Below, one piece after another: positions 1 to 64,000 of a DNA stretch of 64,000 bases. A model generated the notes under the pieces. The model made no database searches, was not told where the DNA came from, and was given only the letters and a program-made list of their open reading frames with translations. The stretch covers positions 11,757,489 through 11,821,488 of the forward strand of contig CM037873.1 in NCBI GenBank assembly GCA_021292105.1, given 5' to 3'. The stretch comes from Anadara kagoshimensis (taxonomy: Eukaryota > Mollusca > Bivalvia > Arcoida > Arcidae). The position numbers were made by a program, and so were the translations under genes. Within the stretch, counting starts at the first letter, position 1. Each line of letters begins with the position of its first letter.

Positions 1-412
1 TTTAAAAAATAAAATAAAAAACGCATGCCCAAACACAAGTCTTTAACCCGTCGAGAGCCCCATGCGTGAATACCAAAATATCCAAAGTTCAAATTCCAGT
101 ACGCTACAACCAGTTATTACCGACAGTGAGCGGTCAGACAGTGTTCTTAAGGGTCATCTAAGTAGGAAAATTCAAGTGAAACCCATTTGATTGAAAAGCG
201 TGAAAGAGGGGTATAATTATGAAATTACCTACACAAGTGTGAAGATTTATTAATAAAAATAAAATAGGAATTGATAATTTAAGAGTTTATAAAATATTTG
301 TATCATTTTTTAAAGAAACTTGTGCAAAAAAACACGTGTTGGGGAAAAAGCTTACACCTTGTATAACGAATTAATTTTAAAAAATGAAAAGATAGTAAGA
401 TGGTCAACGTCT
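1..412. other. Left edge, no gene seen
   Basis: AT-rich sequence without a convincing reading frame, splice-site pair or repeat. It ends at the TA target site of the MITE that follows. No retrotransposon reading frame is recognisable upstream of the MITE, so the LINE to the right seems to begin at or inside this junction. Confidence 0.5.
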
Positions 413-414
413 TA

Positions 415-593
415 GAGCAGTGCAAAGGGGCCAGAGTTTGGTAAAGATATACGAGGTTTTTGAAAACTCGACAATTTACGGTTGAGGTTATCTACGATTT
501 ATTTTCCTTTTAAAAATGCGTGTACCAGGCGTGATATTTATATTTCAAAAACCTCGTATTTCTTTAACAAACTCTGGCCCCTTTGCACTGCTC
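415..593. mobile_element. Mariner-type MITE with TA target duplication
   Basis: Seen: a 179-bp hairpin. The left end starts GAGCAGTGCAAAGGGGCC and the right end is its reverse complement; the inverted arms match for about 45 bp with a few mismatches. It is flanked on both sides by TA (413-414 and 594-595), the target duplication used by the Tc1/mariner superfamily. No reading frame is present, so it is non-autonomous. A degraded piece of the same terminus (TTTTGCACTGCTCT) occurs near 8573. Confidence 0.8.
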
Positions 594-595
594 TA

Positions 596-2191
596 TGATG
601 TTGACTATCCTTGACAGCCAGAAAGCATTTGATACCGTATGGCGCAATGGTGTCTTATACAAGTTAAATCAATTAGGCATAAAGAACAAACTTTGGCATA
701 TTATAGATGACTGCCACACAAACACCAAAGATTGTGTTGTCTTTGGTAACAATAAATCAGGTTGGTTTCCTGTGGAGCAAGGCATCAGGCAAGGTGGCAT
801 CTTATCTACCCTCCTGTATTGTGTCTATATTAACGATCTCTTGAACATACTTGAAAACTACCCAACTTCTATAACCATTGCTAATATAAAAGCTGGTAAC
901 ACAGCCTTTGCAGATGATATTACGTGTTTAAGTATCTCTCCAAAAGGACTTCAGTCTATGCTTGATGTTTGTTACCATTATGCTTGTCAGTGGAGATTTA
1001 AATTCAATCCGAACAAGTCTGTAGTGATGATTTTCAACAAGAGACACAACACTCAGCAATGCAGTGAAGAAACATTTAGTATCGGTGGAAATGAGATCAA
1101 CAATGTTAATCAAACGGATCATCTTGGTATTAAGTTGGACTCTAAATTTCAATCTATAGAGCGAACGTTAGACAGATGTAAAAGAGGCCGTAATTCATTT
1201 TTTGCACTAAATGGAATGGGGACATCCAAACAAACCCAGTAACAACGATAGGACTTTACAAAAAAGTTGTCATACCAACGGTCTTATACGGTTGTGACGT
1301 CTGGTATAACCTGAAAACTGCTGACTATAATGCACTAAACAAACTACAACACTTCATAGTCAAATACGTCCAAAGACTGAATCCAAGAACTCGATCTGAC
1401 ATTGCAGAAAGTATGTGTGGACTGTTCCCCTTAACAGCTGAAGTTCAAAAACAAAAATTACTCTTTTTAGAGAGTTATGCTCAATGAACAACATGTGTCT
1501 AACAAAGCAAATATTTAAGAGAAGATTATTTGAACATTTTCTATGCCAGAAATCTAGCACCGGTTTTATTCCAGAAATCTGTGATATACTGCATCAATAC
1601 CAACTACAACACTATTTACAGAACTACATAAATATTGGCCTATTTCCAACAGTTAATGAATGGAATATAGTCAGCAAAACCGTCAAAACAGTACAGTTCA
1701 ACGCTTGGTTACAAAGAACAATTAATCACCCGGATTTTAATAGATTCTTATGTCTTCATGACACTAACAGATCACCAGCTCTTATATGGACAACCAGTAA
1801 GTGTAACAGTGAACTAAAACTTTGTTATTTTATTGTACAATTATGGGCAAATCCGGTTCAAACTAATACAACACTTTACTGCAATGCATGTTTTTCCGAT
1901 ATCACTGAAGAATCCATTCAGCATGCGGTGTGCACATGCCCTGCAACGGGCCGACTCAGAACCGCATTTCTTAATTCCGTGTGCATGTTCGACAGAGACT
2001 TGCACAGTAACATCTTTAATCTACAAACAAGCAGTAAAGAAAACTTTGTCCGCTTCCTCCTATCGGGAAGATACCAACATTCTGATGTCGAATACAACCG
2101 AAATTGGACTTTATCGGCATTTAGATTTATAAAACGATGTCTTGTTGCATGTAGTAATAGACTGAATACTTCTGACATGCCACCCCTATAG
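596..2191 (+). pseudogene. Non-LTR retrotransposon reverse transcriptase, frameshifted and 5'-truncated
   Basis: Reverse transcriptase of a LINE-type element. Frame 1 (from about 596 to 1242) holds the palm: SQKAFDTVW near the start, GIRQGG at 781-798 and an intact FADD catalytic motif at 907-918. Frame changes near 1220 and again near 1484 break the protein; the second piece (VIPTVLYGCDVWYN, about 1270) is the usual thumb region. The third piece (1484-2191) carries a C-terminal Cys/His cluster (CNACF..., HAVCTCP) like the zinc knuckle found at the end of many invertebrate LINE ORF2 proteins. The endonuclease domain is absent. Clade was not assigned. The element must be dead as it stands. Confidence 0.85.
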
Positions 2192-2215
2192 TAAAAGTCC
2201 TTCAACACTGGACTT

Positions 2216-2288
<73 letters not shown>

Positions 2289-2416
2289 TATATGATTTAC
2301 TTATGTTGTTATATATAATATTTAGTATACATATGTTTATCTGTTAAAACTTTCATACATTATATCTCTAAAATAGAGGAAATAAATAAATGAATGAATG
2401 AATGAATGAATGAATG
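2192..2416 (+). mobile_element. LINE 3' end with (AT)n and (ATGA)n tail
   Basis: Downstream of the ORF stop come a short untranslated stretch, an uninterrupted (AT)n run at about 2218-2285, and a tail of repeated ATGA units at about 2386-2416. Tandem short-unit tails mark the 3' end of several non-LTR clades. No target duplication was identified because the left end is obscured by the MITE. Confidence 0.6.
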
Positions 2417-3936
2417 ATCATATTCATAAAAAATTCTTATAATAATGGATAGCTTCCGAGTTCGCCCAAAATTGCAGGAAAACTTCGATTTTATTTCTTC
2501 AAAATTACCCATAGAGTTCCATTGGTGACAATGGCATGCGCTTTTTTTCAAACTAGTATCTTTCAGTGCAGCTTGTTAGAAATTTCAGAAGATTTGACTG
2601 AATAATAATGAAAATAATAATAATTTAAAAACATATGCTTTTCTGCAATTACTGAAAATGTTTACTCTATTGGATCGTCTGGTTGTCTGGATTGTCTTTG
2701 ATCAAATACTATTACATCCAAGATCGTTATTTCAGAAAATATTATGACACCTCTTTTCATAAATGATACTAGGAACTTCACCTGGATGCGCAAGATAGAA
2801 ATATATTAAGATATTTGTATTGCCCACATACGTCATCTTTGCCTGTGCACGTATGTTTGAGTGTAATTTAAAAAGTGAGAGACGTTTAGAATTAAAACCT
2901 GTGATAAACCGAGATCAACGGCATTTGTTTACTACATAAACAGAACGTCAAACAACCGATTAATGCATTCTTCTTTTAACAAGGTATACCAAACAACAAT
3001 TAACTACCACGCCCTCGTCTAAGATGACAGGTACTCTGGTCAGATCAAACTGTTAACAATATCGTAAAAATATCGTAATATTATGTATAGATTTACGGTT
3101 ATTTCTGAATTAGTTTTTGTGGATGACATGAAATTAATTAAAGAAAATTGGCAATTTTATATAGAAATTATATTTTGACCATTTGACCGTCTAAACACTT
3201 ACAATACAGTTTGCTTTTTGATTTTGGAAAAAGGCTTACGATTTGAAACTATGGAGTTATATTTTTCTTAAGAATTATTATGACAAGATACAAAAACAAG
3301 GTATTTATTTATAATATCGGAACTGAATTTGAAAATTTTTATCTGAAACCAGAGTAGATATTCTTAACGCTTTATAACAATTATGATTTTTTAAAAATCC
3401 AAATTTCGCATTGTCGTCTAAAAATACTACTCGTATAGGTAATACATGCATATTATTGTTACAGGCATTCAATTATTTTCAAAAAGCGATTTGTGCCACC
3501 ATAGCAAATTTTAAAAGAAAATATATAAAAAGCTACTTTTAACGTTTGTTACATTTTGAAATTAATATCATGCAACTTATATCGCTTAAATATATTCATT
3601 TTATCTATAAAAACAATATTTAAAACTCAACGGTATATTTTGCATTCAAACCTACTTCGATGAACGGAGGTCTAATTGTAATTGTAAAATGGATCATATT
3701 GGTAACACAATACTGATATATTTGCATCGTGATTATGTTAGTTTTTAGTGAAGAGATATTGAATTATTCTGCTTATTATTTATTTGTTCTGTTCTGACCA
3801 GTTTGTTAAGATTTCAAAATAACACAGAAACAGATTGTCAATTTAGAATTAAGTTAATATTGCAAAGAACAGAAAACGAATCCAATCCAAAAGACAGTCA
3901 ACACATACAAGTATATTCTATATTGATTAAGTACCA
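2417..3936. other. AT-rich non-coding stretch
   Basis: No reading frame, splice structure or clear repeat seen. Confidence 0.5.
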
Positions 3937-3942
3937 AGAGAG

Positions 3943-3975
<33 letters not shown>
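3937..3975. repeat. (GA)n microsatellite
   Basis: Near-perfect GA repeats just before the 51-bp satellite. Confidence 0.9.
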
Positions 3976-4002
3976 CATTGTATGACCAGTATTTCTATTA
4001 TT

Positions 4003-5771
4003 GTCAGAGAGAGATTTGCTATGGTGTGTATAACCTGTATCTTGGTTTTCGTCAGAGATAGAGATTTACCATGCTTGGTATAACCTGTATCTCGGTTTTC
4101 GTCAGAGATAGAGATTTACTATGCTTGGTATAACCTGTACCTTCGGTTTTCGTCAGAGATAGAGATTTACTATGCTTGGTATAACCTGTACCTTCGGTTT
4201 TCTTCAGAGATAGAGATTTACTATGCTTGGTATAACCTGTACCTTCGGTTTTCGTCAGAGATAGAGATTTACTATGCTTGGTATAACCTGTACCTTCGGT
4301 TTTCGTCAGAGATAGAGATTTACTATGCTTGGTATAACCTGTACCTTCGGTTTTCGTCAGAGATAGAGATTTACTATGCTTGGTATAACCTGTACCTTCG
4401 GTTTTCGTCAGAGATAGAGATTTACTATGCTTGGTATAACCTGTATCTCGGTTTTCGTCAGAGATAGAGATTTACTATGCTTGGTATAACCTGTACCTTC
4501 GGTTTTCGTCAGAGATAGAGATTTACTATGCTTGGTATAACCTGTACCTTCGGTTTTCGTCAGAGATAGAGATTTACTATGCTTGGTATAACCTGTACCT
4601 TCGGTTTTCTTCAGAGATAGAGATTTACTATGCTTGGTATAACCTGTACCTTCGGTTTTCGTCAGAGATAGAGATTTACTATGCTTTGTATAACCTGTAT
4701 CTCGGTTTTCGTCAGAGATAGAGATTCACTATGCTTGGTATAACCTGTATCTCGGTTTTCGTCAGAGATAGAGATTTACTATGCTTGGTATAACCTGTAT
4801 CTCGGTTTTCGTCAGAGATAGAGATTTACTATGCTTGGTATAACCTGTACCTTCGGTTTTCGTCAGAGATAGAGATTTACTATGCTTGGTATAACCAGTA
4901 TCTCGGTTTTCGTCAGAGATAGAGATTTACTATGCTTGGTATAACCTGTATCTCGGTTTTCGTCAGAGATAGAGATTTACTATGCTTGGTATAACCTGTA
5001 TCTCGGTTTTCGTCAGAGATAGAGATTTACTATGCTTGGTATAACCTGTATCTCGGTTTCGTCAGAGATAGAGATTTACTATGCTTGGTATAACCTGTAC
5101 CTTCGGTTTTCGTCAGAGATAGAGATTTACTATGCTTGGTATAACCTGTACCTTCGGTTTTCGTCAGAGATAGAGATTTACTATGCTTGGTATAACCTGT
5201 ATCTCGGTTTTCGTCAGAGATGGAGATTTACTATGCTTGGTATAACCTGTACCTTCGGTTTTCGTCAGAGATAGAGATTTACTATGCTTGGTATAACCTG
5301 TACCTTCGGTTTTCGTCAGAGATAGAGATTTACTATGCTTGGTATAACCTGTACCTTCGGTTTTCGTCAGAGATAGAGATTTACTATGCTTGGTATAACC
5401 TGTACCTTCGGTTTTCGTCAGAGATAGAGATTTACTATGCTTGGTATAACCTGTATCTCGGTTTTCGTCAGAGATGGAGATTTACTATGCTTGGTATAAC
5501 CTGTACCTTCGGTTTTCGTCAGAGATAGAGATTTACTATGCTTGGTATAACCTGTACCTTCGGTTTTCGTCAGAGATAGAGATTTACTATGCTTGGTATA
5601 ACCTGTATCTCGGTTTCGTCAGAGATGGAGATTTACTATGCTTGGTATAACCTGTACCTTCGGTTTTCGTCAGAGATAGAGATTTACTATGCTTGTATAA
5701 CCTGTATCTCGATTTTCGTCAGAGATAGAGATTTACTATGCTTGGTATAACCTGTATCTCGGTTTTCGTTT
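4003..5771. repeat. 51-bp satellite array, about 35 units
   Basis: Unit: GTCAGAGATAGAGATTTACT, then ATGCTTGGTATAACCTGTAC, then CTTCGGTTTTC (51 bp). Two subtypes alternate: one with CTGTACCTTCGG (51 bp) and one with CTGTATCTCGG (50 bp). A few units carry point changes (CTTCAG for CGTCAG, TGGAGA for TAGAGA). Because 51 is a multiple of three, runs of the long subtype stay open in frame and give long but meaningless 17-residue repeat translations. Edges decay into single divergent units. Confidence 0.95.
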
Positions 5772-5970
5772 TACAGATTTGAGCACATAACGTGCAGCGG
5801 AGTCAAGAAGTTAAAGTTAACATTCTGTGTTGGTTTTCTTTTCTACATCACGCATACAGGTAAATCTTTACAATTTATCTCTACTTCCTCGATTGGGTGT
5901 CTTGTTTTCTGAGTGGTTTAAATTATTTCAATTAATATATTATTTCACAAAAATTCAAAAGTAGCACATG

Positions 5971-6640
5971 ACAATACTCTCACCCGCTGAGTGGTCTAAA
6001 GCGGGTGATTGCAGATCACAGTACTCTCACCCGCTGAGTGGTCTAAAGCGTGTTATTGCAGATCACAGTACTCTCACCCGCTGAGTGGTCTAAAGCGGGT
6101 GATTGCAGATCACAGTACTCTCACCCGCTGAGTGGTCTAAAGCGGGTGATTGCAGATCACAGTACTCTCACCCGTTGAGTGGTCTAAAGCGTGTTATTGC
6201 AGATCACAGTACTCTCACCCGCTGAGTGGTCTAAAGCGCGTTATTGCAGATCACAGTACTCTCACCCTGAGTGGTCTAAAGCGCGTTATTACAGATCACA
6301 GTACTCTCACCCGCTGAGTGGTCTAAAGCGGGTGATTGCAGATCACAGTACTCTCACCCGCTGAGTGGTTTAAAGCGGGTGATTGCAGATCACAGTACTC
6401 TCACCCGCTGAGTGGTCTAAAGCGGGTGATTGCAGATCACAGTACTTTCACCCGCTGAGTGGTCTAAAGCGCGTTATTGCAGATCACAGTACTCTCACCC
6501 GCTGAGTGGTCTAAAGCGCGTTATTGCAGATCACAATACTCTCACCCGCTGAGTGGTCTAAAGCGGGTGATTGCAGATCACAGTACTCTCACCCGCTGAG
6601 TGGTCTAAAGCGCGTGATTGCAGATCACAGTACTTTCACT
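5971..6640 (+). repeat. 47-bp satellite derived from a SINE tRNA-like head, 14 units
   Basis: Each unit contains CCGCTGAGTGGTCTAAAGCG (D-arm-like, pol III A-box-like) followed by GTGAT-TGCAG-ATCAC, a hairpin that looks like an anticodon arm. Fourteen CTGAGTGG cores can be counted (one CCGTTGAG, one shortened). The last unit does not stop: it continues into a B-box (AGGTTCAAATC, about 6647) and a SINE body. The unit is therefore a tandem copy of the 5' part of that SINE's tRNA-like region. Confidence 0.9.
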
Positions 6641-6900
6641 CGCCTAGGTTCAAATCTTTTCTAGGCACTTCATAGCGTGAGAAAATTTGTTGGTTCGATC
6701 GCCGAAGGTAGGTCGTTATCTCCGGGATCTGCGGTTTCCTTCTCCATCCATGAACTGGAATGGGGCTAGTCCGATTAATCAGCCCACTAAACCCCATTTT
6801 AATTTTTTGACTTTTTGGGGGTTTCAAAAAATTAGAATGGGGGTTTAGTGGGCTGATTAGTCGGACTAGAATGGGGCGTAAATGGCAATTCCTTGACTGT
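6588..6900 (+). mobile_element. tRNA-headed SINE, continuous with the 47-bp satellite
   Basis: A-box-like GCTGAGTGGTCTAAAGC near 6593, B-box AGGTTCAAATC near 6647, then the body GCACTTCATAGCGTGAGAAA and a CTCCGGGATCTGCGG stretch, matching the layout of other SINE copies here (8965, 58805). A 104-bp hairpin MITE is inserted at 6766-6869, duplicating AATGGGG. The 3' end is not sharply defined; about 6900 is an estimate. Confidence 0.75.
6766..6869. mobile_element. Hairpin MITE nested in the SINE
   Basis: A near-perfect palindrome: it begins CTAGTCCGATTAATCAGCCC and ends with the inverse, closing at CTAG. AATGGGG flanks it on both sides (6759-6765, 6870-6876), a 7-bp duplication (8 bp if the adjacent G is counted). 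Related hairpins sit at 19790-19882 and 38847-38937. No coding capacity. Confidence 0.85.
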
Positions 6901-7205
6901 ATATAACCATAGCAAAAAAGTCTTCATATTTTCTTCAAAGTGAAATGTTGGTTTTTCATTGCTCATATGTTCGTTGTTAATCGATTGGCGGTATTATTTT
7001 ATAATGAATTATTCCCACCAAGAAATCACATTTTTACAATTATATGAAACTGAGATTAAACTGAGAAAGAATAACTAATGTTTCACATAAAAGACAATAC
7101 CGGGAATTCTACAGAGTGTTTCGTCAGTTTTGTTATGTTTGCTATGTACGTGACACGTGGTTTGATCTAGTATTTTGATGTACGCATTCTTGTTTATTTA
7201 TATAT

Positions 7206-7366
7206 ACGGTTCAACCTGCCTTAAAGGCCGCCTCTAAATAAAGATCACCTGCTTATAAAGGCCAGTAGAATTATATCCCAATGGTTCTTTATTCTTATTA
7301 TCTGAACCTGTATATAAAGACCACTATTACTGGTTCCCTTGGGTGGTCTTTATAGACAGGTTTGAC
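7206..7366. mobile_element. MITE of the CAAACCTG...CAGGTTTG family, copy 1
   Basis: Inverted ends (TTCAACCTGCCTTAAAGGCC versus ...ACAGGTTTGACTT) with a centre rich in AAAGGCCA and CTGGTTCCCT. Further copies lie at 51957-52117 and 56220-56396; the latter has the cleanest ends (CAGTCAAACCTG / CAGGTTTGACTG class). Confidence 0.75.
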
Positions 7367-7565
7367 TTATTGAGTAGAATAGCTATATAACACCACTATG
7401 ATCCAATTTGGTTTTGCTTACAACTGTGAATTTTGAATTTATTAATAATTATATTTCTATGACCATAAACTAAGTTACTTATATGAATGTCACTCACGTT
7501 AACATAAACTTCACAAGAAGACATTTTTTTGATATTGATAGCTTGCTATGATCAGACCCTTACAG

Positions 7566-7620
7566 CTACACCTTCAGTCGCTTATCTGACGTCCCCAGGA
7601 TATCCAACAGCGTACACAAA
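7566..7620 (+). CDS. CUB-domain membrane protein, internal exon 1 seen
   Basis: Acceptor ends TACAG at 7561-7565 and the donor is GTAAGT at 7621. Read in the phase required by the next exon it gives TPSVAYLTSPGYPTAYT, the first strand of a CUB domain (the LTSPGYP motif is typical). The exon ends in phase 2 and joins to the exon at 8330 to make ...YTNNLTYEW. The signal peptide and any earlier domains are not recognisable in the upstream 0.6 kb, which holds only MITE and AT-rich DNA, so the gene's 5' exons lie further left or outside the window. Confidence 0.8.
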
Positions 7621-8107
7621 GTAAGTATATAACACTTATCATATTGTTGTTGAGCCACAAACAAAAAGTTCATTTCATAAAACCTGTGGCAAATCGTTTT
7701 GTAAGAGCAAACTTTTAGGGCAACGGTGGGTAAGTGGTCTATATAGCGCCCTTACGATCACAACGCCTCGGGCCATAAAACATGTTTGTTGGAAAGTAAG
7801 ACATTTTTTAGGAACATACATTAGAAATTTTAGCAAAGAATGACAACAGATTCACATTATTATGCCATAAAACTTTTGTTTACTAAGAAGAATCTTGTAA
7901 TCATATTGTGGATCTCTCTCTCTCTCTCTCTTCCTCTCTCTCTCTCTGAGAAAATGTTTCAATACATATACTCATCTATATATAGTTGTTGTATTATCGT
8001 TTTGTTTTGTGTTAACTATATATCTATATATATTGAACATGCAATAAACTAATACCAGAACTGTCTCTTGAGAGAGACATTAACCATTTAAAACTATCGA
8101 AGACATT

Positions 8108-8112
<5 letters not shown>

Positions 8113-8140
<28 letters not shown>
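8113..8140. repeat. Poly(A) run in CUB gene intron
   Basis: 28 consecutive A within the first seen intron; a (TC)n tract lies shortly before it at about 7913-7948. Confidence 0.9.
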
Positions 8141-8143
<3 letters not shown>

Positions 8144-8329
8144 CGGCGTCATCATTTCTTTTTACATTGAGGATCAATATGAACACCAAAATACAATCAG
8201 AGAAGATTCGTTTTTTTTTTTTGTATTCCTAATGACCCCGATTGTTTCATTGTATTACAACTGAAACTGATATATTTTATCCATTATTGAGCATTATAAG
8301 TAGACCAATTTTATATTACTATTTTTCAG

Positions 8330-8466
8330 TAACTTGACATATGAGTGGTTGATAGAATCACAGGATGTCAATGAGGTTGTGAAGATATCATTGGTAGATT
8401 GTGTTATAGAGTATGTAAATGCTAAAGTACCATCATGTCAGCTCGATTACCTCAGGATATACGATG
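8330..8466 (+). CDS. CUB-domain membrane protein, exon 2 seen
   Basis: Acceptor TTTTTCAG ends at 8329; donor GTGAGT starts at 8467. The product continues the CUB fold: NNLTYEWLIESQ, then KISLVDCVIEYVN, then PSCQLDYLRIYDG. The two cysteines and the LRIYDG strand match the CUB pattern (C...DYLxIYDG). The exon leaves in phase 1 and joins the exon at 9592. An in-frame extension past the donor to 8561 is intron read-through and was not used. Confidence 0.85.
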
Positions 8467-8599
8467 GTGAGTATATAACAGGTTTGGTTTTGGTTGAATG
8501 GGGTTTTACGTTCCAGTTAAGGATATTTCACTTACATCGAGACGTCACCAGCTATATGTGAAGTGGCAAAACTTTTTACTTTTGCACTGCTCTCAGGAC

Positions 8600-8780
8600 A
8601 ATACGCTTGGAGGTTTTTTTGACGCACCACGTCTATCGTGACACGCGGCTTCGATTCTTTAATTTCTATTTCTAAAGTGCCAAGTGCTTGGCGAAAGAGC
8701 TACTTTTTTCAAAATTTTGTCAGACCCGGTAGGTGCTCGAAACCACGACTTCACACATACGAAGTTAGCCCACTACGAAA
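8600..8780 (-). mobile_element. Degraded tRNA-type SINE, minus strand
   Basis: On the minus strand a B-box-like GGTTTCGAGCACC is followed by AAAGTAGCTCTTTCGCCAAG and GCACTTGGCACTTTAGAAAT, a SINE body type I recognise as common in bivalves. It lies in the second seen intron of the CUB gene. Ends are approximate. Confidence 0.55.
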
Positions 8781-8964
8781 TGAAATACCGTATTGGTACA
8801 TTGTAATACATAGAATTCATTACGAGTCCAGGCATATTGACCGCATCACAACGACGGCCATTTCGTCAAAACGGTGGTTATTTCAGTTACAATAAAATAC
8901 AGGTTTCACCTCCACTAGTTTAACAGGGACTAACTGACCTAATACTACTAGTCATTAAGACAAA

Positions 8965-9090
8965 CTCTAGTGTGAGATGTGTCATATTTTCTCTGGGTAC
9001 TCTGGTTTCCTCTGCCATCTCAGAACTGACCGCCTCAATATAACCATATATAGAATCTTACGCATCTTCACCAGGACGTGAAACGCAAAT
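8965..9090 (+). mobile_element. SINE body fragment
   Basis: CTAGTGTGAGA then TTTTCTCTGGGTACTCTGG and TTCCTCTGCCATCTCAGAAC, the same body as the SINEs at 6588 and 58805. The tRNA-like head is lost or degraded. Confidence 0.55.
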
Positions 9091-9356
9091 AATTCAATCC
9101 AATCATTTGGCGTTATGGAGTTAAACCTATAGGTGCGATTACTACATGTTTATGTAATTCGGTAAAACTTAAACTTAAATATCGTTACCCTTCATGCCCT
9201 GTTTTGGGTGATGTCAAGATTATTTACAAGCAGAGGTGTCCATGTGTCTTATATGTATTGCATCTCCATAAACAAGTAACTCTCGTATACTGTTGAAGAT
9301 TCTAGTGGGTTGATAAGTGGGAGTAATGTTTTTCAGATCGCCGGCCACACCCACAA

Positions 9357-9507
9357 TGTTCCGACAAAGATCTGGCATGCTTGATTTACACACAAAAAAA
9401 TGAAAACTCGGTCTAAATTGCGTCTTTTAATGACGGCACTGACACTAGTACGGCATTAGTTGTCGTGACGCTACTTTGGTATCGTGATGGTGGCCAGTGT
9501 CGGAACA
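9357..9507. mobile_element. MITE with TGTTCCGACA inverted ends, copy 1
   Basis: Begins TGTTCCGACA and ends TGTCGGAACA. A second copy in inverted orientation relative to its interior lies at 58515-58657, sharing GGCCAGTGTCGG and the CATGCTTGATTTACA segments. Located in the CUB intron just before exon 9592. Confidence 0.75.
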
Positions 9508-9591
9508 TAAAAAGCATGGCCGGCAATACGTCAATTCTTTGTAGATGTTGGTAAGATGGTATGTAGAAATATAAATCTTTTTCTAATCTAG

Positions 9592-9765
9592 GCGCCTTTG
9601 ATAATGCCACACTGTTGTACGATTCTTGCTGCTTGACCCCTGTACCCGATATGAACAGTACCACGTCATACCTACTTGTCCAGTTTGTAACAGACGCCAC
9701 TGTTGTCGACAAAGGATTCCGGATAATGTACTACAGCAGTGGAACAACCACCACTACGACAACAG
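9592..9765 (+). CDS. CUB-domain membrane protein, exon 3 seen
   Basis: Acceptor TCTAATCTAG ends at 9591; donor GTAAAC starts at 9766. It completes the CUB domain: AFDNATLLYDSCC, then TSYLLVQFVTDATVVDKGFR, then IMYYSSG. The final strand (GFRIMYY) is the usual CUB end (GFxxxY). A threonine run (TTTTTTT) follows as an extracellular stalk and is likely O-glycosylated. Phase 1 at both ends, so this half-domain exon is symmetric. Confidence 0.85.
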
Positions 9766-10841
9766 GTAAACGGTGTATATATAGTGCATCAAGTTTGACC
9801 TGGCTGTTTGACCTTTGATTTAAATATCTAAACATACATGTTTATAGTGTAATTAATGGTCTATATCAAGTTGATATATAAGCCTGATAGATGATTATAA
9901 TATACACTGGGTGTCGAGTGTTTATGGTGATGAAACATACTGTCTTACTTAAATCACAATGTAATAGCTCAATCTTATAACGGGTATTCAAATTAAAGGT
10001 CAACCGACCAGGACAAACTTGATATATATATCCATTATACAGAATGGCCAGAATATAGAGATGCAACTGAAAGTCATAATCTTGACAGTTACATGCACGT
10101 CAAAATAAAAATATTTACATTTATGATGATTGATTGTATTAAACTCTGGTTGAGACCAAATGAAGTTACATTTGCTAATATGGCGTCACTCATCTCTTGC
10201 GTACGCCTATACCCGTGACGCCATTGATTGGCTGTTCCAGCACTTGGAATTGCATGTCGCACACGACAGTGTAGGATTCAAAAAACGAGATTGTCAAAAA
10301 TTGTGAAAAGTAAATACAACCATTGAACTGTCTAGAAATGGCGTTTATAGTGCTATAAGTTCCATTGCCGTGCAAAGCAAACTGAATAACGCGCGCTAGT
10401 TAAATGAATTCTTTAGAATAACACGAGACGCAATGATATAAAACATTTATGTAGGTGCAAGTCCTTTAAAATCATTCGGCATGCAATTGATTTTGTCTAT
10501 GCTCTTAAAGTTGCTGGCGGAGTTCCAGAAATTCGGAATTCATAAAATGACCTTAAAGATGCCAATACAAATCGCTCAATTTTACAGTAAATACAAATTT
10601 GAACAAGTCTGTTACTAGCATGATGTGTCATTACGGTGTCAACTTTGGTCAAATGTGTAAGTCTACTAATATAAAAGCGGATGAGAAATATAAAGTTAAA
10701 AAATTGAAAATATGACATGAAGCAGCAGACATGCGTAATAAGACAAAGAAAAAAAAACCCATACAGAAACACATATTGAGATGACTGATTAGTGACATAT
10801 TGACACTGGTTATTATTGTTGACTTATTTTGTTTGTTTCAG

Positions 10842-11242
10842 ACCCCCCGGCCGTGATTGCAAGTGCTAGTATTTTCATCCTGATAGGAATTATTGCCGTA
10901 CTTGTCATAATTGGTGCGTTCCTGGCGATATTTATAATTTATAAGCTGAAACTAAAAGAAAAACTCTCTCTGCGAGTGACACCTGTTGGCGGAGAGGAGG
11001 CTGTAGCAATTCAAGATGGCGGCCAACCACATGTTCGCACACCGATTAACGAGTACACCAAAAAACCACTGCCATTTGAAACAGGAAGTCCTATACCACC
11101 ACCGGAAGTTTGTGACGATGCCGGGAGTTCCAAAAACTTTCATTCTCCAAAAAAATTCCAGTCACCTATGAATACAAGTTTATTTGATATTGATTTACCT
11201 AAAAGTAACACCAGAGGAATAAAACTCCCACCTGTTAACTAA
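10842..11242 (+). CDS. CUB-domain membrane protein, last exon: transmembrane helix and cytoplasmic tail
   Basis: Acceptor TTTGTTTCAG ends at 10841. The exon enters in phase 1 (DPPAVIASAS...) and ends at TAA 11240-11242. A strongly hydrophobic stretch (FILIGIIAVLVIIGAFLAIF, then IIY) forms one transmembrane helix, followed by a basic stop-transfer KLKLKEK. About 90 residues of proline/serine-rich cytoplasmic tail follow without a recognised domain or ITIM/ITAM. The seen part is therefore a type I single-pass receptor-like protein with one CUB next to the membrane. The exact orthologue is not recognised; CUB-TM proteins are common in molluscs. Ligand and signalling role are unknown. Confidence 0.85.
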
Positions 11243-11363
11243 TCCACGTGACAGACTAATGTTATATATATCCTATATAACGTGATTAGCACATGTGATA
11301 AATCAGAGTGCTGTGTAAATAGAAATACTAGTACATATGTAATGTTTGCCGAATTTAAATTAA

Positions 11364-11369
11364 AATAAA
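11364..11369 (+). promoter_or_regulatory. Polyadenylation signal of the CUB gene
   Basis: AATAAA about 120 bp after the stop codon, followed at once by a Penelope-like retroelement remnant, which limits the 3' UTR to roughly this point. Confidence 0.6.
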
Positions 11370-11394
11370 GTATATCCAATGATATCTCACCAAA

Positions 11395-11985
11395 CCAAAA
11401 TGTTATTAAGTTTTTGGACTTGCATCTCAATATTACCCAAAAGGGGCATCATTTGAAACTATATGACAAACGTGATTACTTCTCTTTTTCTATTATCAAT
11501 TTTCCTTTTTTATTCAGCAGTACACCTGCTGCCCCTGCTCATGGTCTATTTAAGTTTTGATACGCTATAGTAGAGCTTGCTCTTACAATGGGAACTCAAG
11601 TTACTCAACGAATCAAGCTGCTTAAAATGGTAAGGAATATGACAAACTAAGGCTTATCAAGGCTCTCAAAAGGTTTATGGCAATCATCAACATATTGTTG
11701 ATAAGTATGGTGTCTCTGCCTCCAAAATGATCCTGTATATATTTGACGTCCTTCCCTAGCTTGTAAGCTAGGAACGTTCCTTTCCAAATTTCAATTACAC
11801 ACGTGGCTGATTAACTAGCTAAACGAAAAGTACTTACCCCTCCAGAGCACCCGCCCTCTCTTCCCTGAAAAAATTGTGTTAAACTGAATTTGCCCGTTTT
11901 ATTTTCAAAATGTTTACTTTAGTTTCTGAACTAGGGACTGGTAATTTGTTTTCTTGATTGTAATAATTTTACAAACGTATTATAG
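11395..11985 (+). pseudogene. Penelope-like retroelement remnant downstream of the CUB gene
   Basis: Weak translation of the 3' part of the reverse transcriptase seen better at 18843-19517: FLDLHLN..., HHLKLYDKRDYF, FSIINFPFLF, then broken. It is followed by the family's 3' untranslated tail (CCAGAGCACCCGCCCTC..., then TGTTTACTTTAGTTTCTG...). It is the most diverged copy in the window, so probably the oldest. The right end is near TTTTCTTGATTG. Confidence 0.7.
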
Positions 11986-12345
11986 TTATGTAATACAGTA
12001 CATGTACGTCAGTTCTTTGGCATGCATGACGTTTGACAAAACAGGCTTGGACTTATCATTATATGACCAGAGGTAATTTGTCGTTGTTGAAATACTTTGA
12101 TGAAAACATCGATACTAGTATGCGTGTTCAGTTTCCATGGGATTTTTGTCCACCAAACTTGTTTTTTATTTGTAAGCAAATTGAAGACAACTTATATATA
12201 TTTAGCTGTTCTAGTACTAACGTACTGTACTTTTTGTCCAAAGACACTGAAAGTTGATATTCTAAAAATACAAGACCCCTCTGTATTGAAAGAGTGAAAC
12301 CAATTGTATGGACCACATAAAATAATGATACGGACAACGAATCAG
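11986..12345. other. Spacer before the segmental duplication
   Basis: Short open frames only, with low-complexity translations and no splice support. No gene called. Confidence 0.5.
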
Positions 12346-13282
12346 TTATGACAAACACTATATGGTTAAACTGACTGGTCATATGACTTTACTGTCCGAG
12401 GATGTGGGGTTGGCGATTAGCCACCAATATTAGCTAATTACCGAACTTAATTTTGTTGAAGAAGAGGCTCTATTGACTGATATGTAACCACCGTAATTTT
12501 TGACAAGTTAGATCACATAATGTACTTTTATTTGTCATTCGAGTGTTAAAGTTATCAACGGCTTTACCGACCCTAAAAAGACCGTTGTATATTAAAGACC
12601 CGTTGAGACTAGTCAGTGTTGTTGATTTCATCGTTCAAATGCTTAATAAAGGTGGGCTAAATCAAATTAATGGGAGAGCTTTTTATCCGACGGAATAATA
12701 CCAGTCGTATTTGGTCATTATATAGTTTATTTGCACATTTGAAACAGGTTGACCAATCAGATTGTTTTTTATTTTGTCCAGATCGATACATTTTTAGTGC
12801 GCAACGTTGCCATTTAGGTACTTTTTTATCGTAAAAAAAAAACAAAAACAAAAAACCGGATAAATCTGTCGAATTGGTCAGCCTGTTAAAACACTACATA
12901 TGCTTTTCGTAAAATATAAATGGGACATTGAGTTGCCATAAAATGTATTATATTAAGTATACTAGTTGATTTATATAAAACAAACTAATCATGACCTAAA
13001 TAGTGTTATTTTAAAATTAAATGTTAAATTGGATTACACGTAATGATACCTGTAAAATACTCATGTCGGTTATCTTATTATCTGCACCCGTGATAAATTA
13101 AGAGTCCAATATATAATTACGATTTCTGAAAATGGGATGGGATATGTAGGGAAAATTACTATATAAATCTGAATTCTTCCCGATAAAAGAAGTCAGTTTC
13201 AGAGTTCAGTACATTGGAAGACTACAACATCCAGTAGTGACATATTGAGATGAAAGGTAATGAATTTTTATAAGTTTTATTC

Positions 13283-13296
13283 TCTCTCTTTCTCTT

Positions 13297-13338
<42 letters not shown>
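13283..13338. repeat. (TC)n(AC)n microsatellite
   Basis: TC repeats switching to AC repeats; absent from the matching place in copy B, where about 1.4 kb of copy A (13.1-14.46) is missing or diverged. Confidence 0.9.
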
Positions 13339-15385
13339 CGTTTTCAGCTATATTGTGTAGTAATCAAGCGATATAAATCTTACTGGTAAATTTCACAAAC
13401 CTCTTTACCACGGGTTATCAGAAACTGACCATTGAGTAACTGACAACCTGATACGGTCTTAATGAGATTAAGATGACCTGATGACGGTAAACATGAATTT
13501 AAGAGATAATCCAAGCACAACACTAAATTAATTTAAATGTTTATGAAGAGGAAAATATACCAGTTGAGAGGAAGAAAAAGTAGGTCGTTATTTTGAAGTA
13601 AAGATATACTGTTTGTTGAAAAACGGATATGTAAACTTTTATCCATTTAATCTACACAAATCTACACAAAAACATAAACGTGATCTACTCATGAATCAAA
13701 TAGTATAAAAAAATACTATTTTTATGCGCAATACAAATATATGTAAGAATGCTAATACACATTTTAATAAATGTGATTAATCGTGATACACCACATCCAT
13801 CCATTCTAATGTTAATGTGCAACTATCTTACAAATAATTAATGGTAAATGTAAAATAAATAAATAAATTTCTATATAATATTTTTGTCTATTATTAAAAA
13901 AAAGAATGTATTGCTTTTATCGATAGAATACATTTTTGCTTTAAAAAATTTGTCATATTGCAATAACAAACAAATATGTATAAAATCACTTTTACAAAGT
14001 TCACATCTTGGTTTCTTGGTATAATCTTCTCAAGGATAAAATTCAATAGGTACTTTCAGATTATTATAAATTCAAAATCAATTAATATTGTTTAAGGTGA
14101 GATCACACATACCAGTAATTAAAAGATTTTCAATAAACATCCTGTTTATTAATAGAACTTTATCGCCTGTAATCAAAAGGACTTCCCGTCCAATTTGCAA
14201 ACATTGATTGAAACGTGTGTAAAAATCATTAGATGCACAGATTTATCAGTAGTGACTTCTCGTGTTTTTATAGATGTATTAAGATACCCGGTAAATGTTT
14301 TTTCTTTAAAAGATATACAAGTATTTGACTAAATTCAACTAAATCATATTAGAATGATTTGGATGAATGAACTGATTGACCGACTTACTGACCTAATGAA
14401 ATTATTTTTTTTTAATTGAAAATGATTAAAATATTTACAGTTTTCTTATTTGATAGAATTAATTATTTATATTAATTTTCATTGTCTTAAAGGATTATTT
14501 CACTTTCATTTCCTTCACTTCTCTCGTGATATTTATATGAAGATAAATCTAGAACATTTAGGAAGTTGTCTAACAAACATGTCTTTAATTTGTTTGAAAA
14601 TTAAAAAATAAATATTGTTCATTGTGCTATTATTATATCCAAAAGTCGAGAATAATATTACTTTTTTATCGTTTTTCACTTAACTTGTACCGGAATATCG
14701 CCCCCGATTTAACCCCACATTGCCGTATTTCACTTTCTACGGGGGTGTCGCCACTGATTAAACATTTTAAACTCGAAAACCATCCTGTATAGCCTTGCCG
14801 TGATTTAATATAACTTTTTTATTTTTATTATTCCTTTTAAATAATTTTGGCATATTTTTTTTCACGTATGAAAAGGCCTATTTTGGAATGCTTTAATAAT
14901 GAAAAAAGAAAATTTGACATTTCCAGTGAAAAAATATAACTTTTAATTTGTTAGATTTGGGAAAAACAACATATCGCATGTTTTATAGTGTGCGATGTCA
15001 ACCATGTTGTATATTTCTTCACTAGAGGATAGACATTCACAGTACCTTATCTTTAAATGAAATTAGAAGCAATTAGCCGTCATATCCAACATTTGATTTT
15101 TATAGTTTTACCTTTATCAAAGTAGGCTCTAACACATAAGATGTGGTCATCAAATTGACATGAAAAATCCGGACATAACGGTTTATTTTCACATTTTCCC
15201 AACATTAAACAAGAATATTAAGAAATAGTGCCAAAACAAATACTATATTTATAACTTAAAATGAAAGTAAATTGTACAAACAATACTGAAATAACCGGAA
15301 TTTAATAAGGAACTCAAATATATGTAGTCAAATTTTGTATCGCTTTTCGGTTTCTATTTAATGAGATAAAAACTGTACACCTGTT
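13339..15385. other. Non-coding duplicated DNA
   Basis: Only short low-complexity frames. 14460-15385 pairs with copy B 36826-37430, and 15110-15385 is also locally repeated at 17150-17340 within copy A. Confidence 0.6.
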
Positions 15386-15992
15386 ATGTATATCTTATTG
15401 AGCTTGAAATAAAATACACGCCTAATTCCTGAAGTTCTGCTTCATAATTAGACTTATACCTGAATTATGACGCCCACGAAAGGCTACATTTGACAAACAT
15501 GATGACTTCAATTTTTCTATTGTCAACTTTCCTTTTCTATGCAGGCAATATACCTGCGTCTCCTGGTGTATTTGTTTCCCAATTAATACGCTATTGTAGA
15601 GCTCGTTCCCACTTCAGGAGCTTTTGTACAACGAAGCAGGCTGCATGCAAAAATTGTTGACTCGGGAATATTGTAAGCCTTGGCTTATCAAGGCCCTCAA
15701 AACGTTTTATCGCAGTCATCAAAGTATTGTTGATAAGTTTGATATCTCTGTGTCCAGGATTGATCTGGATATTTTTGACGTCCGATAGTTCCATGTTCCT
15801 TTCACACAATTTTGATTAGGCATGTGGCGGGTGTAGGTAGCTAAACAATAAGTGCCTACCCTTCCTGAGCACCCGGCCTCACTTCCCTTGTGGACGTTCA
15901 CGTGTCTAAACTAACTTGTCAGTTCCAAAGTTTTTACTCTGCTTCTGGACTGTGATTCGGACATGGATTAGTTTGTTTGTTTTTGATTTGTA
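15386..15992 (+). pseudogene. Penelope-like retroelement, 5'-truncated with broken frame
   Basis: Plus-strand copy matching the element at 18644-19552: GAGCTTGAAATAAAA..., GACTTATACCTGAATTATGA, then NIPASP and FVSQLIRYCRA. Small deletions disrupt the frame (for example between GGCTACATTTGA and CAAACATGATG). It ends with the family tail AGTTCCAAAGTTTTTACT and TTTGTTTTTGATTTG. It interrupts a locally duplicated stretch (ACACCTGTTATGTA / TACCGATCGTAAGACACTGA, compare 17340-17380). Confidence 0.8.
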
Positions 15993-16061
15993 CCGATCGT
16001 AAGACACTGAACTGTAGATCGTTATACAGGTGAAGTACGACATTGTACATGATAGGTTCCC

Positions 16062-16112
16062 ATCACACACACACACGCTCGCTCTATCTGATTCTTATTT
16101 AATCAAAAGACA

Positions 16113-16161
<49 letters not shown>
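16062..16161. repeat. (CA)n and (TC)n microsatellites
   Basis: ACACACAC followed by long TC runs, near the right edge of the truncated Penelope-like copy. Confidence 0.85.
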
Positions 16162-17559
16162 TCTCTGATTCTTATTTAATCAAAAGATATATGTTATAGT
16201 GCAATCACATTTTCAGTGAAGAAAAAACTTGTTTCGAATGGGTGGTGTGAATCAAACTTAGATATCTTACTTGATATAGCTTCAATAGACTTGAAATTCC
16301 ACATGTGTTATTAGAACATATTTTTCATATTTTAAATATTTTTTTGAAAATATTCTCAGCAGTTTTAATTTTTTGCTTTTAATTTATATCAATAAATTTT
16401 AACAAACTTTTTCGATAAAAGTTTGTTAAGAAATTAATACTTGGTCATTTGCAGTCTTGTTTTAAACATAAGTATTTAAAGATATTATTTTAATATCTCC
16501 ATGGTTAAATTATTAATATTCGCTGTAGTTTTTAAGTTTTTGGGAGTCAAAATTTAGCAATTAATTAAAAGGTAGCTGTTACCCGTCTCATATGTTGATA
16601 TGGCATATTCGACAGTTTCATTCATTTAAGTCATTCATAATTGGGTTCTGATTGGCCAATACGTATTCACGCGACACGAGTTTATACATGTGTTGGTATT
16701 CCTAACCAGTATACGTCACGGACTAACCCATTGATGGACAACATTTAAAACAGCATAAACATCAAAATAATGAATAATATTCATTCAATACACACGTTTG
16801 GTTTAGAACGACAGAATGTTTCAATTAATGTATTAAAACTACAAGCTCATCTAACAAAGCCGCTGCTTTTTTGTCTCAAAAGATATAGTTAATGGCGATA
16901 ATGCATTTTACTACGTGATACGCATTGTCTGAATTCAGATGTGCGTCTGATAAAACAGTTTTTATTTGATTTTTAGACTTAATATAAGGAATTTACTTAA
17001 ATTATTTAAACCCATTTTATAAAAATAACAGATCTACATATAACATAAATGAAATTTGGGGTCTTTTTAAAATCACATCGGTTTCCATCACTGAATAAGT
17101 GATCGGACTATAATAAAAATTGCTGACGCGTTGAACGGGACCGCACATTTATCAAAGTGGGCTCTAACACATAAAATGTGGTCATCAAAATGGCATGAAT
17201 ATTAAGAAAAAGTGTCGTATATTTATAACTTAAAATGGAAGTAGATCCTAAAATTGTACAAACAATACTGAAATAACCGGATTTAATAAGGAACTTAAGT
17301 ATATGTCGTCTTTTTTTGTATTTTTAATAAGATAAAACTGTACACCTGTTATGTATTTCATTGTACCGATCGTAAGACACTGAGCTGTAGATCGTAACAC
17401 AGGTGAAGTACGGCATTGTACTTGGTAGCTTCCTATAACACACATATAACCACACACACACTCTCTCTGTGATTTTTATTTCATGAAAAGACATCAAAAG
17501 ATAAATGTTCATAAAAATTGCTGACACGTTGAGCGTGACCGCACACATTAACTGATTTG
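16162..17559. other. Non-coding DNA with a local duplication
   Basis: No gene seen. 17150-17460 repeats the sequence flanking the Penelope-like copy at 15110-15385 and 15993-16080, so this block was duplicated locally in copy A only. Confidence 0.6.
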
Positions 17560-17790
17560 TATCCAAAATACCCTGGATAAATTTGACGTCCTATAAGTCC
17601 ATGTTCCTTTAATTTTCAATTTTGATTACACACGTGGCGGGTGAAACTGGCTAAACAGGAGGTGCCGCATATCTTTCGGAAGCACCCGGCCTCACTTCCC
17701 TGATTGTATACACGTTTTTAATTTAATTTGTGGGTTCAAAAGCGTTTACTTTGTTTTGGGATTATGATTTAGTTATATATTGGTTGTGTT
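17560..17790 (+). mobile_element. Penelope-like 3' tail, present in both duplicates
   Basis: TTTGACGTCCTATAAGTCCA, GATTACACACGTGGCGGGTG, AAGCACCCGGCCTCACTTCC, then TTTACTTTGTTTTGGGATTA. This matches the untranslated tail of the other Penelope-like copies. Its partner in copy B is 37548-37775, so it predates the duplication. Confidence 0.75.
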
Positions 17791-18643
17791 TTTTTCTGTT
17801 TTTTTTTTTTATTTTTGAACGCGATCGTATACTTATACCGAGTCGGGCATTAAACATTATTATCAAATCATTTCTTTACCGACAAAATGTTACATTATAA
17901 TACATTATGATAAGAATGTCATGTAAATAAGGAGAGAGGATTAAAAACGTTGCCTTTGGTGCCATACAGAACGTAAAACTAAATTACATAAGGTTGAGTT
18001 AATTGAACCGTTTCCCCATTACATTTGTATCGCCCGATGCTTCAAGCTCGTTTGTGATTGTTAATTGTGAAAAGAAACAGTTCTGAGGTCGCGAGATAAA
18101 CATAGTTACAACAAAAGATAATGAACTCTAAATAGATACATGACATAAAAAGGCGAAAATGAAGATACAATGTTAAATTCAGTATATATAGCTCCGTTAA
18201 AAATATCGAGACATGCCATACCATGTTCTTAAATGTTTTGTTTAAAATGTTTAAAGTTCCGTCATATGTATTTTAAATGTGTTTATAAATTAAAAAAAAC
18301 AATTGATTCCATGGAAAATGAACACTAGCCAAGACGTATTTTATTTATAGTTGGATCAATATGAATACTGATAATGACCTTAATAGTGACTTTCTGAAAA
18401 TATTATATAGGTTTATTTGTAAACAATTCCTGTAACCACATGCATATGAAATAAATCTGCCATTGTGATCAGTTTGAACATATAAACAGTGATATCACGG
18501 TCCTGAAATAATGACACATAGAAATTCATCAAACTATAACTCTATCTGATGACAAATAAATGTTACATAGACATTTGGTGGAATACTACAGATACTACAG
18601 ATTCTTGTCCTTTATTTAAGTATGTTTTATGTTGATATACTTA

Positions 18644-19552
18644 ATCAAAAACAAATATACTTATCCATTTCCGAATCACAATCCAGAAGCAAAGTAAAAA
18701 CTTTGGAACTGACAAGTTAGGTTAGACACGTGAACTTCCACCAGGGAAGTGAGGCCGGGTGCTCCGGAAGGGTAAGCACCTCCTGTTTAGTTAGCTACAC
18801 CCGTTACGTGTGTAATCAAAATTGTGTGAAAGAAACATGGAACTATGAGACGTCAAATATATCCAAGGCAATCCTGGACACAGAGACATCAAACTTATCA
18901 ACAATACTGTGATGACGGCCATAAAACTTTTTGAGGGCCTTGATAAGCCTAGGCTTGCAATATCCCTGAGTCAACAATTTATTTGCAAGCAGCCTACTTC
19001 GTTGTACAAAGTCCCCGTAGTGGGAACAAGCTCTACCATAGCGTATTAATTGGGAAACAAATACACCAAAAGCAGGAGAAGCAGGTATATTGCTGCATAA
19101 AAAAGGAAAGTTGACAATAGAAAAATTTAAGTCATCAGGTTTGTCATAAAGTTTCAAATGTAGCCTTTCTTGTGCGTCATAATTCAGGTATAAGTCTAAA
19201 TATGAAGCAGAACTTGAGGAATCAGTCGTGTCTTTTATTTCAAGCTCACTAGGATAGATGACATTTACATAGTCTCCAAATTTAGGATTGTTAAGAGACA
19301 GAACGTCATTTATGTATCTGTATGTTGAGTTGAATGATTTGGTGACAGTTTTCTCTCCAGATTTAACAAGGTTCTGCATAAATTCTGCTTCGTAAGAATA
19401 AAGAAACAATTCAGCAAGCAACGGTGCACAGTTTGTACCCATTGGTATACCGATTGTTTGCTGAAAAACCATATTATTAAACACAACAAATATGTTATCT
19501 ATCAAAAACTCCAACATTTTGTTGATGATATCTTCAGTATATTTTTGTTTGG
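18644..19552 (-). mobile_element. Penelope-like retroelement insertion with 7-bp target duplication
   Basis: Copy B has the empty site (TTTTATACTTAAGGTATTC near 38620). In copy A the same site is split by 909 bp and flanked by ATACTTA at 18637-18643 and 19553-19559. The 3' end faces left (starts ATCAAAAACAAATATACTTA on the plus strand); the 5' end is truncated inside the reverse transcriptase. The insertion is therefore younger than the segmental duplication. Confidence 0.85.
18843..19517 (-). pseudogene. Reverse transcriptase of the Penelope-like element, catalytic motif altered
   Basis: A 224-residue open frame from the 3' half of a reverse transcriptase: FQQTIGIPMGTNCAPLLAEL (palm, motif B' region), then TYRYINDVLSLNN, where the expected YIDD catalytic pair reads YIND. 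Further on come LEIKDTTDSSSSASYLDL, LKLYDKPDD, NIPASPAFGVFVSQLIRYGR and a basic end. The fingers and any GIY-YIG endonuclease are missing. The GIPMGTNCAP type is widespread in molluscs, corals and lancelets and I place it with Penelope-like elements with moderate certainty. The altered catalytic Asp and the truncation indicate a non-functional copy. Confidence 0.75.
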
Positions 19553-19744
19553 ATACTTAAGGTATTCATGTTGTTGATTTTTTTATTTGAACTTTTCCCA
19601 TTACATCGAAGATGGTAAAAAATATGACGATACTTATCGTACTGTAAATCCAAAATTTTGAAGTACTGCCTCATCTATTATACTTGTTGTTGTTTTAAAA
19701 TTATTTATTATTTCAAAACCGGCTAAAGTTATTATGATTTGAGA

Positions 19745-20035
19745 TTTTCGTGTTTATTACACACGGTGCGGGTGTTTCTCGATATACATGAGTCCGACTA
19801 ATAACAAAATAAACACGATTTTAATGGGGGATTCGGCAAGTCAAAAGTTAAATTGGTTTAAGTGGGGTGATTATTCGGACTTAATAAACATCGGATACTT
19901 ACCCTTTCGGAGCAACCGGTTTAACTTACCAAGTAGAAGGTCGCGTGTTTAACCTATTTTGTCAGATTCAAAGTTTTCTCTTTCTTTTTGGGTTTGATTT
20001 GGAATGGATTGATATGTTTGTTTTTTATTATATCG
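19745..20035 (+). mobile_element. Penelope-like 3' tail with nested MITE, copy A
   Basis: TTATTACACACGGTGCGGGT ... ACTTACCCTTTCGGAGCAAC ... TTTTGTCAGATTCAAAGTTT, a diverged version of the family tail. A hairpin MITE splits it at 19790-19882. The same arrangement exists at 38815-39080, so both insertions predate the segmental duplication. Confidence 0.65.
19790..19882. mobile_element. Hairpin MITE of the AGTCCGA family, copy A
   Basis: AGTCCGACTAATAACAAAAT at the left and GGGGTGATTATTCGGACTTA at the right pair as an imperfect hairpin. Same family as 6766-6869; partner in copy B at 38847-38937. Confidence 0.7.
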
Positions 20036-20864
20036 GGTTATAATACAAAATGGATTATCAAACAGAAAACAGAAAACCAGTGTCTATCGCTCTCACTATA
20101 CAAGTGTTTATGTGTCTGTATCCTAGAAACAAAGTGATTAAAAAGTCAAATTGAGTAATACGCGAATTTCTTCCAGGGAACTGGGGTCGGGTTTTCGTTA
20201 GAGTGAGAATTTTTCTAGTTAATTCACTAGTTAGTGAATATTATATGTTAGTTTTTGGTTACTAGTATTTGCATTATTTTGTTATGTTGATTTCGTTGGT
20301 TGTTGCCAAATACATGTCGTTTAATTACATACTTTTATTTCACTCGTTGCTAAGTCACATCATCTACAGTATCTAAGTGTAACTAACAAACTTTCATTAA
20401 ATAATTAATAGTTATTATATAAAATCACACGAGGATGAGGAATTTTATCCCGCCACCACAGTCTAGTGCCGAAAAAATTAAAACAGGTTAAGTAATGACC
20501 TTGTACGTTTCATTTTGTGAAAACTTGCGTGACAGTATAAGTCTCACTGTAATTAGTGGTTTGGAAATAGTTCTTCTACAACCACATGTAACATTATTAT
20601 AAATTATTATTCAAATATTCATATATCTGAATTAAGGAACGCACGAAACCATAATCTAAATTCAATAACAAAACCACATACTGAAGCTAAGACTAAATTA
20701 CAAGAGGTTGGGTTAAATAAAATTTTTCACTGAAACCAACTAGTATTATCATCCTGTCAGATTGTATAGATTTGTTTTAGAGGAAGGCCTATGTTTGTTC
20801 TTATTGATAGTGATAATAACAACACGGAAAGTACAAAAGGCATAGCTACAACATTACATAATTT
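20036..20864. other. Non-coding duplicated DNA
   Basis: Matches copy B on both sides of the LINE insertion at 39513-41237. The empty target site CCGCCACCACAGTC lies at 20451-20464. No gene. Confidence 0.6.
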
Positions 20865-21122
20865 CTATAGGTAAACAACATTGACCTGTCCGTTTGACCT
20901 TTCATTACGAATATTCATATAGGATGGCCCAACCAATAAATGGGAAGTGTAAAGATCCAAGTTAATACATACTCAGTACACAGGTGTACTCTATGAGGTG
21001 AGTATATCTCATGATGTATATAGAATAAATACTGTGTTACCTATACACAGATGTACTTGGTCCGTGATAAATATTTAACTGAAAGGTCAAACGGACAGGT
21101 CAAAGTTCTTTACCTGTATATA
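20865..21122. mobile_element. Hairpin-ended element (TATAGGTAAA...), copy A
   Basis: Left arm CTATAGGTAAACAACATTGA then CCTGTCCGTTTGACCTTTCA. Right arm is the inverse (TGAAAGGTCAAACGGACAGG ... TTTACCTGTATATAG). About 40-bp inverted ends around 170 bp of non-coding DNA. Same element in copy B at 41648-41907. Confidence 0.75.
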
Positions 21123-21303
21123 GGTAAATGGTATACAAAACATATCGATATAGGAATAATGAACTGAAGTTATTTAAATGTATTATGTATTAAGATACTA
21201 ACGGGAATTGTGCATTTGTTAAAATATCAAGATAAATCATCATGTTGTAGTGTTTTGGTTAAATAAGTTATTTATGTAAACGTATTTAAAATGCATTTTT
21301 AAA

Positions 21304-22594
21304 GGCAAAGTGTAAAATGTGGATTGGATTGGACTCTTTGATTGGATTGGACTCTTGGACTGGACTCATGGATTGGACTCTTGGACTGGATTGGACTCTT
21401 GAATTGGACTCTTGGTTAGAATTGCGGACTAGACTTAAAATTGGACTTACAATTTTTATAAATAATAAAATTAGATTAAATCAATACCAAATATATCTAC
21501 TACTAATGTCTGTTCTTTATATATGCACCCCAAAGAAAAACACAGCTACCATGAATAATAAGAATTAAGTTCATATTCTATGCCATGTCTAAAAAGTGAC
21601 ACAAGTCAAAAAAGGTTGCAAATTTTTCTCCTTAACGCTGTTTTTGATTTTACAACCTCCTTAATGTTTTATCTGGAATGATGACAGGTTGTTGATCTTA
21701 AATGAGGAAACTTTAGAACCACATTAATGATACTAAGTAAGATAAGATGTTGACAACTACAGGATATATATAATGGTTCTGTAACAATTACAGTATGTTG
21801 TGATGTAATACATATGGTAATTTTTAATTAATTTAAATAATCAACTAACATAAATGAATTCATTAATTTAATTTAATTAAACTAATTACTATTTTTATTT
21901 ATGGTTCATGGAATCATTAAACATAACTTTAAAAATGTTACTACTGACAATGGTAGTGTAGTTTCATAAATAGTATCATATTGCATAGTTTTCTACAGCT
22001 GTTGTTTATAATTAGTTTTTAAGCTGTTGTGATGTTATCTCTACAATTCATGCTTCGAGTGAAAAAATGTCTCAAAGACATGTGCTATCATCACCTTTAA
22101 CTTTCCGACCTAGCATGTGTGACTTTTCAAATGTCAAAAAATCTCTAACTAAAACATTCACTTGATAAATGACATCTGAGAAACAATCTCTTTTGAAATA
22201 AGATATCATCATAATAAAGAGGAAATTAAACATTGTAGTAGGTATTGATAAAATCACAAATGAAATGTAGTAATTACCAAGTCGCAACACAATTTGATTT
22301 ATACAAAACTTTGAGAAATCTCTTTGTTCAATAACAAATGAATAAAATTTAAAAAAATGTAAAAGAAACATAAGAACTTGGTTAAAAAATTTAACAGTCC
22401 AACGCAAAAGTCCCAGTCTATGAGTTCAGTTCAAGAGTCCAGTCCAACAGTCCAGTCCATGAGTCCAATCCAATACAAGAGTCAAATCCAATCCAAGATT
22501 CCAATCCAGTCCACATTTTACACCAAAGTCCAATCCAATCCAAGAGTCCAGTCCAGTCCAAGGGTCCAATCCAGTCCACATTTTACACTTTGCC
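21304..22594. mobile_element. 1.29-kb long-TIR DNA element with 9-bp target duplication (MULE-like, non-autonomous)
   Basis: Copy B has the empty site (CTATTTTTAAAACTCAAAATT near 42076). In copy A the site is split and ATTTTTAAA is repeated at 21295-21303 and 22595-22603. The ends are inverted: GGCAAAGTGTAAAATGTGGA on each side, each followed by arrays of a GGATTGGACTCTT-type motif (about 21320-21440 and, inverted, 22400-22575). The core has no transposase, only short AT-rich frames. A 9-bp duplication with long inverted ends and subterminal repeats is the Mutator-like pattern; hAT (8 bp) is the main alternative. Confidence 0.8.
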
Positions 22595-22603
22595 ATTTTT
22601 AAA

Positions 22604-23220
22604 TTCAAAATTAAACGATAAATAAAAATCAATAAAAACACACAGGATTCCTTAAATGGGGGTTACATGGGCCAAGTAAGCTATTTAAGTCGTATTTTAT
22701 TGCGAACCGATTTATAGGAATACTATCATGACCTAAATAGTGATTTCTGAAAAGTTAAACAAGTAATATACCTTATAACAGAGATATCCTATCGATTCAC
22801 GTGATTAGTCAAATCAGAGTCATATAAAACCCGAGATTGGCAACACCTATATACCGCTATTCGCCTGCAGCGAACTATCGCGGTTCGGGGGTATACATGT
22901 TTATATTACTTATACCTATTGTATGAGAAAACAACGTACAGCTTTGAAATATTAAAATGTCTTTAATATTGATTTTAAAAATGACAGAAGATTGAAATTT
23001 TCATCCTAAGTGAACTTTTGACGGGTTGTGGGTATACTTGCAACTATGATAAAGAACGTGTATATGATACTTATACCCATTGTATGAGAAATTTACATAC
23101 AATTTTGAAATGTACAGATTCCTTTAACATGGATTCAAAGTTGAGACCTGCACCAGATATTTTAATCTGCAGTTCCGGGCGCTTCGTCTCTCTCTCTCTC
23201 TCTCTCTCTGTGGAGTAAAA
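22604..23220. repeat. Non-coding DNA with a diverged ~190-bp repeat, copy A
   Basis: Contains the ACTTGCAACTATGATAAAGA unit with TTATACCCATTGTATGAGAA. The motif is expanded at 42364-43060 in copy B. It ends in a (TC)n tract at about 23187-23210. An open frame here is simple-repeat driven. Confidence 0.6.
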
Positions 23221-23221
23221 A

Positions 23222-23303
23222 CTTGTCAGTTCCAAAGTTTTTACTTTGCTTCTGGATTGTGATTCGGACATGGATTAGTATGTTTGTGTTTGATTTGCAA
23301 TAT
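23222..23303 (+). mobile_element. Short Penelope-like 3' tail, copy A only
   Basis: CTTGTCAGTTCCAAAGTTTT, TACTTTGCTTCTGGATTGTG, then ATTAGTATGTTTGTGTTTGA. Copy B has unrelated DNA after the shared GGAGTAAAAA, so this is either an extremely 5'-truncated insertion or part of a replaced segment. Confidence 0.65.
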
Positions 23304-24517
23304 AAGTTCTGAAGAGATTTTATTTCCAGACACGTATAAGAAATAAAATAACGTTATTTTATTTAATGCTTGCGAAAATTAAAGTTTAGAGCTTATATTG
23401 TGAAAATAGTGTAACAGTTTCTATAACATTTGTTGTATATGTATCTTTCAATCTTGCAATTTTCATCTATTTACTATATGAATATCCGCAAAAATATCTT
23501 TATCCGTAAATCATGCCATTTTTCAAAGTAATTTTGTAGTATGGTATTGGCCATAAATTTAAAAGTTTGAAAAACAAGATGTAGAAAAAAATGAAGAATA
23601 TCAATCGATGTGAAATCATTATACTTTTAATTGAATGTTTTGCGTTTTTTCTTAAAAATAATCATATCTATGTCAATAATCACCTATTTACATACGTGAG
23701 GTTACTTCAAAATCTACACGTCAGGAAGTACTATACACATGCCGTGGCGGATCTCCTTGTGATCTCGATGCTTATTTGCATATGAAAAGGGGCCGTGATA
23801 TGTGTAACAATATACATGCCGTTATAGAAATTTCAAAAGTTAGAAAGTTATAGATAATTAGTTGTATTGATCATTTCTAAAATATTATGAAGTTGTGTAA
23901 TCTACTGATGTATTGGTTACTGCACATTGAAGGCAGTGTGTCTATTTATAACATGCTGTTGATTGATAGGATCTCCTGCTGCTAAGATAAAACAAGATGC
24001 CCTGTAGTTAATTACCCCATGCTGCTTCAGCAAAACGAAGTACCGGCCATACTGTCCATTAAGGAATAGAATGTAGTCATTACATCACTTATTGCTTGAC
24101 CAATACACAATTCTCAGAATCGCTTGTGTAGTGCCCATAAAAGGCATTCAGGTCCACACCCCTGGTTGCCTGCACACATTCACAGTTACATTAATACTCA
24201 GGACTAACACGTGTTAGCGGGGAGATGGAACAAGAAGAGCAGTCCGACAAGATGTAGTCGGCTCCCTCGGAAGCTGCGGGACGAAGCATACATCTCCAGC
24301 ACCAGCACCACACCCACAAGAACACCACAAACAGATACCAGCAACAATTTAGTATAGCAACAGTAGAATAGAATAAAGCATTTAGAATCCAACAATGGAG
24401 TTACAGAACTTTTTTTATTTACATCATTACAAACATATTGTTACATATGTTACGGGATTCCGAGAAGTTGCCTCTGGCCAAATCTAACATATATACATTG
24501 ATACATTATCTGGGTTA
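23304..24517. other. Copy A-specific non-coding stretch
   Basis: No alignment to copy B was seen here (copy B 43176-44095 differs). No convincing exon; short frames only. Confidence 0.5.
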
Positions 24518-27476
24518 CGATATATAGGTCAAATAACCAATAGAGTATATTGCGTCATCATCAAATCGTAGTCTACGATGAAGACAGTTATGAGAAACCA
24601 CGCATTTCCAAAAAGTAATATAACTTAGAAAATTGCTTACTAGAACCAACTTCGATATGCCGAAATATATCTCCATACATTCAAGATAAAACATGTGATT
24701 TAAGTATATAGATACAAACTGGCAGTATCATAAATAAAAGAACATACCGATTTATTGAATTAAAAAAGGGATAATTAAACTGACCATGTTCAAATCACAA
24801 AGTAATGTAAAACTGGCAGGCTACATGGTGACTATGAAGGCGAAAGTAAAAAATAATAATAACAAGAGATGATTCCCCACCATCCATAAATTATACTGTA
24901 TATTATCTAAAATATACATCTGATATTTATATGTCTGGGTACACTTGACTTTGACTCTTATATTGGCTGACTTGGTATTGTACAGATGGTTTATAGACAA
25001 AACGTACGTACTTTTGCCAAAACATTTCGGTGGGTACGTTTTGGTAAAAATGTGGGGTGCTTTTAGTCCAAAAATGGGTACGTTCTGGTAGTGTACGTTA
25101 TGGCATGGATACGTTTTGTCCTCCGCCAGCACAGATCTATTACTTGGATTTGTCCAGTAAAATTTTTGATTTAAAAGATTTCATGCTCTAGTGGACTTTT
25201 TTACGTTCAATAATTAGAGTACCTCATAGGTGAAAACATTGGCTTGGTATAATAAAAGTGTCATAACCAGCTTATGTCCATTCAGAATTGGTTTCCCCGG
25301 GTATTCAACTACGTATTTATTACGCAATTTACACCATCTCAACTTTGAAATAAAAAAATTGATGATTTTTTTCATATCTACACTGATAACAGATTATTGG
25401 TACCAAATATCATCTAAATCCATCAAGCCGTTTCCGAGATCTGCATCAGCAAACTATGATAGTAGGCCTTGAAGGAATAATAATAAGAAGAAGAAGAAGA
25501 AAAAAGAAGAAGAAGAAGATACAGAACGAAAACAATGTGATTCCCCACCTTTGGTGGTGGGGAATCATAATAATAAAGTTTTGGGGGATGGAAAAAGTTA
25601 TATTAGTCATGCGGAAAGCAGTCAGTGGGAGAGAGTAAGAGTGCACCAACAACAGACGAAAGAACGGCTACAAAAAGACAGTGAATATTTTCATATTTTC
25701 CATAGAGGGCATTGTTAATGTCTTCTATTGTTTATGTGTATCGATCGGGACATCACACAAAAGTGAGACAGAGAAGAACGTTTAAATATGTTTTACCCGA
25801 TATTGAATGGTTACGATTTGACATCTTAAATAATCTCCTTTTGTTTAATTATCTCCAAATTATATCCACGTTGTTATGTTATAGTTATTGTGTTCGGAAA
25901 TAACAAAACAATCGCATGAAAGTACTAGCAAAAATGTTATTAAATTGTTTGCGAAAGGATCAACGAGTACTAAACCTTCTTATATAATCAAGTCCCAGAG
26001 ATTTCAATAATCCTCACAGACATACATATCAAATACGTTGTTGTTTCATCTGAGAGGCCTCCAACAACATTATTCGTATTTGTAAGTCATTCTTCCTTGA
26101 ACTTCTCACAATAGAACTTGGTTTGCATATCATATCGAGGAATCCATTCACACAGCTAATTTCACCAAAGACCAAATTATTTCAAACCATGGAGAAGATT
26201 TTGAGTCCTTTGGTATCAATTATCAATATAAAATAGGAATAACTTGATCTTCCTTACTTGTATTGAACTGCTAAAATTCACAAAAATCAATACAGGATAA
26301 AATATACAACAGATCCTTTAAATGGATCACTTATTTATTATCAGTAATCCAAACAACACAATTTTTAAAAAGAATTACTTGAGCATCTTCTCAAATTATA
26401 CCTAATCTCGTGAAAATGTATAAAACCTTTGATTTTTAACACTTTGTACCATTATATCTCATTCTTAATTGAAAGAACGTCTAAAACAAATATTTTACAA
26501 AAACGGTAAGACAAGATAATCTATGATTTCACTCAAATGGTCAGATATTTTCATCTCAAACGAGGCTCCGCCGAAATTTCCTCATGTCAGTCTGAAACGA
26601 GTAATTATTTTACTCGCATATAGAATCTAATATGGTAGTCTAAGGACATTGAAATTTCCTACTACAAAGCAAAAATTTTGTAGGCGGATGAATACGTGTT
26701 TGACGTAATGCTGTAACGTCATCAATAACCTATAGCTCTGAGCAAAAATGTGAACCTAACAACAAAATACATTTTCTTTTTTATATACTTATTGCTCAAA
26801 ATTATTTTTTTCACAAATAATAATAAAATAGAATTAAGAATTATAGAAACCAGTCGTTAGGGGAAACTTTAACATGTTATGATATACCTCGTATCATGAA
26901 TTACGTCCCTTACTATTATTGCATTGTACCGAGATTCCTTACACGTAATCACGCTGGGTGAGATATGGAAAAAATATCGTTGCAGCTATCCCGTGAGATT
27001 ATTCTGTCACATATGCGAGAAATACATATCTAGTGTTGAACAGGAATAGCGGTTATTTATACAAGAACCTTACGGACTGCAGTCATAAATACACAGCCAG
27101 CAGATACAACAACAAACAAGGTTTTGTTAAATGTACTAGTTGTGTAGCACTATCTTGTGATTTGTTTCCTTATCCGTAAAAAGCAGAATGCACTACCTTT
27201 CTAGGGATGTTTGATGGTATTATTCCTTCTTCGGTGTTTAATTTTGATCTGTTTTTTGTATTTAATATTCATTGCTTGTTTCCAAGAGCGTGATTTTACT
27301 TATAAAAATTTATTATTTGAATAAAAACATTTAAGTCAATGCATTATAACCAGCCTAGATACAGAGCTCATTTATTATGACTGAATATAGAGTTATGTAG
27401 ATATTATGTAAATATCTAGGTAATTTGTCAGCTGCTATATTCTGTTATTCATAATTGTGTTTGACTTTCATTTCAG
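24518..27476. other. Upstream region of TPR-TIR copy A
   Basis: Aligned to copy B from 44097. Contains short GGGTACGTTTTGG-type repeats (about 24990-25125), a GAA-rich microsatellite (about 25478-25520) and a small hairpin GATTCCCCACC...GGTGGGGAATC (about 25540-25570). No upstream coding exon was recognised. A non-coding first exon probably exists, since the coding exon begins at an acceptor (27475-27476), but I could not locate it. Confidence 0.55.
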
Positions 27477-27538
27477 TTGGACCACAGATTTGATGGTTTT
27501 TAAGGCTTTGAGATTTATTTATACCTGCCGAATAAAGA

Positions 27539-29444
27539 ATGGATGGCCAGATAACTGACTTAGATCGAATAAACCCCGGTCTGTTCGAGTTGGATTTGAA
27601 CATTAGTTCTACATTAGATCCAGAACAATTAAAGGATGTTTATCTATATCTTTGCAGAACAAGAAAGGAAAATCCTACCCCAAACGTATATAATATACTT
27701 GATTGTATGATAGCGTTCATAGAGAATAAACGACCTCTGTCAAAACGAATAGACATGAAACGTTTGGAAACCATTTTAAAAGATAACCCTGATCACTTAA
27801 ACGCTTTAGCAGATATAGAGATGATATATAGGCAAATGCATATGGTTGCACGTGCTGAAACATATAACACCAGGAAAAATGAAATACTTAAAGGCAACTC
27901 CCCACAACATATCCGTCAAAAAGCGATATGTTTTCTCGAGCAAGGTTATTGTGTTCTAGCAGAGTACGACAATAACATTGGAGAGGCATCAAAATATCAT
28001 ACCGCCATTGAATATTTAAAAAATGGTATCCATATGTTAGAAAGCTTACCTGACTCTGATCCAACTGAATGCATAATATGGAAATATTATATCGCTTGGG
28101 CTTACATGCGGTATGAAAGACGAATAAAAGTCAAGTACACGTCTTGTCTGTCTTACTTTTTTGAGGTGATAAAATATCTAGAAAATTTGGATGACGAGGA
28201 TAATAACTTTTACATTGCACGAAGTTATATATGCATAGGATGGATTGCAATAAAAGATTCTTTAGACCAAAATTCTATCAAAGACCATTCATTAGATTTT
28301 CAGGAAATATTAGATAACCCATTAGCAGCATGTGAGAGAGCGTATTTAATGCGACCACGGGATACAGTTGTACTAAATCGATATGCAAGATGCCTTATCA
28401 AGAACTTGCGCTCTAAAAATCGTAAGGATATAATAGAACACTTGGAATTAGCAGAGTTGCTTTTAAATGAATCACTGGATATCTCACCTGAATCTAACTG
28501 GGGAGCGTACACTACAAGAATAAATCTTTGTCAAACCTGGACAAAAACTGGAGTTATTGAAATGGATGCTGATAGAAAAAAAACGCTCCTTTTAAGAACC
28601 GTAGAAGATGGTCGAAAATGTTTTGAAACAAAAATTTCAATGAGAAATTGCGCTGAGATGGGAACTATTTGTCACAGACTTGCCATATTTCCCAACAAGG
28701 ATTCTTTACAAGGACGCGGTTTTGTACAAGAAGAAGAATATCTTTATGAAGCTTTGGCTTTTCTCCATCGAGAGCGTATCCGTGGCGGAAAAATGAATTA
28801 CTTCAACAACTTCCAAATGGGCCGTTGTTTATCTGACTTACAGGAATACAGAGCAGCTGTTGAGTGGTCAAAAAGGGCAATGTATATATCCAGACCAGAT
28901 AATTTATGGTTTTCTTTTCAGAATGCATGTTCCTATTTGTTCTCATTATACGCCAGCGACAATGAAACAAACGATGAACCAGAATTTGAAAATGGTGAAG
29001 CAGATCAAGAGTATTTGTTAGAAGAGCTTTTAGTTCTTATAGTTTATGGATTCACCGTCTCAATAGAACATGACTTTGTAGAACAAATGACAAAATCTAC
29101 GATCAAATGTATGCGAAAACAAATTTTATCTGTTGTTGCATATTTCAATAAATCACAATATTCTACTGTTCCTCTCTATGTGGACACAATGCAAGGTATA
29201 AAGACATATTTAAAGCCATATCAAAGAGGATATGCTAAAAACATAGCAATCCATCAAGACGAAACGCTGGATGAGCCATTTGTGAACATTTATCCACCAT
29301 TGCCAAGAGATGGGCATTTGGATAATTCTCAAGACACATACAATTTCTTTGTATTCGGCAGTTGTAAAGATAGTGGATGGATAATAACACACCTGTTAAG
29401 GCAGCTAGAGAATTCTTTTGACGGAAATGAAAAAATACTAAGAG
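27539..29444 (+). CDS. TTC22-like TPR / TIR protein, exon with TPR region and first part of TIR (copy A)
   Basis: Acceptor CATTTCAG ends at 27476; the ATG at 27539 is the one conserved with copy B, where an extra upstream ATG exists only in copy B. The exon encodes 635 residues plus one base and stops at donor AGAG|GTAAGT (29445). Residues 1-20 (DLDRINPGLFELDL) and the blocks LKDNPDHLNALADIEMIYRQ (~80-100), FLEQGY (~131), ARSYICIGWIA (~223), AYLMRPRDTVVLNRYARCL (~268) and SNWGAYTTRI (~320) resemble the animal TPR protein TTC22 in order and spacing. Helical TPR-like repeats continue to about 480. From about residue 600 (TYNFFVFGSCKDSGWIITHL) it is TIR box 1 and helix A. There is no signal peptide or membrane segment, so the protein is probably cytosolic. 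Joined to exon 30521 the protein is 742 residues. Reading past the donor adds 17 residues and a stop (29497), a possible intron-retained form without the rest of the TIR. Confidence 0.85.
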
Positions 29445-30520
29445 GTAAGTGTCTTTATAAAGTGACAGTGGTTAATGTGTCCATAAATATTAACTAGTAA
29501 GTTTATTTAAGAGGTTTTTAAACACCTATGTTACCAAACTTTTTGGTCTTCACATTTGCCTGCAATGTTCCTGGGCCCAGTTAACTGTTAATTTTGTATT
29601 GTATTATTTGTATTTACTAATAAATATAAATATTGTTTAAACTAACATTTGCTGGACAATATTTTATTCCATGTGGCCTTCATATTTGCTAGGCAGTATT
29701 TTGGTCTCTTCGGCCTTCACATTGGCTAGACGCTAAAAGCTGACCTACTCTTTGGCCTCGTTATTTTTTATTTGCACCAATTCTACTGTTATTTATGGTC
29801 ATTATTACCGTGATGATACAGAACATGCATCATCATTTTCATAAAATAGAATTAGCCAAAATTACTTAATTCTTTATTATATGTATACAAGGTGTCTCAG
29901 AATTGTTTTTAAAACATTTATACTATTTTAATTTATCACCCCGACATGTTTGTTATTGTTTTGTTTCCTCCTTTTTCGTGTTCTGGATTACACAAATTAT
30001 TGTCAAGTACATGTATATGTTTTTCCTTCAACTGTTTTTATAATACATTATACTACTGTTAATTTTACACAACTAGACGGACGTTTCGGAATAAAATTCC
30101 TCATCATTAGTGTTTGGACCAAAATTGTAAAACCAAGGAACCAAATTACATTTACCCATATTTAGCTAAGAAAGTACTTTTTAGCATGAGGAAGTATATC
30201 CTAGTTTTCGAGGATTTCAAATTGCTAAGGAAGTTCAACTTCAGACATAGGTACCCTGAATGGATTTTAAGCATTTTATAAAAAAAAACATATAACGTAT
30301 CACATATATAAATAGGGTTCCCGAGCACCTATGACTACAGCTAGTAAAATTAATTAAAAGTGACACACTTTCCTGGTGAAAGTTCACATGTTTAAACTAA
30401 TTTGTCATCTCTAATTCTCTGATTTGACTCGCCAGTGCTTCTTAACACTGCCATCAGATCGTTGGCAACATATTATATATCATAATTCTCACTGCTATTT
30501 TTTGTGTTTTTGTTTTGAAG
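29445..30520 (+). other. Intron splitting the TIR domain, copy A
   Basis: GTAAGT to TTTTGAAG, phase 1, 1076 bp. Contains a worn Penelope-like tail (about 30310-30415: TTCCTGGTGAAAGTTCACAT, GTTTAAACTAATTTGTCAT). About 210 bp at 29540-29750 is absent from copy B between short TTTGGTCT / TTTGGCCT matches. Confidence 0.75.
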
Positions 30521-30843
30521 GCTGCATTGACAGACGTGATTTCAAAATAGGAGAACCTGTCATTGATAACATCTCCAACAGTATTACCAAGAGCAGCCAT
30601 GTATTGGTGATTCTTTCGCCGGCTTTTCTAGAACACCGCCTCAACCAACTTCACGGCAATTCAAGAATAAAGGAATTGATGAAACAAAAAGAGGAAGAAG
30701 ATGAAAAAGCAGTCATTCTTGTGATGATACAGAAGTGCTCAATTCCAGAATCCCTGAAACATCTACAATGTATTGACTTGACAGAACATACCAATATGTT
30801 ACAGGAAATATTAAAACTGAAATCAATTCTATTAAATGACTAA
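30521..30843 (+). CDS. TTC22-like TPR / TIR protein, exon with the rest of the TIR domain (copy A)
   Basis: Acceptor TGTTTTGAAG ends at 30520. The phase-1 junction gives G, then CIDRRDFKIGEPVIDNI (box 2 / BB loop), SHVLVILSPAFLEH (box around strand D) and EKAVILVMIQ (strand E region), ending at TAA 30841-30843 (107 residues). The RDFxxGxxxxDNI motif is TLR-like. The usual BB-loop Pro (xPG) is Ile here. The Trp normally found in the helix after LSPxF is Ser, but the Glu at the position of the SARM1 catalytic Glu is kept (KEL, residue 687 of the joined protein). Function as adaptor or NAD hydrolase cannot be settled from sequence. A frame starting upstream at 30424 is intron and was excluded. 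Confidence 0.88.
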
Positions 30844-32320
30844 ATTAATACAAATGAATTTGAAACAAAAAAGGATGTTATTTAAAACAATTTACAACAT
30901 ATAAAGAAATGACTGATTAAGGATACCTATGTTTATACACCAATCTATGATATCTATGATAAATGACTTTATTGGCATTTGGTACAGATCTTGTGACAGA
31001 CTAACATTTGGCTTATGAAAAAGAGTTGGAAAAGTTGAGATATGGATGGCTAGTGGCTGAAAAAGCTACTATGATAAATAATATATATATATAAGCAATT
31101 GCCAAAAAGCGTTCAAGATTTTTTCAAGATGAAAACATTATTTTAGCTGTCAAACCCATATTTTTAGCAGAGTGTTGTTTCCATTAAATCTTGTGAAGAT
31201 TTTCAGCCTGTAATGCTTACATGTTTAAGGCTGTCATATCACTGCAGACGGAAAATATTCACAAAATAAAGTTGTTGAAAACATTATTCATCTTCAATCT
31301 GGTGTTTTATATAGATTTTATCTTGATATTTATATTTTTTATTTTTCCTAGAAAAATATTCTTATTGCATACATTAAAACCATCAATTTACAGTGTCGAT
31401 TTCGAATTTTTGAAATTTGTGATGATGATTAATATACATGCAAACCTGTTTTTTTTAATTTTTCTCAAATTGCATAAAAAATGCATACATTTAGATCATT
31501 AAGTTAAGTTATCACTTAAGAAAAACTTTTTTACAATTTCATGAAATTTGACATGATGATTATAATATGGTCAATATAAATTTGTATAGCTGGTATGGAT
31601 GGCTGTGTGTAATCAGTGATTTAAAGTTGTTTTATTATACCGGCTTTGAACTTTACAAATTTAATTTATATTATAGACCTCTTAAATAAATTCCTTATTT
31701 GTGGATACAATAGCATAGTTATCATCATTTTATTATGATATTGAAACTACTTTAATTCAAATACATTTGTTCGAAGACATAGGACATGTAAATAAATGAG
31801 AGGAGAGTTCAGTTTTATGATCAGAATGCTATTGGTAACCAAGTATCTGGATATTCATACAACAGATATTCTTGCAAATACAAATGCTAATAGATGTTAG
31901 CATTCTTATACATTTACGTGTATATATTTTATTAAAACTAATTGTTTTATGTACAACAATAAAAAAATTTCATCATTGTTTATATTCATTATTTTATAAA
32001 TTGCAGCCAATGTGAAACGGATAAAACAGGTGTCAAGATGAATTGTTTCCAATTATCTATTTATCAATTTTCTGAAAGGAATTTTACTGGTTATTGGTGT
32101 TACAGGTATTTCACAATTATTTCTAAACTAAGATTTTCTTTAACTAAAATCAAGCCAATTTTCCCAATCTTTTTGACACTAAGAACTAAATAATTTTGTT
32201 CAAACTAAATACAAATGTTATACAGTTGAAGTGATCTTCATAATGATGTCTGAAAAACCAAATCAGAAAATTATCGTTGTACCCAATTTGCCATGTTGAA
32301 GTTAAGAAAAATCTTAATTA
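30844..32320. other. 3' flank of TPR-TIR copy A
   Basis: Aligned with copy B 50919-53440; AT-rich, no coding exon recognised. Translations in this stretch are low-complexity and hydrophobic by base composition. Confidence 0.55.
31265..31270 (+). promoter_or_regulatory. Possible polyadenylation signal, TPR-TIR copy A
   Basis: AATAAA about 420 bp after the stop. The matching place in copy B (about 51338) reads CAAAAACAATCC, so it is not conserved; weak evidence. Confidence 0.3.
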
Positions 32321-32323
32321 AGG

Positions 32324-32640
32324 TGAATTATTGATTGATTGAATTTGGTTTTACATCTCATCAAGAATATTTCTCTTATATTCAGTCATACCTGCAACAG
32401 GTGAAGTGCCAATAATGTTCATCTTTGCAGTGTGCTCAGGCCAATGTGCTAAGAGAGTTCTTCAACATGTCATCACTGCTGTGACATTGATTTTCAAGGT
32501 CTCTTCCAAAGGACTCCTTGGTTTTCATTTCTAAATTCAGTGCTTGGTCAAGTATTGGTCAGACATAGGTCTGGGTTAGAACCCATTACTTACCTTATAA
32601 AGAGCAAGCACTCTACTAGAGGAGCTACTGTATTGATTCT
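32324..32640 (-). mobile_element. tRNA-headed SINE, copy A
   Basis: On the minus strand a tRNA-like head (GTAGCTCCTCTAGTAGAGTG, then CTTGCTCTTTATAAGGTAAG and the B-box-like GGGTTCTAACCC) is followed by a body, with an ATTGATTGA tail near 32330. Partner in copy B at 53449-53810; same family at 57729-58080. Confidence 0.75.
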
Positions 32641-32749
32641 TACTTAAGAAACGATAGTTAAACCATCGCCTTTTCCAAAAATGCATCATATATAGTTCAC
32701 TGAAAGAGGCTGATAATAATTCTTTAAAAACTTTTTAAAACATGGACTT

Positions 32750-33115
32750 ATTATACCCCCACTAACTGGTTTAAGGGGGTATAATGGAATCGCCATGTCT
32801 GTCTCTCTGTCCGTGTAAAATCTTGTCTGGGCCATCTTTTATAATTGCTTTTACGACTCAGAAAACTTCACATGAACAACCTTAATGGTTTAAAGGTGTG
32901 TCATGACCTTGAATCAAGGTCATATCTGAAAGGTCAAGGTTGCAGAAAAAGTATGTTTGAAAACGGTGTCCGGGTCATACCTCATAACTACTTTGAACCA
33001 CTGTCATAAAACTTCATATGAATAATCTACATGGTCAAGGTGTGTAATGAATGACCTTCAATCAAGACCATATTAGAAAGGTCAAGGTCGCAGGAAAATA
33101 TTAAGAGACAGTTCT
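32750..33115. repeat. Dispersed repeat with GGGGGTATAATGG and AAGGTCAAGG motifs
   Basis: TTATACCCCCACTAACTGG inverted to GGGGGTATAATGG, then CATGTCTGTCTCTCTGTCCG and two related blocks containing TCATAAAACTTCATATGAA and ACCTTGAATCAAGGTCATAT. The partner in copy B is 53890-54235. It looks like an old mobile repeat; its class is unknown to me. Confidence 0.5.
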
Positions 33116-35220
33116 AGTTTTAAAATGCCTTTTCATTACTTTTATTTTCTGCTGGGTGACGTAAAGTTGTTTAGTATGGAATGCACAGAAAAAATTCTGA
33201 TAAAAACAACTTCATTTTTTGTAATAATGATATGTTAACAGTGTCATTGAAGGTTTTATTGGGTTTCTAACAAAAGAATGTAATAGTGACAACATAAAAA
33301 ACTAAATTCCAGATTTTAAAGAAAATCAAATAATATTTCGATGCCTATTTCTCTAAACATAATTACATACCTGACGGACATGTCAGATACATTTTTAAAT
33401 GGTTACCACCTATGGACTTAAATTCCAAATTTAGCTTAAATTCAGCTAGTGGTTTCAGAGGAGAAGGCTTATGTTTATGGGTGCTTAAAAGCTTTCCCAT
33501 GCAATAAGTCAATACTGGTTTTGCCAGGTGAGCTAAAAGAATGAGCAGAGTAGACAAAAAACAAAATAAAAATTATAAATATAAAATGGAAAATAAGGAA
33601 AATGTACACAAATTGGACGTAGCCATCCAACTGAATGGTGTCACACACTCCCTCAGCCCTTTCAACAGACTGATATACTTTCACAGGCAATCCCATCGGT
33701 AAATCCCACATCCAGTAACAGTGTAATGTCATCTGGTTTTATTTCTAATTCATCTTTCCATAACTATACATTTCATTTTACCAATAATAAGTAATACATG
33801 TGTGAGCACATCCAACGTGGTGGCCACGTTTATCAACTGAAAGCAGATGAGTGATTGATCACGCGTCTTCTTAACGCTGATTGGCTGATTATAAAAAATA
33901 ATCGGGTCATATTCATCTGCCTCATGATGACTATCGATGTAGATTTCATTAAACTTGATTTAAATGTTTTTTTTAATTTCTTAAATAATTAAAGAATATC
34001 TAAATTAAATTATAAGGAATAACTGTGATATCATTTTTTTATTGGTGTATCAGTTATTCCTTAAATGAAAAAACATAAGTTGCATAATTAAAAATCAAAT
34101 GATATGTATTAACACGGGGGACAATCAGCATAAAAGTGAAAGCATGATCAGCCCGCATATCTAACTTGATCAAAACATTGTCGAAGTGTTTGCATTAACT
34201 ACGGGGTTTTGGAATGTAGTCATTTGGCAAGGAAACTTAATGCACATATGCATCTTTCGTAGAATACATTTTATTTTTAAATCCATGCACTATCATACAA
34301 AAGTAAGGTCAACAAACCGTCGAAACGAGCGTTTTCAAAAGGAAGCGTGATCAACATAAGTCACGTGATTATCCCCTTTGATTTAGGGTTAGCTCTGCAA
34401 TTCGCTGATTGCTAATTTTGACAATTTCTGGCTCAAAAAATACTTTTTGGGTACCGTAGTATCTTTTTTCGTTTTTTTTTTAATTTCAAGGTAAGGCAGA
34501 TAAAGATCACCATTTTTTTTCTTTTATGATTTTTTTCTTTTATATTTTTTTTTACACAAGTATGAAAAAGTAAAACAAGTTTTACAAATTGTTGATAATC
34601 AATAATCAAGAAAATCTATACAACAGATTAGTAGAACTACCGCTATATTAATATTTCAGACATGTTTGCCGTCTTTGTTACCGTAAATCGGGATTTTTGC
34701 TGTGGTTTTATTTATGGCGATTTGCGGATAAAAAAATTCGCAAAAATTAAACCCGTAAAAATTATATCGGAAAAAAATTAATTTAATTCCCGGAATTGTC
34801 AATCATACGCTTTGGGAGATTGTTTTTTATCCGATAAAGTATTTATTTCAGTACGATGTATCTTACATGGAGTCTCTGATTAGATTCTATTTATTTTTTA
34901 TCAATTAAAATTATGGAAAAAATGGTCCGATATTAAAAGATTATAATCGCGTTTTTATGTTGTTTATTTACACTATTTGCCGGTATAGGAGCTCATATCA
35001 AGATAAAGTTGTATGTTTTCTGAAGTCACAAGTAGATTTATCAATAAAAAAGAAATTGAAAACTACTCACAAGTGTTGCAAATTAAGTTTAATTATCAAT
35101 TCACATCAGCTTGGATGACACTCTACTATCAGCTGACTATGTTTACTCAACCGTCACAGGAAGCACTCTGACCATACAGAATATATTTATGAACTCAATT
35201 CTGATTGGCAGAGATTGTCT
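33116..35220. other. Non-coding end of copy A and junction spacer
   Basis: Aligned to copy B until about 34675. 34676-35220 has no counterpart in copy B or to its right. No gene seen. Confidence 0.55.
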
Positions 35221-35370
35221 TCTTAAACAGGAGGAACTTACCCTTCCAGAGCACCCGGCCTCACTTTCCTGGTGGAAGTTGACGTGTATAACCTAATTTG
35301 TCAGTTCCAAAGTTTTTACTTTGCTTCTGGATTGTGATTCGGATATGAATTAGCATGTTTGTTTTTGATT
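35221..35370 (+). mobile_element. Penelope-like 3' tail at the duplication junction
   Basis: AAACAGGAGGAACTTACCCT, CCAGAGCACCCGGCCTCACT, CTAATTTGTCAGTTCCAAAG, then TTTGTTTTTGATT ending exactly where copy B similarity begins. Either the element inserted at the junction, or the junction formed at its end. Confidence 0.75.
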
Positions 35371-37547
35371 ATGACAAACACTATGGTTAAAATGACTGTT
35401 CGTAAGACTTTACTGCCCGAGGATGTGGGGTCGGCGATTAGCCACCAATATTAGCTAATTACAGAACATAATTTTGTTGAACAATAGGCTTCATTGACTG
35501 ATATGTAACCACCGTAATTTTTGACAAGTTAGATCACATAATGTAATTTTATTTGTCATTCGAGTGTTAAAGTTATCAACGACTTTACCGACCCTAAAAT
35601 GACTGTTGTATATTAAAGACCCGTTAAGACTAGTCAATGTTGTTGATTTTATTGTTCAAATGCTTAATAAAGGTGGGCAAAATCCAATTGATGGAAGACC
35701 TTTTTTGTTCGACGGAATAATACCAGTCGTATTCGGTCATTATATAGTTTATTTGCACATTTGAAATAGGTTGACCAATCAGATTTTTTTTAATTTGTCC
35801 AGATCGATACATTTTTAGTGCGCAAAGTTGCCATTTAGGTACTTTTTATAGTAAAGTGTTTGATTTTGGTACAATCTCCATAAGTCCGAAATTTTAGTAC
35901 TTTTAATTAAAAAAAACCTGTCAAATGTGAAAAATCAGTCTAATTTGACCTTTTTACATTAGCCGTCCATTTATCTTATTTCATGGAACAAATCCGTCAA
36001 AAACGGATAAATCTGTCGAATTAGTCAGCCTGTTAAAACACTACATTTGATTTTCGTAAAATATAAATGGGACATTGAATTGCCATAAAAGGTATTCTTT
36101 TAAGTATTCTAGTTGATTCATATAACACAAACTAAGCATGACCTAAATAGTGATTTTTTAAAAATTAAATGTTAAATTGGATTACACGTAATGATACCTG
36201 TAAATTGCTCATGCCGGTTATCTTATAAAACATCTCCAACATACCTGTATATACGTTGACTATGACCGTGAATGTGTGAACTTAGGAGGGGGCGCTTTCA
36301 CAATCTAACTTTGCATTATATCAGTAAAAATAAAAAATTACGTATATCTACATTGACATACGCATAATATTCATCTAGAATGTGTTTATTATTATTATTA
36401 TTAGTATTATTAAACATACCTTGCTTTATTGCAAGCGATATTTCAATATAACGGGCGCAAGAACGATCCTTTAACCTTTTTTTAACAGGCTTACTAACAA
36501 AATGAATGGGTGTCCTTACATTGTAAAATTTATTGTTTAACAACACAAATATTCAAAGAGGTCTACACATACGTATCACTCTCATACGGAGAGAAAGGAC
36601 ATTGAAATAAATATATGTTTGTGTTCATACGGAATGATATTTTGCTCCCAAGTTCATCATCAAACCAGGAAAATATGAAACCGTGAAAATAAAGAAATAT
36701 ACAGTAAATTTTAAAAAATCAAAATATGAGACATACATGGGAACGTTCAACCAAAAACAAACATACTAATCCATGTCCGAATCACAATCCAGAAGCAAAG
36801 TAAAAACGTTTTGTATTTGATTGAATTAATTATTTATAATTATTTTCATTGTGTAAAAGGATTATTTTACTTTCACCCTCACTTCTCTTGTGATATTTAT
36901 ATGAAAATAAATCCAGAACATTTAGGAAGTTTACTGACAAACCTGTCTTTTATTTTAGAATGTGTTAACAATGAAAAGAGAAAATTTGACATTTCAAGTA
37001 AAAGAAACATAAAGCCTTTCAATTTTTAAGATTTTAACTAGTTAGGAAAATAAAACAACACATCGCATGTTTTATAATGTGCGACGTAAGCCATATTAGA
37101 TATTTTTTCACAAGCGGATAGACATTCACAAATTACCCTATCTTTCAATGAAATTGGAAGTGATTTGTCGTCAAATCCAACATTTGCTTTTATATTTTTA
37201 ACTTAATCAAAGTGTGCTCTAACATATAAAAAATGGTCATCAAATTGGCATGAAAAAAAACAGTCCATATTGTCACATTTTCCCAGAATTAAACAAGAAG
37301 ATAAAGAAATAGTGCAAAATTACTGCTATATTTATAACTTTAAATGGAAGTAATTCCTAAAATTTTAGAAACAATACTGAAATTACCGGTATTTAATAAG
37401 GAACTCAAATACATGTCGTCAATTTTTGTATCTCCCTCTCTCTCTCTGTGATTTTTATTTCATGAAAAAATATGAAAATATAAATATACATAAAAATTGC
37501 TGACACGTTGAGCATGACCGCACACGCAAACTGATCTGTATCCAAAA
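35371..37547. other. Non-coding start of copy B
   Basis: No gene. Aligned to copy A 12348-13080 and 14460-15400. A minus-strand Penelope-like tail lies at 36751-36809. Confidence 0.6.
36751..36809 (-). mobile_element. Short Penelope-like 3' tail, minus strand
   Basis: CAAAAACAAACATACTAATC, then CATGTCCGAATCACAATCCA and GAAGCAAAGTAAAAACG, the inverse of the family terminus. Inserted in or near the region where copies A and B diverge. Confidence 0.7.
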
Positions 37548-37775
37548 TGCCCCTGGATTAATTTGACGTCCTATAAGTCCATGTTTCTTTAACTTTCAAT
37601 TTTGATTACACACGTGGTGGGTGAAACTGACTAAACAGGAGGTGCCGCATATCTTTCCGAAGCACCCGACCTCACATCCCTGGTTGAATACACGTTTTTA
37701 ATTTAAATTGTGGGTTCAAAAGCGTTTACTTTGTTTTGGGATTATGGTTTGGTTATATATTGGCTGTGTTTTTTC
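37548..37775 (+). mobile_element. Penelope-like 3' tail, copy B partner
   Basis: Same as 17560-17790. Confidence 0.75.
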
Positions 37776-38814
37776 CGGTTCTATTTAGTATGAAAGTATA
37801 CTTATACTGAGTCGGGCATTAATCATTATTATCAAATCATTTCTTTACCGACAGAATGTTACATTATAATATATTATGATAAAAATGTCATGTCAATAAG
37901 GAGAGAAGATTAAAAACGTTGCCTTTGATGCTATACAGAACGTAAAACTAAATTACATGAAGTTGAGTTAATTGAACCGTTTCCCCTATACATTTGTATC
38001 GCCCGATGCTTCAAGTTTGTTTGTGATTGTTGACATTAATAGTGAAAAGAAACAGTTCTGAGGTCGCGATATAAACATAGTTACAACAAAAGATAATGAA
38101 TTCTAAATAGATACATGGCATAAAAAGGCGAAAAATGAAGATACAATGTTAAATTCAGTATATAGAGCCCCGTTAAAAATATCGAGACATGCCATACCAT
38201 GTTCTTAAATGTTTTGTTAAAAATGTTTAAAGTTCCGTCATACGTGTTTTAAATGTGTTTTTAAATTAAAAAACCAATTCATTCTATGGAACAATGAAGA
38301 CTAACCAAGACGTATTTTATTCATAGTTGGATAGATATGAATACTGATAATGACCTAAATAGTGATTTTCTGAAAATATTATATAGGTTTACTTGTAAAC
38401 AATTCCTGTAACCACATGTATATGTAATAAATCTGCCATGGTGATCAGTTTGAACATATAAACAGTGATATCACGGTCCTGAAATAATGTACACATAGGA
38501 ATTCATCAAACTATAACTCTATCTGATGACAAATAAATGTTAAATAGACCTTTTGGTGGAATAATACAGATACAACAGATTCTTTTCCTTTATGAGGTAT
38601 GTTTTATGTATTTTATACTTAAGGTATTCATATTGTTGATTTTTTTAACTTTTTCCATTACATCGAAGATGGTAAAAAATATGACGATACTTATCGTACT
38701 GTAAATCCAAAATTTTGAAGTACTGCCTCATCTATTATACTTGTGTTGTTTTAAAATGATTTATTTTTTCAAAACCGGCTAAATGTATTATGATTTGAGA
38801 TTTTCGTGTTTATT

Positions 38815-39080
38815 ACACACGGTACGGGTGTTTCTCGAGATACATTAGTCCGACTAATAACAAAATAAACCTCATTTTAATTGGGGTTCGGCAAGTCAAA
38901 AGTTAAATTGGGTTAAGTGGGGTGATTATTCGGACTTAATAAACATCGGATACTTACCCTTTCGGAGCAACTGGTTTCACTTACCAGGTGGAAGGTCGCG
39001 TGTTTAACCTATTTTGTCAGATTCAAAGTTTTCTCCTTGTTTTGGGGTTATGATTTGGAATGGATTGATATGGTTTTTTT
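38815..39080 (+). mobile_element. Penelope-like 3' tail with nested MITE, copy B partner
   Basis: Same as 19745-20035; the nested hairpin MITE is at 38847-38937. Confidence 0.65.
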
Positions 39081-39839
39081 TATTATATCGGGTTATAATA
39101 CACAATGGATTTTTAAACAGAAAACAGAAAACCAGTGTCTATCGCTCTCACTATACAAGTGTTTATGTGTCAGTATCCTAGAAACAAAGTGATTAAAAAG
39201 TCAAATTAAGTAATACGCGAATTTCTTCCAAGGAACTGGGGCCGGGTTTTCGTTAGAGTAAGAATTGTTCTAGTTAATTCACTAGTTAGTGAATATTATA
39301 TGTTAGTTTTTGGTTACTAGTATTTGCATTGTTTTGTTATGTTGATTTCGTTGGTTGTTGCCAATATATGTTGTATGATTACATACTTTTATTTCACTCG
39401 TTGCTAAGTCACATCATATACAGTATCTAAGTGTAACTAACACACTTTCATTAAATAATTAATAGTTATTACATAAAATCACATGAGGATGGGGAATTTT
39501 ATCCCGACACCAATTCAATTCAAACTTTTTTCACTCTAAACCACCGGAGGTGGTACAAGAGGTATATTTACATATAATATAAATCCGATGCCTGGATCAC
39601 AATGTTTACAATAAATATACATTTCATACATACAAACATTAAATATAAATACATAGTTCCACAGTGTTTATAATACTGTATATCATATAAGTTTACATCA
39701 AAGGTTACTAGAAATAAATAATAAAAAGAAGTACATGTTTTCCTGTAATAAGTGTATGTGTATTGTCCGAAATTCAACAAAAACATATAGACCTTCTATG
39801 TATTTACTGAGATTAATAAGTGTATCTAAATCTTGACTG

Positions 39840-40058
39840 TTAAATAATTGATATAAATTCAGTATATTTGGTCTTTTCCAGAAACGTTCTTTTATGTATT
39901 TTGACCTTTTTTTTTAATTTTTTACACTGAAGCAAAAAATGAAATTCGTCTCCCATAATATTTTTACAAAAAATACAAAAACGTTCATCTCTAAGAGTTC
40001 TATTCCACCTACTAGATTCTATAGGTAACTTGTGATTCGAGGTTCTGAACTTAAGCAT
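39840..40058 (-). pseudogene. LINE C-terminal zinc-knuckle-like fragment
   Basis: LKFRTSNHKLPIESSRWNRT then FCIFCKN...GDEFHFLLQCKK: a Cys-x2-Cys...His...Cys pattern typical of the far C-terminus of this LINE type. Confidence 0.7.
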
Positions 40059-40374
40059 ATAAGACCAATAATATTCTGGGAGAATGGATAAATATTGTTC
40101 ATAGCCAAAACTAGTTTTAATAATCTTATATGTTAACCCTTTACTTGATTTATTTATGTCTTGTTCCCATTTCTGTATAAATTAATCTTGCCATTTTCGT
40201 TCAATAGTTTTAACTACCGATTTCTCATTTAACCCATCACCTTGTGTAATCCAAATATTTCTATACCCAAGAGAATTAAACATTTCTTTCAGATTTTTCA
40301 TCCAACTTATGGAATATCCGTTATTAAAAGAATTTAAGAGTAGTCTATAGAATAAATTTGACAATTTGTTAGGA

Positions 40375-40626
40375 CTATGAACAAGTTTTATCCAAAAATA
40401 AAAATTCTTTTTTTATTTTAATCGTCAATGGAAATCTCCCTGTTTCCCCAAAATCCATGTAATTCGAAGTAGATTTTCTAAGTTTTAAAATTCTCTTTAA
40501 AAATTTCAAGTATAAGTTTTCTAACATTGCAATATTTTCATATCCACAGACTTCACAAGCATAAGTTAATATGGGTTCAATCATTTGGTCAAATAGTTGT
40601 AACTGACATTCTATTGATAAGTCCAA
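40375..40626 (-). pseudogene. LINE reverse transcriptase C-terminal fragment
   Basis: Open piece with LFDQMIEPILTYACEVCGYE and FLKRILKLRKST, the post-palm region common to invertebrate non-LTR elements. It is followed on the minus strand, after breaks, by the piece at 39840-40058. Confidence 0.75.
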
Positions 40627-41647
40627 ATTATTGTTTTTTTTTTATTAAATACAAAATAATGCTTTAGATGCTTGTTCCACTAAACGTTTCCTTGCTTGAA
40701 AATATTTCCCATTTGATTTAAATATAAGCCTAAATAACAATATTCATCTACATATTCTATGTTTATATCTCTAAACTTAATAATAGGTCATTTTTTAACT
40801 TTTTGTTTTGAAAACGCCACAATTTTGGTTTTTGAAATATTGACTTCCAATTTCCATAGATCACAATATTGTATAAATATATTAATAGCAAACTGCATGT
40901 CTGTTTCATTATCAGCAAAAATTATAGTGTCATTAGCATATAGAAGAAGGAAACACTCCTATTTTTTGAGTAAACATATTCGTTATAGTGGGCAAACCCA
41001 TGTTGTTGTTTTCGGATAAAAAACTTCTAAAGTCATTAAGAAAGATTACAAATACAAATGGAGATAAATTTCCCCCTTGTCTCACTCCAACATTGCATAT
41101 AAAATAATTTTACATATCTTCTCCCATTTTTACACATGATTTAATTCCGTTATACATATTTTTATTGCATTAAAACATTTCCCATTTATTTGACTTTTCT
41201 GCAATTTTAGCCATAAACCCCCTCTCCAAACAGTATCACACCACAGTCTAGTGCCGAAAAAATTAAAACATGTTTAGTAATGACCTTGTACGTTTCATTT
41301 TGTGAAAACTTGAGTGACAGTATAAGTCTCACTGTAATTGGTGGTTTGGAAATAGTTCTTCTATAACCACATGTAACATTATTATAAATTATTATTCAAA
41401 TTCATATATCTGAATTACGAGACGCACGGAACCATAACCTAAATGCAATGACAAAAACCACATACTAAAGCTAAAACTAAATTACAAGAGGCTGTGTTAA
41501 TAAAACTTTTCACTGAAACCAACTATTATTATCATCCTGTCAGATTGTATAGATTTGTTTTAGAGGAAGGTCTATGTTTGTTCTTAATGATAGTGATAAT
41601 AACAACACGGAAAGTACAAAAGGCATAGTCACAACATTAAATAATTG

Positions 41648-41907
41648 CTATAGGTAAACAACATTGACCTGTCCGTTTGACCTTTCATTAGGAATATTCA
41701 TATAGGATGGCCCAACCAATAAATGGGAAGTGTTAAGATCCAAGTTAATACATACACAATACACAGGTGTACTCTATGAGGTGAGTATATCTCATGATGT
41801 ATACAGAATAAACACCTGTGCTTCCTATACACAGATGTACTTGGTCCGTGATAAATATTTAAATGAAAGGTCAAGCGGACAGGTCAAAGTTTTTTACTTA
41901 TATATAG
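41648..41907. mobile_element. Hairpin-ended element (TATAGGTAAA...), copy B partner
   Basis: Same as 20865-21122, therefore older than the segmental duplication. Confidence 0.75.
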
Positions 41908-42363
41908 GTAAATGGTATACAAAACATATCGATATAGGATTAATTAACTGACGTTATTTAAATGTATTATGTATTAAGATACTGACGGGAATTGTGCATT
42001 TGTTAAAATATCAAAATAAATCATCATGTTGTCGTGTTTAGGTTAAATAAATTATTTATGTAAACGTATTTAAAATCTATTTTTAAAACTCAAAATTAAA
42101 CGATAAAAAAAATCAATAAAAACACACAGGATTCCTTAAATGGGGGTTACATGGGCCAAATAAGCTACTTTAGTCGTATTTTATTGCGAACCGATTTATA
42201 GGAATACTATCATGCCCTAAATAGTGATTTGTAAAAAGTTAAACAAGTAATATACCTTATAACAGAGATATCCTATCGATTCACGTAATTAGTCAAATCA
42301 GAGCCATATAAAACTAAAGATTGGCAACTCCTATATACCGCTATTCGCCTACAGCGAACTATC

Positions 42364-43060
42364 GTACTTGCAACTATGATAAAAAATTTGATTTTTTTTT
42401 CAATCTTTTACTAGAATTCTATTTGCAACATGTCTATAATACTTAAATCCATTGTAAGATAAAAGTTACATACAATTTTGAAATAAATAAATTACTTTTC
42501 AATAGTTTAAAAACGAGAGAAAAATTGAAATTTTAATTTTTTGACGGGTTTGGGCTTGTACTTGCAACTATGATAAAGAATTATATTATTTTCAATCTTT
42601 TACAAAAATTCTAATTGCAACATGTCTGTAATACTTAAACCCATTGTAAGATAAAAGATACATACAATTTTGAAATAAATAAATTGCTTCTCAATGAATT
42701 TAAAAATGAGAGAAAAATTGAAATTTAAATCTTTTGACGGGGTTGGGGATATACTTGCAACTTTTATTAGCTTCAAACTTTTTTTTATTTATTTATTTAT
42801 TTATTTATTTTGTAACATGTTTATATTACTTATACCCATTGTATGAGAAAACAACGTACAACTTTGAGATATTAAAATGTCTTTGATTTTAAAAATGACA
42901 GAAGATTGAAATTTTCATCCTAAGTGAACTTTTGACGGGTTGTGGGTATACTTACAACTATGATAAAGAACGTGTATATGATACTTATACCCATTGTATG
43001 AGAAATTTACATACAATTTTGAAATGTACAGATTCCTTTAAAATGAATTCAAAGTTGAGA
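42364..43060. repeat. ~190-bp tandem repeat, expanded in copy B
   Basis: Units start at ACTTGCAACTATGATAAA (about 42366, 42559, then diverged near 42758 and 42950), each with TGTAACATG/TGCAACATG, ACCCATTGTA and GACGGG landmarks. Copy A has fewer units (22900-23110). Confidence 0.7.
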
Positions 43061-43104
43061 GCTGCACCAGAGATTTTAATTCGCAGTTCCGTGCGCTTCG
43101 TCCC

Positions 43105-43136
43105 CCCCCTCTCTCTCTCTCTCTCTCTCTCCCTCT

Positions 43137-43166
<30 letters not shown>
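43105..43166. repeat. (CT)n(GT)n microsatellite
   Basis: CT repeats switching to GT repeats; the copy A counterpart has only (TC)n. Confidence 0.9.
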
Positions 43167-43167
<1 letters not shown>

Positions 43168-43175
43168 GAGTAAAA

Positions 43176-44096
43176 ATTTTTGTACACAATAAGGTATTAA
43201 TAAATGGAGTTAATTAACAATTGAACTGTTTAGAAATGCGGTTCATAGTCGATATGAACGCAATTGATATGCAAGCAAACTGAATAACGCGCGTTAGCGC
43301 GTTATGATTAGTTTGCCTTTTCTATTTTCTTTTCTTTTTCTTGGTTCAAAATCATTTTAGAAAATTTTAATTCCGCGCTTTGTCAACAAGGATTTTCGAT
43401 TAACGGAACAGCTGATGGAACAGCAGATCCAACTGATCAGCCGTGTAGTTTGGCGCCAGAAATTCTAGGACAAAATAGTGCGTGGAAAAAACAACAAATT
43501 GCATAACAAAATTTCTACTAAATTGTTCAATTTTATATTAAATACACTTATTTCGGTAGTAAATAATCACAATTATGCAAACAATCAATATAGTTCCGGT
43601 TTTGTGTATTTCATATTGTGTATTCATACGCCGATTGTTGTGAATGGAATTCCAGTGACGTCACCAAGGTAGATCTTGCTGTTCATAGCCGATATGAACG
43701 CAATTGCTCTGAAACCTTGTGTGGAAGACAGAAAACAGACAAAATGTAAATATTTAGTGATATCCGTTTACGAGTAATTAATGAACATCGATAACTCAAT
43801 TAATCACTACCGATACTGAGAATGGACACACTTCGAATCTGCAAAGGGATTAATGAAGGGGATTCTCTTAATGAGGAATGTCCAATAAACAAGCAAATCA
43901 GTAATTTAAATTAAGAAATAAGTTTTTTCAATTAACAATATACTCGTGACAGTTTTTTGTGTGTATATATATATATATATATATATTATCCAGTCAATGA
44001 CAATCATGGCGCAAAAACAATATTCTCATTCACTAAATTAATATTATTATATTAACCTACAGACAAATAGATTTATTCATTTATTTGAATTATCAC
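43176..44096. other. Copy B-specific non-coding stretch
   Basis: No gene. Contains AATTGAACTGTTTAGAAAT ... CAAACTGAATAACGCGCG, also found at 10320-10400, hence a dispersed repeat, and a (TA)n tract at about 43966-43986. Confidence 0.5.
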
Positions 44097-47000
44097 GATA
44101 TATATAGGTCAAATAACCAATAGAGTATATTGCGTCATCATCAAATCGTAGTCTACGATGAAACAGTTATGAGAAACCACGCATTTTCAAAAAGTAAATA
44201 GTAACTTTAAAACTTCGATACGTCGAAATATATCTCCATACATTCAAGATAAAACATGTGATTTAAGTATATAGATACAAACTGGCAGTATCATAAATAT
44301 AAAAAACATACCGATTTATTGAATTAAAAAACGAGATAATTAAAATGACCATGTTCAAATCACAAAGTAATGTAAAACTGACAGGCTAAATTGTGACTAT
44401 GAAGGCGAAAGTAAACAATAATAACTAGAGATTGTAACTGGGATACCAGTTACGTATGATTCCCCACCTTCCATAAACTATATATTATCTAAAATATACA
44501 TCTGACGTATATATGTCTGGGTACATTTGACTTTGACTTTTAAACTGGCTGACTTGGTATTGTACAGATGGGTTATAGACAAAACGTACGTACCTTTGCC
44601 AAAACATTTTGGTGGGTACGTTCTGGTATGTGTACGTTTTGTAAAAATGTGGGTGCGTTTCGTCCAAAAATGGGTGCGTTCTGGTAGGGTACGTTATGGC
44701 ATGGGTACGTTTTAACCTGCGCCAATACAGATCTATTACTTGGATCTGTCCAGTAAAATTTTTGATTTAAAAGATTTCATGCTCGAATGGACTTTTTTGA
44801 CGTTTAATAATTGGAGTACCTCATAGGTGAAAGCATAGGCTTGGTATAATTAAAGTGTCATAACCAGCTTATGTCCATTCACAATTGGTTTCCCCGGGTA
44901 TTCAACTACGTATTTATTACGCAATTTACACCCTCCCAACTTTGAGATAAAAGAAATTGATGACTTCTTGTATATCTACACTGATAACAGATTATTGGTA
45001 CCAAATTTCATCTAAATCCATCAAGCCGTTTCCGAGATCTGCATCAACAAACTATGATAGTAGACCTTGAGGAATAATAATAATAAGAAGAAGAATAAGA
45101 AGAAACAGAACGAAAACAATGTGATTCCCCACCTTTGGTGATGGGGAATCATAATAATAAAGTTTTGGGGGATGGAAAAAGTTACATTGGTCATGCGGAA
45201 AGCAGTCAGTGGGAGACAGTAAGAGTGCACCAACAACAGACGAAAAAACGGCTACAAAAAGACAGTGAATATTTTTATATTTGCCATAGAGGGCATTGTA
45301 AATGTTTTCTATGGTTTATATGTATCGATGGGGACATCACACAAAAGTGAGACAGAGAGAACGTTTAAATATGTTTTACCCGATATTGAATGGTTACGAT
45401 TTGACATCTTAAATAATCTCCTTTTGTTTAATTATCTCCAAATTATATCCACGTTGTTATGTTATAGTTATTGTGTTCGGAAATAACAAAACAATCGCAT
45501 GAAAGTACTAGCAAAAATGTTATTAAATTGTTTGCGAAAGGATCAACGAGTACTAAACCTTCTTATATAATCAAGTCCCAGAGATTTTAATAATCCTCAC
45601 AGACATTCATACCAAATACGTTGTTGTTTCACCTAAGAGGCCTCCAACAACATTATTCTTATTTGTAAGACATTCTTCCTTGAACGTCTCACGATGGAAC
45701 TTGGTTTGCATATTATATCGAGGAATCCATTTACACAGCTAATTTCACCAACGACCAAATCATTTCAAACCATGGAGGAGATTTTGAATCTTTTGGTATC
45801 AATATAAAAGAGGAATAACTTGATCTTCCTTACTTGTATTGAACTGCTAAAATTCACAAAAATCCATAAAATATAAAACAGGTCCCTTAAATGGATCACT
45901 TATTTATTATCAGTAATCCAAACAGCACAATTTTTTAAAGAATTACTTGAGCATCTTCTTATACCTAATTTTGTGAAAAGGTATAAAACCTTTGATTTTT
46001 TAAAACTTTGCACCATTATATTCATCCTTAATTGAAAAAACGCCTAAAACAAATATTTTACAAAAACGGTAAGACAAGATAATCTATGATTTCACTCGAT
46101 TCCTGTATAAACCATATTAGGTCACCAACAGACTGTGTAACGATTATATCCTACCGATCACCCTGCAGAACCACCGTGGATCATACACGAATACGGAGAT
46201 CGGAGTGTAGTTCAACTTCAGGATGAGACACTGCTGTATGTTTTAGTAACCTAGATAGCTGTCCCTAGACAAACCAAAATTAACCCTTCATATACCATTT
46301 TATGTCACTAAAACACTGTGTAACGGTTATATCATACCGATCACATCAACAAATCATTTACAAAACCAATTTGAATGTATCAACACAGCGACATGTGACT
46401 GGTGACTGAGCTAGAAATACCGTCGTTTGGCATTTTGTCTGACAAAATATTGAAAATAATAATGAATTTGACTTAGTAGGAACTTCCGTCAAAGAAATCA
46501 ATTGCACTTTCATCCATGGAAATCAAATATTTTGTTTCAATATCACAACATCTTTACTAATGTCCGTATTTGCCGTAAATATTTGCGATAAATATACATG
46601 TTTACTACGAGGCGGGCGCCATTGACGTTGATCAAGGGAAGTAACTCTCATACTGACTAGATATAAACAGGCCTGACCCGACATGGATTATATTAGGTCA
46701 CCACGTGACCGATATTGTCGAATAAAATTCACAGAAACTAGTGAGAGGTAGGATATGATAATCTATGATTTCACTCGAGTGGCCAGATATTTTCATCTCG
46801 AACGAATCTCCGTCGAAATTTCCTTATGTCAGTCTGAAACGAGTAATTAATTATTTTTCTCGCATATAAAATCTAATATGGTAGCCTAAGGACATTGAAA
46901 TCTCCTACTACAAAGCAAATATTTTGTAGGCGGATGAATACGTGTTTGACGTAATGCTGTAACGTCATCAATAACCTATAGCTCAGAGCAGAAATGTGAA

Positions 47001-47725
47001 CCTACGCGATAATAAATAACAACAAAATACATTTTCTTTTTTATATACTTATTGGTCAAAACTATTTTTATAACAAATAATAATAATAAAATAGAATTAA
47101 AAATCATAGAAACCAGTCGTTAGGGAAACTTTAACATGTTATGATATACCTCGTATCATGAATTACGTCCCTTACTATTATTCCATTGTACTGAGATTCC
47201 TTACACGTACGTGTTCACGCCGGGTGCGATATGGAAAAAATATCGTTGCAGCTATCCCGTGAGATTAATCTGTCACATATGCGAGAAATACATATCTAGT
47301 GTTGAACAGGAATAGCGGTTATTTATACAAGCACCATACGGATTGCTGTTATAAATACACAACCAGCATATACCACATCAAACAAGGTTTTGTTAAATGT
47401 ACTAGTTGTGTACCACTATCTTGTAATTTGTTTTCTTATCCGTAAGAAGCAGAATGCACTACCTTTCTAGGGATGTTTGATGGTATTATTCTTTCTTGGG
47501 TGTTTAATTTTGATCTGTTTTTTTGTATTAAATATCCATTGCTTGTTTCCAAGAGCGTGATTTTACTCATTTGAATAAAAACATTTAAGTCAATGCATTA
47601 TAACCAGCCTAGATACATAGCTTATTTATTATGAAATATAGAGTTATGTAGATATTATGTAAATATCTAGGTGATTTGTCAGCAGCTATTCTGTTATTCA
47701 TAATTGTGTTTGACTTTCATTTTAG
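44097..47725. other. Upstream region of TPR-TIR copy B
   Basis: Aligned to 24518-27476. Differs by a 0.68-kb block at 46100-46778. No coding exon recognised. Confidence 0.55.
46078..46778. repeat. Copy B-specific block between 22-bp direct repeats
   Basis: GATAATCTATGATTTCACTC+GA occurs at 46078-46099 and 46757-46778 but once in copy A (26516-26537, last bases AA). The 657 bp between contain two related sub-blocks (ACTGTGTAACGATTATATCC near 46131 and ACTGTGTAACGGTTATATCA near 46314) and start and end with ATTAGGTCACC. A 22-bp target duplication would be unusual for a transposon. Confidence 0.7.
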
Positions 47726-47787
47726 TTGGACCACAGATTTGATGGTTTTTCAAGGTTATGAGATTTATTGATCCCTGCCAAATAAAA

Positions 47788-49695
47788 ATGGATGACCAGA
47801 TAATTGAATTAGAGGGAATAAAACCCGGTCTGTTCGAGTTGGATTTGAACATTAGTTCTAGATCAGATCCAGAACAATTAAAGGATGTTTATCTATATCT
47901 TTGCAGAACAAGAAAGGAAGACCCTACCCCAAACGTTTATAATATACTTGATTGTATGTTAGCGTTCATCGAGAACAAACGACCTCTGTCAAAACGAGAA
48001 GCTATGAAACGTTTGGAAGCCATTTTAAAAGATCATCCTGATCACTTAAACGCTTTAGCAGACTTAGAGATGATATATAGGCAAATGCATATGGTTGCAC
48101 GTGCTGAAACATATAACATCAGGAAAAATGAAATACTAAAAGGCAACTACCCACAACATATCCGTCAAAAAGCGATATGTTTTCTCGAGCAAGGTTATTG
48201 TATTCAAGCAGAGTACGCCGATGACATTGGACAGGCATCAAAATATCATACCGCCATTAATATTTAAAACATGGTATCCATATGTTAGAAAGCTCACCTG
48301 ACTCAGATCCAACTGAATGCATAATATGGAAATATTATATCGCTTGGGCTTACATGCGGTATGAAAGACGAAGAAATGTCGAGTCCACATATTGTCTGTC
48401 TTACTTTTTTGAGGTGATAAATTATCTAGAAAATTTGGATGACGAGGATAATAACTTTTACATTGCACGAAGTTATATCTGCATAGGATGGATTGCAATA
48501 AGAGATTCCTTAGACAACAATTCTATCACAGACCATTTCGTAGATTTTCAGGAAATATTAGATAACCCATTAGTGGCATGTGAGAGAGCGTATTTAATGC
48601 GACCACGGGATACAGTTGTACTAAATCGATATGCAAGATGCCTTATCAAGAACTTCAGGTGCTCTGAAAATCGCAATGATATAATAGGACAGTTGGAATT
48701 AGCAGAGTTGCTTTTAAATGAATCACTGGATATCTCACCTGAATCCAACTGGGGAGCATACACTACAAGAATAGATCTATGTCAAACCTGGACAAAAACT
48801 GGAGTTATTGAAATGGATGCTGATAGAACAAAAGCGCTCCTTTTAAGAACCGTAGAAGATGGTCGAAAATGTTCTGAAACAAAAATTTCAGAGAAAGATT
48901 GCGCTGAGATGGGAAATATTTGTCACAGACTTGCCAGATTCCCCAACAAGGATTTTTTACTAGGACGCGGTTTTGTACAAGAAGAAGAATATCTTTATGA
49001 AGCTTTGGCTTTTCTTCATCTAGGGCGTATCCGTGGCGGAAAAATGAATTACTTCAACAATTTCCAAATGGGCCGTTGTTTATCTGACTTGCAGGAATAC
49101 AGAGCAGCTGTTGAGTGGTCAAAAAGGGCAATGTATTTATCCAAACCAGATAAATTATGGCATTCTTTTCAGAATGCATGTTACTATTTGTTCTCATTAT
49201 TTGCAAGCGACAATGAAACAAACGATGAACCAGAATTTGAAAATGGTGAAGCAGATCAAGAGTATTTGTTAGAAGAGCTTTTAGTTCTTGTAGTTTATGG
49301 TTTCACCGTCTCAACTGAAAATGACTTTGTAGAACGAATGACAAAATCTACGATCAAATTTATGCGAAAACAAATTTTATCTGCTGTTACATATTTCAAT
49401 AAATCACAATATTCTACTGTTCCTCTGTATGTAGACACAATGCAAGGTATAAAGACATATTTAAAGCCATATCAAAGAGGATATGCTGAAAACATAGCAA
49501 TCCCTCAAGACGAAACGCTGGATGAGCCATTTGAGAACATTTATCCACCATTGCCAAGAGTTAGACATTTGGATAATTCTGAAGACACATACAATTTCTT
49601 TGTATTCAGCAGTTGTAAAGACAGTGGATGGATAATAACACACTTGTTAAGGCAGCTAGAGAATTCTTTTGACGAAAATGAAAAAACACTTAGAG
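47788..49695 (+). pseudogene. TTC22-like TPR / TIR protein, copy B, first coding exon with 1-base frameshift
   Basis: Acceptor CATTTTAG ends at 47725. The start is taken at 47788 by alignment; the ATG at 47758 is not present in copy A (TTTGAG instead of TATGAG). After codon 157 (GCC ATT) one G present in copy A is missing between 48258 and 48259, giving AAT ATT TAA and a stop at 48265-48267. Beyond it the frame resumes unbroken from 48282 to the donor (TAGAG|GTAAG, 49696), with no further stop over about 470 codons and one extra codon near 48660. A single defect in an otherwise open long exon means a recent null allele, a sequencing or assembly error, or re-initiation at ATG 48282. Domain layout as copy A. 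Confidence 0.75.
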
Positions 49696-50106
49696 GTAAG
49701 TGTCTTCATAAAGTGACAGTGGTTAATGTGTCCATAAATATAAACTAGTAAGTTTATTTAGGAGGTTTTTAGACACTTATGTTTAACACACTTTTTGGTC
49801 TCGTTATTTTTTATTTGCACCAATTCCAATGTTATTTATGGTCAGTATCACCATGATGATACAGTACATGCATCATCATTTTCATAAAATAGAATTAGCC
49901 AAAATTATTAAATTCTTTATTATATGTATACAAGGTGTCTTAGAATTTTCTTTTAAACATTTACACTTTTTTAATTTATCACCCGACATGTTTTTTAGTT
50001 GTTTTGTTTCTTCCTATTTCGTGTTCTGGATTACAAATTACTGTCAAGTACATGTTATATGTTTTTGCCTCAACTGTTTTTTATAATACATTATACTACT
50101 GTTAAT

Positions 50107-50134
50107 CAAAAACAAACATACTAATCCATATCCG
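50107..50134 (-). mobile_element. 28-bp Penelope-like 3' tail inserted in the TIR intron of copy B
   Basis: Copy A reads GTTAATTTTACAC (about 30058). Copy B has the same with CAAAAACAAACATACTAATC plus 8 more bases inserted and AAT on both sides (50104-50106, 50135-50137). The inserted bases match the terminus of the family at 18644 and 36751. Confidence 0.8.
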
Positions 50135-50595
50135 AATTTTACACCACTAGACGGACGTTTCGGAATACAACTCCTTATCATTGGTGCTTGGACCAAAATT
50201 GTAAAACCAAGGAACCAAATTACATTTAACCATATTTAGCTAAGAAAGTACTTTTTAGCATGAGGGAGTATATCTTAGTTTTCGAGGATTTCACATTGCT
50301 AAGGAAGTTCAACTTCAGACATAGGTACCCTGAATGAATTTTAAGCATTTTATAAGCAAAAACATATAACGTATCACATATATAAATAGGGTTCCCGAGC
50401 ACATATGACTACAGCTAGTAAAAATTAATTAAAAGTGACACACGTTCCTGGTGAAATTTCACATGTTTAAACTAATTTGTCATCTCTAATTCTCTAATTT
50501 GACTCGCCAGTGCTTCTTAACACTGCCACCAGATCGTTGGCAACATATTATATATCATAATTCTCACTGCTGTTTTTTGTGTTTTTGTTTTGAAG

Positions 50596-50918
50596 GCTGT
50601 ATTGACAGACGTGATTTCAAAATAGGAGAACCTGTCATTGATAACATCTCCAACGGTATTACCAAGAGCAGCCATGTTCTGGTGATTCTTTCGCCAGCTT
50701 TTCTAGAACATCGCCTCAACCAACTTCACGGCAATTCGAGAATAAAAGAATTGATGAAACAAAAAGAGGAAGAAGATGAAAAAGCAGTCATTCTTGTGAT
50801 GATACAGAAGTGCTCAATTCCAGAATCCCTGAAACATCTACAATGTATCGACTTGACAGAACATACCAATATGTTACAGGAAATATTAAAACTGAAATCA
50901 ATTCTTTTAAATGACTAA
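50596..50918 (+). CDS. TTC22-like TPR / TIR protein, copy B, TIR exon
   Basis: Acceptor TTTTGAAG ends at 50595; stop TAA at 50916-50918. It is identical to the copy A TIR exon except one Ser to Gly (DNISNG), with about nine synonymous changes. Acceptor, phase, BB loop (RDFKIGEP) and the Glu of KEL are all kept. The intron upstream (49696-50595, 900 bp) carries a 28-bp Penelope-like tail at 50107-50134. Confidence 0.85.
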
Positions 50919-53448
50919 ATTAACACAAATGAATCTGAAACAAAAATGGGTGTTATTTAAAACAATTTACAACATATAAAGAAATGACTGATTAAGGATA
51001 CCTATGTTTATACACCAATCTATGATATCTATGATAAATGACTTTATTGGCATTTGGTACAGATCTGGTGACAGACTTACATTTGGCTTATTAAAATGAG
51101 TTGGAAAAGTTGAGATATGGATGGCTAGTGGCTGAAAAAGCTACTATGATAAATAATATATATATATAAGCAATTGCCAAAAAGCGTTTAAGATTTTTTT
51201 CAAGATGAAAACATTATTTTATCTGTCAAAGCCTTATTTTAGCAGAGTGTTGATTTCATTAAATTTTGTAAAGATTTTCAGCCTGTAATGTTTACATGTT
51301 TAAGGCTGTCATATCACTGCAGACTGAAAATATTCACAAAAACAATCCACGTGTTATATGTAGTTTTAACCTTGAGAATTATAATTTATATTTTCCCTAG
51401 AATAACATTTTATTTATAAGTGTGTCAATTTTGAAAATTTGAAATTTGTGATGATGATAAAAATCAATATGCAAACCTGTATCTTTTTAAATTTTTTCTC
51501 AAATTACATAAAAAATGTTTTTTTCATGAAAAAAATCTTTGTTGCAAACATTTGGATCATTAAGTTAAATTATCCCTTGAAAAACTTTTTTTCAATTTCA
51601 TGAAATTTGACATGATAATTATAATATGGTCAATATAAATTTATACAGCTGGATCGGCAATTTAAGGTTGTTTTGTTATATTCCAAAACTAAACTTCACA
51701 AATTTAATTTATATTATAGACCTCTTAAATAAATTCCTTATTTGTGGATACAACAGCATAGTTATCATCATTTTATTATGATATTGAAACTACTTTGATT
51801 CAAATAAATTGTTTGAAGGCATAGGACAGGTAAATAAATAAGGAGATTTCAGTTTTATATTCAAAATGCTATCGGTAACCAAGTATCTTGATATTCATTA
51901 TATAAAACAGATATTCTTGCAAATACAAACGCTACTTGATGTTAGCAATCTTATATACAGTTCAATTTGCCTTAAAGGCCATCTCTATATAAAGGCCAGT
52001 TGAATTGTGTCCCAATTGTTCTTTACTCATATTATTTAAACCTGTATATAAAGGCTACCTGACCATAAAGATCACTTTTACTGGTTCCCTTGGATGGCCT
52101 TGTAAAGGTTTGAGTGTACATTTGCATGTATTTAATTAATTAAAACTAATTGATTTATATGAAACACAATAAAATTTATTTTATCATTGTTTATATTCAG
52201 TTATTTATGAATTGGTTATTCTTGCAGCTAATGTGAGACATAAAACATCATTTCTTAACTAAGATTTTTTTCAACTTAAAGTATAAAAAGAAATGGATTA
52301 CACTCAGTTATGTGTCTATAAAAATGTATTACTGAAAATATTTTATATTTTCCTATAAAAAATGCATTTATAATCAACTGGCCTAATATGCACTGTATGT
52401 TTCCATACTATATATTTTGTAATGATCCAGCTTAACTGAGAAAAATTTGGCAATTTTTGCAATGATGGAAAATTAACAAAGTCAATTTACTCTGTCTTTT
52501 TTTACTAAGTAAGGCACAATGATATGCCATTACCTTTTTATTTATATAACCTCTTTATAATGCAAGAAAGAATAACAGCCAGGCGTTGTGTCCTGTTAAG
52601 GCAGAGCCAAAACATATTCTGTTTAATGTTCTTCTACCACACTGCATTCTGAGGGTTTTTGCGATAGAATTTAGATTGACTTGCATGGGTAAGTGGTTTT
52701 AAGTATGTTTTTAGAATTTACATTTTCATTAATTCTCAGAAATATGCACAAATGTATTATACATGTATATCTCATACGGTCATACCTAATATTGGTACGA
52801 CTTGTAGCTTAATTGAGTCATTGATTAACAGATTTCAGTAATATGCTTGTGTTCTTAAAATTAACTATGCAAACATTAAAAAAAACATGTTTAAATTGTA
52901 TTCACTTTAAATATGCAAGTAATTTTACAATTTACTTGACAATTGTTAGATTATTTTCAATCTCTCTATAACCATATATACCGGTGTTTATTTTCCCTTG
53001 GCCTAATTGTGTTGTTATCAAACTGCTGTCCAGTCTTTAAGTCAGTCATCTGTGACACCCTTTAGACTTTTAATGGAACCCATACTAAAAAGGGTTGGGT
53101 TTGTCATAAGAGGTGGTATCAAAAACTTAGGTTTTTTCCAGTTTGAACATTATTGACAAAAAATTATATATATAAAACTCAAACCATCATGGTATATCAG
53201 GCCAAGTCTTGTTATATACATATTCAAATTTCTGTTTCTAATCTTCAACTGGTTTTTGAGAAAAGTCTATAAAACTGAGTGTAAACCATTTCTGATTATA
53301 ATTTAAATTAAGCCAATTTTGGCAATCTTTTTGACATTAAGAACTGAATAGTTTTCTCGAAACTAAATACAAATGTAATACATTTGAATTGATTCTGAAA
53401 AACCAAATCTGAAAATTGTTATGGTACCCAATTTGCCAGGTTGCGGTT
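50919..53448. other. 3' flank of TPR-TIR copy B
   Basis: Aligned with copy A 30844-32320, with extra sequence at about 52260-53280. No gene. Confidence 0.5.
51957..52117. mobile_element. MITE of the CAAACCTG...CAGGTTTG family, copy 2
   Basis: TTCAATTTGCCTTAAAGGCC ... CTGGTTCCCTTGGATGGCCT ... GGTTTGAGTGT. Copy A lacks it at the matching site (about 31910), so it post-dates the duplication or was lost from copy A. Confidence 0.7.
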
Positions 53449-53810
53449 AAGGAAAATCCTAGTTAAGGTTAACTTATTGATTGATTGAACAGGTTTTACA
53501 TCTAAGTCAAGAATATTTCTCTTACATTGAGTCTTTGTCTGCAGCAGATGAAGTGCCAAAAACTTCAAACATTGCAGTGTGATCAGGGCAATGTGCTGAG
53601 AGGGTTCTTTAGTATGCCACCGCTGCATTGATTTCAAGGTTTCTTCCAGAGGACCCTTGGTTTTCATTTCTAAATGCAGAGTGCGTGGTGAAAAAAAGTC
53701 ACCAACTTTTTTCAAGTATTGGTCAAACACATGTCTGGGTAAGAACCCATGACCTGCCTTATAAAGAGCAAACACTCTACCAGATGAACTACTGTAGTGG
53801 TTCTTAGTTT
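53449..53810 (-). mobile_element. tRNA-headed SINE, copy B partner
   Basis: Head at the right (TAGTTCATCTGGTAGAGTGT on the minus strand, B-box-like GGGTTCTTACCC), ATTGATTGA tail at the left. Partner of 32324-32640. The open frame across it is not a gene. Confidence 0.75.
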
Positions 53811-54243
53811 GAATTCTTAGAATGATTGTTAAATCATCGCCTGATCCAAAAATAATGCACCATCAATAGTTCACTGAAAAATTATAATAATTGTTCGGGG
53901 TATATAGGAATCACCATATCTGTCTGTCAGTCTGTCCATGTAAAAAATTGTCCAGAACTTTTGATGACTGTTATAAAACTTCACATGAAAAATCTCCATT
54001 GTAAAAAGGTGTGACATGGCCTTGAACCAAGGTCATATCTGTAAGGTCAAGGTTGCTGAAAAAGTGTGTTGTCTGAGAACGGTGTATGAGACATATCACA
54101 AAGCTGCTTTGAACCACTGTCATAAAACTTCATATAAATAATCTACATGGTCTAAAGGTGTAATGAACGACCTTCAACCAATAATCATATTGAAAAGGTA
54201 GCTGGAAAACATTAAGAGAGGGTTTTAATTTGCGTTAAAGTTA

Positions 54244-55110
54244 CAGTTGACTCTCGTTATCTCGAACTCGATGGGGAAATGCAAAAAGTTCGACTTATCC
54301 GGAGTTCGAGATAACCGATGTTAAAAACGGCAACAAAAGGGATGTAACTCGTACACGCCTACCGGAAGTGGCTTCGGTTTTATCTTGTCAAACTGTATAT
54401 TGCCGTTTTCTCCTATATCGTATGTATTCAATTATGCATTTTGTTTTATAAGATTTTCTTTAATTACTCAAATCTGTCAATAACCGATTGCGCTATAGTT
54501 ATTAGCCGACAAATAGTGGAGTCCGCTTTGGTCTCCATACCAGTTTCGCTTTGTGTACTTTAATCACCCAAAGCTTCCGGTTGTATTGAGTAATGTTCTC
54601 ATCACACTTTTGGCAGCCATGTTCAGCTTGGCAGTAATTATAACACCCGTTAATCTCCTTGAGGGTTTAATTACTTATGCACGGGATAATAATTAGGGCT
54701 TAAGGAAATTGGGATTGTCATTTTTAAATCAACACGAGGCCGACAGTCAAATATTTTATTTATGTCGGAATGTGTTTTTTCTACCAAAAAATTTGTAGGC
54801 GTTGACAAATTTGATTTTCCAAAATTTGTTGTTCGAGTTAACAAATTTAATTTTCCTAATTTTTTTGTTCGAGTTAACAAATGTAATTTTCCTAAATTTT
54901 TTGTTCGAGTTAACGAGTGTAATTTTCCTAGGATTTTCATTCAAGGGGACGAAAATATTGTTCGACATATCCGATAATTCGAGATATCCGAGTTGAGATA
55001 ACCGGAGTGATTTTGGTTTAATAAAGAACAACTCTGTTCGGACTTTTTAAAAAAGTTCGAGATATCTGGTAGTTCGAGATATCCGAGTTCGAGATAACGA
55101 GATTCAACTG
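54244..55110. mobile_element. Pogo/Tigger-like non-autonomous DNA element
   Basis: TA on both sides (54242-54243, 55111-55112). The ends are inverted: CAGTTGACTCTCGTTATCTC at the left, GAGATAACGAGATTCAACTG at the right, with extra GTTCGAGATAAC / GTTCGAGATATC motifs inside each end. Interior holds 36-bp tandem repeats (GTTCGAGTTAACAAATTTAA..., about 54795-54940), which alone explain the overlapping open frames. Copy A has the uninterrupted site near 33150. TIR and TA duplication fit Tc1/mariner (pogo) elements. Confidence 0.75.
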
Positions 55111-55112
55111 TA

Positions 55113-56219
55113 CTTTAATTTTTTGCTGGGTCACGTAAAGTTTTTTAGTATTCCGAAACGGCTGTCTAGTGCTGTAAAATTAAAACTGGTATAATATGTA
55201 ATTAGTATGGAATGCAAAAAAAAAAAATGATAATAAGAACTTCATTAGTTCACCATATATAAATTTGTCTATTGTTTTGTAATAATCATAATGTTAACAG
55301 TGTCATTGGAAGTTTTATTGGGTTTCTAACAAAACAATGCCATAGTGACAACATAAAACTAAGTTCCTGATATTTGGATGCCTATTTCTCTAAACATAAT
55401 AACATTCCTGACGGACATGTCGGATACAATTTTGCTTAAATTGAGCTAGTGGTTTTAAAGGAGAAGACTTATGTTTATGGATGCATAAAAGCTTTGCTAT
55501 GCAAAAAGTCCATCCTGGTTTTGCCAGGTGAGGTAAAATAAATTGAGCAGAGTAGACAAAAAATAAAAATTATAAATATTTTAATAGAAAAGAAAAATTG
55601 TGCGCATAGTTATGCATGTATATATATTAGATACATTTTTATCCCATGATAACAGTTACATGTAACAAAATCCACATGTACATACATGTAGTTCTCATTC
55701 ATATAATATTCATTTAATAGATTTGTCTTTCACACAATACATATCAAAAAATTAACATGATAAATCTTTCTCCTCCAAAGACCAATTTCTTAATACTTTT
55801 AGTATAACATGTACATGAAAGAACATAAGTTGCATAATTAAAAATCAAATATAACATTTCGCACCATCTAGGGTTAGCTCTGCCATTCGTCCATTGCTAA
55901 TTTTGACCATTTCTGGCTCAAAAAATAGTTTTTGGGTACCGTAATATTTTTGTTCCATTTTTTTTCTAGATGAAGCAGATAAAGATCACCATTTTTTTTA
56001 CAAAAGTATGAAAAAGTAAAACAAGTTCTACAAATTGTTGATAATCAAGAAAATCTATACAACAGATTTGTAGAACTATTTTAATTTTTCAGCATTTTTG
56101 TCCTCTTAACATATAAATCAGCTCCTAAATTTTAAAACTGGCTAATGTTTTACTATCAATTATTTTGAAAGCCAGAGCTAACCCTGCTACTTAACAACCA
56201 AATCAGAAAGATCATATAA
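55113..56219. other. Non-coding end of copy B
   Basis: Aligned to copy A 33150-34675 with deletions. No gene. Confidence 0.55.
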
Positions 56220-56396
56220 ACAGTCAAACCTGCCTAAAAGGCCCACTTTATATAACGTCCACCTGCTTTTAAAGGCCAGTAAAATTTTAGTCCAATTTGT
56301 CTTTATTCATGTTATTTGAACCTGTATATAAGGTCACTTGTCCATAAAGGCCACTTTTTACTGGTTCCCATGGCCTTCATAGATAGGTTTGACTGT
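56220..56396. mobile_element. MITE of the CAAACCTG...CAGGTTTG family, copy 3
   Basis: ACAGTCAAACCTGCC at the left and GATAGGTTTGACTGT at the right are inverted. Internal AAAGGCCAGTAAAATT and CTGGTTCCCATGGCC are shared with 7206-7366. Confidence 0.8.
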
Positions 56397-57122
56397 AGAT
56401 TAAACTTTGTGAGAAAAATCTTCAGCAACCAATACCAGATAAAGTAACGCAAAAATATCTATATCTACATCATTAAACAACATAACTACTGTAAAATCTA
56501 GATTCATAGTCACCATTTAGTCAGTTTGGCATTATAAAGGGTTTGGCAATAAACTGAAGGAAAGGTGTAAACATAACATATTAACAAGTTAAAATAAATA
56601 GATTTTGGAACTTTAAACTGTAAACAAACTGCTATTGGCATGTGATTAAAATGTGTGTGTTTTGCAAGAACAAAATAATCGTGAGAAAGTTAATTGGTGC
56701 GAACATGTTTTTGAAAACAGTATTATTTATACAAATATTCAGCTATATATACATTGTGAAATTTAATAGTCACAAAAGGTGGTCTGGTGGTGGTGACCAT
56801 TGATATTTAAATAACTGACAACTTAACAAACAGAGACAGTCAGTAAATAAAAGTTTTACTGTAGAATGCAGAGGTCCAACATGTCCAAGGTTCATGACTG
56901 TTTGAATTTAATATTTAAACTGTAAAGTCTTATGGACCTGCAGTTTTTACCAGAAAAATACTGCTTTTTCTATATGATAATGATGATAACACACAAACCT
57001 TTCAGTGCTGATATTGGACTTTCAAAACTTTATTTGGGACCTGCCAAAAATAAAGGCAAAAGGTCCTGGACCTTTAGTTGAACTCAAGGAATAGTAATGA
57101 TTCTGTTCTGTTTGTTACAAAA
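56397..57122. other. Non-coding, downstream of PGAP2-like exon
   Basis: No gene. On the minus strand this is the region after the stop at 57123 and may hold 3' UTR. Confidence 0.45.
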
Positions 57123-57274
57123 TCAAACTGATAAATAACCTTTACCTAAGTTAATCATGTTCATGTCACTGTGTATTATAACTTGTTCTTTTCTAAAGTC
57201 TATTGCAGCTGTGCTGTGAAAACCAATATTTGATAAAACAATCATGTATTCAAATGCTGCAAACAGGCTATACA
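57123..57274 (-). CDS. PGAP2/FRAG1-like membrane protein, terminal exon 1
   Basis: Minus strand: acceptor TTTTGTAG lies at 57275-57282, and the exon enters in phase 1 (x-TG, then YSLFAAFEYMIVLSNIGFHS, TAAIDFRKEQ...). Stop TGA is at 57125-57123. The motif EYMIVLSNIGFHSTAAIDF matches the last membrane helix of the PGAP2 family (EYxVVLxNMAFHxTAxWDF), which remodels GPI lipids in the Golgi. The expected Trp of the WDF motif is Ile here. It ends ...NLGKGYLSV. No other exons of this gene were found in the window. It resembles the exon at 59210 but has a different tail. Confidence 0.6.
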
Positions 57275-57728
57275 CTACAAAAGATAAAAATTAAACTTAT
57301 AATTACTAAGTGAATTTGATACTTTATAACAAGAAATATTCATGATGTAGGAATATTCACGATTTTACTATCAAGTCTTAACCACGAAAATAAGTATTAC
57401 ACTAAGTTTCCTACATGTTTTAAATACAAATGTGCTTACCTACCAGCCCATCAACTGTGGAAGGAAATACATGCAAACCCATTTCTGAATGTTAAACCAC
57501 GAAAATTTCTGTCTGTGATTATTTCTTATTATACAGTACATCAATGAAATACCTTAAAGTCATCACAAACTGTCAATTAAACCACTAAGTTCTCTAGTAA
57601 CCAATATAGGATACTTCAACATCTGTTTATCAAATAATCCTGACTAACTAAAAAAATTTTAATACTAGATATAGACACTTGATCATGATTATTTTAGGAC
57701 AGACATAAACTCTTCTTTGATTTGAAGA

Positions 57729-58080
57729 GTTGAGTTGAGTTGAGTAATGGAGTTTAACATCCCAGTTAAGAATATTTCACTTATATTGAGAAATTGCTAG
57801 CTATAGGTAAAGGTGCAGAAATTTTGTCTGTGCGTTGTGCTGATGGCATTATACAGCAGGGTTGTTCTTTATCATGCCACGCCTACAGTGATACAGGACC
57901 TCATTTATTTTAGGTTCCCATCCGAAAAAACTGCGACTTTCATTTCGTAATGCAGAGTGCTTGAAAGAACAGTCACTACCAACTTTCAAGTCTTGGGTCA
58001 AACCCGGTTGGGGTTTGGAACCCATTACTTCCCACTTAAAGAGCAAGCACTCTACCAACTGAGCTACTGCAGTGGTTCTA
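57729..58080 (-). mobile_element. tRNA-Lys-like SINE with GAGTT repeat tail
   Basis: Minus strand head: GTAGCTCAGTTGGTAGAGTG (A-box), CTTGCTCTTTAAGTGG (anticodon-arm-like), GGGTTCCAAACCCC (B-box). The body runs leftwards to a (CAACT)n tail (57729-57752). The intact A- and B-boxes make it the best-preserved SINE of this family here. Not a tRNA gene: no acceptor stem closes. Confidence 0.8.
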
Positions 58081-58129
58081 ATTTGTAGATACAATTTAGA
58101 GTAGGTAGAATAGGGCGGAGTATTGTGTT

Positions 58130-58375
58130 AACTGTTATATGCCCCAGGCAAGAGTATTTCACTTATACTGAGTTTGTCAGTTCTGGGTTGATGATGAAGA
58201 CAAGAATGCCCAGAGAAAACCACTCACATTTGACAAGCAAACTGACAAACTTTCTCACACTAGGATATTAGCATGCCCGAGTGGAACTCAAACCTAGGTG
58301 GTAAGAGGCGCTGTGATCTGTACATGCTGTAAGACAGCACTTTAAACCACCCAACCACTGACCCCAAGTTAAAAT
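58130..58375 (-). mobile_element. SINE of the GTGTGAGAAA family, minus strand
   Basis: Minus strand head GGTTGGGTGGTTTAAAGTGC, then ACAGATCACAGCGCCTCTTA, CCACCTAGGTTTGAGTTCC (B-box region), then CTAGTGTGAGAAAG. The CTTACCACCTAGGTTT part is also inside each unit of the 166-bp satellite. Confidence 0.75.
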
Positions 58376-58514
58376 TGAAGAATAATAGTAACTGATAATG
58401 ACTCAAAAATATGCTGGCACTAACAATACTGGAAATACAAACTTATGTCTAGATTCTAATTAGGAAAGCTTTTTAAATTTTGAGCAACTGATGTATCACC
58501 AGCCATGCCTATTA

Positions 58515-58657
58515 TGTTCCGACACTGGCCGCCATCGCCATACCAAAGCAACAAATGACATACTAGTGTCTGTGATGCCATGAAACGGCACAATTTAGGC
58601 AGAGTTTTTATTTTTTTTTTGCATGTAAATCAAGCATCTCGGCCATTTGTCTGAACA
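58515..58657. mobile_element. MITE with TGTTCCGACA inverted ends, copy 2
   Basis: TGTTCCGACACTGGCC at the left and TTTGTCTGAACA at the right; shares GGCCATCGCCATACCAAAG-type interior and TGTAAATCAAGCATC with 9357-9507 in opposite orientation. Confidence 0.7.
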
Positions 58658-58804
58658 TCTGTATTTATTAATAAATTAATGCAAATATTTTTATTTGAAA
58701 ACAACAAATATCTCTGTTTCAAATATACATGTGCAATCTCTATTCTACAAGGGATATCTTTATTTTAACAGAGAAAACTCTTTTTGTTACAGTGGTCAAT
58801 AGTT

Positions 58805-58990
58805 CTAATGCAGGTTCTAAAAGATCACAGTCTCTCACCAACAAGGTTCAAATCCTACTTGGGCAGACCCTAGTGTGAGAAAATTTTTCAGTTAGCTTGT
58901 CAAAAGGTTAGTAATTTTCTAAAGGCACTCAGTTTTTCCCTACCATCCAGAAACTGACCCCTCCAATGAAAGAATCTTGAATGGTGCATA
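58805..58990 (+). mobile_element. SINE of the GTGTGAGAAA family, plus strand
   Basis: AGATCACAGTCTCTCACCAA, B-box AAGGTTCAAATCC, TAGTGTGAGAAA, CAGTTAGCTTG, then TTTTTCCCTACCATCCAGAA. The A-box part of the head is lost. Confidence 0.75.
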
Positions 58991-59209
58991 AAACATGATT
59001 ACTAAAAAGGTTAAGTATAGTTCATGTATATTGTCTCTGGTGCAATTGACAACAGAGCATCCTAATGCCTTATGATCTATAACAAAAGCTACATTTTAAA
59101 GAAGATAATTTAGCACACATCTCAAATTCTCAAATTATAACCATTTTTAAAACATAATTTACTTCATTTATGTGGCAATGATACATTTACCATTAGCATT
59201 ACATACCAA

Positions 59210-59358
59210 TCATGTAGACTTATTTCTGCTCAGTGTGGTGTAATCTTGCTGTCCTAAAGTCAAAACAGAGGTGACACCAAAGTCCCAAACAGCTGTGCCA
59301 TGGAAGGCAATATTTGATAGAACCGTCAAATATTCACCAAAAGCAAACAATGAATACA
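59210..59358 (-). CDS. PGAP2/FRAG1-like membrane protein, terminal exon 2
   Basis: Minus strand: acceptor TATTGTTTCAG is followed at 59358 by x-TG then YSLFAFGEYLTVLSNIAFHG, TAVWDFGVTS..., stop TGA at 59212-59210. This keeps NIAFHGTAVWDFG, the signature of the PGAP2 C-terminus. Same entry phase as the exon at 57123, so the two could be spliced alternatively to one upstream exon or belong to tandem genes. The upstream exons should lie to the right on the minus strand, but I could not identify any up to 64000. An open frame running upstream across the acceptor was not used. Confidence 0.7.
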
Positions 59359-59500
59359 CTGAAACAATAAGGAGAGAAAATACTTCAGCTCTCACAATGA
59401 TGAATATTGTGAAGACTATGAAAGGTTAAAACTTTTTTTTATCAGTGCAATATAAAACTGCCAGGGGAAATGCCAGATTTGTCTGTACATCCTGACCATA

Positions 59501-59503
<3 letters not shown>

Positions 59504-59550
<47 letters not shown>
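59504..59550. repeat. (CA)n microsatellite
   Basis: About 23 uninterrupted CA units. Confidence 0.95.
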
Positions 59551-59551
<1 letters not shown>

Positions 59552-59651
59552 TCTAAAGCTAAGATAATATGGGTGTAACATAAGTTGATCTAGACTCCTC
59601 CAAAATGAACTAAAACAGAAGGTGTAACCTTTGACATGTAATGTATCAAGA

Positions 59652-61130
59652 ATCACATGTACAATATGGCACTGTTTAGATACCCCTGAAATAGTTTTTA
59701 TATAGATGACAATCAGTTTTGACCATTTAAAGTGAAGTGGGATAATGATCTCACATTTTGATCAGCACAAGTAGCAATAAAACCTAGGTGGTAAGAGGGA
59801 CTGTTTACAATTATCACATGTACAATATGAAACTGTTTAGATACCCCTGAAATAGTTTTTACAAAGATGACTAACAGTTTTGACCATTTAAAGTGAAGTG
59901 GGATAATGATCTCACATTTTGATCAGCACAAGTAGCATTAAAACCTAGGTGGTAAGAGGGACTGTTTACAATTATCACATGTACAATATGAAACTGTTTA
60001 GATACCCCTGAAATAGTTTTTACAAAGATGACTAACAGTTTTGACCATTTAAAGTGAAGTGGGATAATGATCTCACATTTTGATCAGCACAAGTAGCATT
60101 AAAACCTAGGTGGTAAGAGGGACTGTTTACAATTATCACATGTACAATATGGCACTGTTTAGATACCCCTGAAATAGTTTTTACATAGATGACTAACAAA
60201 ACAGTTTTGACCGTTTAAAGTGGAGTGGGATAATGATCTCACATTTTGTTCAGCACAAGTAGCATTAAAACCTAGGTGGAAAGAGGGACTGTTTACAATT
60301 ATCACATGTACAATATGGCACTGTTTAGATACCCCTGAAATAGTTTTTACATAGATGACTAACAAAACAGTTTTGACCGTTTAAAGTGGAGTGGGATAAT
60401 GATCTCACATTTTGTTCAGCACAAGTAGCATTAAAACCTAGGTGGAAAGAGGGACTGTTTACAATTATCACATGTACAATATGGCACTGTTTAGATACCC
60501 CTGAAATAGTTTTTACATAGATGACTAACAAAACAGTTTTGACCGTTTAAAGTGGAGTGGGATAATGATCTCACATTTTGTTCAGCACAAGTAGCATTAA
60601 AACCTAGGTGGAAAGAGGGACTGTTTACAATTATCACATGTACAATATGGCACTGTTTAGATACCCCTGAAATAGTTTTTACATAGATGACTAACAAAAC
60701 AGTTTTGACCGTTTAAAGTGGAGTGGGATAATGATCTCACATTTTGTTCAGCACAAGTAGCATTAAAACCTAGGTGGAAAGAGGGACTGTTTACAATTAT
60801 CACATGTACAATATGGCACTGTTTAGATACCCCTGAAATAGTTTTTACATAGATGACTAACAAAACAGTTTTGACCGTTTAAAGTGGAGTGGGATAATGA
60901 TCTCACATTTTGTTCAGCACAAGTAGCATTAAAACCTAGGTGGAAAGAGGGACTGTTTACAATTATCACATGTACAATATGGCACTGTTTAGATACCCCT
61001 GAAATAATTTTTACATAGATGACTAACAAAACAGTTTTGACCGTTTAAAGTGGAGTGAGATAATTGTCTCATTAGCACTGCACAAGTAGCATTAAAACCT
61101 AGATGTTGAGGAGAGAGTGTGATCTGTGGC
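59652..61130. repeat. 160-166-bp satellite array, 9 units
   Basis: Units begin ATCACATGTACAATATG at about 59652, 59813, 59973, 60134, 60300, 60466, 60632, 60798 and 60964. The first three to four are 160-161 bp (ACTAACAGTTTTGACC); later ones are 166 bp (ACTAACAAAACAGTTTTGACC). The five 166-bp units are almost identical, so recently amplified. Each contains AAAACCTAGGTGG(T/A)AAGAG, the inverse of the SINE B-box segment CTTACCACCTAGGTTT. The last unit changes into ACCTAGATGTTGAGGAGAGA and GTGTGATCTGTGG, i.e. a minus-strand SINE head. Repeated 68-residue frames in the array are artefacts of the repeat. Confidence 0.92.
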
Positions 61131-61640
61131 ACTTAAAACTATTCTGTTTTTTACTTTTAGGGATATAAACAGAACTGTGCAGGGTAAAAGAAATCTGGTA
61201 AAACGTGTTATGGTAAAAATGTGTTTTAAATATATTTTCTTCACTTATTTAATAAAACCAATTCATCAAAAATGAATTAAGACCTAGCATCAATAGCTTT
61301 TCTTTTACTCCACTTTGACACAACATGAATGAAAATAGGATCTAACAAAGAGGTGTGTCTACAAATTGAAAATTAAATAACAACCAATTGTAAATAATAA
61401 AATCATCCATTTAGAACTTAAGTGTGTCAGTGTTTTTTTTTAACTTTTTAGACAGGAAGTGTTGTGTCTGCAATGACCACCTCTAGAAAAGAGATATCTG
61501 TTTAAGACATCCAAATTTCTAAAACCATTGTTAAAAGTAAGTTAATGGTTTAGATGCAACCTGATAAGATGTTTTGTGATGTGAATTTTGTTTTATGGTT
61601 ACCGTAGTAACCTGCAATATTACATTGCACAATTTAAGGA
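61131..61640. other. Non-coding stretch
   Basis: No gene or repeat recognised. Confidence 0.5.
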
Positions 61641-61644
61641 GCAG

Positions 61645-61805
61645 ACCAGGAGTGGTATGGTGTTTAATGCCCTAGTCATGAATCTTTCATTTTGTGGTCA
61701 GTTCTGGGATAGTGTTGAAATCTCGAGTACATGTATTCCACAAAGGAACCAACCTTTGGCATGCTAACTGATGAATCTTTTCACACTAGTATCTGCTTGA
61801 GCAGG
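61645..61805 (-). mobile_element. SINE body fragment, minus strand
   Basis: TGGTGTTTAATGCCCTAGTC, TGTGGTCAGTTCTGGGATAG, GCATGCTAACTGATGAA and TTTTCACACTAGTATC, the inverse of the GTGTGAGAAA body. Its head is degraded into GCTTGAGCAGGGTT. Confidence 0.55.
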
Positions 61806-61950
61806 GTTTCCACCAAAACCAAATATTTACAATATGACTGTACCTGTCTTCGATGAAAACATACAGAAGCATTTGTATTTTAATTCCCAATGAAAGACAA
61901 TGGGGGTCATGATCTTTGATGTGTATCAATTTTCCTACAATATTATGTCT

Positions 61951-62192
61951 TGTCACCCTTCAAAGAAATTTCTCGCATAGCGATTGGTTAACTTGTCAGG
62001 GTACATGGAACTATGTTCGGAAATCTGCCGGGGTACATGAACGCACGCGACGTTTAGCGGTAAAAGGGAAGTAACTCGTACATCGCTGACGTCTAGTTAC
62101 AGTAAACAAACATGGCGACGACGTACACAAGTCACACAAAATACGAAATGGAAGTTAAAAAGGTCCAACTGGTTACGCTTTGAAGGGTGACA
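61951..62192. mobile_element. Short element with TGTCACCCTTCAAAG ends
   Basis: TGTCACCCTTCAAAG at 61951-61965 and its exact inverse CTTTGAAGGGTGACA at 62178-62192 bound 242 bp. Interior has GGGAAGTAACTCGTACA and AACATGGCGACGACGTACAC. No target duplication was clear. A start codon in ATGGCGACGACG opens only 23 codons. Confidence 0.6.
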
Positions 62193-62197
62193 AAAAC

Positions 62198-62334
62198 GTT
62201 ATACAGGGCTTTGGCAGGTTACACGGCCTCATGTACCCCGTCAAAGATGAATGTACCCTTCGCCTGCGGCTCAGGGTACATACATCTTTGACGGGGTACA
62301 TGGGGCCGTGTAACCTGCCAAAGCCCTGTATAAC
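62198..62334. mobile_element. Long hairpin element 1
   Basis: GTTATACAGGGCTTTGGCAG at the left pairs with CTGCCAAAGCCCTGTATAAC at the right. The arms, about 60 bp with few mismatches, run inwards through ATGTACCCCGTCAAAGATG, with a GCCTGCGGC loop. It begins 5 bp after the preceding element. Open frames crossing it are produced by the palindrome. Confidence 0.85.
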
Positions 62335-62474
62335 TTATAATGTCCTACAAAGGGGGTCGCGTGGTCATGTGAGATACAGCGATCTTTCATGGCTAAAAAC
62401 TCTATATCACACGCGCAGACATGGAAAAAATAGCGCCAAGGTACAAAATATTTATTGTAAATATACACATGATA

Positions 62475-62601
62475 TAAGAAATGACATTCTGATCATGGTA
62501 TTTCAAGGTGTAATGATAGAGTGTGGCGCGTGCCAAATTCAAAATAAAGGGCAAAGCTATCATTACACCTTGAAATACCATGATCAGAATGTCATTTCTT
62601 A
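62475..62601. mobile_element. Long hairpin element 2
   Basis: AAGAAATGACATTCTGATCA at the left pairs with TGATCAGAATGTCATTTCTT at the right. Arms of about 45 bp are almost perfect around a GTGTGGCGCGTGCC centre. Unrelated in sequence to hairpin 1. Confidence 0.85.
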
Positions 62602-62845
62602 AGTGAAAAGACCAGAATTGTGTTCATCCTAGTATTAAAATATTACACATGTAATGAATGATTTAATGTCTGTATTTATGTTTTTTAAATTGAAATCCAT
62701 GTATAAGAATTGACTGTAATATTTTTTCTGATTGTAATATATTTGGGGTAATTTTTCACAAACTTCTCTATAGACCTGCTTTATGAGCTTATACACTGTG
62801 TGAACACAAATAACTTCAAACTTTAATATGACAATCATTGCTGAA

Positions 62846-62975
62846 CCTTTTTGCCAAAAATCTTGCCATGCTTCCCATCTCAGGTTTTATTTAAGCTGTT
62901 AATTTCATAACCTTTCTGCCAAAAATCTTGCCATGCTTCCCATCTCGGGTTTTATTTAAGCTGTTAATTTCATTA
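62846..62975. repeat. 65-bp direct repeat, two units
   Basis: AACCTTTTTGCCAAAAATCT ... GCTGTTAATTTCAT, repeated with a few changes (TTTCTGCC, CTCGGG). Confidence 0.9.
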
Positions 62976-63048
62976 ATCTTGCCAATGTCTTCAAAAACTA
63001 GGCGTCTCCAATATAAATGAAAACAAACTTTTTTCAATGATTTGAAAC

Positions 63049-63258
63049 TAAACTTCCCTCTTTCCATGCTATACCCTTACCATAATCTTAAAAGATCAAC
63101 AATGACCTTGATTGCTAACCACTTCCCTCTTTCCATGCTATACCCTTACCGTAATCTTAAAAGATCAACAATGACCTTGATTGCTAACCACTTCCCTCTT
63201 TCCATGCTATACCCTTACCATAATCTTAAAAGATCGACAATGACCTTGATTGCTAACC
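63049..63258. repeat. 69-bp tandem repeat, three units
   Basis: ACTTCCCTCTTTCCATGCTA, TACCCTTACC(A/G)TAATCTT, AAAAGATC(A/G)ACAATGACC, TTGATTGCTAACC. 69 is a multiple of three, so a spurious 23-residue repeat frame is open across it. Confidence 0.92.
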
Positions 63259-63774
63259 CCTGGCCTCCCTTTTTTTCCCCTGCTTTCTAGGATCGTGTAT
63301 TGGAGGGGCAGTTCTCATACAACACATATCACGATACATCTAGAGCAATATGCTTTGATATGATATATGTATTGATGATACAGATATTTTTTATTTGTCT
63401 TGTTAATTATGTGTTTATTTTGAATAAAAATTTTAATCTTGTATTTGTGTTTGTTGTTCATTTTGTTAATGAATATGAAGTTAAAGTCAAAAAAAAAAAA
63501 AAGAAAAAAAAAAAAAGAAAGAAAGAAATTTTGTTCTTTATTTTTCCATGTCATTATTTTAAAGAAATGTGGACATATGTTTATTTCTGAAAGTTTTCAA
63601 AGTGGTTGATTTTCAATGTAACTGAATGATTTAACAAGAAATAAGAGTGATGAAAAAACCTTATATGACGATATTTTAGTGATAACAAAACTGATATTTG
63701 TATCTTTTAATAAAGGTTTATACCAGTATATCGATATACCGTTACAGCCTTACTCTAATGTCCCCCTCCCACCC
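63259..63774. other. Non-coding stretch with A-rich tract
   Basis: An A-rich run with occasional G at about 63490-63528. No gene. Confidence 0.5.
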
Positions 63775-63776
63775 TA

Positions 63777-63994
63777 CAGTACAGCCCTGTCTAAAGTTTA
63801 ACACTGAGGTAATAGAAAAGAGTCAAAGCCCAGCTGCCGAGTGACAGATATGGATAGCTAGAGGCAAAACAATATGGCGAGGAATCGACGGATGGCAGCT
63901 GCTGAGATAAAGCTAACAAGGCCAAGATAAGCTACCAATTTGGCACTTATTTGTTACCGTAGTTTAGTGTTAAACTTTCGGCAGGCCTGTACTG
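63777..63994. mobile_element. Hairpin-ended element with TA target duplication
   Basis: CAGTACAGCCCTGTCTAAAG at the left and CTTTCGGCAGGCCTGTACTG at the right are inverted with a few mismatches, continuing into TTTAACACT / AGTGTTAAA. TA flanks both ends (63775-63776, 63995-63996). 218 bp, no coding capacity; mariner-type MITE pattern. Confidence 0.75.
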
Positions 63995-64000
63995 TATTTC

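Follow-up and report, generated by a model that had tools for sequence, protein, structure and literature searches.

The two neighbouring genes analysed here, copies A and B, are probably best explained as tandem TIR-TPR duplicates in which the TIR exon is strongly constrained and the first coding exon (exon 1) weakly and unevenly. Since the split of the two copies the TIR exon has been under strong purifying selection, while the constraint on exon 1 has been weak and uneven; for this variable part diversifying selection is unproven. A pattern familiar from Toll-like receptors, i.e. a conserved TIR domain combined with a loose sensing part, is thereby extended to a TIR-TPR protein. A count from two copies is open to over-reading, as the contrast between the exons is real but can be explained without diversifying selection, because loose loops and a block of low divergence can account for it.

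Structure of the two copies

The window, i.e. the whole stretch of 64,000 nucleotides that was analysed, is free of gaps (no N) and contains both copies on the forward strand, in direct tandem and about 20 kb apart, an arrangement that would fit a duplication of one two-exon TIR-TPR gene. The first coding exon of copy A (27539..29444) has an open frame, encodes TPR-type helical repeats and the first ~35 residues of a TIR domain, the latter recognized by a profile match (29339..29444, 35 codons), and its end at 29444 is abutted by the donor GTAAGT. The second coding exon (exon 2, 30521..30843) encodes the bulk of the TIR domain, matches PF13676 and ends with the stop codon TAA at 30841-30843. 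In copy B the first coding exon (47788..49695) carries a 1-base deletion and one 3-base length difference compared with copy A, the latter keeping the frame, and the second coding exon (TIR, 50596..50918) differs from that of copy A by one amino acid. In both copies the exon borders point to a GT-AG intron with a phase-1 junction, as far as splicing can be predicted. A dispersed repeat in the intron (30061..30223, forward strand) is present in both copies and is therefore probably older than the duplication.

Domain identity

Exon 2 alone matches PF13676 with 45.4 bits (cut-off 28, E 1.4e-11) and PF01582 with 34.5 bits (cut-off 21.3), and the solved structures closest to it are TLR2-type TIRs. 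Relative to the Pfam TIR profiles it begins near position 29-33 and is thus not a whole TIR domain; the domain is split by the intron, with its first ~35 codons ending exon 1. Single proteins stayed below the Pfam cut-offs for TPR, and TPR membership was established with a four-member family profile, built from exon 1 of A, the second piece of exon 1 of B and the exons of the paralogues C and D, which among PDB sequences found a consensus TPR protein with the best E value of 9.9e-12; the TIR start in the same profile matches TLR5 (E 4.3e-4). The LRR that would mark a Toll-like receptor was not seen, as neither exon matched an LRR family of Pfam up to E = 1.

With exons 1 and 2 joined, both domains lie in one predicted protein, and this predicted domain content agrees with a TIR-TPR class known by name in molluscs. 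Judged by these domains, the product would be an intracellular adaptor- or sensor-type protein, whose TPR solenoid may provide the surface that partners or ligands contact, with the TIR domain as the signalling end. The class name occurs in a figure legend on the Pacific oyster (PMC4346834) and among the abbreviations of an Aplysia immunome, the adapter table of which contains no TIR-TPR gene (PMC9334734). Copies A and B resemble these mollusc proteins in that a TIR domain is joined to tetratricopeptide-type repeats with no LRR match, the likeness being one of class name only in these parts of the two papers.

Most of what is seen in the two genes is ordinary, and their oddest part is a TIR domain without two canonical motifs. 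The BB-loop proline is missing (RDFKIGE, compared with RDFVPGK in paralogue C and RDFIPGK in TLR2), as is WCxxE (HRLNQLH, compared with SNWCSYE in C and SEWCKYE in one TLR2 chain), whereas paralogue C and TLR2 have both. Both motifs, of which WCxxE lies in alpha-C, matter to TIR domains and are signs of subtype, not of fold.

Divergence of the two exons

The preliminary description had counted 1 replaced and about 9 silent codons in the TIR exon, 23 replaced and 5 silent codons among the first ~158 codons of exon 1, and roughly 77 amino-acid differences in the whole of exon 1. All of these numbers were reproduced exactly (1 and 9, 23 and 5 silent-only, and 77), with the 107 codons of the TIR exon including the junction codon, with 157 of the 158 codons compared, since the one hit by the deletion in copy B was excluded, and with 634 codons compared in the whole exon. 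S656G is the only amino-acid difference in the TIR exon, for which dS is 0.151 and dN 0.0039, compared with a dS of 0.087, a dN of 0.056 and 24 silent-only codons in exon 1. The ratio of replacement to silent changes (N:S) differs between the exons (Fisher p = 1.9e-4), and in a model with separate omega values exon 2 obtains 0.035 and exon 1 0.66 (p = 1.3e-4). The former is significantly different from 1 (p = 2.2e-5); estimates for exon 1 are 0.64-0.66, with p = 0.07 for 0.66 against 1. Nowhere in exon 1 does a window of 107 codons contain fewer than 8 replacements.

The start of the TIR domain in exon 1 is not spared, having 3 replacements and 3 silent changes in 35 codons, so the border of conservation seems to follow the exon and not the domain; 3/35 replaced codons compared with 1/107 in exon 2 give p = 0.046, based on few changes. 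The proposed purifying selection on the signalling part is supported for the TIR exon. The replacement rate of exon 1 equals that of nearby non-coding DNA (81/1517 vs 63/1102, p = 0.73), for which 1 kb of upstream DNA and the initial 92 intron bases were used, whereas that of exon 2 lies under its own flanks (1/255 vs 18/555, p = 0.011). Gap events within 26505-31910 number 2 in coding and 30 in non-coding DNA.

The deletion in copy B lies between 48258 and 48259 and ends the frame at 48265-48267, after 159 residues. With paralogue C as outgroup, 15 derived replacements fall on A and 8 on B, and nonsense substitutions are absent, although 6.4-7.1 would be expected (P(0) no higher than 0.002 in sets of 1000 simulations, one set per kappa value, with three such values). 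Decay of copy B alone is ruled out by this polarisation and by the absent nonsense substitutions, in agreement with the earlier argument that relaxed constraint on the frameshifted copy would not be sufficient. As copy B is not the faster-evolving one and its frame has no other break, a recent origin of the frameshift is probable; the reading frame of exon 1 was kept for most of the time since the split.

A block of low divergence and gene conversion

The TIR exon sits in a stretch of ~0.9 kb in which even the non-coding DNA is less diverged. This block (30241..31118, forward strand) comprises the intron end, the TIR exon and 3' DNA, has 28 differences at 878 sites and is a candidate for either a partial conversion tract or a constrained segment. 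The lowest 878-site window has 27 differences, a value reached in 0 of 2000 permutations, which, like the other permutations of this analysis, ignore local correlation of divergence. The intron end differs by 2.5-3.8% and the adjoining 3' DNA by 2.9-3.6%, compared with 10.5-10.8% in the mid-intron and 6-21% further 3'; taken together, these intron and 3' flanks show reduced divergence (18/555 vs 63/1102, p = 0.03), with borders that were picked after seeing the data.

These low values would be expected if the TIR exon and its flanks had been copied between A and B after the duplication, and conversion has precedents in mammalian TLR1/TLR6 (PMC2077338) and avian TLRs (PMC3125219). As the sole cause of the apparent conservation it is nevertheless unlikely, as the silent sites of the TIR exon (9/66) are above its flanks (18/555, p = 0.001) and not depressed relative to exon 1 (31.5/385), and as only 1 of the 10 changes in the TIR exon is a replacement where ~8 are expected (p = 5e-6). 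The check for conversion suggested in the preliminary description thus gave a divided answer, depressed in the flanks but not at the silent sites. In addition, no third close copy that could have acted as a donor was found in the genome among the 40 of 3679 DNA candidates and the 90 of 90 protein candidates that were scored. Beyond A and B there were 44 DNA matches, all to intron sequence: 43 of them are confined to the repeat, which occupies the first 187 bases of the query, and the remaining one lies at query 308-347. The next protein match after A and B has 34% identity. Judged by BLAST identity (~73%) the 3' flank further out seemed older and more diverged, but with gaps excluded its divergence is 9.5-17%, and it was not taken as evidence for conversion.

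Gene conversion can therefore explain only part of the similarity of the TIR exon. The background of the block may have been lowered by regulatory constraint or by a single conversion event, either old or partial, with selection having done the rest. Copies A and B share with mammalian TLR1/TLR6 and avian TLR1A/B and TLR2A/B a TIR-coding end that is much more similar between paralogues than the sensing end; for these receptors conversion was shown with several species, according to PMC2077338 and PMC3125219, whereas the silent TIR-exon sites of A and B are not depressed and the comparison is within one species.

The TPR part

The earlier suggestion of diversifying selection on the TPR part was not borne out by the exon-1 omega of 0.66, nor did any tested partition of exon 1 (pairwise, A against B) have an omega significantly above 1, the highest 80-codon block having 1.07. 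For residues 28-336 omega is 0.28 in predicted helices and 1.00 in loops (p = 6.7e-5), and for residues 28-600 it is 0.46 and 1.00 (p = 0.002), with low-confidence helix borders taken from a structure model of exon 1 (mean pLDDT 43.5) that is suited to rough use only. Within the repeat scaffold, predicted helices are moderately conserved and predicted loops change at an omega of 1.

That exon 1 was driven apart so that its TPR surface senses different ligands appears doubtful. Several observations speak in favour of such a drive: within residues 28-336 replaced codons are concentrated in predicted loops (17/73, compared with 18/235 in predicted helices), replaced codons of exon 1 cluster (25 close pairs vs 17.4, p = 0.016), and charge changes are in marginal excess over a neutral simulation (P 0.035-0.046). 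Moreover, the N-terminal N:S of A/B is the highest of nine pairs, consisting of A/B and eight control pairs (see below), and is significantly higher than in 5/8 controls taken singly and uncorrected. However, the loops fit an omega of 1.00, their silent sites are also raised (8.5/47), and the replacements equal the neutral simulation in BLOSUM and hydropathy change; the fraction of codons that are replaced is likewise neutral. All simulations were run with fixed base frequencies (A+T 0.67) at three values of kappa. Clustering, charge changes and the high N:S of exon 1 are hints of something beyond simple relaxation, and diversifying selection on the TPR part is neither demonstrated nor excluded by these data.

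Paralogues C and D

Searching the genome with exon 1 did not yield the larger family on which a dN/dS analysis by site was to be based. Besides A itself and B in two pieces, the 6 matches comprised two pieces of C (34% and 45%) and one of D (25%), leaving two relatives with identities by alignment of 36-37% and ~24%. Paralogue C has the same two-exon TIR-TPR layout, as does D less clearly. Compared with C, the TIR exon of A/B is no better conserved (35/106, 33%) than exon 1 (222/614, 36%; p = 0.58), so the strong constraint on it does not reach far back in time, unless saturation affects both exons. Viral contigs scanned for the TIR exon gave 34 pattern matches and no relative.

From the loss of the BB-loop proline and WCxxE together with the 33% identity to C, one may speculate that the TIR domain was rebuilt before the duplication, acquired a novel, non-canonical role in signalling or as a scaffold and has since been held constant, with the TPR loops free or driven to vary. 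We regard it as improbable that A/B represent such an intracellular receptor, in which the signalling end changed first and the sensing end is changing now; if true, the pair would lend itself well to asking what a TIR domain without the usual motifs does.

Control TIR gene pairs

Ten TIR gene pairs of the same genome, hand-chosen for near-equal scores and frame lengths, were fetched as controls, of which L019/L020 (no coding differences) and L031/L032 (28 N-terminal codons only) were left out of the pooled count. Omega is lower in the TIR part in 5/8 pairs, the reverse holds for L021/L022 and L023/L024, and one pair is undefined. Pooled over the eight pairs, N:S is 183:165 in the N-terminal part and 13:25 in the TIR (p = 0.04), although no single control pair reaches p = 0.05 (lowest 0.073). 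The control pairs are thus like A/B in having a looser N-terminal part when pooled, but the N:S of exon 1 in A/B (81:31) lies above their pooled N-terminal value (p = 2.7e-4), and their N-terminal omega is 0.19-0.49 compared with 0.64-0.66. Unlike A/B, they have a single long open frame, and Pfam identified LRR-TIR, not TPR, in all six members checked, one each from 6 pairs.

The genome contains several such similar TIR gene pairs in mirrored or repeated arrangement, with alignable 3' flanks differing by 0.6-8.3%, a range that includes the ~6% of A/B non-coding DNA, but it is very unlikely that the assembler placed two haplotypes of a single locus one after the other as A and B, which would make the pattern polymorphism, given a direct tandem in a window without N gaps and aligned blocks that differ by 3.6-10.6% in 14/16 and by 17% in two, which we judge to be high for alleles. 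The 3' flanks of L023/L024, with 40.5% divergence, were taken as non-homologous.

Gene layout and domain structure

The window (positions 11757489-11821488 of contig C17, in a genome of 1.115 Gb and 36 contigs) contains a duplicated unit in two direct copies, at approximately 12.3-34.7 kb and 35.4-56.1 kb, each carrying, on the + strand, a coding region of two exons. The exons predicted from the sequence lie at 27539-29444 and 30521-30843 (both +) in copy A and at 47788-49695 and 50596-50918 (both +) in copy B, and the intron has predicted GT-AG borders and a phase-1 junction in both. In copy B one base is missing between 48258 and 48259, so that its frame stops after 159 residues; a second open frame from 48261 carries the remainder of exon 1.

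About 200 bases of the copy A intron (about 29533-29739) have no counterpart in B, reflecting either an insertion in A or a deletion in B. A dispersed intron repeat at 30061-30223, common to A and B, has 43 further genome matches (best 40 of 3679 candidates scored). Upstream, the copies are identical over 257 aligned sites at A 25747-26004 (99th percentile of permuted longest runs, 159), where the open-frame listing has no frame of at least 100 codons. Elsewhere in the window, self-comparison reveals three tandem repeat arrays (3980-5769, 5964-6643 and 59652-61120; offsets of ~50, 94 and 161 bases), the open frame 568-1242 matches reverse transcriptase (RVT_1, E 4.7e-21), and 18846-19556 on the minus strand gives a weak reverse-transcriptase-like match (E 0.078).

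Exon 2 aligns to TIR profiles, starting near profile position 29 (PF13676, E 1.4e-11), and TLR2-type TIRs are its closest solved structures. The start of the domain (YNFFVF...) forms the end of exon 1, where a profile of four family members matches TLR5 (E 4.3e-4). The name "TIR exon" thus covers 107 of the ~142 TIR codons. The TIR of A and B lacks two motifs that carry weight in TIR domains, the BB-loop proline and WCxxE; both are present in the paralogue C and in TLR2. The remainder of exon 1 is helical by prediction. TPR Pfam matches of single exon 1 sequences stay under the cut-off; the label "TPR" is nevertheless correct, because the four-member family profile matches a consensus TPR protein (E value 9.9e-12).

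Divergence between the two copies

The counts of the preliminary description proved exact on the codon alignment: exon 2 (107 codons) has 1 replaced and 9 silent-only codons (dS 0.151, dN 0.0039), exon 1 (634 codons) has 77 and 24 (dS 0.087, dN 0.056), and the first 158 codons of exon 1 have 23 and 5. Maximum likelihood puts omega at 0.66 in exon 1 (p = 0.07 for the test against 1) and at 0.035 in exon 2 (p = 2.2e-5), and the two differ (p = 1.3e-4). The observation is real; the interpretation attached to it was only partly right. The 35 TIR codons within exon 1 contain 3 replacements, in which they resemble the remainder of exon 1 (p = 0.79) and differ from exon 2 (p = 0.046). Counting of their six changes gives an omega of 0.21, so that the start of the domain is not free of constraint either.

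Both gene and pattern are of a known kind. TIR-TPR is a class named in an oyster survey (PMC4346834) and appears among the abbreviations of an Aplysia survey, whose adapter table includes no TIR-TPR gene (PMC9334734). Work on mammalian TLRs describes a conserved TIR and a more variable, selected ectodomain (PMC3276489), and other studies describe conversion of the TIR end between the paralogues TLR1 and TLR6 (PMC2077338) and between avian TLR paralogues (PMC3125219).

Constraint and possible homogenisation of the TIR exon

Gene conversion would lower divergence in the surrounding DNA as well, and A and B indeed differ at just 28/878 sites in 30241-31118, a block that takes in intron and 3' DNA. 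Across 24520-31910, the 878-site window with the fewest differences (27) starts at 30114; this value was reached in 0/2000 permutations, which ignore local correlation. The non-coding flanks of the TIR exon differ at 18/555 sites against 63/1102 beside exon 1 (p = 0.03, with borders chosen post hoc). However, silent sites of the exon (9/66) lie above these flanks (p = 0.001) and replacement sites (1/255) below them (p = 0.011). Some process has thus lowered divergence around the TIR exon, and purifying selection, as proposed earlier, is required in addition. No third close copy of the exon was found, either as DNA (best 40 of 3679 candidates scored) or by protein search (90/90 candidates scored).

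The genome search yielded two more family members, C (L015, contig C17, 27.87 Mb), which shares the two-exon layout, and D (L016, contig C6, 23.14 Mb), a distant TIR-TPR paralogue whose TIR match is weak (24 bits against a cut-off of 28). Identities in exon 1 and the TIR exon are 222/614 (36.2%) and 35/106 (33.0%) for A-C, 24.0% and 21.4% for A-D, and 24.5% and 18.4% for C-D, so that in none of these three deep comparisons is the TIR exon better conserved than exon 1. If the A-C ratio applied to A and B, their TIR exons should differ by 13.9 replacements, and 1 is seen (P = 1.3e-5), a contrast weakened by saturation at low identity.

Loose constraint on exon 1

The diversifying selection suggested for the TPR part did not emerge: omega is significantly above 1 in none of the partitions tested, and the highest of eight 80-codon blocks reaches 1.07 by counting and 1.01 when fitted alone. 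Against a neutral simulation of 113 changes, the replaced-codon fraction and mean BLOSUM and hydropathy changes are typical, charge changes are somewhat raised (0.455 vs about 0.355, P 0.035-0.046), and there is clustering of replaced codons (25 close pairs vs 17.4, P 0.016), with no clustering of silent codons seen in exon 1. The part far from neutral expectation is the reading frame: the simulations predict 6.4-7.1 nonsense substitutions and none occurred (P(0) at most 0.002), and across 26505-31910 there are 2 coding against 30 non-coding gap events.

With helix and loop borders taken from a low-confidence structure model (mean pLDDT 43.5), replaced codons in residues 28-336 number 17/73 in loops and 18/235 in helices (p = 6e-4), omega being 1.00 and 0.28, respectively; over residues 28-600 it is 1.00 and 0.46. 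Part of this contrast may reflect mutation rate, because silent sites are raised in loops too (8.5/47, residues 28-336). Sites replaced between A and B weakly avoid positions matching C (23/74 vs 214/539, p = 0.16). A repeat scaffold that is retained while the loops are left free accounts for the pattern of exon 1, and positive selection is possible.

Decay of the frameshifted copy alone is insufficient, as the preliminary description held: B is not the fast copy, because with C as outgroup 15 of the 77 replaced sites are derived in A and 8 in B (p = 0.21), with 51 unresolved and 3 facing gaps.

Comparison with other TIR gene pairs

Of ten TIR gene pairs of the same genome taken as controls, eight were usable; in six of these (all but L021/L022 and L027/L028) one member each was checked and is LRR-TIR. 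Omega is lower in the TIR than in the N-terminal part in 5/8 pairs, higher in two (L021/L022 and L023/L024), and the comparison is undefined in L027/L028; none of the 8 shows the contrast singly at p = 0.05. With the pairs pooled, replacement:silent changes stand at 183:165 in the N-terminal parts and at 13:25 in the TIR (p = 0.04). What is odd in A/B is exon 1 and not the TIR exon, because exon 1 (81:31) is looser than the N-terminal pool (p = 2.7e-4), whereas the TIR exon (1:9) is not unusual against the TIR pool (p = 0.24). Singly, exon 1 is looser than 5/8 control pairs (p < 0.05, uncorrected).

Several TIR genes form mirrored opposite-strand pairs with nearly common centres, on contigs C12 (12.10/13.58 and 12.73/13.00 Mb), C13 (27.03/28.26 and 27.04/28.25 Mb) and C4 (26.79/27.23 Mb), which represent either large inverted duplications or uncollapsed assembly haplotypes. 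On contig C7, L019 and L020 (44.93 and 44.89 Mb) are TIR-bearing 876-codon frames, 48 kb apart and identical over the 835 codons compared.
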